The notes beneath the pieces are model-generated. The model searched no databases. It worked only from the letters and a program-made list of their open reading frames with translations, and had not been told where the DNA came from. 64,000 nucleotides of DNA, taken from NCBI GenBank assembly GCA_032622095.1, contig CP136061.1, positions 84,604,324 through 84,668,323 of the forward strand, given 5' to 3'. A program made the position numbers and the translations under genes. Positions 1 through 64,000 of this stretch are shown piece after piece. How positions within the stretch are numbered: position 1 is the stretch's first letter; every line of letters starts with the position of its first letter. Source of the stretch: Siphonodentalium dalli. Lineage: Eukaryota > Mollusca > Scaphopoda > Gadilida > Siphonodentaliidae.

Positions 1-75
1 GACAGACCGAAGATATTTCAGGCTGTTGAAGCTTTATTTGACCGGTTTTGGTCGGTTTGTTGGGTAAAGGGTTAA
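1..75. mobile_element. Right-end fragment of a TTAA-flanked (piggyBac-type) MITE
   Basis: The window opens inside a repeat whose complete relatives lie at 31,090-31,526 and 59,222-61,778. The end reads TTGGGTAAAGGGTTAA, and the other end of the family is TTAACCCTTTACCCAACA. A TTAA target and ends starting with CCC fit piggyBac-type non-autonomous elements. Family assignment is inference. Confidence 0.6.
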
Positions 76-465
76 ATTAGTCTCTGCCGGTAAGCATAAT
101 AGTTAGATGAACGTCAGAGGTGTTGGTGGTTCGATGGTCTAAGCAGGGGTGAGTCTGTATCTCTTAGACACGAGTAGTTATTCCAAGAGGTAGGGTATCA
201 TGCGGCCAAATAAGGTCTGAGATATCATGATACCCTTTTCTATGACGTGTATCATACTATTGTTTACTATAGGATGAAACAGATTTGATCATCCCTCGAC
301 TATACAATGGTTACTAACATGCTACCAGTTGTAACCAATTAAGAATATGATCTTGTAAATTATGCTTGTAAGTTCTTATAATATGATAAAACGACGTTAA
401 ACTCTCAATCAATAAATCAATCGATGGATGTCTAGTCTATAGTGATGTGAAATTAGTTGCCCATT
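76..465. other. Unassigned AT-rich sequence
   Basis: No coding exon, RNA gene or recognised repeat seen here. Confidence 0.5.
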
Positions 466-1274
466 CAGTTGTGTCTGGATTCTGGCCATAGGAAACAAAT
501 GACGTTTTGACGTCATGACGCCGTAACTGCCCTCCTTTTGGTTACAAATGAAACTGATCTAATATGAACCTATGCAGAACATATTCATAACAACTTACTG
601 TTTATAAATAAATAAATACTTCAGTTGTCCATTGCCACATATCAGAAGTTGTGAGGTAGCAAATTCGTTTCATTACTGATTCCGCGATTTTGTGAAACCA
701 CTGCTGGAAGTCACTTGATTTTTTCACGAAAAAGTTGTCTTGCTAAAAATTTCACTTCACGGAATACTGTAAATTATGTGTGATGTCAAAAGTACGTATG
801 CCCGCCTGTTACCTATACATGACCCGAGCTCGGCACTAGCATGGTCGTTATTATTTATATCTCCCACGTATTGTGCTTACTTATAAAGACCCCACTTGCG
901 CGCCCGAGCTCGGGTCGTGTATAGGTAACAGGTGGGCGCGCGTACTTGTGACGTCACACATAAATTACATTATACCGTGAAGGAGAAATTTTTATTCACA
1001 CAACAATTTCGTGGAAAAATAACGTGACTTCCGGCAGTGGTTTCACAAAATCGCGGATTCAGCAATGAAACAAATTTAATACTTCACAACTTCCGATATG
1101 TGGCAATGGACAACTGATGTATTTATTTATTTATAAACAGTAAGTTGTTATGAATACGTCCTGCAAAGGTTAATATTAGATCAGTTTCATTTGTTAGCTA
1201 AATGAAGGCAGTTATGGCGTCGTGACGTCAAAACGTCATTTCATCTCTGCGGGCCAGAATTCAGACATGACTGG
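466..1274. mobile_element. Foldback element, ~370-bp inverted arms
   Basis: Two long imperfect inverted arms (about 466-835 and 901-1,274) surround a ~65-bp spacer. The outer ends are CAGTTGTGTCTGGATTCTGG and its near-complement. Near the spacer the arms carry GACCCGAGCTCGG and its complement. No open frame is present, so this is a non-autonomous foldback element. Superfamily unknown. Confidence 0.8.
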
Positions 1275-1865
1275 ACGCGTTGTGTAGTCTTCGCTAAATC
1301 GCAGCGACGTACATTGTAGTCTATAGCATTCACTATATACATTACAATATAGAGGCTTTTATTATCAAAGGCCGATAGGCTATATTAAGGCATTATGTAC
1401 TTATCGAAGTCCACTGGCATCCAAAACAATCTACACTAACAATCAAGCATTCGCGTCGCTGACATGCGTATATATAGGCCTAATATATATGCATATAGTT
1501 CCATGACTATTTGCACGATCCTTTGCATTGTCCGTCTTCTTACTATTATGTCGGGGTCGTTCTATATATGCCTTGCATATTATCATATTATACATTTAAC
1601 CTTGACAGTTACAATCACTGGGGAAAGGAAGTTCATCCCAGATCAGGGAACACATCAAACTATAACTATACCATCGTATGTACTATCGGACATTTGTTTT
1701 TTTTTATCTTGATCTACAGTGCATTAGATGTCGCCACAAGTGTTAAATTTATGCCATGACGTCACGGATACTCATAACTACCCATGCAGTTTTTTATTCT
1801 TTCACAATGGCGACATTTTGGTGCTAAATTTTTACGATGTAAACATCCTGTGGCCAAGAAACATT
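1275..1865. other. Unassigned sequence between two foldback elements
   Basis: Short overlapping open frames (1,464-1,759) show no family resemblance or coding character. Nothing else recognised. Confidence 0.45.
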
Positions 1866-2404
1866 TAAAGGTGGATTATCTCTTTGTAAACATGTATTAT
1901 ATAGTTACCGGGGTATAAAATATTAGATCTGAATCGAAGACTCCTGTCCGGAAATGCTTCTATTGATTAATATTGATTTTATTTCAAATATTTTCTGGTT
2001 AAAAAAAGGTGTGGTTTAGCTAACGAACAATAGTAGTTACTGTTAACAGAGACCAGAAATTTTATTGCGTAATTTTGTCATAAATAAATGTTAATTATAC
2101 CCATTGTCGCTTATAACTATGGAATATAACAATACAACCAAGCAATCTGGGACATTTGACGTTCGGAACGTAGCCATAGGAACAGCCTAATGCTCTCTAT
2201 TGCTATATGGTATCACCCGAATGGTCTAAAAATAGACAAATAAAGTGTCCCAATTAATCGTCTCATTTCATAATAAAATATTCGAAATAAAATCAATATT
2301 AATTGATAGAAGGCTTTCCGGACAGGAGTCTTTGGTTCATATTTATTATTTTATACCCACACAACTATTTCAAATTTGTTATTTAAAGAGATAATCCATC
2401 TTTA
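1866..2404. mobile_element. Foldback/MITE with TTAAAGRTGGATTATC termini
   Basis: Inverted arms of about 135 bp each (1,866-~1,995 and ~2,265-2,404) share the end TTAAAGRTGGATTATC and an internal block around GACTCCTGTCCGGAAA. A lone copy of the terminal sequence sits at 31,523-31,545. Non-coding. Confidence 0.75.
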
Positions 2405-3568
2405 AGACACTTCAGGTATGGGGTATATTATTTGTGGATTCAGAATGAATTTTAATTTTAAAGATGGTCTAATCTCTTCTCTCCAAATTTTATATAGATT
2501 CCACAGGAATAAAATAATACTGTATTTTTCATTGATTTCGTGGTTTGGCCCCAACCACGAAATCAACATCAACAAAAAAACTGAGTAATCAGGGTTGGTA
2601 GAGTACTATGCATCGTCTAATCCCTTCTAATCGGTCTAGGCGGATATTTTACATATTAAATCGGAAGGTAGTTTACATAATTTGGAAATGCTGTTTCCTC
2701 ATTTATTGTTATATTAGGCTTTGCATCATTGGTTCATTCATTGGGTGATAAAATAAACACTTTGATAGCAATTTAAAACCAACAAATGATGCTTTAACTA
2801 CTATGCACGCTGGATTTCCATGGTGTTTCTCTAATTCATAGTTGATTTTTTTCCATGCAATTTAAGCATATATTTAACGGATATATGACCATTGAACCAT
2901 ATAGAGATAATTACATTTTTAGTTCTTATTAAACCTGATTATGCCATGTTTTATCTATTGTTATTTATAATTTATTTGGTACTTAATTGAATGAACTTTA
3001 ATTATTCAACAATAAGTTGGTTGTGCTTTGACAATGCTTAGTAACGACGGCAATAAATTCTGATCGTAATGCGATTTTCTATAAACCGAACAGAAGGCTG
3101 GTCTGAAGAGTGTGCGGTTTGGAGAGGTTTTCCTGTACAAGACATCATCTAATCCCTTTTTTTCTAGTTTGTATACTATAAACAATGGCCAATCAATAGA
3201 GCTCTTGATAAAGGCTAATGGTTACATGAAGACATTAAATAACTACCTCGCCAGCGTGTGAAATTAGGGGGGAGGTCAAGTGACCAAATTTGAATTGGGA
3301 TTTCCATGCAAATCTGCGGAGAAAAAGTTACAGAGTTGCACATACTTCTGAGTGTGATTTGATGTGGTATGGGAAACAACAGGTATTTATCTGGTGGGTC
3401 CACTCGTTCCATTATAACGTTGGTGCATTTATTTTTTGAATTTTGTATTGATTTTTCAAATGTAGGTCAAGTTCACTTGACCCCCCCCCCCCCCTTAAGC
3501 CAGTGCTTGCACTGATAGCATGATGTCCTTTACCTGGAGATCCATTTATTCAATATTGGCTACTCAAA
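2405..3568. other. Mostly unassigned AT-rich sequence, with a short RT-like scrap
   Basis: At 3,219-3,239 a short stretch (GGTTACATGAAGACATTAAA) repeats the sequence at 4,493-4,512, which there encodes part of the reverse-transcriptase remnant. A poly-C run lies at about 3,480-3,494. Nothing else recognised. Confidence 0.4.
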
Positions 3569-3785
3569 TACAGTACTGCTCTAAATAATCGACTCCTTAA
3601 CGACAGCAGAATTATGGGTAACTTTTCAGGATTTAGTCGGAAATATGGCTTGTTGCCAGTCATCGGAAAGCTCTCCCCGAGAGCTTTCCGATGGATGGCA
3701 ACAAGCCATATTTCTGACTAAATCCTGAAAAGTTAGCCATAATTCTGCTGTCGTTAAGGAGTTGATTATTTAGAGCATTACTGTA
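3569..3785. mobile_element. Perfectly foldable MITE, family TACAGTAMTGCTCTAAATAA
   Basis: A 217-bp near-perfect palindrome; the arms meet at GAGAGCTTTCCGAT-type sequence near 3,670. The other copies are 16,613-16,830 and the interrupted one at 32,414-33,893. TA at both ends is compatible with a TA target site. Non-coding. Confidence 0.85.
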
Positions 3786-3878
3786 TGTCGAAAACCAGCT
3801 ATTGTTGGTACTGTTAATGTGGATCTCGAAATATGATACCTTGATCCACGAATTCACATCCCCACAAATAGTCCAAGT

Positions 3879-3978
3879 CTTCTCTTACTAAAACCAGCTA
3901 AGATATTGAGATGGCGAGATGCTAACATCTCGCCATCCCAATATCTTAGGTGGTTTTAGTACGAGAAGACTTGGACTA
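3879..3978. mobile_element. 100-bp palindromic MITE, TIR TAGTCCAAGTCTTCTC
   Basis: Almost perfect inverted repeat beginning TAGTCCAAGTCTTCTC and ending with its complement. A 907-bp relative with the same termini is at 28,710-29,616, so this looks like a deleted derivative in which the arms nearly touch. Confidence 0.85.
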
Positions 3979-4492
3979 CCCCACAAGATGAACTTTCTAT
4001 AAGAAACCACGAAAGAAAATTGATGCCGACGAAATCATAGCCATTCACAGTAGATATGAACATGGTGGGGAAATCATGTGGTTTCGAGTTGATGAGTATC
4101 GCGCATTCAAAATGGCCGAGGCGATTGAAAACGCGACCTGAAACGAGGAAAAAAAAGTTATAAACTATGATAAGATATATTACGTAGTATTTTGGCAGCT
4201 ACGAGCATATACTATACTATTTTTCAAACAAGCTGATACCTCATTTTGTGTCTAAACTCACAGTTGTTTGCTCTAACATTCTGACCAAAGTTGTCAGTCA
4301 ACAGATTTTCCTAGATATATGTACCTGGTTATTCCACGAATGTTTTAGAAAACTACTGGGTATTTCCCCAACAAATAAATTCGCAACTTTAAAAAAAAAA
4401 TAGACTAGCATATGCTCATAGCAGTCAAGATGCTGTTTTATGTCAGTTCCTGAGATCATACATTATAAAGACTAATGGTTTCACAAGTGCAG

Positions 4493-6407
4493 GTTACATG
4501 AAGACATTAAATTATAAAGATCCAGAAACATTTCGATTACTATATGCCAGCATGGTCAGACCTATGCTATTTTGGAGTACTGCCATATAGTGTGGTGTCC
4601 ACATTTGAAATATCAGATCGATAAACTGGAGAAGGTTCAAAGGAAAGCGTCAAAGATGGTACGACAGTTTAAAGAATTATCATACAGAGAACGGTTAGTT
4701 AAACTCTATCTTATGAGCCTCAAATATCGCAGGTTCAGAGGTTATTTGATTTAGGTATACAAATTAATCAGAGGACATTACAACCTAGATATAGATAATT
4801 TATTTCAAAGAGGGTTGTATACAAAAACTCGTGAACATTCACTGAAAATACAGAAACAGAATGTGAACAAAAATATAAAGATATTCTCATTCACGCAACG
4901 CGTGATTAACGACTAGAACTCCCTGCCAGATATGATAGTATGATTAACGACTGGAACTCCCTGCCAGATATGATAGTATGATTAATGACTGGAACTCCCT
5001 GCCAGATATGATAGTATGATTAACGACTGGAACTCCCTGCCAGATATGATAGTATGATTAACGACTGGAACTCCACGCCAGATATGATAGTATGATTAAC
5101 GACTGGAACTCCCCGCCAGATATGATAGTATGATTAACGACTGGAACTCCCCGCCAGATATGATAGTATGATTAACGACTGGATGAACTCCCTGCCAGAT
5201 ATGATAGTATGATTAACGACTGGAACTCCCTGCCAGATATGATAGTATGATTAACGACTGGAACTCCCTGCCAGATATGATAGTATGATTAACGACTGGA
5301 ACTCCCCGCCAGATATGATAGTATGATTAACGACTGGAACTCCCTGCCAGATATGATAGTATGATTAACGACTGGAACTCCCTGCCAGATATGATAGTAT
5401 GATTAACGACTGGAACTCCCCGCCCGATATGATAGTATGATTAACGACTGGAACTCCCTGCCAGATATGATAGTATGATTAACGACTGGAACTCACTGCC
5501 AGATATGATAGTATGATTAACGACTGGAACTCCCCGCCAGATATGATAGTATGATTAACGACTGGAACTCCCCGCCAGATATGATAGTATGATTAACGAC
5601 TGGAACTCCCCGCCAGATATGATAGTATGATTAACGACTGGATGAACTCCCTGCCAGATATGATAGTATGATTAACGACTGGAACTCCCTGCCAGATATG
5701 ATAGTATGATTAACGACTGGATGAACTCCTTGCCAGATATGATAGTATGATTAACGACAGGAACTCCCTGTCAGATATGATAGTATGATTAACGACTGGA
5801 ACTCCCTGCCAGATATGATATTATGATTAACGACTGGAACTCCCCGCCAGATATGATAGTATGATTAACGACTGGATGAACTCCCTGCCAGATATGATAG
5901 TATGATTAACGACTGGAACTCCCTGCCAGATATGATAGTATGATTAACGACTGGAACTCCCTGCCAGATATGATATTATGATTAACGACTGGAACTCCCC
6001 GCCAGATATGATAGTATGATTAACGACTGGAACTCCCTGCCAGATATGATAGTATGATTAACGACTGGAACTCCCCGCCAGATATGATAGTATGATTAAC
6101 GACTGGAACTCCCCGCCAGATATGATAGTATGATTAACGACTGGATGAACTCCCTGCCAGATATGATAGTATGATTAACGACTGGAACTCCCTGCCAGAT
6201 ATGATAGTATGATTAACGACTGGATGAACTCCCTGCCAGATATGATAGTATGATTAACGACTGGAACTCCCTGCCAGATATGATAGTATGATTAACGACT
6301 GGAACTCCCTGCCAGATATGATAGTAGAGGCAGTTGATCTATCTGAATTTAAAACTTATTTGGATTTGTTCTTCTACAGCAAGAAGTATCAATTTGAAGA
6401 CTCTTAA
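4493..6407 (+). pseudogene. Non-LTR retrotransposon reverse-transcriptase C-terminus (broken)
   Basis: From 4,493 the frame encodes a segment ending in MVRPML. After a small frameshift near 4,570 it continues as EYCHIVWCPHLKYQIDKLEK, the conserved thumb/C-terminal region of CR1/L2/Jockey-like reverse transcriptases (family-level knowledge). Downstream codons give a VYK..RG..N block, then the conserved RVINDWNSLP motif at about 4,899-4,930. That motif is blown up into the minisatellite at 4,904-6,326. The frame resumes after the array (V-E-A-V-D-L-S...) and stops at 6,405-6,407. A short 3' UTR ends in a (TGA)n-like tail at 6,498-6,515, typical of CR1/L2 3' ends. The endonuclease and the catalytic RT core are missing, so this is a dead 5'-truncated copy. 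Confidence 0.8.
4904..6326 (+). repeat. 38-bp minisatellite (~37 copies) grown from an RT coding motif
   Basis: The unit begins GATTAACGACTGGAACTCCC and is 38 bp; some copies are 41 bp because of an inserted ATG triplet after CTGG. In frame it spells the V-I-N-D-W-N-S-L-P motif of the flanking retrotransposon. Because 38 is not a multiple of 3, the array destroys the frame. Copies vary at a few positions (CCCTG/CCCCG, AGTAT/ATTAT). Confidence 0.95.
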
Positions 6408-6615
6408 TTATCTGGTTATCAGACGAGCTGCTATTTGTTAAATTGTCACTAAATATTATATAATTGTTACCGGGACGATAAAGACTTGCCCTGTAGATTG
6501 ATGATGATGATGATTATGTTTTTGCACATTTGGAATGCGTGGTACTCACCAACTTCGAAACCACGTGATTCCCCACTGTGATGAATCAAGAAAAGCTTCT
6601 ATAAATTAATATAAA

Positions 6616-7006
6616 TTTTAATCAGAATTTCTGATGACATTCTTGGACAGTTTAGGGGATATATTTAGATCAGAAATCCACATAAATATGGAGCATACCA
6701 AGAGAGAGCACTCTATTTTGCTAGCACCCTCAATCAAGGCAAATTGCAGAACAGCTAAAAGATTTAAATCAGATTACGATCGAAATAAACCATTTTATTA
6801 TGCCTTTATAGGCAAATAATATTCCCCATCTTCAGTTTTATCTGTAGTTTATTCACAAAATGGCTATTTGGTGTCTTGAAATTGGGACTTATTCAAATTA
6901 TTGAATAATTGAGTAATTGAGGCGCAGAAGAGATGTACCATCAAGCCAATAATAGAGAATAAAAACAAATCTTCCATAACTATGTATCAATGGGAACTAT
7001 CAAATA
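6616..7006. other. Unassigned sequence
   Basis: A 61-codon open frame (6,634-6,819, plus) has no recognisable domain. No other feature. Confidence 0.35.
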
Positions 7007-7883
7007 ACAAGACAGTCAATGACTGTAGGGTCGCTCACCAGACCACAAAGACTGATAAGACTGGGACTCTTGAGACCATAACAGTCAGAACTTTTCATAA
7101 TCACTTTAAAAGAAGTAGATCTAAATAGGATATGTGGCTAGAGAGGCTTCATGTATGTAGATTGGTGAATATCCACCTTGAAATTACCAACTATACACTA
7201 CTGATCAGCCCCCTCCTCCAGCTCAACAAGTCCCCTCCAGACTCCCAAAGTCTTAGGTTGGAATTTCTCAACCAACAACTCAAACTTTCTCAATTGTTTG
7301 AAATTTCCAATCTCACAAGCACGTTTTTATTAAACCATTTAGACATGTTTGAAGCCCAATTATCCATGGACCCAAAACACCATACATGTATGTCAAATTA
7401 ATCAGTCAGGTAGTTCCAAGGTAGATGATTTAATGAATTTGGTATTTCAATGATTTTATTAGACACAAAAGTGTTAACTCCCCATAGCCCCATGATTTCT
7501 TAACAGGTTGACCTCATGTTAACAAATCTGAATCTCAGTCACTAAAGGATTCTCCAACTATATGAAAGCTAAATAGTCCAACCTCTCTTGAGAAGACATT
7601 TTAAGAATTACTATAGAGACATATAGTTATGTTTCTGGTCCCACCCTATTTAACCTGGTGACCCCATCTGAATAAATTTGAATCCCAGACACCAAAAAAC
7701 CCTTCATACTTATTATCAGTAAAATAGACCTGATGGTCCTTGTGAAGGAAGCATATTAAGAGGGAAACTGTCCTTCGCTTGGCCCCTATGTGTAAGCCAA
7801 ATAGTCCAACCTCTCTTGAGAAGACATTTTAAGAATTACTATAGAGACATACAGTTATGTCCCTGGTCCCACCCTATTTATAA

Positions 7884-8613
7884 GAAATGAACGGCGGTTT
7901 CAATGTGGTCATGGGATTTTGACCGCGAGAAAAATTCAGCCAACTGCATGAACCCCAAAGGGGTTCATGCGGAGTTTGCTGATTTTTTATCGCGGTCAAA
8001 ACCCATGACCACGTTGAATCAGCCATTTATTATTTATATTTATATACTTACGCTCTTTAAAACACTTCTCGAAATATGTCCGTTTTTTGTCAAAAACACT
8101 TTTTCAAATATCTCCGTTATTTCGTTTATAAAAATAATTTCCTATTTCTATATTTCGCTCTATATTTCGCTGTATTTTCCTATTTCGATTTTTCGTGCTA
8201 TTTCGCTGTATTTTCATATTTCACTTTTTCGTTGTATTTCATATTTCGATAATTCGCTATATTTGACATATTATGGGATATGGGATTATATGATAACCAA
8301 CATTCTGATAGTCAATCGAACATCTCGTGCCACCCGTGCTCGGCGATTAGATGCCACTAGCCATCCAATCGTGAACCTCGATTACATATTGTTTGGTATC
8401 AAATCCTTGGCATATTGGCTGACTAGATACTCAAGCAGTCGGTAATGTCCGACAATCCCCAGTGATTTCCGGGACCAATGTGTTCATAAACCTATGAACG
8501 ACATTGAAAGTGACGTCACGTTATGTTCATAGGTTTATGAACGCATTGAATAAGGGGGCGTGTCTACCGTAATGCTATGGGGAAATCGGAAAGAGATATC
8601 AGGTGTATGTAAA
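7884..8613. mobile_element. 730-bp insertion inside the F1 element
   Basis: TATAA lies on both sides (7,879-7,883 and 8,614-8,618) and the interrupted F1 unit resumes exactly after it, so TATAA is a probable 5-bp target duplication. The insert contains one hairpin at about 7,886-8,025 (arms meeting at CCCCAAAGGGG) and another at about 8,480-8,550. The 180-codon frame across it mostly reads AT-rich repeats and hairpin arms, so I do not call a gene. Confidence 0.55.
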
Positions 8614-9089
8614 TATAACCTGGTGACCCCATCTCAATATATTTGAATCCCAGACACCAAAGAACCCTTCATACTAAGTATCAGTAAAATAGACCTGATG
8701 GTCCTTGTGAAGGAAGCATATTAAGAGTGAAACTGTCCTTCGCTTGGCCCCTATTTGACCAGGTGACCCCATTAAAAAAAATCTGAATTGCAGTCAAACA
8801 AGAACATTCCATGCTAAATAAGCCAACTAGTTCTTGGCTCTTGCAAACATATTTTAAGAATTACTATGTGGTGAAATAGTTATGTCTGTGGCTCTGCCCT
8901 TTTTAAACTTTGTGATCACATTTTCACCCAAGGTAATTTCATACCAAATATAAGCAAATAGGCCATTTGATTCTTGCATAGAAGACATATCATGAATTAC
9001 TATGGAGAGAAAGAGTAATGTACTGGCCTTGCACCTGGTGACCCTGATAAATGTCCTGTTGGAAGATGTGAACAATACATGAGAGAGAG

Positions 9090-9410
9090 AGAGATATATA
9101 TATATATATATATACGAAATTTGGACCATAAAACGTCATTTCCGCAACAAAGGACTGACGTCACAATAGGCCAAACGCGGACCTAAAACGAAGAGAAATG
9201 TCGGAAGATTCAATCATCGTGCTGAATACGAGAAAAAGGAGGTCCTTGTACATGATACATCTGCCGAATGAACTATGAACATTATCGCCTGAAGAGTTGC
9301 CCAAGCAACGAAATGCATAGTGAGGTGTGTTCTACATAATATCATTGAAAATCTTCGGACTGTGTTTCTTTTCTGATTCATATATATATATATATATAAA
9401 TATTTTTTGG
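9090..9410. repeat. (TA)n-flanked insertion in the F1 element
   Basis: TA dinucleotide runs at 9,092-9,115 and 9,379-9,399 bracket about 260 bp that have no counterpart in other F1 copies. Origin unknown. Confidence 0.4.
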
Positions 9411-10247
9411 AGTTGTGTCCCTGGCCCTGCCCACATTTTACCCAGTGACCTCATTTGAACAATCTGAACTCCAGTCAACCAAGGATCCTTCATACCAAAT
9501 ATGAACCCATTTGGCCTGATGGTATTTGAGAAGATGTTTAAAAGAATCACTATGGAGGGAAAGAGTTATGGCCCTGGCTTCACAACTATTTGACCCAGTG
9601 ACCTAATTTGAACAAATCTGAATGTGAGTCACCTAGGGAATATCCACACCAAATATGAACCCATTCGGCCTTATAGTTCTGGAAAAGAAGTCGTTCTAAG
9701 AATTACTATGGAGGAAAGGAGTTATGGCCTTGGTTTCGAAACTATTTGACCCAGTGACCTCATTTGAACATATATGAATGAGAGTCACCTAGGGAACATC
9801 CACACCAAATATGAACCCATTTGGTGTTACGGTTCCAGAGGAGAAGATGTTCAAAAAATTGTTGACGGACGGACGGTAGAACGGACGGATGGACGGACGA
9901 GGAGTGATGACTATAGCTCCACCAGAGACTTCGTATCAGGTGAGCTAAAAAGTGTGGTAAGGCAGACAGTTAACTCATAGGTTAGCACATTTCCAGGATA
10001 GCTAACTCTTGAAAAACCTATGAAAACAACACTGTTTGCTGAAGTTGCCCCGGCACCATCAAATGAAGACATATTAAATAGGAAACGAACTGAAGCGGCA
10101 CCGTCAAATGAAGACATATTAAATAGGAAACAAACTTTATTTAACCATAACATATATAACAAATTAATCACATGTATGTGATACAAGCAAGTGGAGAGGC
10201 ACGTCCACAATTACAGGCCCACTTAATATTCGAACCCCCAATTCACA

Positions 10248-10710
10248 TATGTGACCTGCCATATCAAATCCAGTCGTAAGTCAGGATTTTTTACCCTGTG
10301 CCAATGCATTCTCTTATATATGCGAGTCGACCATAGGTCGCCTCGCATATATAAGAGAATGCATTGGCCTAACAATTTTTTTTACAATTTTAATAATTTT
10401 TTCTTGTATTCTTTAACAATTTTATAATTTCACCCATACAGAGCCCCAGACAAACATGAGCAGACAACACTCTTCTATATGCTTCTATATATGTGTGGGG
10501 CTCCCTGCAGGGTAATGGATGTTTTTTATTTTATGTCCTAAAAATTGTAAGAAACATTTATTTAAAAAAAATTCTAAAAAATTGTTAGGCCAATGCATTC
10601 TCTTATATATGCGAGGCGACCTATGGTCGACTCGCATATATAAGAGAATGCATTGGCACTGGGTAAAAAAATCCCGACTTACGACTGGATTTGATATGGC
10701 GGGTCACATA
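10248..10710. mobile_element. Composite hairpin MITE, TIR TATGTGACCYGCCATATC
   Basis: Ends are TATGTGACCTGCCATATC and its complement. Each arm continues into a ~69-bp near-perfect hairpin (10,300-10,368 and 10,589-10,657) built from GCCAATGCATTCTCTTATAT. Between them lies a ~200-bp AT-rich middle with a further GAGCCCC/GGGGCTC stem around 10,440-10,505. Other copies: 15,213-15,573 (cut short) and 38,471-39,410 (interrupted). Confidence 0.85.
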
Positions 10711-10739
10711 TTATATACCATTTGAAAGAGTAAGTTCCA

Positions 10740-11085
10740 AAACATTGTATTTTGAACTTATTCGATGTAATAAACTGTGAACATGTTGTTTTTATTGATA
10801 AACTGGCATCTGTTATGTGATAAGGTTTATGCACAAAGTCAATTATTTTCAATGTAAGGGGAATAACTCTATATATTTAGATATAGAGTTATTCCCCTTC
10901 CATTGAAAATACGTCTTTATGTTGAATTCTGGGAGTCAAAAGGGGGATATGATTTTATCATTTCAGCTATTTTCTATTACTCTTTGGGCATCTTACTTGA
11001 CACATAGTATTTTATGGCATAGATTGTTATTAAAACCGTAGATAAATAATTGGTGACTCGAAAATTAAGTTGGCCTTTAAACTAT
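10740..11085. mobile_element. Dispersed repeat with GGGGAATAACTCT hairpin
   Basis: A hairpin at about 10,848-10,912 (GGGGAATAACTCT against AGAGTTATTCCCC) lies in a ~340-bp block. The same block with the same hairpin recurs at 47,935-48,305, in the TPRA1 exon 2-3 intron. Non-coding. Confidence 0.65.
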
Positions 11086-11136
11086 ACTAATGCCAGGGTT
11101 TAATTTTTTTGTATCACCTGACTCCTGACCAGGTTT

Positions 11137-13288
11137 TTTAATGAAAGTGTCAATGACACTGTAGCTCAACTTAGGTAGGGGAATAATTTAATGGTTGACA
11201 GTAAATGGAGGAATAGGAAAGGTGCTATTTGAAATGTCTAACCTGCGCCAAAGGATTTAGTGATGCCAAGAGTAAAATACAAGATGGCTGCTGGTGGCCA
11301 TTTTTTTTGGCCAATTGACCCGAAAAGGACTCGTTCCCATCTACGTATAATTGTTAACATCCATGACAAATTTTATGAAGATCTGACCAAAGCTACGACC
11401 TACAAATTTCATGATGATCAGACGAACAGTACGACCTGTAGACCGCGCCAATGGATTGAATTTTGAAATCCAAGATGGCCGCTGGCAGCCATGTTTTTTG
11501 GCCGAATGACCCCACAATGATTCGTTCCCATCTACATGTCAATGTCAACATTCATGACAAATTTCATAAAGATTAGACCAAAGGTATAACCTGTAGCCCG
11601 TGCCAAAGGATTTAGACATGCAAATAGTAAAATCCAAGATGGCTGCTGGCGGCCATGTTTTTTGGCCGAACGACTCCAAAATCACTCGTTCCCATCTACA
11701 TGTCAGTGTTAACATCCATGACAAATTTAATAAAGATCAGACCAAAGGTATGACCTGTAGCCCACGCCAAAGGATTTAGTCATGCAAAGAGTAAAATGCT
11801 GGTGGCCATGTTTTTTGACCTAATGACCCCAAAACGACTTGTTCCCATCTACATGTCATTGTTATAATTCATGACAAATTTCATGACCATCTGACCAAAG
11901 CTACGACCTGTAGCCCGCACCAAAGGATTTAGTCATACAAAGAGTAAAATCCAAGATGGCTGCTGGCGGCCATGTTTTTTGACCGAATGACCCCAAAACG
12001 ACTCGATTCCATCTACATGTCATTGTTATCATTCATGACAAATTTCATGATGATCAGACGAACAGTACGACCTGTAGCCCGCGCCAATGGATTGAATTTT
12101 GAAATCCAAGATGGCCGCCAGCGGCCATGTTTTTTGGCCGAATGACCCCACAATGATTCGTTCCCATCTACATGTCAATGTCAACGTTCATGACAAATTT
12201 TATAAAGATTAGACCAAAGGCAACGTATAGCCCGCGCCAAAGGATTTAGTCATGCAAAGAGTAAAATCCAAGATGGCTGCTGGCGGCCATGTTTTTTGGC
12301 CGAACGACTCCAAAATGACTCGTTCCCATCTACATGTCAGTGTTAACATCCATGACAAATTTCATAAACTTCCGACCAACACAACGACCTGTAGCCCGCG
12401 CCAAAGGATTTAGTCATGCAAAGAGTAAAATCCAAGATGGCTGCTGGCGGCCATGTTTTTTGGCCGAACGACACCAAAATCACTCGTTCCCATCTACATG
12501 TCATTATCAACATCAATGACAAATTTCATGATGATCAGGCGAACAGTACGATCTGTAGCCCGCGCCAATGGATTGAATCTTGAAATCCAAGATGGCTGCC
12601 AGCGGCCATGTTTTTTGGCCGAATGACCCCCAAATGACTCGTTCCCATCTACATGTCAATGTCAACATTCATGACAAATTTCATAAAGATCAGACCAAAG
12701 GTACGACCTGTTGCCCGGGCCAAAGGATTTAGTCATGCAAAGAGTAAAATCCAAGATGGCTGCTGGCGGCCATGTTTTTCGGCCGAACGACCCCAAAATC
12801 ACTCGTTCCGATCTACATGTCATTGTTAACATCCATGACAAATTTCATGATGTTCCGATCGAAGCTACGACCTGTAGCCCGCGCCAAAGGATTTAGTCAT
12901 GCAAAGAGTAAAATCCAAGATGGCTGCTGGCAGCCATGTTTATTGGCCAAACAACCCCAAAATCACTCGTTCCCATCTACATGTCATTATTAACATCAAT
13001 GACAAATTTCATGATGATCAGATGAACAGTACGACCTGTAGGCCGCGCCAATGGATTGAATCTTGAAATCCAAGATGGCTGCCAGCGGCCATGTTTTTTG
13101 GCCAAATGACCCCAAAATGACTCGTTCCCATCTACATGTCAATGTCAACATTCATGACAAATTTCATGAAGATCAGACCAAAGGTACAACCTGTAGCCCG
13201 CGCCAAAGGAAATTGTTGATGGAACCACGGACGACGGACGCCAAACCATGGCAATAGCTCAAACTTACAAAAGTAAGTTGAGCTAAAA
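11137..13288 (+). mobile_element. Pearl/HINE-like element, family F2, complete
   Basis: Begins with GTGTCAATGACAC (hairpin) then TGTAGCTCAACTTA, and ends with hairpin AACTTACAAAAGTAAGTT then GAGCTAAAAA. AGCTCAACTTA and TAAGTTGAGCT are complementary subterminal repeats. The core is about twelve ~160-bp units (next entry), followed by a short GGACGACGGACG stretch at 13,228-13,240. Matches the pearl layout. No ORF. Confidence 0.8.
11240..13210 (+). repeat. ~160-bp core units of the F2 element (about 12)
   Basis: Each unit carries AATCCAAGATGGCYGC, GGCCATGTTTT, TGACCCCAAAATGACTCGTT and CATGACAAATTTCAT. Two unit types alternate, reading CAAAGGATTTAGTCATGC or CAATGGATTGAATTTTG before the AAGATGGC box. 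AAGATGGC recurs at about 11,282, 11,473, 11,636, 11,955, 12,109, 12,272, 12,435, 12,588, 12,755, 12,917 and 13,073. Confidence 0.9.
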
Positions 13289-13289
13289 A

Positions 13290-13745
13290 TGGTGCCGCGC
13301 ATTTGAATGAGGTCCCCAGGGGGTGAATTTAGTGATGCTACAATGCACAGCAGGCTAGCATCACAAAATTCATCCTCTGGGGACCTCATTCTGCAAGGCC
13401 TTATCTGCTATGGGAGACCTAAACTCAGATTTAAGTTCCCAGATGGTGAAGTGCACCCATTGGGCACCTCGATTATGCAATGTGTCGTCTGCCAATTTGG
13501 GGATATAGAGAAAATAAACTAAAAAAGAAACTTCTAAAGTACTTTCTGAAGAAGTTTCTAAAGAAACTAAAAAAACTTAATTAATTTGACAACAAAGATT
13601 CTTTCCAGAGAAGGTGATGCCTAAGCAGAAAGAGGTCCCGAGAGGGTGAACTTAGTGATGCTAGCCTGGGGTAGCTTCACTAAATTCACCCTCAGGGGAC
13701 CTCATTCTGCAAATATCTAGCACCATTTTGAGCCTACTTCTGCCT
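13290..13745. mobile_element. GAGGTCCCC-hairpin MITE
   Basis: Two hairpins with stem GAATGAGGTCCCCAG...CTGGGGACCTCATTC (about 13,303-13,395 and 13,628-13,715) sit at the ends of a ~440-bp block. The shared middle contains CCAATTTGGGGATATAGAG. Eight copies or part copies lie in this window. Confidence 0.75.
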
Positions 13746-14145
13746 GACATTTTCAAAAGTGTGCCTGACAAAAGCGTGCCTGACAAAATTGTTAACTTTG
13801 AGAACAAATTTTAATTTCCATCATTGGCCAATATGGTGAAAAAAATTGAATTCATTTTTTTTTTGGTTGAAGCTTAGCGGCAAGGCAATAAACTTATTTT
13901 GCCGCTAGTGACAGAATAGTATTCAGGGGTACGTATGGCTACTGGTGCTAGTGACAGCATAAGATCATCGGATAATTTATATAGCCTGTTTGGTTATTTT
14001 GCCGCAAAAGGGAAATGTCCTGCATATTCGACCTAGAGTAAGACAATTTTCAATAAATCAATCAGGTAGGACGGTCAAAAGTAACTAATTAGTAAGGTTA
14101 ATCCATGATTTGGAGAGGAAGTACACACATGTATCTTAATTTACC
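13746..14145. other. Unassigned sequence
   Basis: AT-rich, with two copies of GTGCCTGACAAAA near 13,765-13,795. No gene or recognised element. Confidence 0.4.
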
Positions 14146-14361
14146 TTAACCCTTTCAGTGCCAAGTCCGATTTTTGTATCAACCCATATTTCCTTGATCA
14201 TTTTTCAAATTTATTGATTATAATAATTGTGATACATTGATGGAAAGAGCTCTTAGAGCTCTTTCCATCAATGTATCACATTATTATAATCAATAAATTA
14301 GAAAAATGATCAAGGAAATATGGGTTGATACAAAAATCGGACTTGGCACTGAAAGGGTTAA
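14146..14361. mobile_element. Palindromic TTAA-flanked MITE (piggyBac-type)
   Basis: TTAACCCTTTCAGTGCCAAG at one end and its complement at the other, with the arms meeting at GAGCTCTTAGAGCTC near 14,252. The whole ~210 bp folds back on itself. TTAA duplications and CCC-starting ends point to piggyBac-type mobilisation (inference). Confidence 0.85.
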
Positions 14362-14454
14362 ATTACATAGTACACACAAATAAAAATTACACCAAATGTC
14401 GAAAAAAAGTTAAAATCCAAAGGCCCATGCATGAGTGCATAGGGTACGTTGCAA

Positions 14455-14897
14455 GCCTGGTTTAGTGTGTTTCTTTCATTTGCAGAATGAGGTCCCCAGA
14501 GGGTGAATTTAGTGATGCTAGCATCACCAAATTTACCTTCTGGGAACCTCATTCTGCATGGCCTCATCTGCTATGGGAGACATAGACTCAGATTGAAGTT
14601 CCCCAATAGTGAATATTGCGAAGTACACCCATTGGGAACCTCAATTTTGCAATGTGTTGTCTGCCAATTTGGGGATATAGAGAAACTAAACTAAAAAAGA
14701 AATAGAATCTATGTGAAGAAGTTTCTATTGAAATTTGATAAGGAAGAAACTTTCCAGAGAAAATGAGGCCTAAGCAGAATGAAGTCCCAGTGAGCAAACT
14801 TGGTGACACTAGCCCGCTATTAGAGATAGCGTCAATAAATTCACCGTCTGGGGACCTCATTCTGCAAATGACAGGCACACTAAACTCAGGCTTGTAG
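14455..14897. mobile_element. GAGGTCCCC-hairpin MITE
   Basis: Same family as 13,290-13,745. End hairpins at about 14,487-14,557 and 14,780-14,863; outer ends GTGTGYYTKTCATTTGCAGA-like. Confidence 0.8.
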
Positions 14898-15039
14898 TGT
14901 TCAGGATAATCAGTGCGATTATGTCATTACAAAGCGCCTAGCTTTTGTATTGTCTAATTATAATCGCTCTTTCATTAAAAAACTGCAACAATGTAAAAAG
15001 AACCACAAAAACACAAAGCCATCTGGATGTATAAAGTCA

Positions 15040-15210
15040 TATGCAATAACAATGTTGTGTGTAAGCACCGTGTGTAATAACAACACTGCAATAACAGCGC
15101 CATGTGCTATAACAAGCACCGTGTGTAATAACAAAACACTGCAATAACAGCGCCATGTGCTATAACAGCACCATGTGTAATAACAACGATGTGTGCAATA
15201 ATGACTATTT
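15040..15210. repeat. Imperfect tandem repeat (GTGTAATAACA / CTGCAATAACAG)
   Basis: Short imperfect units such as CTGCAATAACAGCGCCATGT recur about five times. Open frames on both strands here are by-products. Confidence 0.6.
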
Positions 15211-15212
15211 AG

Positions 15213-15573
15213 ATATATGTGACCCGCCATATCAAATTCAGTTGTAAGTCGGGATTTTTTTTACCCTGTGCCAATACATTCTCTTATATATGAGAGTCGA
15301 CCATAGGTCGCCGCGCATATATAAGAGAATGCATTGGCCTAACAATTTTTTATCATTTTTAAAAAATAAATGTTTCTTACAATTTTTAGGACGTAAAATA
15401 AAAAACATCCATTACCCTGCAGGGAGCCCCACACATATATAGAAGAGTGTCGTCTGCTCATGTTTGTCTGGGGCTCTGTATGGGTGAAATTATAAAATTG
15501 TTAAAGAATACAAGAATTGTTTTTTTAAATTGTAAAAAATTGTTAGGCCAATGCATTCTCTTATATATGCGAG
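15213..15573. mobile_element. Composite hairpin MITE, right end lost
   Basis: Left TIR TATGTGACCCGCCATATC, full hairpin 15,270-15,338, conserved middle with CCCTGCAGGGAGCCCC, then only the first half of the second hairpin (15,546-15,573). Same family as 10,248-10,710, opposite orientation of the middle. Confidence 0.8.
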
Positions 15574-15599
15574 TCTCCCACATCATTTAGGTTCATTTT

Positions 15600-16240
15600 G
15601 AAGAACAAATTACAGATCAAGTCTGAGTTTAGTGTGCCTGTCCTTTGCAGAATGAGGTCCCCAGAGGGTGAATTTAGTGACACTATCCCACATAGCGGGC
15701 TAGCATCACTAAATTCACCATCTGGGGACCTCATTCTGCTCAGGCCTCATTTTCTGTGTAAAGTTTCTTTATTATCAAATTTCTATAAAAACGTTTTCAC
15801 ATAGATTCTATTTCTTTTTTACTTTAGTTTCTCTATATCCCCAAATTGGCAGACGACACATTGCATAATCGAGGTTCCCAATGGGTGTACATCAAAATAT
15901 TCACCATCTGGGAACTTCAATCTGGGTCTATGTTTCCCATAGCAGATGAGGCCATGAAGAATGAGGTCCCAGGAGGGTGAATTTGATGATGCTAGCCAGT
16001 TGTGTGGCAGGTTCCGGTACCGGTACCAGTACCTATTGACAACCCTGGTCCCCAGAGGGTGAATTTAGTGATGCTACCCCGCATAGTGGGCTAGCATCAC
16101 CAAATTCACCCTCTGGGGACCTCATTCTGCTGAGGTGTAAGCAGAATGAGGTCCCCAGAGAGTGAATTTGGGCTAGTATCACTAAATTCACCCTCTGGGG
16201 ACCTCATTCTGCAAATGACAGGCACACTAAACTCAGTTTG
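15600..16240. mobile_element. Clustered GAGGTCCCC-hairpin MITEs
   Basis: Four GAGGTCCCC hairpin units follow one another (about 15,650-15,738, 15,958-16,010, 16,050-16,130, 16,146-16,212) with one copy of the family middle. This looks like nested or recombined copies. Confidence 0.7.
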
Positions 16241-16612
16241 CTCACATGTGCTTGTGTTTGTGTATGAACATACTTGAGTTAACTATTGTATGTGTGAATT
16301 ATTGCTTATGGATCTGTAGCGTTTCGATTAAATATGCATTGAACGGACGTATGCTTCCATCTCAGTCTTAGTAAACATAAACTCAGATTCATACGGAGTC
16401 TATCGTATTCCCGCCAACTTTTCATTTCTCGGAAGTCTTGCAGTATTCCCCCGAATTACGTCACAATGCGCTACGTTAATCATTTCGATTGGACTCCTTT
16501 ATCTTGGTGCTGCTAATAGTTATTTCTGATTGGCGCTACCGACGTGGAATCCCAAGGTTGAGAAATGAAAACTCTGAAAAAAGGTCATCAGACCCACTAT
16601 ATTATATGAAGG
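16241..16612. other. Unassigned sequence
   Basis: No coding or repeat signal I can name. Confidence 0.4.
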
Positions 16613-16830
16613 TACAATAATGCTCTAAATAATCGACCCCTTTAACCACAGCAGAATTATGGGTAAATTTTCAGGATTTAGTCGGAAATATAGCTTGTTG
16701 CCATTCATTGGAAAGCTCTCAGTGAGAGCTTTCCGATGAATGGCAACAAGCCATATTTCCGACTAAATCCTGAAAAGTTACCCATAATACTGCTGTGGTT
16801 AAGGAGTCGATTATTTAGAGCATTACTGCA
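16613..16830. mobile_element. Palindromic MITE, TACAGTAMTGCTC family
   Basis: Second copy of the 3,569-3,785 family; near-perfect 218-bp palindrome centred near 16,722. Confidence 0.85.
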
Positions 16831-16929
16831 AGTAGTTTACTCCAGACTGCTTCCAGCTGTTCTTTTCATCTTCCCGACAAGTCTCGAGCTGTTGAAGGTG
16901 ATAAACAGGCACACACACATCAGTTATGA

Positions 16930-17175
16930 TCAAGCCTTGAAATAGGGTGTCTGTCATTTGCAGAATGAGGTCCCCAGAGGGTGAATTTAGTGATGCTACC
17001 CCCGCATAGTGGGCTAGCATCACCAAATTCACCCTCTGGGGACCTCATTCTGCTTACTCCTCAGCAGAATGAGGTCCCCAGAGGGTGAATTTGGTGATGC
17101 TAGCCCGCTATGCACTAAATTCACCCTCTGGGGACCTCATTCTGCAAATGACAGACACCCTATTTCAAGGCTTAG
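16930..17175. mobile_element. Short GAGGTCCCC-hairpin MITE with clear TIRs
   Basis: TIRs AAGCCTTGAAATAGGGTGTC and complement flank two back-to-back GAGGTCCCC hairpins separated by only ~10 bp. It is the shortest family member here and lacks the usual middle. Confidence 0.8.
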
Positions 17176-17316
17176 TTTTTGAATTGTCTCATGATTCATT
17201 GATTATTTTATACCCCAGAATCTATATAAAACTAGCTACTATCTTCCAACACTTTCTATACCAAAGCAGCATTGTTCAGATAATAACTTCAACAAATGAC
17301 AGTTTGTTGAACTTAT

Positions 17317-18425
17317 TGTAACGGAGTTACGTTTTCTAATTTGGGATTTTCTCAGGCGAAATTCGTGCTACTTTCGTTTTCGTAAATATTCTCTTTCTTT
17401 TCCAAAACCACCCACTTTATTGGGCTTAATTCACGTAATTACCAATTCTCTCATATTAACTCCTTTACATTACTTCGATTCATTGCTATTTCAATTGCTA
17501 TTGATTATATGTTTCAATGTAATTCATATTTATCCATGCGTAAATTCAGTGTTTGTTCCGCTAGGCAGCCATTTTCCTTGTTTACTGTACGCACATGGAT
17601 GCAACGAGGTACGCCTACGTCATACTTCGTTGTCAAGCTATGACGTGTGCAGTAGTCCCAACGGCAGTCAGCAACTCTCTGAGACTCCGGGCTCGCCGGT
17701 GACCCCTTGGGTCACGTACGACCCCCTAGTCCGTTGGTTGTCAGGCTGTTGACCCCATAGGTGGTCACTGGGTATAAAAGGACCCGCCCAACCGTCAAGG
17801 GGTCACTTTTTGAAACAGACCACTCTCTGGCGCATAACCCGTATACAGCCTTTGTCGACACTTAGTGCACAATTTAGGCGCTTATCGTTACCGGAATAGG
17901 AACTTTGATGACTATGTTGGCCATTCACGTCTCATGACGTAATTCTACGTTGGCCGAACTAATTAGTCTTACCTGACGCTTCGATTTACAGCATTTTAGT
18001 CTTACCTGGGACTTCGACTTCGGCATTTTGGCACGGTGTTTACGCTACAGTGGCATTTAGTCACCACCTGTACAGGCGGTGCGTTTTACTTACTTGGGAA
18101 TTAATCGACAGTCATCCCTTTGCTAGCTGACGTCTATTGGGATTCCCAACTTCGGAATTTAACCCATTTTAGGCCAGATTCTGGACTCTCCCTGTTAACA
18201 TAGCTTTGGGCTGCTGTACTTATGCATGGGAATACAACCACTGAATCGGCGCATTATAGACTATATGCTTGCATGTTGAATACAATGATATTCTTCAATT
18301 AAATAATTATTTTATACGCTATTCTTATTATTCAACGTATAATCCTGTGATGATTGTAGGAATTGACCACTCTACCACACATGTATTTCGGGTTTGAACA
18401 CTAAACCCGACCCTACAACATTACA
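17317..18425 (+). mobile_element. Solo LTR of an LTR retrotransposon
   Basis: Starts TGTAACGGAG and ends CAACATTACA (TGTAA/TTACA terminal repeats). It is flanked by the 4-bp duplication TTAT (17,313-17,316 and 18,426-18,429). It holds a TATA box about 450 bp in. No internal region or second LTR is visible, so it is a solo LTR. The length (1,109 bp) and TGTAACG-type start suit Gypsy-like elements (inference). The 110-codon frame at 17,420-17,752 lies inside the LTR and is not a gene. Confidence 0.75.
17773..17780 (+). promoter_or_regulatory. TATA box of the solo LTR
   Basis: TATAAAAG in GGGTATAAAAGGACC, with GC-richer sequence downstream, in a suitable place for an LTR promoter. Whether it is active is unknown. 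Confidence 0.55.
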
Positions 18426-18510
18426 TTATTATCTAAACATTTCGCTCAATAAATGGGGCTTATTCTGTACTTTTAAATTTTTGTATTTATCTGTCGTCTA
18501 TTTCATCACC

Positions 18511-18989
18511 TTAACCCTTTCAGTGCCAGGTTCGATTTTAGTATCAACCCATATAACCTGTGCCAATACATTCTCTTATATATGCGAGTCGACCATAGGT
18601 CGCCTCGCATATATAAGAGAATGCATTGGCCTAATAATTTTTCATCATTTGTTATTATTTTTTACAATTTTAATAATTGTTTCTCATATTCTTTAACAGA
18701 CGTATTTTGTAGGTTTAGTGCCAGGGAATCTTACATTTTTCATGGGCATCAAAATTATTACTATGAATACTTGGTGATAGTTTTGAGTTATAACATGCCC
18801 CTAAGGTTTTAACCAGTTTGTTTTTAAATTCGCTATGGCATGTTTAAGCATACCCAACAAAAATTCAACAACAAAAAAACAAACAAAATCGAAAATAAAA
18901 AACAAACAAATTTGTTATTTTTTTTTTAGGGATTTTACAGACTGTAAATTAGGGCCGATGAGATCGGCCCCTGGCACTGAAAGGGTTAA
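18511..18989. mobile_element. TTAA-flanked MITE with embedded hairpin
   Basis: TTAACCCTTTCAGTGCCAGG at the left and CCTGGCACTGAAAGGGTTAA at the right. A copy of the GCCAATRCATTCTC hairpin lies at 18,562-18,630. Related to 31,564-31,846. Confidence 0.8.
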
Positions 18990-19121
18990 ATCCCTCCAAC
19001 AAAAAATGGACCATTCTGATGTACACTGTTTGACTGACTGGGAGAATCCAATTAGTATATAAAGGGTTAATTTGGCTGTCCAAAATGTCCATAGTCTTGA
19101 GTTGAAGGTGACAGACGGAAA

Positions 19122-19179
19122 CATGATCGGTTTACAATCAGACTGTTTTGTTGATTGAAGTGGGTGCTATTAGAACTCC
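19122..19179 (-). repeat. Diverged copy of a TPRA1 coding segment in the 3' flank
   Basis: About 58 bp resembling 19,324-19,380, inside the last TPRA1 exon (shared core CAGACTGTTTTGTTGATYGA). It lies ~202 bp away, beyond the stop codon, so it is either 3' UTR or downstream sequence. Confidence 0.65.
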
Positions 19180-19262
19180 GGAAACTCATCCCTCTTCCCG
19201 CTACATTTTTCGGCTCCCCGAAATGTGAGATACACTATTTCAATGCTTGCATGGTACACACA

Positions 19263-19509
19263 TCACATGGGTATTTGGAAATAGTGATCGCTGTTTAGAC
19301 TGTCAGACACATTTCCGTCGTTCACTGATCGGTTTATGATCAGACTGTTTTGTTGATCGAAGTGTGTACTGTTATAACTGCCTGTATTTTGCGAGTCATC
19401 AAGTTCAGTTTTTCCGTACGGCGTCTGATATGGCATGCTGACAGTGTCCTCTTCTGGCAACTCATCTGTCTGATGCTTATACGAGAACAAAATACTTGGC
19501 TGCGATTTC
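19263..19509 (-). CDS. TPRA1: TPRA1 exon 10: cytoplasmic tail and stop
   Basis: Acceptor TGTGTTTCAG|G precedes the codons for [16 protein letters not shown]. Residues 328-408, then TGA at 19,263-19,265. ILFSYK and the later ST-x-FD motif are family hallmarks of the tail. The remainder is polar and Ser/Asn/Asp-rich, as expected for a cytoplasmic tail. Confidence 0.9.
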
Positions 19510-22500
19510 CTGAAACACAGAAGGAGAAATTATGTTTACCTGAATTTACTGTGTCTGACATTTGCAGAATGAGGTCCCCAGAGGGTGAATTTAGCGTCTA
19601 TCCTGTACAGTGGGCTAACATCACCAAATTCACCATCTGAGCACCTCATTCTGCTTAGGCACATCTTCTGGGAAGTCTCTATAGTCTCAAATTAACGTTG
19701 TTTTTAGTTGCTTTTTCCCTTCTGTTCAGTTTCTATATCCTCTAATTTGGTGATGCTATCCCACTGTGCGGAATAGCATAACTAAATTCACCCTCTGGGG
19801 ATCTCATTCTGCAAAGGTGAGACACATTAATTTCAGGCTTAATACTATATGGTAGATTTTTATCACAGCTGCATGTTATATGTTATTAAATTGGTTTCAC
19901 CTTACCTGAAGAAATCTCTAAGAAATGTACCATACACCAAATGGTCAAAGAGGGTGAAATAGATTAAATTACCTGAAGAAATCTCAAAGAAATGTACCGT
20001 ACACCAACGGGTCAAACAGCATGAAATAGATTAAATTACCTGAAAAAATCTCTAAGAAATGTACCGTACACCAACGGGTCAAACAGCATGAAATAGATTA
20101 AATTACCTGAAGAAATCTCTAAGAAATGTACCGTACACCAAATGGTCAAACAGCGTGAAATAGATTAAATTAACTGAAGAAACTATCAGAAATGTACCGT
20201 ACACCAAATGGTTAAAGAGGGTGATATAGATTAAATTAACTGAAGAAATCTCTAAGAAATGTACCGTACACCAAAGGGTCAAACAGCATGAAATAGATTA
20301 AATTACCTGAAGAAATCTATCAGAAATGTATCGTACACCAACGGGTCAAACAGCGTGAAATAGATTAAATTAACTGAAGAAATCTCTAAGAAATGTACCG
20401 TACACCAAATGGTCAAACAGCGTGAAATAGATTAAATTACCTGAAGAAATCTATCAGAAATGTACCGTACACCAAAGGGTCAAACAGAGTGAAATAGATT
20501 AAATTAACTGAAGAAATCTCTAAGAAATGTACCGTACACCAAATGGTCAAACAGCGTGAAATAGATTAAATTAACTGAAGAAATCTCTAAGAAATGTATC
20601 ATACACCAAATGGTTAAAGAGGGTGAAATAGATTAAATTACCTGAAGAAATCTCTAAGAAATGTACCGTACACCAACGGGTCAAACAGTGTGAAATAGAT
20701 GTAAGTTGTTACATCAACCATACTGAAAAAAGAAGAAAGTAATAATTTTAGTTCTTCACTAAATAGATTTAGGCAGGTAGACCACAAACAAAGAATTTAT
20801 TTTTTAATTTTAAAACTAAATAATTTTAATTCACATGTCAGTAAACATTAAGTTTAAATAATAAAATAACAGATTCCCATTACAGTGCACAACCCTAACC
20901 CCTAACACTAATCCTAAACCTATTGACCAAAAAATGTAGGAATAAAAGCTCGGACAAAATTAGGCATGTTGCGAAACTTTTCAAAGACGAAAAAGGGATA
21001 ACTCCACCAAATAATGTCCAACAGACATCATAATCGCAGGTGCACAGGTTCCTATGGTGGTTAATGTCTGTGCCAAGTGTCACGGAAAATGATTAAAAAA
21101 CGACTGAGAAAAACACCGGACATTTTTGTCCGCAGATGGACAAGCTGATTCCAGTATGGTTATTGTTATAACAATAACCATCTCAAAGACAAATAGGATC
21201 CGGCCTTTGTTGAAATGCTGGTGTTTGTTTATACACATTCCTGGCAATTTCTATATCTCACAATTACAAATAACAAAAGTTATAATTGTCTCAAACTGCA
21301 CATGCCTTCCTTGGGTCTGCACGTATATTAAATTTTATCAGGATTTCCATCCTGCAGGTTTATTTGGCTCCACACGTTTATTTGGAAACAGTAGAGTATG
21401 CGATGTGGGTACTAACCAATGTCCGTCTTTCTCATTAAAGTAAATAAATGCGCTCCCGACGGCCTGCACAAGATTCAGCAACGACAACAGTAAGGCATAG
21501 TAGTAAAAGGCTTTCTTCGCTGAAAGAATAAAGAGTAGAACATTAATCATAGACTCAATCACAAGAATAAAGAGTAGAACATTAATCATAGACTCAATCA
21601 CAAGAATAAAGAGTAGAACATTAATCATAGACTCAATCACAAGAATAAAGAGTAGAACATTAATCATAGACTCAATCACAAGAATAAAGAGAACATTAAT
21701 CATAGACTCAATCACAAGAATAAAGAGTAGAACATTAATCATAGACTCAATCACAAGAATAAAGAGAACATTAATCATAGACTCAATCACAAGAATAAAG
21801 AGTAGAACATTAATCATAGACTCAATCACAAGAATAAAGAGTAGAACATTAATCATAGACTCAATCACAAGAATAAAGAGTAGGACATTAATCATAGACT
21901 CAATCACAAGAATAAAGAGTAGAACATTAATCATAGACTCAATCACAAGAATAAAGAGTAGAACATTAATCATAGACTCAATCACAAGAATAAAGAGTAG
22001 AACATTAATCATAGACTCAATCACAAGAATAAAGAGAACATTAATCATAGACTCAATCACAAGAATAAAGAGTAGAACATTAATCATAGACTCAATCACA
22101 AGAATAAAGAGTAGAACATTTATCATAGACTCAATCACAAGAATAAAGAGTAGAACATTAATCATAGACTCAATCACAAGAATAAAGAGAACATTAATCA
22201 TAGACTCAATCACAAGAATAAAGAGTAGAACATTAATCATAGACTCAATCACAAGAATAAAGAGAACATTAATCATAGACTCAATCACAAGAATAAAGAG
22301 TAGAACATTAATCATAGACTCAATCACAAGAATAAAGAGTAGAACATTAATCATAGACTCAATCACAAGAATAAAGAGAACATTAATCATAGACTCAATC
22401 ACAAGAATAAAGAGTAGAACATTAATCATAGACTCAATCACAAGAATAAAGAGTAGAACATTAATCATAGACTCAATCACAAGAATAAAGAGTAGAACAT

Positions 22501-25500
22501 TAATCATAGACTCAATCACAAGAATAAAGAGTAGAACATTAATCATAGACTCAATCACAAGAATAAAGAGTAGAACATTAATCATAGACTCAATCACAAG
22601 AATAAAGAGTAGAACATTAATCATAGACTCAATCACAAGAATAAAGAGTAGAACATTAATCATAGACTCAATCACAAGAATAAAGAGTAGAACATTAATC
22701 ATAGACTCAATCACAAGAATAAAGAGTAGAACATTTATCATAGACTCAATCACAAGAATAAAGAGTAGAACATTAATCATAGACTCAATCACAAGAATAA
22801 AGAGAACATTAATCATAGACTCAATCACAAGAATAAAGAGTAGAACATTAATCATAGACTCAATCACAAGAATAAAGAGAACATTAATCATAGACTCAAT
22901 CACAAGAATAAAGAGTAGAACATTAATCATAGACTCAATCACAAGAATAAAGAGTAGAACATTAATCATAGACTCAATCACAAGAATAAAGAGTAGAACA
23001 TTAATCATAGACTCAATCACAAGAATAAAGAGAACATTAATCATAGACTCAATCACAAGAATAAAGAGTAGAACATTAATCATAGACTCAATCACAAGAA
23101 TAAAGAGAACATTGATTATATATTGGTGGTGAGGGTTAATTATTATATATTTGAGTTCGATAACATGTGTCTATGGATTTGGTGGTGAGGGTTAATTATT
23201 ATATATTTGAGATGGATAGAATGTGTCTATGGATTTGGTGGCGAGGGTTAATTATTATATATTTGAGTTGGATAGCATGTGTCTATGGATTTGGTGGTGT
23301 GGGTTAATTATTATATATTTGAGATGGATAGAATGTGTCTATGGATTTGGTGGTGAGGGTTAATTATTATATATTTGAGTTGGATAGCATGTGTCTATGG
23401 ATTTGGTGGTGAGGGTTAATTATTATATATTTGAGTTGGATAACATGTGTCTATGGATTTGGTGGTGAGGGTTAATTATTATATATTTGAGTTCGATAAC
23501 ATGTGTCTATGGATTTGGTGGTGAGGGTTAATTATTATATATTTGAGTTCGATAACATGTGTCTATGGATTTGGTGGTGAGGGTTAATTATTATATATTT
23601 GAGTTCGATAACATGTGTCTATGGATTTGGTGGTGAGGGTTAATTATTATATATTTGAGTTCGATAACATGTGTCTATGGATTTGGTGGTGAGGGTTAAT
23701 TATTATATATTTGAGTTCGATAACATGTGTCTATGGATTTGGTGGTGAGGGTTAATTATTATATATTTGAGTTCGATAACATGTGTCTATGGATTTGGTG
23801 GTGAGGGTTAATTATTATATATTTGAGTTCGATAACATGTGTCTATGGATTTGGTGGTGAGGGTTAATTATTATATATTTGAGTTCGATAACATGTGTCT
23901 ATGGATTTGGTGGTGAGGGTTAATTATTATATATTTGAGTTCGATAACATGTGTCTATGGATTTGGTGGTGAGGGTTAATTATTATATATTTGAGTTCGA
24001 TAACATGTGTCTATGGATTTGGTGGTGAGGGTTAATTATTATATATTTGAGTTCGATAACATGTGTCTATGGATTTGGTGGTGAGGGTTAATTATTATAT
24101 ATTTGAGTTCGATAACATGTGTCTATGGATTTGGTGGTGAGGGTTAATCTATCTATTATATATTTTGAAAGATCTGTGTGTTTGTGTGTGTGTGTGTTTG
24201 TGTGTTTGAAATCGATGGAATCGAAAACGACTAAGCCAATTTCGATGAAACTTGGTATTTGGATGTGTTTTCGGCCGGAGACGAACATAGGCATATTTAT
24301 TTGTCCGTGCGAGGTCAACTTTTCACGTGCGGAGGTCAAATCTATTTTTAAGCCGTTTTTGCGCTAATATATTTCAGTTCGGTGCTCACAAATCGATTCG
24401 ATATAGCGCGAATAATAAATTGCCAGTCATATAATTTGCACGGTTAGAATCTGTGTGGCTTCATCTTTCCAACGATATATAATATGTATGTATCCGTTTT
24501 AGTTATCTGCCTCAATTATTAGGTACAAGTGGTACGATGCTTTTATCAGGATAAAATCAATGCGTAATTTCTATGACGTCGTCAGAGGTCATAAAGTTAG
24601 ATTACGTTAACTCTCACCCTGCCGATGCATTTGACTGTGTCGCGTTAACTCATCACCGGCCGAGGTATCCGCAAATGACATTGGGCTATATATCTCGGAA
24701 ACGGGTGTAGCTATCGACTTGAAATTTGGTATGTGAATGTATCTTGCCCCGGATACGAATTTTATCGGGTCGCCGAGCACGTGCGCGCATGCGCAGACCA
24801 GATCTAGGAAACGGGTGGAGCAATCGACTTGAAATTTGGTTTTTGAATAGCCCGGACGAAGTCGGGTCACCTTCTAGTACTATATATTTTGAGACTTCGT
24901 ATATATGTGTGTGTGTGTGTGTGTACTTCATAGAATCCAAAACGCGTGTAAAGATTGAGCTCAAACTTCCTATGTAAGTGTCAAATCCCACCGACACGAC
25001 CGTGGTCGTGGTTTAGAGAAGCTCAGAGCACCCGTTCTCCAATCTCAAATCACCGCAAAGGCACGGCGGGGGTTAATCAAGTGATTATTTAATGAGCGTT
25101 TGTTTTTGACGCATCTCTATAAAGAGCGTCTGTTTCCCATTCAACGTTATTCGCATCTGCAGAGTTATACGGGAACGCAAACGTTATCGCTCGAAATTTA
25201 TTCCCTGTGAGCACGGATGGCGCGCTTTGTTTTTACCGAAATCATCCCAGATAATCACGAATATAGCATCAGATTTCTCCCCAGATATACCGTTATAAAG
25301 CTACTGGAATCTGCCAATCTACGGGAAATTCCAGGGAATGCCGATTGAGCTCAAACTTGCTACCTACGGGAAGTGTCATATATATGAGTGTGTCCATTAT
25401 AGACTCTAACCGATTGATCTCAAACTTGCTAAATAAGAAAATAGCCCCCAAGCCGTAAATATCAACAACAACGATATTACTAAATACACGTTTTCGGCAA

Positions 25501-28500
25501 TGTGAGAGTTTTCGGGGAGCCGTGATGCCAACAACAACGACCCGAAGACAGATTTCCCGACGGGAAGCGTTTGTTTTAAATTCAATGCAATGTTATCGTA
25601 GAGAGCTTTCGCGAAACAAAGAATGCGTTGTCTGTCGTTCCTAGGAAGGGGGGATTTCTACAGGTAAATTTTTCCGCCAGAAACAAAAAAATTAATTAAA
25701 ACAATTTACAATTTAATTAAAACAATTTAAAATTAAAAAAAATTAACAATAAAAAAACAATTCAGAAACAAAATATATTAAATTTAAAAAACATTAAATT
25801 CATATTCAAAAATAAAAAACAAAAATAAATAAAAACAAAATAATTACAAAAATGTCATGTTTCTGAAACAAAGCCATGGGACGAATGCCGCCAGTGGCGG
25901 GCTAACCTGCTAGTTATTATATATTTGAGTTGGATAGCATGTGTCTATGGATTTGGTGGTGAGGGTTAATTATTATATATTTGAGTTCGATAACATGTGT
26001 CTATGGAATTGGTGGTGAGGGTTAATTATTATATATTTGAGATGGATAGAATGTGTCTATGGATTTGGTGGTGAGGGTTAATTATTATATATTTGAGTTC
26101 GATAGAATGTGTCTATGGATTTGGTGGTGAGGGTTAATTATTTTATAAGCTGATCATTGGAAAGATACAATGTTTGTAAAAAGCAGAAATGTAAAAAAAA
26201 CAGGTAGGCCTGCTGAAGCTGTGTCAGTACAAGATGGTAAAAATTACGTAGAATTACTCCCATTTGATCACATGGATAAGTACAAACTGTATACACCGTC
26301 AGCATGCCCATTCCTGAGGATAAGCCCAGGGTATGATTTTCGCTCCCAAACAATCATGGGTTGTCCTCGTAGATAAGTTCACCCTCATTTTTAGAACAGA
26401 GGGCGAGTATACATTGAATGTCAGGTTATCAACTATCAACTTTGAATGAAGATGTCAAAAATTCATGCACAAAAATAGCATTTATGTAGTTAATTTCCAT
26501 TGCAAACTCATTAATACTACCTGCCCCATTGTGTTTCACAAAATGCTGTATCACAACATATAAGATGATCTTTGTGTCTTATTTAAAATAATTACATGTA
26601 CATGTACTCTTAACATAATAAAAAAAATTTTGTATTATTTTCAACAACAAAAATGTGATCGCGTCGGATACTCTCAGGTGCCAAATAATAGTGTCAGCAC
26701 GATTATTAATTTTGGAGAAAATTCCCAAACGATCACTATTATTTGGAATTGAGACATAGAGTGAAATTGCCATCACTATTATTAATTTCAGCCTAAATCC
26801 CCACACATCACTATTATTAGGCCATTAGGATTATTAGGCACCTGAGAGTAGCATGTGTCTACTGATGAACAGCGGATGGTTGATCAGGACATCGAAATTG
26901 ATTTATACCCTACATGGCATTATGTGTACCCTACGTGGTATTATGTGTACCCTACATGGCATTATGTGTACCCTACCTGGTATTATGTGTACCCTACATG
27001 GTATTATGTGTACCCTACATAGTCTTGGTACACATAAAAAAGTGCACAGGAGACACACTGTCTAAAAGGGACCTAGCCTGTAGCTAAGTTGTTTATAATT
27101 GTATGTTCAATCTGTAATTGATTAATTGTGCTATTGCACAGATACTATACTGCCCTAAGTGAACGTTCAGACGACCACGATTCAATCGTAAGTGGAAAGC
27201 ATGTGTCTATGGATTTGGTGGTGAGGGTTAATTATTTTATATTTGAGTTGGATATCATGTGTCTATGGTTTTTGGTGGTGAGGGTTAATTATTATCTAAG
27301 CTGATCATTTGAAAGATACAAACAATGTCTGTAAAAAGCAGAAATGTATAACATTATGTAGAATTACTCCCCTTTGATCACTTGGATAACTACATAAATC
27401 ATGTTTTTGTGGGATGGATGCAAAGTGTTATTTATTTCTAAACCAATCAACTGATTCCAAAAACTTATACAGGTGATGGGTGTGGATGGGATGGACTGAT
27501 GAACGGCAGATGGTTGATCCGGACATCAAAATGATTTATATTCTACATGGTATTATGTGTATCCTAAGTGGTATTATGTGTACCCTACATGCTATTAAGT
27601 GTACCCTACATGGTCTGGGTACACATAAAAAGCACACAGGCGACACACTGTCCAACAAGGACCTACATGTAGCCTGTAGCTAAGTTGTTTATAATTGTAT
27701 GTTCAATCTGTAATTGATTAATTGTGCTATTGCACAGATACTATACTGCCCTAAGTGAACGTTCAGACGACCACGATTCAATTGTAACTGGAAAGATTTC
27801 CATCGTAGGAAGTAACCGATAGTTGGACTGCGCATGCTCAAGTCAAAATCGCAAGTAAAAAAATAATATCAAGCACTGTTTGATTTTAGATGCGAAATCG
27901 TGGCGTATCATTGGTTACCTCCAATCGCAGTCGTGTGTACATAAAAATCATGGCTGGAAAGATCGCAGGGTAGTCAATCACATGCTTTACGAACAACCTA
28001 AGATATTATCATGTACGATGGCAATTGTGTAACAAACTATCTACGATCTTGTCAGGCCCGATTCCTCAACTTGCGATTGTATCGTGGTCGTCTGAACATG
28101 CACTAAGTAATTGACCCAGTAACTGGGATTATTATGCGTCTATAACTGCAGTCAAACCGTAACTAGACCGTGACTGCAGTTGATGGTTCCATGATGGTGC
28201 TGTGGCACCGCGATAGAATGCGGTAAAGAAATCCCAGCTATATTCCTTGACTGTCGATACACTTCAGCTAACTGCTGAATTTTGGCGAATTTCATTTCTA
28301 TGACATATACCAGCATATACTGGTATAAGTTTGCGGACCCCAGTTCAACAAGTCATTTACATAGGGCACTACAGTATAGACCAAAGTGTGCACTTATATT
28401 AATCTTCACAATTGTGGGTGTACATTTGGTGGGAAGGGTGAATTTCATTTCTATGACATATACAGGTATATATAGATATGCTGGAGCAGCAATTGTACTG

Positions 28501-31500
28501 GAAATTACCATTTCATACAGTTGACAATTACATGCGTTTTAACCACAAAATCATGTTGTTTTGCAATTTATAACTGCGTTTAAAGTCTAAACGAAATGCG
28601 GTTTAATTGGGGCCATCCAAATTTGTATAGGTGCCAAATTGGGTACCATGTTTGAAAAACATATCTCAATCCATGCGAATGATTAATCATGATGGCACAT
28701 GATCGTCAATAGTCCAAGTCTTCTCGTACTAAAACTAGCTAAGATTTTGGGATGGAGAGATGCTAGTATTTAGTCCGAGATCGCGCGCATAGCCTTCTTA
28801 TGACACGAGTTAAGCGTTAATGACCCGCTCAAATAAAACCACAATTATATGAAATAAAATATCACAATTGCGACAATAAAAGATATTTTCCGCAGAAGAC
28901 ATGCTATTTGATCTGAACCCCACATCAGTTGTGAATTGAAAGCGGTAATTTAATGCGAAAAGAGACATTTACCGCAATGATTAAATTTTTTTAAAAGTAT
29001 GCGAACTCAGTTGACCTCGCGAACTGTGTTCGGCATTTTCCGTTGAAAATATTCTGTAGATTTTCGACTGACAACGCAAATTACGATGAATTCTCCATTG
29101 TAATCGTAATTATGTGTGTCAATAAATAAAAAATAAATAGATTAATTAAACATTGAAGATATAAATGTAATACATTAAATAAATTACGGGGAATTACAAC
29201 CCTCTCAAAGTTTAAAACAGTGTAAACACAACGAGCATTAGAATAAATAATATGGTGCTACATTTCCCACATTTGGTGGACTTCAGCGAAATTAAGATAT
29301 ATACTAAGCGAACAGAGCAATATACTGCTCTTGTTAAGCACACAAAAAATCAAACAAAATTTGTATAAATTTTTAACCTTAAGTTTGAAAAGTCCCACTA
29401 AAACGGAAGAACTATATTTCGAAACTGTGTGATTCGGTATATAGCATCATGTATTGCTTTGTTAGGTAAATCGAGTAAAATACACCACAGATTCCCGCCA
29501 CAGATCCTGGGCGTAACTCGTGTCATAAGAAGGCTATGCGCGCGATCTCGGACTAAATACTAGCATCTCTCCATCCCAAAATCTTAGCTAGTTTTAGTAC
29601 GAGAAGACTTGGACTAGATTGTAATGAAGGAGCATGTCAATGTCATTCAGAAAGGCAAACTTGTGGCACTATTAAAGAAAGTAAGCTGGCCCAAAAGGTT
29701 ACACAACAAATTTTATCCTGAGACTGTTTGTTTGCTGCATTATTACTGCAGAAATTTGACTGCGTACTGGGATGAGCAATCCCAGTTTCCACCAAAACAG
29801 GGAAAAGGAGCATTTGGTACCGTCAAATTTAACTATAATTGTTAAAGTGATGTGAAACACTCCAGTAGGGTGATCAAACAGCGTCCTGAATCGAGATGTA
29901 AATATTTACAATTGAGCGTAGTTCAGACAGTGTTTTCTATGGAGTGGTATGGTCAATTTCTTTGAAATTTTCTGCGTTTGTTATAGAATGCTACATTCCC
30001 CAGGTTTGTATAGCGCCTGAGTACTAACTTATCAATTTCACGCACCCGAACAAGTCCATAATATTCTTTAAATATAACTATAATAGTTGTATTGAGGATG
30101 TGCCTGACCTGTATACAAGGTGGACTCTTCCATTCAGTTATAAAAGTATCCTGGGTGTTCAGGACAAATAAGTGTAGAAGGATTCCTATTTATCAGAGGG
30201 AAATGTTCAGATAATAAGATTTTTGAACGTAATATTATCAGAACATATTCTAATGGATAACTAATCGTCAATGAAACAAACAAACTGGTTGGTTGCTTAT
30301 TATGTAAATGTGTGTAATGATGTCGTATGATTTTTCTATATATCGTGAAACTGAATTTCTGCCATGGTTCACTAAATAGGGGTTAAAATCACATGACTTC
30401 TGGTCACTTATTGCCATCGAATTGATATCCCATCTCGAAGCAATTGACCGACCAAAGTGATTGCCAAAGTGTGGAATTGGCAATGGACCAATGGAAAAAA
30501 TATGAAATTGGCTAATTCGGGACAGACCTCAGGATCTACAGTATGCGCAGACAGCTAACGATTAATAAGATCCATACTGACCTGGTAGCTGTACTCGATG
30601 ACGGACAAAGGTCCATGGCAGGATGAATATCAGTGAATATGTCTGAAATAAAACATGTAACTATGAGGATGAATACCAGCGAATATGTCTGCAATAACAC
30701 TATTTATGATATGCTTACCTACAAAATAGGGAAAAATTACCAAAACGTAGATCGTATTATGTATCTCTTTGAAGCTCACTGAAATACAATTTTTTTATTT
30801 CATTATAGCTTTCATTATTTCACTGTAGCTCGATGAATGAGTCGAATGACGTCATGATTTTTTCCTTGAGAGGGGTTTGCTACCTCTTAGCTGATTGGTG
30901 TCAGAAATTTGAGTCAACAATACACGATGGTGCTTTCTGTGTATTGTTCCCCGAACACATTGGACACATAAAAAGTTGTACTTAAAGCGCTATTCCAAGT
31001 TTCCTTCGACGTAAACCAGCTAGTGAAATTGGTAGAAACTATACTGATTTATGTCAAAGCATTCTCACTTTACCTGTTTATAATGGACTTTAACCCTTTA
31101 CCCAACAGAACGGCCCTGTGCCAATGCATTCTCTTATATATGCGAGTCGACCATATACCATAGGTCGCCTCGCATATATAAGAGAATGCATCGGCTTAAC
31201 ACATATTAAAAACGATAAAATTTTCAAAGAATGTAGAAAAATATTATATAAAAATTGTTAATAAATGTAAGAAAAAATTATAAAGTTGTTAAAGAATTTT
31301 TTAGGCCAATGCATTCTCTTATATATGCGAGGCGACCTATGGTCGACTCGCATATATAAGAGAATGCATTGGCACAGGGCATAACTGTAACCATCACAAT
31401 GTGGTCAATGAACCGGTTCCAATGATATCCATATTTGTATGGTGTTATTGAGACAGACCGAAGATATTTTAGGCTGTTGAAGCTTTATTTGGGCGTTTTT

Positions 31501-34500
31501 GGCCGTTTTGTTGGGTAAAGGGTTAAAGAGATAATCCATCTTTAAATGTGTTAATTTTATAAGTTAACCCTTTGAGTGCCAGGTCAATTTTTGTATCAAC
31601 ACATATACCCTGTGCCAATGCATTCTCTTATATATGCGAGTCGACCATAGGTCGCCTCGCATATATAAGAGAATGCATTGGCCTAACAATTTTTTACAAT
31701 TTTAATAATTTTTTCTTGTATTCTTTAACAATTTTATAATTTCACCCATACAGAGCCCCAGACAAACATGAGCAGACGACACTCTTCTATAATATGCTTC
31801 TATATACATTGTATGTGTGGGGCTCCCTGCAGGATTAAAGGGTTAAATTACCCGCCTATCTAAAATCACCTATGATGATAATGAAATATTACAATTTTGA
31901 AAGTAACCTGGTTCAGAATAGTTCTGGCTTGTATTCCATTAGAGGTATACAATAATATGTATTCAATGGCTGTGATTCAGTTGAATTCAGTTTGACTCTC
32001 GTCAATGGGTGTGGAATAATATACAATACACGATTCAGCTCGGATACTCACTAGGAAGAAGAATATGGAGCTGGACAGCCAGAATATCATGCCGCCGTGC
32101 GCGAATATATCGAAGCTTTCTGTCTCATTGTGTGACGTTTGTATGTGGAACTTTGGATCTGGATACCGAAACTCCAATGCACCCTAGGAACAAAAATATC
32201 AGAATTCATCAAAAACCAAAGCTATAATTAAATTATACAGGATTATGGTCTCAGAACAGGCTATGAAATGGGAGGGGAGATATGGTGTATAACCCGTTCC
32301 ATATTATGGGTGGTTCGTGGCGTATCCCCCAGGAATCTTCTTAGTATCCGAGGAAAATTATAGACCAGCTAAGAGATTTACTGCGAATTATGATAGAAAA
32401 AAAAACCACCTTATACAGTAATGCTCTAAATAATCGACTCCTTAATAGAGATGGGCGGTTGTGAAATTTTGCCTCGGTTTCGGTTTCGGTTGTGGAAAAA
32501 GAGTTGAGTCTCGGTTTCGGTTTCTATTAATAAAAATTACTAATGTGAACAAAATCTAATTATGCTTCATTATATTACAAAGAAAACACACCAATTGTAT
32601 CACCATAACTTGTGAGGTACATGTCCTTTTATAATATTAAATTATGTATCATATTGTTACTATTACATGTATATTGTTAATGTCCATGTCGAGTGGCAGT
32701 GCTAGAATGCAAGTGAGTCTGTGTATTGTGTATGACTGCAATTCAGCATCATATGATCATAAGTGTGAAATAATATAATGATCATTTATATTGGCATAAA
32801 ACTAAATTACTAATGTGTGTGACTAGATATATGTGTATAGTTATGATTTGAAAAATAAAATTGGAAATAAACAACAAAATGAAAATAAAACATGACTAGA
32901 ATCTCTCAATCACATTATCTGGCTATATGCCCATTACCATATTTAGGGAACATAATATTGTACACACTATACAGTATACATGCATCCAATACAAGTCACC
33001 TGAATGAGTGCTATTTCTCAACAGTTTACCGACAAACGGTATAATTCATTCCGGCTCCGATTCCGGCATAACATTTTTAATCAACGGCGCACAAATATAT
33101 TTGACGATTTAACATCCAAACAGTGATAAAAACTAATAGGGAATGCGGGTAACAATCATTGATACCTTTTGATATCGTATCCTCGTTATCAAATTCACCT
33201 TTCAGAGTATTTGTACGGCCTTAATGATTAAAATAACATGAGAAATAAACTGACTTGTGTTGTGTTTACTAGTAAATACTACAGCGAAAATAGGTGTACA
33301 CGGAAGCAACGTAATTAATTCGTCGCGCGATTTCACCATGCGAACTCCTTTCTGCATATATTACAGGCGGCACACTTAGATTTCTTATCTTTCTTTGAAA
33401 AATATTTCCACACAGGACTCGTTTGTTCGTCGTGTTCTGCCATGATTACAGGAAGTTGTGACAACCGAAACAACGGGTTTTCCCAACTTACCACGGTTGT
33501 CATTTCCGGTTTTTCCCGACAACCGAAACCGAACTGATTCCACGGTTAACCGCCCATCTCTACTCCTTAACCACAGTAGAATTATGGGTAACTTTTCAGG
33601 ATTTAGTCGGAAATATGGCTTGTTGCCATTCATCGGAAAGCTCTCCCCAAGAGCTTTCAGATGAATGGCAACAAGCCATATTTCCGACTAAATCCTGAAA
33701 AGTTGTATTTCTGAAGTAACGATTTCAGTGAGTGTGGTGTGTTATCGAACAGTTTCAACGCACGTAGTCGGCGATGTGGTGGATACACGGAATAAGGTGA
33801 TGCGGGCACAGGTGGAACTCTCGGGGAGAGCTTTCAGATGAATGGCAACAAGCCATATTTCCGACTAAATCCTGAAAAGTTACCCATAATTCCGACCTGA
33901 TATAGCTGACAATTATTGATTAAAAATTATTTGAATTATCATATTGGATAAGATGTGTTTATGGAATGAGTGGACAGGGTTAATATTTTCTAAGCCAATT
34001 ATAAACCAAATGTTATTAAAAAATCCACAGAGGTCAGTGATATGAAATATAAACTCAATTGGATAAAAAATAAAATATAGTTTAGTTATCAAATCAGATA
34101 GGAAATAAGTGTGGTGAAGGGTTAATTTCCAAGGGGATAAACAGATTGACACAAATAAGTTAAAATGTTCTTAACAAGACAGTCAATGACTGTGGGGTCG
34201 TTCACCAGACTGTAAAGACTGAGAAGACTGGGACTCTGAAGACTACAATAGTCTGTATGTTGTTTTATCACATAATTTGGCCATAAAAGCAGTTTCATAA
34301 TTATCGGTAATAGACACGTTTAATATCAGCGCGTGTGATGACGTCACGGCGTTCTTCAAATCACTTGCGATCGCTGTAGTTTATGATTGTTGTTTTCGAT
34401 GAATATTTCGCGTTGCTTCTGGTTTATTTGATCATGTGATAAAAGGTATCTCACACTCGTCCTATTTTATACGTAATTTATCAACCTCGTCCTCTAAATT

Positions 34501-37500
34501 CTATTTGAGCCTCGGTAAACCTCGGCTCAAATCGAATTTAGTGAACTCGGTTGATAAATTCCGTATAAAATAGAAACTCATGTGAGATCCTCTATATAAC
34601 ATAATTTATTTTTCAAAATTTTAATTGAAAAAAAAAATTTGAGCAAGGAGTAAAATTTACTGGGTTTTTTTTTATTTAAATTTTTTTTTTGGGGTTAAAT
34701 TTAGCAAAAGGAGTTAAATCTAAAAACTTAAATCTAAAAATAGTTTTTTTTTTAAAGATATTGACCCTGCCCTATCTTTTTTAAAGATATTGACCCCATT
34801 TGAACAAATCTGAACCCCAGTAAACCAAAGACCCTTCATACCAAATATGAATTCATTCGGCCTGATGCCACTTGAGAAGAAGTCGTTTTAAGAATTACTA
34901 TGGAGGGAAAGAGTTATGGCCCTGGCTTCGGAACTAATTGACCCAGTGACCTCATTTGAACAAATCTGAATACCAGTCACCTAGGGAAAATCCACACCAA
35001 TTATGAACCCATTCGGTCCTATGGATCTGGAGAAGATGTTCAAAGAATTGTTGATGGACGGACGACGAGTGATGACTTTTGCTCCACAGGAGACTTCGTC
35101 TCAGGTGAGCTAAAAAAGATGTCACCGGTCTTAGAAACAAAATCCATGCAAGTAAAGGTGGATTATTATCATTATAAACCTGGAGATAGAATCTGAGAAT
35201 TTAAATTAAAATATCACAAAAGCATAAAATTGGTGACCAGGGTTAATACATGTAACCCATTAAATGATGGAACTGTACCCAGTATGTCACTTGAATGTAT
35301 CATAGATACAATGCTAATATTTCAAATGTGTTGATAAACAAATACCACAGCTGGCACACACAATTACAGTAATCTCCCTGCTGCCCACTAGCAGAAAGAA
35401 TTATAATTTATTGTTTATTTAATCTGAGAGACCAAGTGTATGGTGATTGATGGGCCAATTCTATATTGCCCAGATAATGGATCATTTTCAATTAATCTCA
35501 AGATGTCTGTATTTAAAATGGATCAAATAGATTTTGATGGCATGCATTTATGTAGCTTAAAATAATATGCCAGGCGGGCTAGCATCAGGGTATAATGAGT
35601 TCAACTGGATAGTGGTGGTTAAGATTATAATATTGGAACAGCCAAGCCTGAATCTAGTGTCTGACATTTGCAGAATGAGGTCCCTAAAGGGTGAATTTAG
35701 TGACGCAATCCTGCAATGTGGGCTAGCATCATCAAATTCACCCTCTGGGGACCTCATTCTGCTTAGGCCCTCAACTGCTATGGGAGACATAGAAACAGAC
35801 TGATGTCCTCCAGTTAAAGTTGGTGATGTGCACCCATTGGGCACCTCAATTATCCATTTTATCTTCTGCAAATTTGGGGGATATAGAAACTAAACAGAAG
35901 TGAAAAGGTAAGTATAAATGTCAAATTAAGACCCTATATACTTCCCTGAAGATGAGGCATAAGGAGACTGAGGTCCCTGGAGAGTGTATTTGACAATGCT
36001 AGCATAATGTGCAGGGCAGCATCACTAAATTCACCCACTGGGGACCACATTCTGCAAATGTCAGACACACAGGCATTTTGTTTTGATTTGATATTAATGA
36101 CACACATGGGACATGACTGTGAAGCAGTTGTTTACTGTTCACAACTGTCTGCCAGATAACATCTCATTATGACTGTGTTATTAACTCTCTCTGTCTAGAG
36201 CTAATACCACTGGCTGAATCTGCTGGTGGAAGAGGTGAGATGGGTGGGGTACTGTTAGTTGGTGGTCTGGGTCATGAGGGGGGAGGGTGATGGAAAGGGA
36301 CAGTTTCCATGCTATCATTCAAGATTTTTATAACCCTGCGGATGTTACAATGGTGTTTGTTTTTCTAAAAAAAATTTCTTCTGGACAGTGTGTGCAGGGG
36401 CGGGGCAGAGTGGGGGGTATATGTGGGGGGGACTTTTTTTTTTTAATTGAGCAAGGATTTCAATTTAAAAATATAGAGTTATGTCCCTGGCCCGGCCCCT
36501 ATTTGACGCAGTGACCCCATTTGAACAAATCTGAAACCAGTCACCCAAGGACCCTCCATACCAAATAGTAGCTGAATCGGCCCAATGGTTCTAAACAAGA
36601 AGTCGTTCTAAGAATTACCATGGAGGAATAGAGTTATGGCCCTGGTTTCGCAACTATCTGACTTGGAGACCTCATTTTAACAAATCTGATTAACAGTTAC
36701 CTAGGGAACATCCACAAAAATATGAATCCATTCGGTCCTATGGAACTTTAGAAGAAGATGTTCAAAGAATTGTTCACGGACGGACGGATGGATGGATGGA
36801 TGGACGTACAACGGACGAGGAGTGATGACTATAGCTCCACCGGAGACTTCGTCTCAGGTGAGCTAAAAAGGATGTGACTGTTAAAAATCCATGCAGTAAT
36901 TCCATTACCTATACGTCCAAGGATCTGGTAATGCCAGAATTGTTATTAACACTCCAGCTCAGCCCAAATATTAACAATACGCGGGCGAGCAGCTACTCAT
37001 TAGCTATTAACAATATGCAGGCGAGCAGCTATTCAATAGATATTAGGGAGTGTAGGGGTTTAGTGAAATCTAGTTCTGACAGTTTATTGTGGCATACATG
37101 TAAGCTTGAAAATGTAATTTTCTTTTGCCGCTTTCGAAATAATCTGACCGATGGCCAATTTGGCCACTGAGAGCATGAACCCGGACTATACTGTATATAC
37201 ATGTAGTACACTATTCTAGTAGTTACCTGTGTGACTGAATAAACTAAAGCTACGAATGACGTGACTAACAGGACTCTCCTTATGCTTGTTTTACTGTCTA
37301 AATGACCTGAAAAAAATCAATGTTTGTAAATAATATAAAAGTCTGTATAACGTCACCACTAAAGGGTCCCATGTTACTCGCAGAGTTATTAAAGGGACCC
37401 ATGTTACTCACAGAGTTATTAAAGGGACCCATGTTACTCACAGAGTTATTAAAGGGACACATGTTACTAGCAGAGTTATTAAAGAGACCCATGTTACTCA

Positions 37501-40500
37501 CAGAGTTATTAAAGGGACCCATGTTACTCACATAGTTATTAAAGGCCCCCATGTCACTCACAGAGTTATTAAAGGGACCCATGTTACTCACAGAGTTATT
37601 AAAGGGACACATGTTACTAGCAGAGTTATTAAAGAGACCCAAAGGGTAGATTTAATGACGCTACCCGCACAGCGAGCTACCATCACTAAATTAACCTTCT
37701 GAGGACCTCATTCTGCTTAGGCCTCATCTTCTCTGGAAAGTATCTTTATTATCAAATTAACCAGTTTTTTAGTTTCTTTAGAAGCCTCTTTAGATAGTTT
37801 ATTTTTTCTTTTTTAGTTTAGTTTTTCTATATCCCCAAATTGGCAGATATACAATGCATCAACTTGTATAGGTGCCCAATGGGTGCACACCACTATCTTC
37901 ACCATTTGGGAACTTAAACCTGAGTCTAGGTCCCATAGCAGTTGAGGTCATAAAGAATGAGGTCCCCAGAGGATGAATTTGGTGATGCTAGTTGGCTGTG
38001 TAGGGTAGTGTCACTAAATTCACCCTCTGGGGACCTCATTCTTCAAATGTCTGGCACCTTATTTTCAGGCCTGTCTGTGAGTCCCTTTAAGCCTGAAGGT
38101 CATTCCACACAATATTAAGCCTGAAGGTCATTCCACACAATATTAAGCCTGAAGGTCATTCCACACGATATTAAGTCTGAAAGTCATTCCACACAATATA
38201 TTAAGAGACATGGCTCATGCATTGTTAGTCATTGTCACGATGGTTTATTTGGCTATTTGTCAGTCGTTATCAAAATTAGACGCAATTATTTCATATCGGT
38301 TTATGAAAAATGTGGAACATTGTCTTTATGAAGCGGAACCTTCCATGAATTCAAATCCAATAATTATCAAAACGAACGGCATAGGCAACAAATAATAAGC
38401 TAGATTACTGTATTTGTATCGATAAATGAAGTTGGAGTTGGTAAACTGGTAAGGCTCATTTGAACCTGAGAATTAGGTATATTTTTTTACCCTGTGCCAA
38501 TGCATTCTCTTATATATGCGAGTCGACCAGAGGTTGCCTCGCATATATAAGAGAATGCATTGGCTTAACAATTTTTTATCATGTTTTTTAAATAAATGTT
38601 TCTTACAATTTTTAGGACATAAAATAAAAAAACATCCATTACCCTGCAGGGAGCCCCACACATATATAGAAGCATATAGAAGAGTGTCGTCTGCTCATGT
38701 TTGTCTGGGGCTCTGTATGGGTGAAATTATAAAATTGTTAAAGAATACAAGAACAAATTAATATAAAAGGTCAGCAGACCACAGTGTCCCCCGACAACAT
38801 GGCAAGTCGATGCCGCTTTGTTAGAGAAATTATAAAAAAATGTTGAAATTTTCTAAGTCGAAAAGGGTTAATAACTCCATTTATTAGCTATATAGATGTT
38901 GCAAATCACCAACATGTTAGGAACAATATCCCAGAGTTTCAAATCTCTACATTTAAAACTGTAGGAGGAGTTGATTACACCATGAAGGTACCCAATCTCA
39001 TCCAAAAGGCAAAAATGTTCCAAATTTTCTAAGTCGAAAACCCCCCCAAAAATATGGAAAAAATGATATTTTTGATTAGCTATATAGATGTTGCAAATCA
39101 CCAACATGTTAGGAACAATATCCCAGAGGTTCAAATCTCTACGTTTAAAACTGTAGGAGGAGTTGATTACACCATGAAGGTACCCAATCTCGGACGCACG
39201 GACGGACGCACGGCTCGACGGACGCACGGACGGACGAGGGTCATTTCTATAGTCCTACGACGGAAACGTCGGGGGACAAAAATTGTAAAAAATTGTTAGG
39301 CCAATGCATTCTCTTATATATGCGAGGCAACCTATGGTCGACTCGCATATATAAGAGAATGCATTGGCACAGGGTAAAAAAATCCCGACTTACGACTGAA
39401 TTAGGTATACACATAATTTGTTAAGAGGTATCTCAAAACATACACACGCAGAAGATTTCTGAACAGACTCGTCACTGTAGTGCTGAAAATACATTATGTA
39501 TTCTGTTTCTTCTATTTTGTTGGTAAATTTGTAATTGTTTTGTTTGTGCCTATTCAGATATTTAAATAAGAGGTTGTTTAGACATTGACTAGTAGACCGT
39601 GGGAAAAAATCTAGACCTATCATCATTCTGAAACTGTTATGTAAAGTCGGGCATTATTCCAATTTTATAAGAATACAAATGGCAAAGAAATAGCATGGGG
39701 GATCGGTTATCGTGTTCTCAGATCTATTTATATGACTTCATTGTGTTTTTATCAGACAAATCATGTTCGTTGGAAGGGATTTCAGGTATTTATCGCCCTA
39801 TTTCAATGCCATGAAAATTAAAAAGTGAAGATTATTAGGTGTATTTTGGTTGTGTGCTCAATGTTATAAAATTCCCCGTTAGAACAGGTCAGAATGTCAA
39901 AAAGTTCCCAGGTTTTTAATGGGTGGAATATGATTTCTGCAGACGTAGCCAGAGTAGAGAATCGTGCCATGATCTAATGATAATCCACTAGACAGATTAA
40001 TAGCAGCAAGATTATTTTAATATTCTGTTTGTCATAATGTGGGTGTAAACAATTTCATGATGGAAGCTGCATTCTTAGGCCAATGTATTCTCTTATATAT
40101 GCGAGACTCCCTTTGGGAGACTTGCTTATATAAGAGAATGCATTGGCACATAGATTTCGCAAAATTTCAGGAAGCTCCAGTCATGGAAGGGTTAATAAGG
40201 GAGGTAACTCCAGTCATGGAAGGGTTAATAAGGGAGGTAACTACAGTCATGGAAGGATTAATAAGGGACATAACACCAGTCATGGAAAGGTTAATAAGGG
40301 AGGTAACTCCAGTCATGGAAGGGTTAATAAGGGAGGTAACTCCAGTCATGGAAGGGTTAATAAGGGAGGTAACTCCAGTCATGGAAGGGTATAGTCAATG
40401 AAAAAGAAAAAAAATTCTATCCGTTTAAAAATACATTGTAATTTGGTAACAAATATTTATATTAAGAAACACATTTTACTAATGTAAATTTGGAGTCAGT

Positions 40501-43500
40501 GGTTACATATAAGCCCAAAACTTACCGAAAGCAAGCCCAAACTTACCGAAAGCAAGCCCAAATATGACTACAGACAGCTCAGTTGCCAATAAAAAGAACC
40601 GCAATATCAACCACAGCAACTGAAATTAAAGTGTCAATTTAGCTCAATTTTGAAATGGGATAATGTCATACATTACAGTCAATATTAATGGAGCGATAGG
40701 GACAGAAAAATGTTGGTAGAAGGGCATGCCGATGTATTTAGTCGGTAAAGAGTAAAATCCAAAATGTTTTTAATCAAAACTTATTGAAATTTGTTAGCTC
40801 CCATCTAGTGGTGATTTTAAACAATTGCCTGCAAATTTTCAAAACAATTCTCCAATAAATGCAGGCTGCAGGGTGTGCCGATGGATCCAAATTTAAATGC
40901 CAAGATGATGGCTGGCGGCCATGTTTTTTGACAAATTTCCAAAACATTTCTCCAATAAATGCAGGGTGCGCCGATGGATTTACATTTGAAATCCAAGATG
41001 GCTATTGGTGGCCATTCTTTTTAATGAATTTCAGAAAAAAAATATGGATTCCTTCTAGAGATCACCCCAAAGAACCACATGAAGGTTGGGGATGATCGGA
41101 TGAGTGATGTGCCCTGCAGGGTGTGCAAAAGGATTTAGTCATGCCAAGAGTAAAATCCTAAATTCGGAAAATTATTATGGCTCCAATCTAGTGGTTACAC
41201 CGAAGATCCATAAATATTTGGTGACGATCGGATAAGTGATGTGGTCCAAAGTCATGCAAAGAGAAAAATCCAAGGTGGCTGTTCATCAAAAATCATTCAA
41301 ATTTGCTGACCCAATATGCATCAAAATTGATCAAATATACTACCCATGATCAAGAAAAATAAATGTTTGTCTACTATTTATATATTTCAATACTAAAGAA
41401 AAAAAATGAAAATTTCAAGGGCTGATTTGTATACAATGTCTCGGACAGTTATCAATATATTACATGTATGCAGGATGATATCCAGTGTTATTTTAGGATG
41501 TCGACCGGAGAAAAGATAGGAAGAGTATTGTTGATTTTCAGCATTCAGAGACGATTGAATACTGAATTGATATACAAATTTAATTTGGGGAAGGAGGGGT
41601 GAATGTGAGAATCTATTTAAAACTATAGTAATCCTTTCTATACTAAATGGATTCTCCAAATCAGTTAATGAAAGTGTCAATGACACTGTAGCTCAACTTG
41701 GGAAGGGAATAATTTCATGTGTTATACATGTAATCAATCGAGTGATTAAGAATGCGGAAAGTTGAAAGGTCTAAGTAATACTAGATTATCAACATGAAGA
41801 GATATACATGTATATAAAGTAAAATCCAAGATGGTTGCTGACAGGAGATGTTCTCACTTGTCCGGCAGGTATTGTTTCGGAGGTAGGTGTGATAATCCTC
41901 AACATGAAAGAGTTGCCGCTTATAGTCTGTATCTGCAGTTACTTAGGTTTTTAACTGTTTTACAGTTTTTTTATTTAAGCAACATTTGGGCTGATTTACC
42001 TTTACCGGTATTCCATTTGGGGACCATTTGAACAACAGTTGCACTTAACGATTTATTATACTGTGAACTAGCACATTATTATACTGAAATGTGTTGAAAT
42101 TTATATAATATAATACATTTATATAATATAATACATTTATATAATATAATACATTTATATAATATAATACATTTATATAATATAATACATTTATACAACA
42201 TTGAAGTTGAACAGGTTCGGCTTGTCCGGCAGATAATTTTGCAGTTTCTTATGCCAGCCTTCGACATGGTTTGTTGTTCTGGGACCGTCATTGTCGAAGT
42301 GATTCCACGTCTGTCTACCGTGGTCGCCTTCCACCCAGTAGGATGTGACATAGTCCGTGAATTTCTCGATGTCGTTACCCTGCTGGTGCATCTTCAAGTA
42401 CTTCGAACCAGGCGTCGCTGATATCACCTACCGGCAGGAATGGTAAAGCAGTTGCCCTTCGAATCAGCTTCTTCGTTTCACCCTCGTACGGAAGTTTGGC
42501 CGTTAATGTTGCATACTTGTAAATTGCCTGGCTGTAGTGGAAATAGCATCCTCGCATTATCACACCAGGAAATACTGTTCTGATGGCATTCTGTGCGCCG
42601 ATTTCGAAGTCCGTATAGCAGTATATTGGTGTTTGTGGTGTTGAAAATTCTGCTGCTTTCAGGCTGAGGAGTCGAAAAAATCTCTCATAGGTCGATTGCT
42701 TCTTGTCTGGTAGTAGGCCGTAGACGAGGGGGTGCATCTGGCCGTCGATAAACGCATGTATGGAATATAGCTGTTGGAATGTCTTCGGGCATTTGTCGAA
42801 TGTTCCATCGCAGAAGAACATCTGGGCGTTGGACAAGTGCTGCAGATTCTAGTCGGTGCTGAAGATGAGTAGTCTGTCAGTCGTACCATCGTCGATGATG
42901 TCCGCAAATCTGCAAAATAATAATATAATATATATATATGATATATACGAATTGTTTTGGTTTTTAATATATTCCATGTTTTATGATTGTTGAAATATAA
43001 TAAAGAGCGTTATCAATTATAATATAATACATACTAGATATTTCTTCCTGGTAGATAGCAGTGACTGGTCTGGATGTCTGTCGAACTAAGCTTTTGAGCT
43101 CAGCGATGATGGTTTCAGCAGCAACTTGGGCCTGGTCTGAGTCGTGGTTATGCTGGTCTTTGTATTATGTCACGATGTCGTTCTTGGTATTTACAGTAGC
43201 ACTGCATGTCCTTGAACTGCATGTCCAATGTACACTGTCGTTTCTTCTAGACTTAACACAGAACTTATAGTGGTTAAAGACGAGATATTTACCACCGCGA
43301 GCATTAGGAATGAAATTAATGTGTACTTGAACGTTTGCCATTTTGATATGATCTGTCTTTGTGAACCTCTGTAATTTATATGTTAGCATGATGATCTCTG
43401 GAAATAACTCACTTGAGATGTTTTCAGTGAAAAGAGTTCATATCGTGATATACAGTTATTGTCGGTAAGTTTGGGCTACACTTTGCTTAAACAAACACTG

Positions 43501-46500
43501 CTTGCGGTGATGCGATCACTAGTCACGCATTGTAAAAACAGACTATAACCTGCCGGCTCAGATGCATTCACACATCCCTGCCGGACAAGTGAGAATAAGC
43601 CGCTGACAGTTATGTTTTCCAACGAAATTCAAAAACATTTGATAGCTCCCATCTAGTAGATCAATATCAAGATTAATATGAAGTTTAGTGATGATCAGAT
43701 GAGGGAAGTGGACTGTAGGGTGTGCCGAAGGATTTAGTCATGCAAAGAGTAAAATCCAAGATGGCTGCCAGCGGACATGTTTTATGGCCGAATGACCCCC
43801 AAAATGACTTGTTCCCATCTACATTTCAATGTTAACAGCCATGACAAATTTCATGATGAACGACCAAAGGTATGACCTGTAGCCCGTACCAAATGATTTA
43901 TTCATGCAAAGAGTAAAATCCAAGAAGGCTGCCAGTGGCCATGTTTTATGGCCGAATGACCCCAAAGTGACTTGTTCCCATCTACATATCAATGTTGACA
44001 TCCATGACAAATTTCATGATGATCTGACCAAAGGTATGACCTGTAGCCCGTGCCAAAGGATTTAGTCATGCAAAGAGTAAAATCCAAGATTGCTTCTGGC
44101 GGCCATGTTTTTTAGCCGAATGACCCCAAAATGACTTCTTCCCATCTATATGACAAATTTCATGATGATCAGACAAACAGTACGGCCTGTAGCCCATGCT
44201 AATGAATTGAATTTTGAAATCCAAGATGGCTGCTGGCAGCCATGTTTTATTGCCGAATGACCCGAAAATGACTCGTTCCCATTTGCATGTCAATGTTAAC
44301 ATACATGACAAATTTCATGATGATCTGACCAAAGATACGACCTGTAGCCTGTGTCAAAGGATTTAGTCATACAAAGAGTAAAATCCAAGATGGCTACCGG
44401 AAGCCATGTTTTATGACCCCAAAATGACTCATTCCCATCTACAGTACATGTCAAAATTAACTTCTACGACAAATTTCATGATGACGAACACTCCGGCCTG
44501 CAGTCTGTGCTAATGGATTGAATTTTGAAATCCAAGATTGTCGCTGGTGGCCATATTTTTTTGCCGAATGACCCCAAAATTAATCGTTCCCATCTATATG
44601 TCAATGTCAACAGCCGTGACAAATTTCATAGTGATCCGACTAAAGGTATGAACTGTAGCCCGTAAAATCCAAGATGGCTGCTGGTGGCCATGTTTTTTGG
44701 CCGAATGACCCCCAAAATGACTCATTCCCATCTACATGTCAATATTAACATCCATGACAAATTTCATGATGATCAGACAAACAGTATGGCCTGTAGCCCG
44801 TGCTGATGGATAGAATTTTTAAATCCAAGATGGCTGCTGGCGGCCATGTTTTTTTCCCGAATGACCCCAAAATGACTCGTTCCCATCTACATGTCAATGT
44901 CAACAGCCATGACAAATTTCATAATGATCTGACCAAATGTACGACCTGCAGCTAGTGCCAAAGGATTTAGTCATGCAAAGAGTAAAATCCAAGATGGCTG
45001 CTGGTGGCCATGTTTTTTTGCCGAATGACCCCAACATGACTCATTCTCATCTACATGTCATTGTTAACATCCATGACAAATTTCATGATGATCCGATCAA
45101 AGGTATGACCTGTAGTCCGTGCCAAAGGATCTAGTCATGCAAAGAGTACGAGAGGCCGATCACGATCGGCAGATGTTAACCCATCCCTTGGCTATAAAAA
45201 TTTAATATGATCGGATAAATGAGAGTTTTGGTGTTCAATTATAGAGTATACTGTTATGTACTATTATAGACAAATGTACATAACACAAATTATTGGAATT
45301 TATGGGTCACTGGCATTTATATAAGAGAATGCACTGGTACAGAATCTGTAATGCTAAACCGCCACAGCCAGCAAACCCATGGGTTAAATGTGTAGGTGTG
45401 ACCTGGACATGGAATACTTGGGTTAAGAGAGTCCAATTTAAGTTTACAATAATAATGTGTCCTAGTATACAGATAAGCAACCTCACCACTGACCCATTAA
45501 TATCAATTATATAGCAGCACAGATGTCCATGTCTACTGTTAATAGCATGTGATGTTTATTGTTGAATCTTTATTTTAAATTAGATGCCATAGCCTTATGT
45601 ATCAGATTATTTGCACATTGGCATAAGTCCAAAGGCAATTGGTGAATTGGATTTAATGTTGCTCCAAACAGATTTACCAGTACATAACACAAGATTTTTG
45701 ACCGATTTAATCAAATTTGGTGTGGTGATTCGGGGTACCCTTGGCAGAGTTATATTAATGGTGTTAGTTTTTCAATTTTTTGTAACTTATTTAAAAAAAT
45801 TAAAGGGACACATTGGAAATCTTTTTATCATAATCATAAATATCTAAATGAAAACAAATGACAATGTCAATGACATTTTTTTTATTATTATTATAAAAGT
45901 TAAAAAAAAAAAAAAAAAAAAATCGATTCAATTTTTCAATTCTTTTTCGAAAAAGGGTCATAACTCCTTTAAAATTAATCGGATCAAACCCATATTCGAA
46001 CTCGATCTGTATTTTGGGCTGTGAAACTCACATACCAAATTTGGTTCCAATCAGATAAAAAATGTTTGAGTTATGGCAGAATGCGTGAATTATAAGTTGA
46101 AAAAGGGCCATAACTCTGTAACAAAATCTCGGATCAAACCCAAATTCGAACTCGATCTGTATTTTGGGCTGAGAAACCCATATACAAAATTTGGTTTCGA
46201 TCGGATAAAAAATGTTTGAGTTATCGCATTACTCGTAAAGTGTCTACAGACAGACAGACGGACAGACAGACGGACCAACGACGAGTGGTCAATCCGGGCA
46301 ACGACACTATGTTTACCATACTATGGTATGGGTAAACATAAAAATCCAAGATCGCTGCTGGCGGCCATGTTTTATGGCCGAACGACCTCAAAGTAAAGTT
46401 GAGCTAATAAGTGTACATCGGAATGGTCTATTATTATTCATTTGGAGGGATGCTATTGTGGTAAAAGCAGATGACAGATAAATACAAGACAGTCAATGAC

Positions 46501-49500
46501 TGTTGAGAAGCTCACCTGATTGTAAAGATTGAGAAGACTGGGACTCTGAAACCATAACAGTACTTGTCAAAATCACTTTAAAACAAGTAGCTAAGTGTCT
46601 ATATTGAGCAGTGGGGTGTCCACCTTGAAATTTTCAACTGCGTCTGATCCCCCACCCATATAGTCCATAGTCTGTTCCCTTCCAACTGAAGCAAACAGGT
46701 ACACTCCAAAGGTTGTAAAATTCCAACATGTGCAAAGGAATTTTACGAACTTTGGAGTGTACCTGTTTGCTTCAGTTGGGAGGGAACAGAGTATGAACTA
46801 TATGATTTCCCAATTGTTCCAAAGATCCAACTTGACATGCCCCCTTCTTTAATTTTAATCCCAACTTTTCATGGGCTCTATACACCAAACGCTATTCTTG
46901 ACTGGTCGATCAATTTGAACAAATCTGTAACCCAGTCACCCAACGACCCTCCATACAATATAGAAGCTAAATATGCCTAATGGCTTTTGAGCAGAAGAAC
47001 TTTTAAGAATTACTAAGGCAGAAGAGTTATGTCTGTGGTCTCACCCCTATTTGACCTCGTGACTCCATTTAAACATATCTGAATCCCAGTCACCAAGGAC
47101 TCTCTATAACAAATATAAGCTACATATGCAAAATGGTTCTTGTGAAGATGTTTTAAGAATAACTATTTAGGAAACGAGTTATGTCCCTGGCTCTATCCCT
47201 ATTTGACCCCATTTGAAAAAATTTGTATCCCAGTACACAGTGTCTTTGTTCTATACCGCCATTGCAAACGGCAAAATTTACTGAACAACCGCAGACTGAA
47301 ATGCACGAATCTGCACCATCAGATTAGGACACCGATGTAATCATGCGGCAGCGTTACTGTTTTTTATGCGATTGGCCCATATCGCACACGTGCAAGAGCT
47401 CATTGCCTACAGTGTGTTCTGATTCACCGAAATGAGTGTCGTATCACATGGGATGCTGCACCGTAAATGCCGTGTGGAGGGGCCTTTATCATGCAATGGT
47501 ATTGGTAGCAATGCCAATTATATTTTCACTGATAGTTTTTTGTGTCTGCTGTAAAATGTGCACACCACACGGTATGTGTGAGAACATTGTAGGGGAATGT
47601 TTGATGGGGGGAAATGTTGTGGGGGGGATGTTGTGGGGGGACTGAAGTACAAACCTTGTCAGCAACATCGCCTACATAGAGAGAGGCATTAACTGTCATG
47701 GCAACAACACACCTCAAAATACTGATCACAACAACAATCATAACCTGTAATTAAAATAGAAGATTCAAGATTTTATTAAAGAGAGACTGTATGCCAATTT
47801 CAATAAATTCCTGGTTATAACAACAATCTATTATCAATAGTATATAGAAGAATAATTAATCTGAATCGAAGATGTCTTTTGTAAATGTTAACTTAAAATC
47901 AAATTTAACAATTTAATATAAATTTACTTTAATATCCGGTGTATAAACCGTGAACATGTTGTTTTTGTTGAGTTATCGACGTGTTTTTGTCATTTAGATT
48001 GTAGTAAAAAGTTTATTATTTTCAATGGAGGGGGAATAACTCTGTATCTTAAAGATAGAGTTATTCCCCTTCCATTGAAATTGCATCTTTAGTTTGAATT
48101 CTGTTTCATTCTGGGAGCCAAAATGTGGGGAATATCTCTCTGATTTCAGCTGTTTTCTATTTCCCTATCGGCATCTTCTGAGACACAGATGTTTCAAATG
48201 GTGATTAATTATAGTATTTTAATCATATGTTATGGCCTAGATTGTTATTAAAACCGTATATTTGAGTCACCATAAAAAAAAAAAATCGAAAATTAAGTGG
48301 GTCTTTACCAAACCATAAAAGCAGCAAATATATGTCTGTCTGTGGACTTTAGTTTCACTTACCAAACCATAAAAAGCAGCAAATATATGGCTGTTTGTGG
48401 ACTTTAGTTTGCCAAACGCAGTTCTTCCATTCCACATGAGAAAGCAGAGAAACAAGACATTTGGAATAAGAATAATAAGATCCCATATCCGTACTCTGAA
48501 AGAAAAGAAAACGTATACAGCTGTCGCCCGCGGTTGAGACAAATAGTGTGTCTGACATTTGCAGAATGAGGTCCCCAGCAGGTGAAATTAGTGATGCTAT
48601 CCTGCACAGTGGGCTAGCATCACCAAATTCACCTCACTCTGCTTAGACCTCATCTTCTGGGAAGTACCTCCAGTCTCAAATTAACATTGTTTTTAGTTAC
48701 TTTTACCCTTCTTGGAAGTTTCTATATCCCCTATAGTTTTGCAGAAGATTAAATGCATAATCGAGGTGACAACTTCAGCTGGGGAACTTCAATCTGACCC
48801 AAGGTCTCCCGTAGCAGTTGAGGCCTAAGCAGAATGAGGTTCCCAGGGGCTGCATTTGGTGATGCTTGCCCACTGTCTGGGATAGCAGCTCTAAATTCAC
48901 CCACTGGGAACCTCATTCTGCAAATGACAGACACTACATGTATTTGCAGGCTTGTTGTCGGAATGACACCCGAGAACCTTCATATGATATTCTGGTGGAG
49001 AGCGGATGTTATCCAATAACACATTCTCTGTCATTTAAACAGTTCAATGTTACATCTGTGTGTTCTTTCACAAGGAGTTTCTGTAATTTTTATATTCGTC
49101 ATAGGATTTCTGTTTGAAATAATTTACGGTCAAGACTTTGCATTTTGCTACATGCAACTATTGTTTAGTTACCGTCATTTTTGGAACATATGAAGTTAAG
49201 TAATGCAAATACTGTAAATCCATGCAATGTAGATCAATAAGTAATAGAAGTATGTTATCCTCATTTGCAATTTAGCAAAAACAAGATAGTCAATAACTGT
49301 TGAGTCGATCACCTGACAAAATAATACCTTCATTTCCGGTAACCTGCCCACCCGTTCGCTGGACCACATGCCGTAAACTTCACTTTATTCTTCCAGTTTC
49401 TAGTAGTTTAAGTTGCTGATTTTAATATAATGAGTCATTAGCCTAATTAACTTGCAAATTCATGCTCACAAAACACACCAAACCGGGGTTAGAGGGCTAA

Positions 49501-52500
49501 CAAGCATCCAAAAATGGGATAACTTCAAAACTTTAACCCAAAATAAACAAATTATTTTCGACTTTTGGGTTTGGGATATGTTTATTAACCCAATTTGATA
49601 TGTTTAGGGGTGTTGATCAATAGAAATGAAATGTCTTTGGACATTTATGACAATTGATTGTTTCATAGAAATTCTCAATAATCTGTAGTTAAATTTTCTG
49701 ATAGTTAGGCACTAAATCATGTAACCCCAGTATGAACATTTGATGATTTGTGGGAAGGGGCAGGGAGGAGAAGACTTTTTTAGCAGGTTGAACATTGTTC
49801 ACATACAGGGAACTCATGCTTTAACACAACATGTTATTACCGGATAGCTACTTAATTCTAGATACATGTACGAATTTATATCAAGAATCTATCATACCGG
49901 TATATAATAGTCCTGACATAATTTCTACTACTAGAATAAAGTCTATATCAGATTTATAGAGATATTGACTTGAATGTAGTATGAGCTGGTATATACAGTA
50001 CGTGTCATGTATCAGATTTATAGATGTACCGTCTTACAGACTTAGTATGAGCTGGTATATACACTGTTGCTTTATTCATTAGGTCATTAAGATTTAAATA
50101 TCTTATTTTTTAAATTCATTTGATAGTGTCATTATTTCAATTAGAAAATTTCCAAATTATCCTGATACAGTACATGTATCTATATTTCCCAATTGCATGG
50201 GCCCTGAACTCTTTCCCAAAAATCCCCAAAATTATCCCTGTCAGATACTCTAGAGTTGGCGTACTATGGTTCTGGTTTGGCGAAATTTGTGTCCAATGTG
50301 GGAAAGATGGTGGTGTGGTAAAAGCTTCCCTAAGACCAAGATTGAAGAGTCACTCCAATATGCGAGATTTGAACAAAGTGCTAGGCCATTAGATAAATAA
50401 AAACTAAAATAAAAGAATATAAAATACAGTGCCTTCCAAGTTCAGTACAAAATTATATCCATATAGACTATATACATATATGATGCATTGAGGGCCATAA
50501 ATGCCTTGTGTGTTATAGGAATTCAAAAATAAAATTTAACAAGCAGTCGCAGATGGCGGTATCCCCCTGCTGAAATGTGCAGTTAGGCCAAGTGCATTCT
50601 CAATAATGTTTGCGTTCTCAGTATGCGCTAAACAAGAGGTGGGATTTTGTCAAAAAGCCTGGCTTGCAAACTCATTTTAGATACTGGTCATGGGAACGAA
50701 TATACCAAAAATCTTTTAAATCCGTTGACATTTGTGGAAATTAGCCCTGTGACGTCGTCAATTTGCACCAAAAATAATAAACAAAGTCCAATAACTCTGC
50801 TGAAAATATCCGGCCGGACCTGGTTTGCGAACTCGTTCTAGATACTGGTCATGTGAATTCATATATCAAAAATCTTTTAAATCCGTTGACATTTGTGGAA
50901 ATGAGCCCTGTGACGTCGTCCATTTGCACACAAAAAAATAAACAAAGTCCAATAACTCTGCTGAAAATATCTGGCCGGGCCTGGTTTGCGAACTCATTCT
51001 AGATACTGTTCAAGTGAACTCATATACCAAATATCTTTGAAATCTATTGAGATTTGTGGAAATGAGCCATTTGACGTTGTCTATTTGCTATTTGGTAAAT
51101 TCGACAAAAATAATAAACAAAGTCCAATAACTCCGGTAAAAATATCCGGCCGGACCTGGCTTGCGAACTCATTCTAGGTAATGGTCAGGTGAACTCATAT
51201 ACCACAAATCTTTGAGAGTCCATTGACATTTGTTCAAGTTATGACTCTTACAAATTCGGGACAGATGGACGGACAGACGGAACGGAACGATGGACAGACG
51301 GACGGAACCCATTACTATATAAAAAAAATTTACCCCCTATTTTTTTGCCCTTTGTTAGCGAAAAACGAAGGTTCAGTTTTTAGGCCTAAAGACTGAGAAG
51401 ACTGGGACTCTGAAGACCCTTAACAGTTAGCACTTGTCAAAATCACTCAAAAACAAGTAATCCTAAACAGGGATGTAGCTCGAGGGCTGTGGGATGTTCA
51501 CCTTTAAATTATCAACTGCATATGGCCTACCACCCTCCCCCATAGCCCATATCCACCAAACCGCAGCAAACTGCCAAGTTCATACAATTCCTTGTGCACA
51601 TCCACCCTTATGTTAGAATTTTACAATTGATACATGTACCTTATTAAAGCTTTCCGATCTGTTGAAAAGTTCCAACCAGACATGCCTTTTTTTAATGGCC
51701 GACCTCATTTAAACATATTGGAATCTCGACTACCCATGGAACCTACACACCAAACACCATTTCTTGACAAGAGGAAACCATTTTAACAAATCTGTATCCC
51801 AGTCACCAAGGACCCTCCATGTTATATATAACATAAAAGGTCAGCAGACCACAGTGTCCCCGGACAACGTGGCAAGTCGATGCCGCTTTGTTAAAGAAAT
51901 TAAAAAAAATGTTGAAATGTTCTAAGTTGAAAGGGTTAATAATTCCGTAAAAAAATAATTTTCCAGTCAGCTATATACATGTTGCACATCTCCAATATGT
52001 AGGTAATAATACTCTGAAGTTTCAAATATCTACGATCAAAACTGTAGGAGGAGTTGATTACACCATGAAGGTACCCTCATGCAGAAAATTATAAAAAAAA
52101 AAGTCGAAAGGCCCATAACTCTGGGAAAAATCATTGGTTCAAATTCGAACTGACCTGTATTTTGATATCAATGACTCATAAAAAAACGGAATTTTCAATT
52201 TAACAGTCCAAACTTGAGTTATCATCAGGAAACCAAAGTAAAAACAAGAAAAATTGAATTTTCTAAGTCGAATAAAGTCCATAACTCTAGGAAAAATCAG
52301 CTTCGAACTCAACCTGTATCTTGATATGACTGATCCACATAAAAACGGAATTTGCAATTAAAAGATCAAACCTTGAGATATCATCCGGAAACCGAAAAAG
52401 TGAGAAATTTTCTAAGTAAAAAAAAAAGTTGAAAAAGGGAAATAACTCCATAAAAGAACATCGGATCAAACCCAAAATTGCAGAGGACCTGTGTGCTTGG

Positions 52501-55500
52501 TTGAGACACCTACATACCAAGTTTCAATCAAATCGGATGATCATTACTGGAGTTATAACTCTGGACGGACGCACAGACACACGGACGGACGGACTGAGCT
52601 GATTACAATAGTCCCCGAAAATAAATTTTACGGGGGACAAAAAATAGGCCTGATGCTTCTTGAGAAGAAGACATTTTAAAAAATACTATAGGGGGAAACG
52701 TGATGTCCCTGGCATTTCGCTCATATTTGACCCAGTGACCCAATTGCAACAAATCTGCATCCCAGTCACTTAGGGACCATCCACACCAAATATGAATCAA
52801 TTTTTACTTGAAGTTCTGGAAAAGATGTTGACAGACATGTAAAGCTGGGTCTACAGGGGGAATATGCACCTGGATTCAGCGATACAGACATGTACAGCTG
52901 TGTCTACATGGGAATATGTACCTGGATTCAGCGATGTAAAGCTGGGTCTACATGGGGAATATGTAATGGGATTCAGCGATACAGACATGTACAGCTGGGT
53001 CTACATGGGGAATATGTACCTGGATTCAGCGATGTAAAGCTGGGTCTACATGGGGAATATGTACCTGGATTCAGTGATACAGATATGTAAAGCTGGGTCT
53101 ACATGGGAATATGTAACTGGATTCAGCGATACAGACATGTAAAGCTGGGTCTACATGGGAATATGTACAGTACCTGGATTCAGTGATACAGACATGTAAA
53201 GCTGGGTCTATGTACATGGGGAATATGTACCTGGATTCAGCGATACAGAAATGTAAAGCTGATTCTACATGGGGAATATGTAACCGGATTCAACAATGTA
53301 AAGCTGAGTCTAAATGGGGAATATGTACCTGGATTCAGCGATACAGACATGATAAGCTGATTCTACATGGGAATATGTGACTGCATTCAGTAATGTAAAG
53401 CGGAGTCTAAATGGGGAATATGTACTACTCTAGTAGCTCATGGTGGTTTTGTATGCACTTGTATGTCCAGAGCAAAACTCTTCATGAATCCACTAATTGA
53501 AGGTACACGAACAATATTTGGTTGGTGACACATTTCCCATTGAGGGCGAAATGGGCCAAATGGCCACGCCCCTTTTTGCGCGAAGTACTACCACCCGCCG
53601 TGACTATATCTCCAGAACCGTTGGACATAGGGGGTCGTGTGACCACTCAAAATGTGCGGAATGGACACATTATGGGGGGTCAGTAATACATTTTCATATC
53701 CAAAAGTCAATGGTTTTTAAGATAATTGCCAAAAACCAAAAAAAATCAATTTTTAAGGGCCCAATTTTGGGGTTCAGCACTTTTATCTCAAAGCTGAGCC
53801 CCCAATTCGAATTTTATTGATCTATATCCATCGGTACCACATATAGGTATAATTTCTGTACCATTATCGGATGGGATTGACCTTCAAGGAGCTCTTGACC
53901 CTGAAAATCCACATTATGGGGGGTCAGTAATACATTTTCATGTCCAAAAGTCAATGGTTTTTAAGATAATTGCCAAAAACCGATTTCAGCATGTTACGCA
54001 CCACAAGTATACAATACCACCAAGGCCACAGCATGGCTTATTCTCACTTTGCCGACGAGCCTGGAAAAATATCGCCGACAAGGTGTGATCGTCGCGCCTA
54101 TAGTCTGTATTAATTAAATGACAGTTTTCCCGGCTCCCGTTTGCAATGTTGTTTTGGCATGCCGCTAAACGAGTTTCACACGAGTCGTCATCCGATGAGC
54201 GATTTTCATGTTCACTCAGTGAAATAGTAGTAAACTGTTATTCGTATTGAGCGATCGTATTGAGCTATAAAAACCCCATGTCTCTCCAAAGTTGATCATA
54301 TTCAATGTTCTATCTTCATCATGGCAAGTTCTCAAGTAAATGTATTCTTCATCGCCAATGATCGAGGCAAACACCTGGTCTTCAACGACTTCAAATTCCG
54401 CATCAAATCACGTCGATCCGAGAATGTCCACTGGGTGTGTTGTAAGAATGGCTGTGGTGCCACCATCAACACAAAGAACGAGATATTTAGTTCTTCAATG
54501 AGTCAACACAACCATCTAGCCAATTCTGACCAGGTACGACACATGCATTTTTTTTTCAAATTCTTATAAAGAGCATCCATTCTTCTCTAAACAAAACGTC
54601 AGACAATAAAGAGCGTTCTAATTTATAATAATATTTAACTGATATATCTATATTCAAAAAATAGACATCAAATCTAATTTTATTTCTTTTTAACAGGTTA
54701 TGGCTCTACCATCAGATGTACACGATACATGCATTCGTCGACAACAATATGTTGCCACTTGTGTATGGATTCCTGTCGAACAAGAATCAGGCGACATACA
54801 CCAGATTCTTCCAGACACTAAAACAAACGGCCAACGATTTCAACATCCAGCTTAATTCGACGTGCCATCGCCTTACCATTCGTCCCCGTCGACCAGTTGA
54901 GCGATGATTGGCTCAATGTACTAGAAGAATGGGAAGAATATATGGAAACAACAGACCGCCCAATCGACGACCGCGTGACAAAGTTTTCCGATTCTGTGAC
55001 TATGCAGTGGAATGAAGTTGACGAAGGCCGTACCATGTGGAATCACTATAATACAACCGGCACCCGGACCACAAACCACGTCGAATGGTGGCACAGAAAA
55101 CTTCAAGGTTATATAGCCTATACAGAATCGACTATACTTCAACTGACTGGTGGCGACAGAGTTCAACCACAGAGAAGAAAATATCGGGCGGTCAACGCGT
55201 CTCTTAGACATTTCAAGAGAATATTAAGGGAAAACGAGATCGACGTTGTAGAATACTTAGATTCAATCGCTAAATTAGTTCGCCATTGAGTTTTTTGTTA
55301 AAGTATTGTCGTGTATTTGTTATTTGTTTGTTATCTCCTTGGATGTATTTTATTAATTATTTTGCATCAATAAATAAATAAAACATGACAGATTAGTTCA
55401 TCACATCAACATTGAATCAGCACCAAAGGTTCCAAAACCCTCGTTCCCAAATTGACAAATCATTAATAACCTACAAAAAGAGAGGACAAACCATTAAAAC

Positions 55501-58500
55501 ACCAAAAGAAAAGAGGAATAGACTATAAGCGGCAAATGATTGAAGTAAGGGATTATTGACACCTCGTGCAGGTACCCCCGGAATCAATAGCCGTCGGCAA
55601 AGTGAGATGCTCCCCACAGCATATGTATGACACTTTTTAAAGAAGTATCCGAATTCTCTGATCGACTTACATGTGTAAGAGCACAATTGACCACACACAA
55701 TGGGATTAGCTGGAAATTGCTGCTGAGGATGTGTTGACCCCGACACACAACATGAGCTCTTCATGACTGAACATGCCTTGGAAACTGGTGTGCTTTACCA
55801 AAAATCAGGTAACAATTGTGCTCTAATCAACAGAAATGTACAGATTGAACAAAACAGGTTTTCAAAATTTGTTATCAACATTTAACAGCTGATCTGATTT
55901 AAGTGACCAAGCTATGAAACATGCTAAACACTTTTACTAAATGGAATGACCAGCTGTTTGCTTCATGCAGCAGCCACATGTTGCGATCCTAAAATGGGTA
56001 TTGCATCTGGGCATAGTAAAAACATGTTGTAATCAGATGAGAGATGACCATATATACCAGTATATATTTCAGAAGTAATCAATTCTTCACAAAAAGTTTT
56101 AGGAAATGATGGAATTAGTTTTGATTGGCCATGATAGTTGCAGCACTTGCAGGTTGGAGAAGATGAGGGTCTATAATTTCACTAACATAATTCTTCATAA
56201 TAGCTAATAGCCCTCATAACTTACCATTTTAAAGATATTTTCATTTTCAATACCACCCCAGGTTAAGTGGTCCTGCTAATTTTATATTATGCTGATGGGT
56301 ACTGCTGGATTGCTATGATGTTTGTAGGTCAAAGCGATTCTGTTAAGTACCATTTTACCTAAAGTTGGTTATTTTGGCATTGTTTGGCTAATCCGAGCAA
56401 TTTGTGCAAAAGTCAGTGTCTGTATGAAACATTCAAGAACATATATACTTCAAAATATTTAATGTGTACGCTGATGATTGGTAAACAACAGGAATAGTCA
56501 TCTCAATTATGGCCAGTTTGTAAAAACCAGCACCCATTATTGAAATATTTCACAATATACATGTTTTTTAATGTTTTCTACACATAGTGGCTTATCCTCG
56601 ATTTGTTCAGATCGCTTTGCTCTACCTGAATATCATACCAAATTTATTAGCATCACCACTAAACTTGGGATGAATACTACCAAATGAATATATTGTGATA
56701 TACTAGTATAGGGCAATGGAAAAATAATGGTTGAGTCTTTTCTAAATATAATTCTAGTAAAACCTACACAATACCGTCTTGGTCTGATAAGACTCAGAGT
56801 CATGTTTATTTAGGAGTATAGACATGAAGTCCACCAGTCTCATGAAAATTAAATGGGCTCTGCACTAGTAACATCTGGGCTCCTGGGACCCATTAATATT
56901 GACAAATGCAACACACAAAAAAATACATAGTAACTTTCCTCAAACATAGATTATAACCTGACAATCATAGTGTTAGAATCAGTGTACATGTATATGTAGG
57001 CATGACCATAGCATGTTTTTGAAATACTGCAGAGTGCAGACCATAAATTTCACTAGAATATACATGTAGTTACTGCATGTACATCACACACATAAGGCGA
57101 CTGACACACATACACGTACATGCATGGTTCACAATATTTGACATGTAAAGTATATATATATATCTCCTGTGCCTATAACATCAAACCAAACGGTTTACAG
57201 TACTTTTACTGACATTTTTGGAGTGGCACATATACATACATAAAAAATAAAAGTCAATTTAAAGGGATGAAATGAAAAATAAATTTGTGCAACTATAATG
57301 GAGATCTATATAGCATTACAACATCCATAAATCTACAAAATCTACAACATCCACAAAAACATCTGACTATCATAGTCATTGGTAATGTGATCATTTTTCC
57401 TTGATAAGTTGAAACATGAACGAGGATTTCATAGCATGGCTACCTGCTGATGCTTGTATTTTTCTTCTAACTCTCTCGAGCTCACAACGCAACAGGATTG
57501 CATTCGGAATTTCAAGCCCATAAAGCTAGACACTTTAGAATCAAGCTTGCCAAATAAATTTCCATGAACCTCACATGAACTCACTCAGTTGAACACAAGG
57601 AACGATTGTCAAGTTGGAAAATATTCTGTATTTATGGAAGCCCTATATTTTTAATGTGTGGATTTATTATAACTGGACATGTATTTGTTAGTTTTGAACA
57701 GGACAATATATTTTAATATTACTGCAACTGCAGGCATAGGCAATCATGCCAGGCTAGCCATTATTTGTTCTAAAATAATGTACGTGTTAGGGAAATTGTA
57801 GAACCTTTATACAAAATGGTGATGCAGCCAATCAAAATTGATGTGGGACTGATAAAGACACAACCTGCTCGACTACCGAATCATACTGATTGATCAAATT
57901 GTAGTAACTCAACATTTACTAAACCTACTTGTGGGCTGAGTATAATTCAATTCAACATTAGAATACCATAAAAACACCCTGTTCTCCCATAAGTTTAAAG
58001 AAAATAACACATTGAACTCATTTACAAGTATATTGCTAATGTGATATATGTCATTCCATTTATAACCATTTTGACAGCCATCTCACATCAAAGGCCATGA
58101 CATCTAGATAACAAAAGATGAACTTCATTCAAATTATATCACCAGGTAACCTTTTTGTAGGAGTTTTGGGTTACTGATCAAATACCCAATAATTAATGAT
58201 TTCCTCAACATCTTTGTTATTGGGAAAATGTCTGTTTTTCATTCTACGACCAATATATTCCATCCAAAAACCTTATTTTCAGGGTCAAGAGCTGCTTGAA
58301 GGTCAATCCCATGCGATAATGGTACAGAAAATATCCGAAATGATACCTGTATGTGGCACCGATGGATATAGGTCAATAAAATTCTAATTAGGGGCATAGC
58401 TTTGAGATAAAAGTGCTGAACCCCAAAATTGGGCCCTTAAAAATGGATTTTGTTTTGTTTTTGGCAATTATCTTCAAAACCATTGACTTTTGAATATGAA

Positions 58501-59063
58501 AATGTATTACTGATTTACTGACCCCCCATAATGTGTCCATTCCGCACATTTTGAGTGGTGACACGACCCCCTATGTCCAACGGTTCTGGAGATATAGTCA
58601 CGGCGGGTGGTAGTACTTCGCGCAAAAAGGGGCGTGGCCATTTGACCCATTTCGCCCTCAATGGGAAAAGTGTCACCAACCAAATATTGTTCGTGTACCT
58701 TCAATTAGTGGATTCATGAAGAGTTTTGCTCTGGACATACAAGTGCATACAAAACCACCATGAGCTACTAGAGTATACCTGGATTCAGCGATACAGACAT
58801 GTACCGTACATCTGGGTCTACATGGGAAATATGTACCTGGATTCAGCGATGTCTTCATACAGAATCCATTGACATGGTGGAGGTGTTGTAATGTCATGTA
58901 TTGGAATAACACTTCCATTTGGTTCATTGGCAAAAGTGTCCACAAGAATTTCTTGGCCAGCAGCAGCTGTTGAAGCCTCCTTGATTGACATATGAACAAT
59001 TGAACCAGTCATTTTTAATTTAGTTCCCACAGCAGATATATTCATCAACTCGTTCATCAACAT
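19263..59063 (-). CDS. TPRA1: TPRA1 (transmembrane protein adipocyte-associated 1 / GPR175) orthologue, 10 coding exons
   Basis: Join of 59,063-58,837, 48,495-48,363, 47,744-47,655, 40,619-40,547, 37,306-37,227, 32,183-32,052, 30,642-30,582, 21,519-21,417, 20,722-20,642 and 19,509-19,263. Every junction has GT-AG ends and matching phases, giving one open frame of about 408 residues (human protein about 370). Recognisable family landmarks in order: [21 protein letters not shown]...[29 protein letters not shown]-type turn, [30 protein letters not shown]. This is a seven-pass membrane protein (UPF0359/TPRA1 family) with an extracellular N-terminus carrying an NGS glycosylation site. Vertebrate members are reported to influence Hedgehog signalling and early cell division. 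The fit with known family sequence is recalled, not computed. The reading frame is intact, but several junctions are duplicated (see exon entries). The start codon is uncertain: a later ATG (codon 18) is also possible. Confidence 0.92.
19535..19835. mobile_element. GAGGTCCCC-hairpin MITE in TPRA1 intron 9
   Basis: GCAGAATGAGGTCCCCAGAG at the left and complementary GGGGATCTCATTCTGC at the right. The first hairpin lies 57 bp upstream of the exon-10 acceptor. Confidence 0.7.
19906..20708 (-). repeat. 12-copy tandem array of the TPRA1 exon-9 end plus splice donor
   Basis: Unit about 67 bp. Read on the minus strand each unit encodes [17 protein letters not shown] followed by CAG|GTAA-type donor sequence and about 10 bp of intron. 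The unit most distal to the acceptor (19,906) ends CAG|GTAAGG, probably the ancestral donor. Several internal copies read CAGTTAA, losing the donor. Most units carry a complete exon end but none has its own acceptor. Because 67 is not a multiple of 3, skipping to a later donor would shift frame. Confidence 0.92.
20642..20722 (-). CDS. TPRA1: TPRA1 exon 9: transmembrane segment 7
   Basis: Acceptor TTTTTTCAG|T, then codons for [20 protein letters not shown] and FLRDFF. Phases are 2 in and 2 out: TG|T makes Cys 300, AG|G makes Arg 327. Only the first array unit carries the true 5' part of the exon (MVDVTTYI). The nearest donor is CAG|GTAATT at 20,641-20,636; eleven further donor copies lie downstream, so which one is used is open. 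Confidence 0.9.
20723..21416 (-). other. TPRA1 intron 8
   Basis: 694 bp with no recognised repeat. A 62-codon open frame at 20,895-21,083 does not fit the neighbouring phases and is not an exon. Confidence 0.6.
21417..21519 (-). CDS. TPRA1: TPRA1 exon 8: transmembrane segment 6
   Basis: Acceptor ATTCTTTCAG|CG, codons for [20 protein letters not shown] and [13 protein letters not shown], donor TG|GTTAGT. Residues 267-299, phase 1 in and 2 out. Matches the family RRSFYVYA..LALLNLLQGLGS region. The acceptor directly abuts a ~41-unit minisatellite. Confidence 0.9.
21523..23110 (-). repeat. 39/36-bp minisatellite (~41 copies) forming the exon-8 acceptor region
   Basis: On the minus strand the unit contains ATTGAGTCTATGATTAATG then TTCTACTCTTTATTCTT. 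The last copy merges into the exon-8 polypyrimidine tract and AG. About a quarter of units lack 3 bp (36 bp). All lengths are multiples of 3 and no unit has a stop, so a 585-codon frame (13-residue repeat [13 protein letters not shown]) reads through the array into exon 8 in the exon's own frame. Confidence 0.95.
23111..24147. repeat. 56-bp satellite, first part (~18 copies)
   Basis: Unit contains GGTGGTGAGGGTTAATTATT, ATATATTTGAG and CATGTGTCTATGGATTT. The right-hand copies are nearly identical (homogenised), the left-hand ones are more varied. The array continues at 25,914 beyond a Helitron. Confidence 0.95.
24148..25913 (+). mobile_element. Non-autonomous Helitron
   Basis: Starts TC (TCTATCTATTATAT) after an A and ends with hairpin GCCGCCAGTGGCGGGC, ten bases and CTAG before a T. 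This is the canonical Helitron 5'-TC...CTRR-3' with A^T insertion. Removing it rejoins the 56-bp satellite exactly (GGTTAA^TTATTATATATT). No Rep/helicase frame is present. GT-rich runs at 24,176-24,205 and 24,905-24,925 and several copies of GAAATTTGGTAT-like sequence are internal. Confidence 0.9.
25914..26140. repeat. 56-bp satellite, second part (~4 copies)
   Basis: Continuation of the 23,111-24,147 array after the Helitron; more divergent units. Two further units lie at about 27,199-27,293. Confidence 0.9.
26669..26850. mobile_element. 182-bp MITE, TIR TACTCTCAGGTGCC
   Basis: Perfect 14-bp terminal inverted repeats (TACTCTCAGGTGCC / GGCACCTGAGAGTA) with internal CACTATTATT repeats. TA ends are compatible with a mariner-type TA target (inference). 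Absent from duplication copy 2. Confidence 0.8.
26898..27030 (+). repeat. ~22-bp minisatellite (TACCCTACATGGYATTATGTG)
   Basis: About six units in copy 1, and about four at 27,543-27,625 in copy 2. The difference in copy number shows it has moved since the duplication. Confidence 0.85.
27294..27790. repeat. Segmental duplication, copy 2
   Basis: Partner of 26,141-27,193. It continues into the complete MITE at 27,754-28,104, whereas copy 1 has only that MITE's left ~40 bp before joining satellite sequence. Confidence 0.7.
27754..28104. mobile_element. MITE, TIR AGTGMAYGTTCAGACGACCA
   Basis: Inverted ends AGTGAACGTTCAGACGACCA and its near-complement, ~30 bp long, 351 bp apart. Non-coding. The truncated left end also occurs at 27,157-27,193. 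Confidence 0.75.
28105..28709. other. Unassigned intron sequence
   Basis: Two copies of GAATTTCATTTCTATGACAT (near 28,288 and 28,440) form a loose repeat. Nothing else recognised. Confidence 0.4.
28710..29616. mobile_element. 907-bp MITE, TIR TAGTCCAAGTCTTCTCGTAC
   Basis: Terminal inverted repeats of about 95 bp run from TAGTCCAAGTCTTCTCGTAC to ACACGAG and are nearly perfect. Full-length relative of the 100-bp element at 3,879. The interior is AT-rich without a transposase. Confidence 0.85.
29617..30581 (-). other. TPRA1 intron 7, unassigned part
   Basis: No element or exon recognised. Short open frames at 29,624-29,845 (plus) and 30,268-30,483 (minus) lack any recognisable family. Confidence 0.4.
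30582..30642 (-). CDS. TPRA1: TPRA1 exon 7: end of transmembrane segment 5 and following loop
   Basis: Acceptor TTTTATTTCAG|, codons for [20 protein letters not shown], donor CCAG|GTCAGT. Only 61 bp; residues 246-265 and the first base of Ala 266. It matches the family block [20 protein letters not shown]. A second copy of its acceptor and first ~26 bp lies 46 bp upstream. Confidence 0.9.
30643..30697 (-). repeat. Duplicated acceptor of TPRA1 exon 7
   Basis: ATTGCAG|ACATATTCGCTGG at 30,688 repeats the real ATTTCAG|ACATATTCACTGA at 30,642, offset 46 bp. Use of the upstream AG would shift the frame. Confidence 0.85.
31090..31526. mobile_element. TTAA-flanked MITE with two embedded hairpins
   Basis: TTAACCCTTTACCCAACA to TTGGGTAAAGGGTTAA. 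Contains hairpins 31,120-31,195 and 31,305-31,373. It inserted beside TTAAAGAGATAATCCATC (31,523-31,545), a lone terminus of the 1,866-2,404 family. Confidence 0.8.
31564..31846. mobile_element. TTAA-flanked MITE with one embedded hairpin
   Basis: TTAACCCTTTGAGTGCCAGG at the left, ATTAAAGGGTTAA at the right, hairpin at 31,614-31,682, then the GAGCCCC...GGGGCTC middle of the composite hairpin family. Right end recombined. Confidence 0.7.
32052..32183 (-). CDS. TPRA1: TPRA1 exon 6: extracellular loop and transmembrane segment 5
   Basis: Acceptor TTGTTCCTAG|, codons starting [12 protein letters not shown] and ending [11 protein letters not shown], donor CTA|GTGAGT. Residues 202-245, phase 0 in and out. 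Corresponds to the family GTLEILYPD...YGHGGRQFWLVSSCFFFL block. Confidence 0.92.
32446..33562 (-). mobile_element. Non-autonomous hAT element with BED-finger remnant
   Basis: Terminal inverted repeats TAGAGATGGGCGGTT / AACCGCCCATCTCTA, flanked by a perfect 8-bp target duplication CTCCTTAA (32,438-32,445 and 33,563-33,570). Eight-bp duplications with YAGAGRTG ends define hAT. Both ends carry repeats of CGGTTTCGGTT. A short transposase-start exon lies near one end. Confidence 0.9.
33333..33443 (-). pseudogene. BED zinc-finger start of a hAT transposase (36 codons)
   Basis: ATG at 33,443. The frame encodes [20 protein letters not shown] followed by NICRKEF and stops with TGA at 33,333. SPVWKYF and C-x2-C are the start of the BED zinc finger found at the N-terminus of hAT/ZBED transposases. 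The His pair and the catalytic domain are missing. Confidence 0.75.
34172..35117 (+). mobile_element. Pearl/HINE-like element, family F1
   Basis: Starts AACAAGACAGTCAATGACTG and ends CTTCGTCTCAGGTGAGCTAA. Two core units and a short GGACGGACGAC stretch lie before the 3' hairpin. Split by an insertion around 34,263-34,750. Confidence 0.75.
34427..34605. repeat. Hairpin insertion in the F1 element
   Basis: Inverted arms TATTTTATACGTAATTTATC and complement, meeting at GAGCCTCGGTAAACCTCGGC near 34,515. Followed by an A/T-rich tract to ~34,760. Confidence 0.6.
35118..35639. other. Unassigned intron sequence
   Basis: No exon or named element; AT-rich. Confidence 0.4.
35640..36080. mobile_element. 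GAGGTCCCC-hairpin MITE
   Basis: CAGAATGAGGTCCCTAAAGG hairpin at the left (35,671-35,762), diverged hairpin at the right (35,965-36,057), and the family middle with AATTTGGGGGATATAG. Confidence 0.75.
36440..36869 (+). mobile_element. F1 pearl-like element, 5'-truncated
   Basis: About two core units, a GGACGGACGGATGGATGG microsatellite (36,778-36,805) and the family 3' end GAGACTTCGTCTCAGGTGAG plus A-run. The 5' hairpin end is absent. Confidence 0.75.
37227..37306 (-). CDS. TPRA1: TPRA1 exon 5: transmembrane segment 4
   Basis: Acceptor TTTTTTTCAG|GT, codons for [20 protein letters not shown] and VYSVTQ, donor CAG|GTAACT. Residues 176-201; G|GT completes Gly 175. Matches the family GHLESKSSIKRVL...AYSVTQ. 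Confidence 0.92.
37345..37640. repeat. 30-bp satellite (9 copies) just upstream of the exon-5 acceptor
   Basis: Unit AGGGACCCATGTTACTCACA plus GAGTTATTAA. Its edge at 37,345-37,380 (GTCTGTATAACGTCACCACT) matches the 69-bp satellite at 61.9-62.9 kb, so both arrays descend from one repeat. It starts about 40 bp from the splice acceptor. Confidence 0.9.
37641..38065. mobile_element. GAGGTCCCC-hairpin MITE, left end lost
   Basis: Partial first hairpin from AAGGGTAGATTTAATGACGC, the family middle, and a complete right hairpin (37,965-38,043). The left end is replaced by the 30-bp satellite. Confidence 0.7.
38092..38195 (+). repeat. 32-bp tandem repeat (~4 copies)
   Basis: Unit AAGCCTGAAGGTCATTCCAC plus ACAATATT. 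Confidence 0.9.
38471..39410. mobile_element. Composite hairpin MITE interrupted by an F3 element
   Basis: Hairpins at 38,496-38,564 and 39,300-39,368, the GAGCCCC/GGGGCTC middle, and a right TIR containing TCCCGACTTACGACTG. The left TIR is shortened. The F3 element sits inside the AT-rich middle. Confidence 0.8.
38760..39283 (+). mobile_element. Pearl/HINE-like element, family F3
   Basis: Begins AAAGGTCAGCAGACC (hairpin) then ACAGTGTCCCCCGAC, and ends with hairpin CGACGGAAACGTCG then GGGGGACAAAAA. TGTCCCCCGAC is the complement of GTCGGGGGACA. Two ~165-bp core units and an ACGGACGGACGCACGG stretch (39,194-39,235) lie between. The second copy is at 51,833-52,640. Confidence 0.85.
40079..40147. 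mobile_element. Solo copy of the GCCAATGCATTCTC hairpin
   Basis: 69-bp hairpin with a different loop (GACTCCCTTTGGGAGAC) from the usual GTCGACCATAGGTCGCC, and no composite-MITE flanks. Confidence 0.8.
40165..40390 (+). repeat. 33-bp minisatellite (7 copies)
   Basis: Unit TCCAGTCATGGAAGGGTTAA plus TAAGGGAGGTAAC. The unit length of 33 keeps three frames open; these are not genes. Confidence 0.95.
40526..40546 (-). repeat. Duplicated donor of TPRA1 exon 4
   Basis: GGGCTTGCTTTCG|GTAAGTTT occurs twice, 21 bp apart (donors at 40,546 and 40,525). Use of the outer donor would add seven codons in frame. Confidence 0.9.
40547..40619 (-). CDS. TPRA1: TPRA1 exon 4: transmembrane segment 3
   Basis: Acceptor TTTAATTTCAG|, codons for [20 protein letters not shown] and GLAF, donor TTTCG|GTAAGT. 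Residues 151-174 plus the first base of Gly 175. Matches the family [25 protein letters not shown]. Confidence 0.93.
40628..41345 (+). mobile_element. Diverged F2-type pearl-like element
   Basis: AAGTGTCAATTTAGCTCAAT at the left resembles the F2 start. Two or three decayed units with AAAATCCAA, GGCGGCCATGTTTTTTG and GGATTTAGTCATGC follow. The right end is unclear. The left edge lies about 6 bp from the exon-4 acceptor AG. Confidence 0.5.
41845..43601 (-). mobile_element. Mutator-like (MULE) transposon with FLYWCH finger, copy 1
   Basis: Terminal repeats share TTCTCACTTGTCCGGCAGG. Flanked by the direct repeat GCTGACAG (41,837-41,844 and 43,602-43,609), an 8-bp (9 with one mismatch) target duplication as expected for Mutator. 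An 18-bp AT-rich tandem repeat (~6 copies) lies at 42,085-42,195, after the transposase stop. Confidence 0.85.
42191..43341 (-). pseudogene. FLYWCH-MULE transposase, broken
   Basis: Exon 1 (43,341-43,031): a FLYWCH zinc finger, W-x-C near [10 protein letters not shown] and H-x-H at QHNH, interrupted by one TAA. Intron 43,030-42,910 has GT-AG ends and matching phase 2. Exon 2: a MULE DDE domain with FFCDGTF (first Asp), [14 protein letters not shown] (second Asp), GCYFHYSQA and [10 protein letters not shown] (Glu). It contains one in-frame TAG near 42,851 and a frameshift near 42,395-42,420; the final stop is at 42,191. Enzyme role: cut-and-paste transposition in the nucleus. All catalytic residues are recognisable but the gene cannot make a full protein. 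Confidence 0.85.
45149..46340 (+). mobile_element. Pearl/HINE-like element, family F4
   Basis: Begins CGAGA then hairpin GGCCGATCACGATCGGC and ATGTTAACCCATCCC, and ends with hairpin CCATACTATGG and GGTATGGGTAAACATAAAAA. Two ~150-bp core units (GGGYCATAACTC... TTTGAGTTATSGC) and a GACAGACGGACAGACGG stretch (46,250-46,275) precede the end. The host F2 unit rejoins exactly (CAAAGAGTA^AAATCCAAG). A lone half of the GCCAATGCATT hairpin lies at 45,318-45,340. Confidence 0.8.
46485..47240 (+). mobile_element. F1 pearl-like element, 3'-truncated
   Basis: Starts CAAGACAGTCAATGACTGTT; three core units follow, ending abruptly near 47,235 without the 3' hairpin. Confidence 0.7.
46659..46803. mobile_element. 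145-bp palindromic MITE
   Basis: ATATAGTCCATAGTCTGTTC and near-complement enclose arms with GAAGCAAACAGGTACACTCC, meeting around 46,733. Inserted in the F1 element. Confidence 0.75.
47241..47654 (-). other. TPRA1 intron 3, unassigned part
   Basis: No element recognised. A G-rich stretch (GGGGGGAAATGTTGTGGGGG and similar) lies at 47,605-47,641, 14 bp into the intron after exon 3. Confidence 0.45.
47655..47744 (-). CDS. TPRA1: TPRA1 exon 3: end of transmembrane segment 2 and first extracellular loop
   Basis: Acceptor TTTAATTACAG|, codons for [20 protein letters not shown] and [10 protein letters not shown], donor AAG|GTTTGT. Residues 121-150, phase 0 in and out. The family motif is ARAVVSMTV...VADKILW. 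N-A-S is a potential glycosylation site. Confidence 0.92.
47935..48305. mobile_element. Dispersed repeat with GGGGAATAACTCT hairpin
   Basis: Second copy of the 10,740-11,085 repeat. Hairpin at about 48,032-48,082. Confidence 0.65.
48306..48362 (-). repeat. Duplicated donor and exon end of TPRA1 exon 2
   Basis: The last ~45 bp of exon 2 plus GTAA are repeated 54 bp downstream (ATATATTTGCTGCTTTT, TATGGTTTG|GTAA). The proximal donor is GTAAGT, the distal one GTAAAG. The stretch between the donors is open, so distal use would add 18 codons in frame. Confidence 0.9.
48363..48495 (-). CDS. TPRA1: TPRA1 exon 2: transmembrane segment 1
   Basis: Acceptor TTTTCTTTCAG|A, codons for [20 protein letters not shown] then [20 protein letters not shown] and FYGL, donor TTG|GTAAGT. 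Residues 77-120; AG|A makes Arg 76, reproducing the family SRVR.WDL at this junction. Confidence 0.93.
48540..48960. mobile_element. GAGGTCCCC-hairpin MITE
   Basis: Hairpins at about 48,562-48,643 and 48,830-48,922 with the family middle. The left edge is 45 bp upstream of the exon-2 acceptor. Confidence 0.75.
48961..49277. other. Unassigned intron sequence
   Basis: No recognised feature. Confidence 0.4.
50620..51385 (+). mobile_element. Fifth pearl-like family: ~165-bp core units plus ACGG tract
   Basis: Four units carry TTGCGAACTCATTCTAGATA, AATCTTTTAAATCCGTTGAC and AAAGTCCAATAACTC. They are followed by GACGGACAGACGGAACGG (51,270-51,306) and a hairpin-like end GTTAGCGAAAAACG. The exact 5' end is unclear. 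Confidence 0.6.
51833..52640 (+). mobile_element. Pearl/HINE-like element, family F3
   Basis: AAAGGTCAGCAGACCACAGT start and TTTTACGGGGGACAAAAAA end. Core units with CATAACTC and an ACGGACGCACAGACACACGG tract (52,563-52,592). The host F1 unit reads on across it. Confidence 0.8.
52840..53432 (-). repeat. Minisatellite made from the TPRA1 exon-1 splice donor, main block
   Basis: About eleven ~50-bp units. On the minus strand each contains TCGCTGAATCCAG|GTACATAT, i.e. the last bases of TPRA1 exon 1 and its donor, followed by TTCCCCATGTAGACCCAGCT from the intron. Compared with the true exon the unit lacks an 8-bp piece (GAAGACAT). It continues at 58,777-58,836 beyond a 5.3-kb insertion. Confidence 0.9.
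54035..55613 (+). mobile_element. FLYWCH-MULE transposon, copy 2
   Basis: Terminal repeats share TCTCACTTTGCCGACG. Perfect 9-bp target duplication CCACAGCAT (54,026-54,034 and 55,614-55,622). Related to copy 1 (TTCTCACTTGTCCGGCAGG ends) but a different subfamily and the opposite strand. AATAAATAAATAAA at 55,368-55,382 may serve as polyadenylation signal. Confidence 0.9.
54321..55289 (+). pseudogene. FLYWCH-MULE transposase with catalytic deletions
   Basis: Exon 1 (54,321-54,533) is intact: [10 protein letters not shown] start, [11 protein letters not shown]-x-C ([10 protein letters not shown]) and QHNH, a complete FLYWCH finger. Donor CAG|GTACGA and acceptor TTTTTAACAG delimit an intron (54,534-54,696). 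The rest is two frames: 54,716-54,907 with [20 protein letters not shown], and 54,897-55,289 with [12 protein letters not shown] and [15 protein letters not shown]. Against copy 1, the part with the first Asp (CDGTF) and the part with the second Asp and the C-x-F-H motif are both missing, each deletion changing frame. It cannot be catalytically active, but the DNA-binding finger is preserved. Confidence 0.85.
55623..58261. other. Interior of the 5.3-kb element, unassigned
   Basis: AT-rich (about two thirds A+T), without a recognisable gene. A minus-strand frame at 55,764-55,615 reads through the MULE insertion point when the MULE is removed, but I recognise no family. Confidence 0.4.
58777..58836 (-). 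repeat. Exon-1-donor minisatellite, proximal block
   Basis: The true donor CCAG|GTACAT (58,837/58,836) is followed at about 50 bp by a second copy, CGCTGAATCCAG|GTATAC, at which the 5.3-kb element has inserted. Confidence 0.85.
58837..59063 (-). CDS. TPRA1: TPRA1 exon 1 (first coding exon): N-terminus
   Basis: Codons 1-75 and two bases of Arg 76, ending [13 protein letters not shown] with donor [24 protein letters not shown] aligns with the family CLLLLYEDIGTSR. Exon start by sequence: acceptor AATTTCAG at 59,140-59,142, with 5' UTR 59,064-59,139. The chosen ATG (59,063) is the first after an in-frame stop; the ATG at 59,012 (MTGSIVHMS) would give a length nearer to vertebrates. An imperfect 44-bp duplication (AACAAGTTGATGAATATGAC / AACGAGTTGATGAATATATC) lies across the UTR/start. 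The N-terminus has an NGS glycosylation site and no signal peptide. Confidence 0.88.
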
Positions 59064-59384
59064 CAGAAGAAATCAGCAGTCATATTCATCAACTTGTTCA
59101 TGTGCCTTCCATACTTGGATAAATGTGGAAGAGAGGAATCTGAAATTATTCAATATTAAATTAACAATTTAACACGACACTTACCAGGTCTCACTTGTGT
59201 GCAAACCTGACTATAATATAGTTAACCCTTTACCCAACATAACGGCCCTGTGCCAATGCATTCTCTTATATATGCGAGTCGACCATAGGTCGCCTCGCAT
59301 ATAAGAGAATGCATTGGCTTAACACATATTAAAAATGATAAAATTGTCAAGGAATGTAGAAAAATATTATAAAAATTGTTAAAC

Positions 59385-61481
59385 GAGAGGCCAATCACGA
59401 TCGGCAGATGTTTAACCCATACCTTGGCGATAGCGACTAGTCATAATTGATAATTTGTCAAAGATATGATCACAGGAATTAATCCATATATCAGTACCCA
59501 ACTTGTAATCAAAAGCTCAAATAATTTGTCTTAAGGAAGGGTTAAAGTATTTGGGGTGGGGAGGAGTAGTTTTAAATCTCATAACTCTGTCCCTATTCAC
59601 CCAAGGACCTCTCACTGTGAGATCCAATGGTTTAGTGATTTCGGAGGACATGTTTAGGAGTTTAAGTTAACTCATTGGAAGCAAAAGTGATAAATCCCTA
59701 TCTTTAACACTTTTGACATGCCAGATATTCAAAATTTATTCACTTCTAAAGAGAAATTATAATTTGTTGACAAGCCAGACTGCTTAGAATGACATACATG
59801 TAGGGGATTCCATCTCATATTTAAATGGTACTTTAATTACCCCCCCCCCTTCTCCCCAGTTATTTCTTTATCAAACATGGACAGATATAAGATCAGATCT
59901 GACCTGTGTATTAAATAAGATTAAGTGTTTCATAACAGGGGTGTATGCATGGTTTTCAAAAATATATATAGTTTATACAATTCAAAAGTATTATCTATAT
60001 AATGTTATACAGACATAATATGATGAGGATGCTTGCCCCTATGACCACTAAATCGTTCATATAAAAGAAAGTAAGTTAGCCCTCAATTAAATGGTTTCAC
60101 ACATTACAATGTTTTACAAGTAGCTTGGACACTAAAAGCCACAACCTTCAATGTTAATCTTCTAAGTGCTCTGTGGCCCCTAAAATTCAATCAACCATGA
60201 AAATATGAACAAATGGGAAAATAAGGTTCCTGGAAACACTAACATCTACCATATTGATTTTCAAAACAAGTCATCACTTACAATAGTCATGTATATTTAT
60301 CTGCCTGATTCCCATTGCATAGATAAATCATATTGACCATCAGCTGTTATTTTAATTTCAAATTGAAAGCACATGTCTGAAGGGTTAATATATTTTTCAA
60401 AAATCAATTAATCAGTCAAAACCAAAATTGATATAAGTGAATAGTGTGCAAAGATACCCAACAGATATTAAGAGATATGAGGAAGTGTCCATGTACATTA
60501 TAGCATGTGTCTATGGAAACCTTGGAAAGGGTTAATTATTTTTGAAACAAATTAATGGAATTTAGAAGACACTAAGTCTTATATAGGTGAGTGGGGGCTC
60601 TTATCTCACCCTGTAATGCAATTTCAAGAATAGGATAAACAACAGTCTTATGCTGCCATAAATCAATTTGACAGTTAGTATAAACAAACAGCCAGCCACC
60701 AGTGTTGTTTATCTTGACCACCAGAGCTCTGTATAATATGTCATCACTCATTTCATAACAGATTTCACTTGGAATGACAACATCTATAAAATGTCCTCTC
60801 ATATACTCTGGATGTTCACATGGTAATTTATTGATATCATTATATTACATGAAACTATTGCAATAAAATCTTCATATTTTCAAAACAGGATATCACACCT
60901 AATTAATCGTATAAAACTAAAATAAAAGAAAGTGTCAATATTTTTTATTATTAAACTTTTTTTTTTATTGTTATTAAAGTTCAAACAAAATTTAATATTT
61001 GTATCTGTTTGTATATGCTAAATTTAGCAAGGAGCTAAATCTAAAAAAATCCAATTTAAAAAAAAAAATGTTTTTTCTCGAAAAAGGGTCATAACTCCTT
61101 TAAAATTAATCGGATCAAACCCATATTCGAACTCGATCTGTATTTTGGGCTGTGAAACTCACATACCAAATTTGGTTCCAATCAGATAAAAAATGTTTGA
61201 GTTATGGCAGAATGCGTGAATTCTAAGTTGAAAAAGGGCCATAACTCTGTAACAAAATCTCGGATCAAACCCAAATTCGAACTCGATCTGTATTTTGGGC
61301 TGAGAAACCCATATACAAAATTTGATTTCGATCGGATAGAAAATGTTTGAGTTATCGCATTACTCGTAAAGTGTCTACGGACAGACAGACGGACAGACGG
61401 ACAGACAGACGGACCAACGACGAGTGGTCAATCCGGGCAACGACACTATGTTTACCATACTATGGTATGGGTAAACATAAA
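59385..61481 (+). mobile_element. Pearl/HINE-like element, family F4, long copy
   Basis: Same ends as 45,149-46,340 (hairpin near GGCCAATCACGATCGGC; GGTATGGGTAAACATAAAAA). About 900 bp longer in its 5' half. Core units at 61,075-61,375 and a GACAGACGGACAGACGG tract at 61,379-61,412. Confidence 0.8.
60610..60802 (-). CDS. Exon-like fragment of unknown protein inside the F4 element
   Basis: An open stretch beginning MRGHFIDVVIPSEICYEMSD and including YRALVVKINNTGGWLFVYTN, ending LEIALQ followed by a good donor (CAG|G|GTGAGA at 60,609). Amino-acid composition and a matching donor look like a real exon. I do not recognise the family. The frame extends a few codons upstream without a clear acceptor. 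Its donor phase (1) would fit the acceptor at 59,140, but its position inside a nested mobile element argues for a captured fragment. Could also be chance. Confidence 0.35.
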
Positions 61482-61854
61482 AATGTAAGAAAAAATTATA
61501 AAATTGTTAAAGAATGTAAGAAAAATGGTAAAAAGTGTTAAAAAAAAGATTTTTTTAGGCCAATGCATTCTCTTATATATGCGAGGCGACATATGGTCGA
61601 CTCGCATATATAAGAGAATGCATTGGCACAGGGCATAACTGTAATCATCACAATGTGGTCAATGAACCGGTTCCATGCTATTCATATTTGTATGGTGTTA
61701 TTGAGACAGACCGAAGATATTTTAGGCTGTTGAAGCTTTATTTGGGCGGTTTTATCCTTCTGTTGGGTAAAGGGTTAATACTTGGCTTGAAGCTGACTAT
61801 GTCAAAATAGCTGTCGCAGAGGAGGAATACTTAGTTAAAGTGGACTATTCCTCC

Positions 61855-62944
61855 TCAAAACAGATATTACAGTCTGTATAATTTCACCACGAAAGGGACC
61901 CTGGTAAATGTACAACAAATATTACAGTCTATATAATTTCACCACTACATGTAAATGGACCCAATGTACCCGCCGTGGGTAGATGTACAACAAATATTAC
62001 AGTCTGTATAATTTCACCACTAAAGGGACCCAATGTACCCACCATGGGTAGATGTACAACAAATATTACAGTCTGTATAATTTCACTACTAAAGGGACCC
62101 AATGTACTCACCGTGGGTAAATGTACAACAAATATTACAGTCTATATAATTTCACCACTAAAGGGACCCAATGTACCCACCATGGGTAGATGTACAACAA
62201 ATATTACAGTCTGTATAATTTCACCACTAAAGGGACCCAATGTACTCACCGTGGGTAAATGTACAACAAATATTACAGTCTGTATAATTTTACCACTAAA
62301 GTGACCCAATGTACTCGCCGTGGGTAAATGTACAACAAATATTACAGTCTGTATAATTTTACTACTTAAGGGACCCAATGTACTCACCGTGGGTAAATGT
62401 ACAACAAATATTACAGTCTATATAATTTCACCACTAAAGGGATCCAATGTACCCACCATGGGTAGATGTACAACAAATATTACAGTCTGTATAATTTCAC
62501 CACGAAAGGGACCCAATGTACTCACTGTGGGTAAATGTACAACAAATATTACAGTCTGTATAATTTCACCACTAAATGGACCCAATGTACTCACTATGGG
62601 TAGATGCACAACAAATATTACAGTCTGTATAATTTCACCACTAAAGGGACCCAATGTACTCACCGTGGGTAAATGTACAACAGATATTACAGCCCGTATA
62701 ATTTCACTACTAAAGGGACCCAATGTACTCGCCATGGGTAAATGTAAATGTGCAAAAAATATAAAAGTATGTATAAACATAACCACTAAAGGGACCCAAC
62801 ATACTCGCCATGGGTAAATGTAAATGTGCAAAAATATAAAAAATATATATAACCTCAACTCTAAAGGGACCCAACGTACTCGCAGCGGGTAAATGTACAA
62901 AAAAACATAAAAGTCTGCATACGGTAAGCTAACATCACCATTAA
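61855..62944. repeat. 69-bp satellite (~15 copies), first part
   Basis: Unit ACAGTCTGTATAATTTCACC, ACTAAAGGGACCCAATGTAC and TCACCGTGGGTAAATG. 69 bp equals 23 codons, so long frames stay open on both strands (62,320-62,817 plus, 62,418-63,074 minus); these are by-products. Units decay toward the right. Related to the 30-bp array at 37.3-37.6 kb. Confidence 0.95.
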
Positions 62945-63929
62945 CAGGTCGGGCACACATCAAAAATGGTCTACGTAGCTCGTTTTGTCTACTGTAGCCT
63001 GATTGAGCTACGTTTTTAATGTGATTTACACACCTCCATCGATTTAATACTGCCATACCACGAAAGAAGCGCATTTCGAATTTTCGATCATTAGTTGTGT
63101 ACCACTATCACGTCTACAAAGAAGCAAATAACTCTACGACTCACCACGGCTTAGGCGCAATTAACGATGTTTTAGTTAAGACCTGTTTAATACCGTTAAA
63201 GTAGTGCGTTTCTCGAAAATATAAGATTTTGTCATAAAAACTAGGAAAATATCCATTTGTTTTTGCAGATTATTTCCTTTTGAAGTTCAAGAACGTTCAG
63301 TTTATGTGGCTTACCTGATTGGATAAATCGAACAGCTTCACTCAGAGACGACTATTTGTGAAATGTATTGCGAACGCCATTCAGAGAAGACAAGTACGGA
63401 GGCTCACTTCACAACCCTACTGTGAAATTTGGAAGCACCTCGTGTAACATTGCAGTTATACAAATTAATACGGTTGTCCATTTGTTGTTCCGTACATTCC
63501 AACAGATAGATTTTACATTGAAATCCTATTAAGAACGTACCATAAATCGCTGGCATAAACACAACCAATCAGATTATAGCTGTTTGCGAACACAATTGCG
63601 AACGGGACTTCCTGAAATTGGATGAAGATTTTCATTTGATCAACAGATTATGATGATTGTTTCTTACAGTTTCTCATGGTAAATTACCCAAAACAGATTG
63701 ATTTTTAATCGCTCAAAAGGTATTAAAGCTGTGGTGAGTCGTTGAGTTTTTTGCTTCTTTGTAGACGTGATATTGGTACACAACTAATGACTGAAAATTC
63801 GAAATGCGTTTCTTTCGTGGTACGTCAGTAATCGATGGAGGTGTGTAAATCACATTAAAAACATAGCTCCATCGGGCTACATTAGACAAAACGAGCTACG
63901 TAGACCGTTTTTGATGTGTGCCCGACCTG
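62945..63929. mobile_element. 985-bp element with ~215-bp terminal inverted repeats
   Basis: Ends CAGGTCGGGCACACATC and complement. Arms 62,945-63,160 and 63,715-63,929 are near-identical inverted copies. It sits in the 69-bp satellite, which resumes at 63,930. The interior is non-coding; target duplication unclear. Confidence 0.85.
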
Positions 63930-64000
63930 ACTAAAGGGACCCAATGCACTCGCAGCCGGGTAAATATACAAAATACATAAAAGTCTGTATATCCTCACCA
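63930..64000. repeat. 69-bp satellite, second part
   Basis: ACTAAAGGGACCCAATGCAC and GTCTGTATATCCTCACCA continue the array to the window edge. Confidence 0.9.

What the first reader, a model, noticed from the sequence alone, without database searches (positions are those of the whole stretch)
19263..59142. TPRA1 splice junctions are tandemly duplicated again and again
Six of nine coding junction regions have a local tandem duplication of splice-site sequence: exon 1 donor (~13 copies), exon 2 donor (2), exon 4 donor (2), exon 7 acceptor (2), exon 8 acceptor tract (~41), exon 9 end plus donor (12). In addition, exon 1 has a 44-bp duplication at its start, exon 10 coding sequence has a copy past the stop, and a satellite begins 40 bp from the exon-5 acceptor. 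Units range from 21 to 67 bp and share no sequence, so this is not one repeat spreading. Possible explanations: selection for redundant splice sites in a gene whose introns are full of transposons, or a replication/repair process that preferentially duplicates at exon edges. I know of no described system like this.
Basis: partly seen in the sequence, partly recalled or inferred. Interest (0 to 1): 0.9.

Follow-up and report, generated by a model that had tools for sequence, protein, structure and literature searches.

The report
Tandem duplications straddling splice donor sites
In a large mollusc-like genome full of tandem repeats, short stretches covering the end of an exon and the start of the next intron have repeatedly been copied head to tail, in this gene and in a sample of others, leaving rows of spare splice sites while the gene itself stays readable.

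Summary
TPRA1 lies on the minus strand with ten intact exons (402 aa, PF10160); six exons have a short tandem duplication at an edge, as described. Array copy number differs between this locus and a partial copy on another chromosome, so these are mutable minisatellites, not an assembly artefact.

Inside the gene 6 of 15 unique short-period arrays touch a splice edge (0.8 expected, P=5e-5; post hoc, one gene). By base coverage there is no excess. As an outside control I took 69 kinesin-motor exons from the same genome: 9 of 69 donors are straddled by a duplication (1.6 expected from random windows, P=3e-5; 0.004 if exon-derived copies stay visible twice as long). Acceptors are at background (1-2 of 69).

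Selection for spare splice sites is not supported: downstream copies have lost the donor in 4 of 13 and 5 of 12 copies, and 8 of 11 second donors examined bring a stop or frame shift.

Best reading: minisatellites born across donors are tolerated because the exon-proximal donor still works. Whether donors are mutational hotspots is open.

The parts
58837..59139 (-). TPRA1 first coding exon (ATG at 59045; upstream AG at 59140-59141 suggests a further 5' UTR exon)
59030..59101 (-). 44-bp two-copy duplication at the start of exon 1 (5' UTR and first codons)
58776..58850 (-). exon 1 donor, copies 1-2
53426..58775 (.). TIR element inserted inside the exon 1 donor array; TIRs 174 of 176 identical, 3-bp flanking repeat GTA; same site occupied on C3
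52831..53425 (-). exon 1 donor array, copies 3-13
48363..48495 (-). TPRA1 exon 2
48317..48410 (-). exon 2 donor duplication, 2 x 55 bp; present in all four copies of this exon found in the genome
47655..47744 (-). TPRA1 exon 3 (no edge duplication)
40547..40619 (-). TPRA1 exon 4
40515..40562 (-). exon 4 donor duplication, 2.3 x 21 bp (three copies on C3)
37227..37306 (-). TPRA1 exon 5
37360..37641 (-). 30-bp satellite, 9.4 copies, 54 bp from the exon 5 acceptor (29.1 copies on C3)
32052..32183 (-). TPRA1 exon 6 (no edge duplication)
30582..30642 (-). TPRA1 exon 7
30620..30700 (-). exon 7 acceptor duplication, 2 x 46 bp
21417..21519 (-). TPRA1 exon 8
21524..23107 (-). 39-bp x 41 array repeating the pyrimidine tract of the exon 8 acceptor
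20642..20722 (-). TPRA1 exon 9
19902..20700 (-). 67-bp x 12 array of the end of exon 9 plus its donor; GT kept in 7 of 12 copies; the last copy reads CAG|GTAAGG
19263..19509 (-). TPRA1 exon 10 with stop; a 54-bp, 87% copy of part of it follows the stop

Best explanation
These are minisatellites born by local tandem duplication across exon-intron boundaries of a working gene, in a genome where tandem arrays cover roughly a fifth of the sequence. Shown: the exonic part is ancestral coding sequence, the intronic copies derive from it; copy number keeps changing; downstream donors decay. Inferred: splicing tolerates a duplication across a donor because the exon-proximal donor is transcribed first and stays next to the exon, so the protein is unchanged and the intron merely lengthens, while a duplication across an acceptor puts a spare acceptor upstream of the true one, which would more often be used and harm the gene. 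Duplications across donors are found more often than random placement predicts, so either they arise more readily at donors or they are better retained and more visible there; with the data here a birth or retention bias at donors is the more likely.
For: Exon parts conserved across molluscs. Reading on past the functional donor gives stops in exons 1 and 9 and an in-frame insert in exons 2 and 4. Donor GT lost in 4 of 13 exon 1 copies and 5 of 12 exon 9 copies. Copy numbers C1 versus C3 at 97.5% DNA identity: 30-bp satellite 9.4 versus 29.1, exon 4 donor 2.3 versus 3, exon 1 array part 10.9 versus 11.6. Random C1 sample: 18.6% of 210 kb in tandem arrays of period up to 200. Edge excess in TPRA1: 6 of 15 versus 0.78. 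Control family: 9 of 69 kinesin donors straddled versus 1.56 expected, P=2.6e-5, or 0.004 with twofold detectability; 7 of 69 by machine rule alone, P=0.001 or 0.036. Acceptors 1 of 69 strict, 2 with one borderline case, 1.56 expected. Flank-only arrays 2-3 among the 69 windows versus 3.5 expected. Donor to acceptor counts, TPRA1 and kinesins together, 13 to 3, two-sided P=0.02.
Against: Coverage-based and whole-array-length tests in TPRA1 show no significant excess. Kinesin-only donor versus acceptor contrast is weak (9:2 P=0.065; 9:3 P=0.15), and the donor-specific claim was formed after seeing the data. Two of nine kinesin donors (L040, L086) were assigned by eye where the machine rule did not flag them. 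One control family of 69 exons only; random windows may differ from genic sequence in age and transposon content. No transcripts were available.
Confidence: 0.6

Rival explanations
1. Chance plus visibility. Tandem arrays arise everywhere in this genome; those that include an exon edge are noticed because one copy is held constant by selection, and the rest of the introns is young transposon sequence. TPRA1 is simply a striking draw from many genes.
Confidence: 0.27
2. Selection for redundant splice sites that protect splicing in transposon-laden introns.
For: Two of the five TPRA1 junctions with a true spare site (exons 2 and 4) would give an in-frame insert without a stop.
Against: Spare sites at exons 1, 7 and 9 give stops; 8 of 11 second donors examined (7 kinesin, 4 TPRA1) bring a stop or frame shift; donors decay within arrays; 4 of 13 donor-array periods are multiples of three, as expected by chance.
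Confidence: 0.04
3. Arrays are kept because each unit ends in AG|GT and so acts as a dual-specific or recursive splice site that can be spliced through without effect.
For: The exon 9 unit (TTTCTTCAG|GTAA) and the exon 1 unit have this form; [quoted passage not shown]
Against: Only 5 of 13 duplicated donors are AG|GT (counted); GT is lost in several copies; no transcript data.
Confidence: 0.05
4. Assembly artefact (collapsed or stuttering consensus).
For: Long arrays are error-prone in assemblies in general (recalled).
Against: Copies differ from each other, arrays recur in a separately placed C3 locus with other copy numbers, and the same TIR element sits in both exon 1 arrays.
Confidence: 0.02

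Closest known systems
[quoted passage not shown] 2010, PMC2891723; potato RdRp case PMC4974935)
   Same: Short tandem duplication involving a splice-site motif in a coding gene; in both, premature stop codons make read-through of the duplicated sequence visible to mRNA decay.
   Different: There a duplication inside an exon creates a new intron flanked by the copies. Here an existing boundary is duplicated into an existing long intron; the intron's other end is elsewhere and the protein has no change at the junctions. PMC2891723 seen as passages; PMC4974935 only as a search listing.
Dual-specific splice sites in tandem repeats, e.g. human UBC (Duan et al. 2024, PMC10809524)
   Same: Splice sites multiplied by tandem repeats; some units here end in AG|GT.
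   Different: UBC repeats are coding units and sites are used as both kinds; here copies are intronic and 8 of 13 duplicated donors are not AG|GT. Abstract, outline and passages seen.
Intronic minisatellites
   Same: Units of 21-95 bp, head to tail, copy number variable between two loci about 97.5% identical.
   Different: The founding unit includes an exon end in the cases here, and straddling of donors exceeds random expectation in the sample tested.
Tandem splice sites NAGNAG / GYNGYN
   Same: Neighbouring alternative sites of one kind.
   Different: Those lie 3 bases apart; here spacing is 21-95 bp. GYNGYN paper PMC1779574 seen as a listing only.

Membership tests
Minisatellite | Tandem units of about 10-100 bp | tested here: met
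   Units 21-67 bp in TPRA1, 30-95 bp at kinesin donors
Minisatellite | Copy-number instability | tested here: met
   C1 versus C3: 9.4 versus 29.1, 2.3 versus 3, 10.9 versus 11.6 copies; no population data
Intron gain by tandem genomic duplication | Intron is bounded by the duplicate copies | tested here: not met
   Intron 9 runs on about 390 bp past the last copy to a different acceptor; exon 10 does not start with the unit's sequence
Intron gain by tandem genomic duplication | Intron position new compared with relatives | not tested
   No gene structures of relatives were available, only proteins
Dual-specific / recursive splice-site arrays | AG|GT at the unit boundary | tested here: not met
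   5 of 13 duplicated donors; met for exons 1 and 9 taken singly
Dual-specific / recursive splice-site arrays | Use as both donor and acceptor | not testable with these tools
   No transcripts
Transposon-derived satellite | Unit dispersed elsewhere in the genome | tested here: not met
   Edge arrays of exons 1, 2, 4, 7, 8, 9: 0% covered by dispersed matches in the window and in 210 kb of C1 (the exon 1 array was unmasked by hand because its two parts match each other). Whole-genome DNA search of the exon 9 unit did not complete

The most novel reading that the evidence does not exclude
In this lineage tandem duplications are born preferentially across active 5' splice sites, for instance where RNA polymerase pausing or U1-bound nascent RNA at donors provokes fork stalling and template switching, so that exon ends continually seed minisatellites that lengthen introns. 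The donor-acceptor contrast and the normal rate in the flanking intron are what distinguish this from general repeat richness.
Probability: 0.33. Interest if true: 0.85.

Novelty: new variant of a known kind. Interest (0 to 1): 0.62.

Why it matters
If donor-straddling duplication is a real bias, it is a new source of minisatellites and of intron growth, ties local DNA duplication to a landmark defined only at the RNA level, and offers thousands of natural tests of how splicing chooses among identical tandem donors. It would also give a ready reservoir for intron sliding and exon extension. If it is only visibility bias, it is a caution for reading repeat patterns near exons.

Tried and rejected
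Rejected: one repeat spreading (units unrelated, apart from one 12-bp match); transposon origin of the edge units; redundancy selection; AG|GT as a general requirement; new introns by exon duplication; assembly artefact. A possible donor-like duplication at 17963-18029 was looked at, but no coding exon was identified there. Three of the control windows' arrays (L075 1-160, L083 91-143, L086 46-87) lie on the acceptor side and were not counted as straddling; counting them raises acceptors to 2-3 of 69. Literature: seven paper searches were answered and showed no report of duplications straddling existing donors as a class; three failed. Reading frame of the control donors rests on the start of each profile match; the automatic split of units into exonic and intronic parts was unreliable and is not used.

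Selection of control exons: PF00225 matches in E-value order, ranks 1-81 of 123; 12 dropped (5 with open frames over 230 codons, 7 near-identical paralogue copies), 69 fetched as match +-150 bp. The rule was written down in the same turn as the first two fetches, before any of the sequences was looked at.

Full report
What is there. The window is C1:84604324-84668323 of a 2.227-Gb assembly in nine contigs. TPRA1 (transmembrane protein adipocyte-associated 1, PF10160) lies on the minus strand from 59139 to 19263 in ten exons with canonical splice sites and an intact 402-aa frame. A protein search gave 616 relatives at E<=0.001, of which the best 120 were listed; the best-scoring named ones are molluscs at about 55-66% identity. 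In an alignment with 12 mollusc proteins no junction carries an insertion or deletion, so the exon-proximal splice sites give the normal protein.

The duplications. Because the exonic parts are conserved coding sequence in relatives, the intronic copies are derived from the exons and not the reverse. The exon 1 donor array has 13 copies and was split by a TIR element of about 5.35 kb whose ends are 174/176 identical and flanked by GTA; the same element sits at the same site in a second locus. The exon 8 array differs from the others: it begins 5 bp from the acceptor and repeats the pyrimidine tract without the AG. In the exon 9 array the last copy reads CAG|GTAAGG and the functional first copy CAG|GTAATT, which suggests that the original intron start is now 736 bp downstream.

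Stability. A partial copy of the locus on C3 has exons 1-5, and two inverted copies (C1 and C3) have exons 2-3 (among the 30 candidates scored, matches to exons 6-10 lay only in the window). DNA identity C1 to C3 around exon 2 is 97.5%, and about 94% between the direct and inverted copies; all four exon 2 copies carry the donor duplication. Copy numbers differ: the 30-bp satellite at exon 5 has 9.4 versus 29.1 copies, the exon 4 donor 2.3 versus 3, the exon 1 array part 10.9 versus 11.6. These are ordinary unstable minisatellites.

Do spare sites matter? Exon 2 and exon 4 second donors would add 18 and 7 residues in frame. The second exon 7 acceptor and all 11 further exon 9 copies give a stop, and so does the second exon 1 donor. 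Of 11 second donors examined (four TPRA1, seven kinesin; two kinesin cases, L040 and L057, were not resolved by the script), 8 bring a stop or a frame shift. Donor GT is lost in 4 of 13 exon 1 copies and 5 of 12 exon 9 copies. Nothing here points to selection for redundancy.

Is the pattern more than chance in this gene? It depends on the null. Tandem repeat covers 21% of the window, and by coverage the edges are not enriched. Yet an array can only meet an edge when it is founded; counting founding units, 5-6 of 34-36 arrays touch an edge versus 1.4-1.7 expected (P 0.005-0.012), while using whole array lengths gives P 0.12-0.24 (cut-offs 14 and 16; at stricter cut-offs 4-5 arrays and P 0.008-0.03 versus 0.17-0.37). 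Restricted to unique short-period arrays it is 6 of 15 versus 0.78 (P=5e-5; 0.003 with twofold detectability, in which the split exon 1 array was unmasked by hand and counted once). All of this is post hoc on a gene chosen for being striking.

Outside control. A sample of 21 stretches of C1 (210 kb) gave 50 short-period arrays (2.4 per 10 kb; window 4.2) and 18.6% of bases in arrays of period up to 200. From 123 kinesin-motor matches in the genome I took 69 exons by a fixed rule. With period up to 75, 7 of 69 are touched by a duplication within 40 bp of the match, against 6 of 10 TPRA1 exons under the same procedure. With period up to 130, ten exons hold 13 arrays: nine straddle the donor (L040, L057, L060, L075, L077, L083, L086, L090, L098; seven by the machine rule, L040 and L086 by eye), one the acceptor (L096), and three lie on the acceptor side (L075, L083, L086). 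In 4000 random 450-bp windows of the C1 sample an array end straddles a pseudo-donor in 94 and a pseudo-acceptor in 87, and 205 have a flank-only array. Thus 9 of 69 donors versus 1.56 expected, P=2.6e-5 (0.004 with twofold detectability); with the seven machine calls alone P=0.001 (0.036). Acceptors: 1, or 2 with a borderline case, versus 1.56. Donor to acceptor counts over both data sets 13:3, P=0.02; kinesins alone 9:2, P=0.065. TPRA1 is still extreme: 4 of 9 donors versus 9 of 69, P=0.04. One control exon, L086, belongs to a kinesin-like match about 12 kb beyond the window's low end.

Reading. Tolerance alone predicts donors at background and acceptors at or below it. What is seen is acceptors and flanks at background and donors above it, which points to a bias of birth or retention at donors, or to greater visibility than the twofold I allowed. 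The proposed cause (polymerase pausing or RNA-DNA structure at 5' splice sites) is inference from general knowledge and untested here.

Against known kinds. It is made of minisatellites (features met), is not intron gain by exon duplication (boundary feature not met in intron 9), and is not in general an array of dual-specific sites (5 of 13 donors AG|GT). Seven answered literature searches showed no description of donor-straddling minisatellites as a class; subscription literature was not searchable.

Noticed in passing
C1:84604324-84668323 (window), C1:84693506(+), C3:210958379-210977093(-), C3:211003658(+): The 5' part of TPRA1 lies in a segmental duplication: a direct partial copy on C3 (exons 1-5) and inverted partial copies (exons 2-3) on both chromosomes, 94-97.5% identical around exon 2.
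   Followed up: partly
window 53426-58775: A young TIR element (ends 174/176 identical, 3-bp flanking repeat GTA) sits inside the exon 1 donor array; a FLYWCH-domain fragment lies within it (54264-54566).
   Followed up: partly
window 42378-43437 (-): Fragments with MULE transposase and FLYWCH domains in intron 3.
   Followed up: no
window 59250-59320, 31120-31690, 10310-10370: A palindromic sequence (ccaatgcattctcttatata...tatataagagaatgcattgg) recurs in the introns, looking like a MITE.
   Followed up: no
C4:274.2-275.5 Mb: One search shows many near-identical myosin motor exons spread over about 1.3 Mb, suggesting a tandem array of muscle-type myosin genes.
   Followed up: no
C1:84555545-84591911: Kinesin-like exons lie just below the window's low end; one of them (L086) has a roughly 95-bp duplication across its donor.
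   Followed up: partly
window 23123-24148, 25911-26147, 27193-27293: One 56-bp unit forms separate arrays at three places within 4 kb of intron 7, unlike the edge arrays, which are single-locus.
   Followed up: no
L075 both sides: A kinesin exon has arrays at both edges: 30 bp x 6 across the donor and a 68-bp repeat reaching the acceptor.
   Followed up: partly
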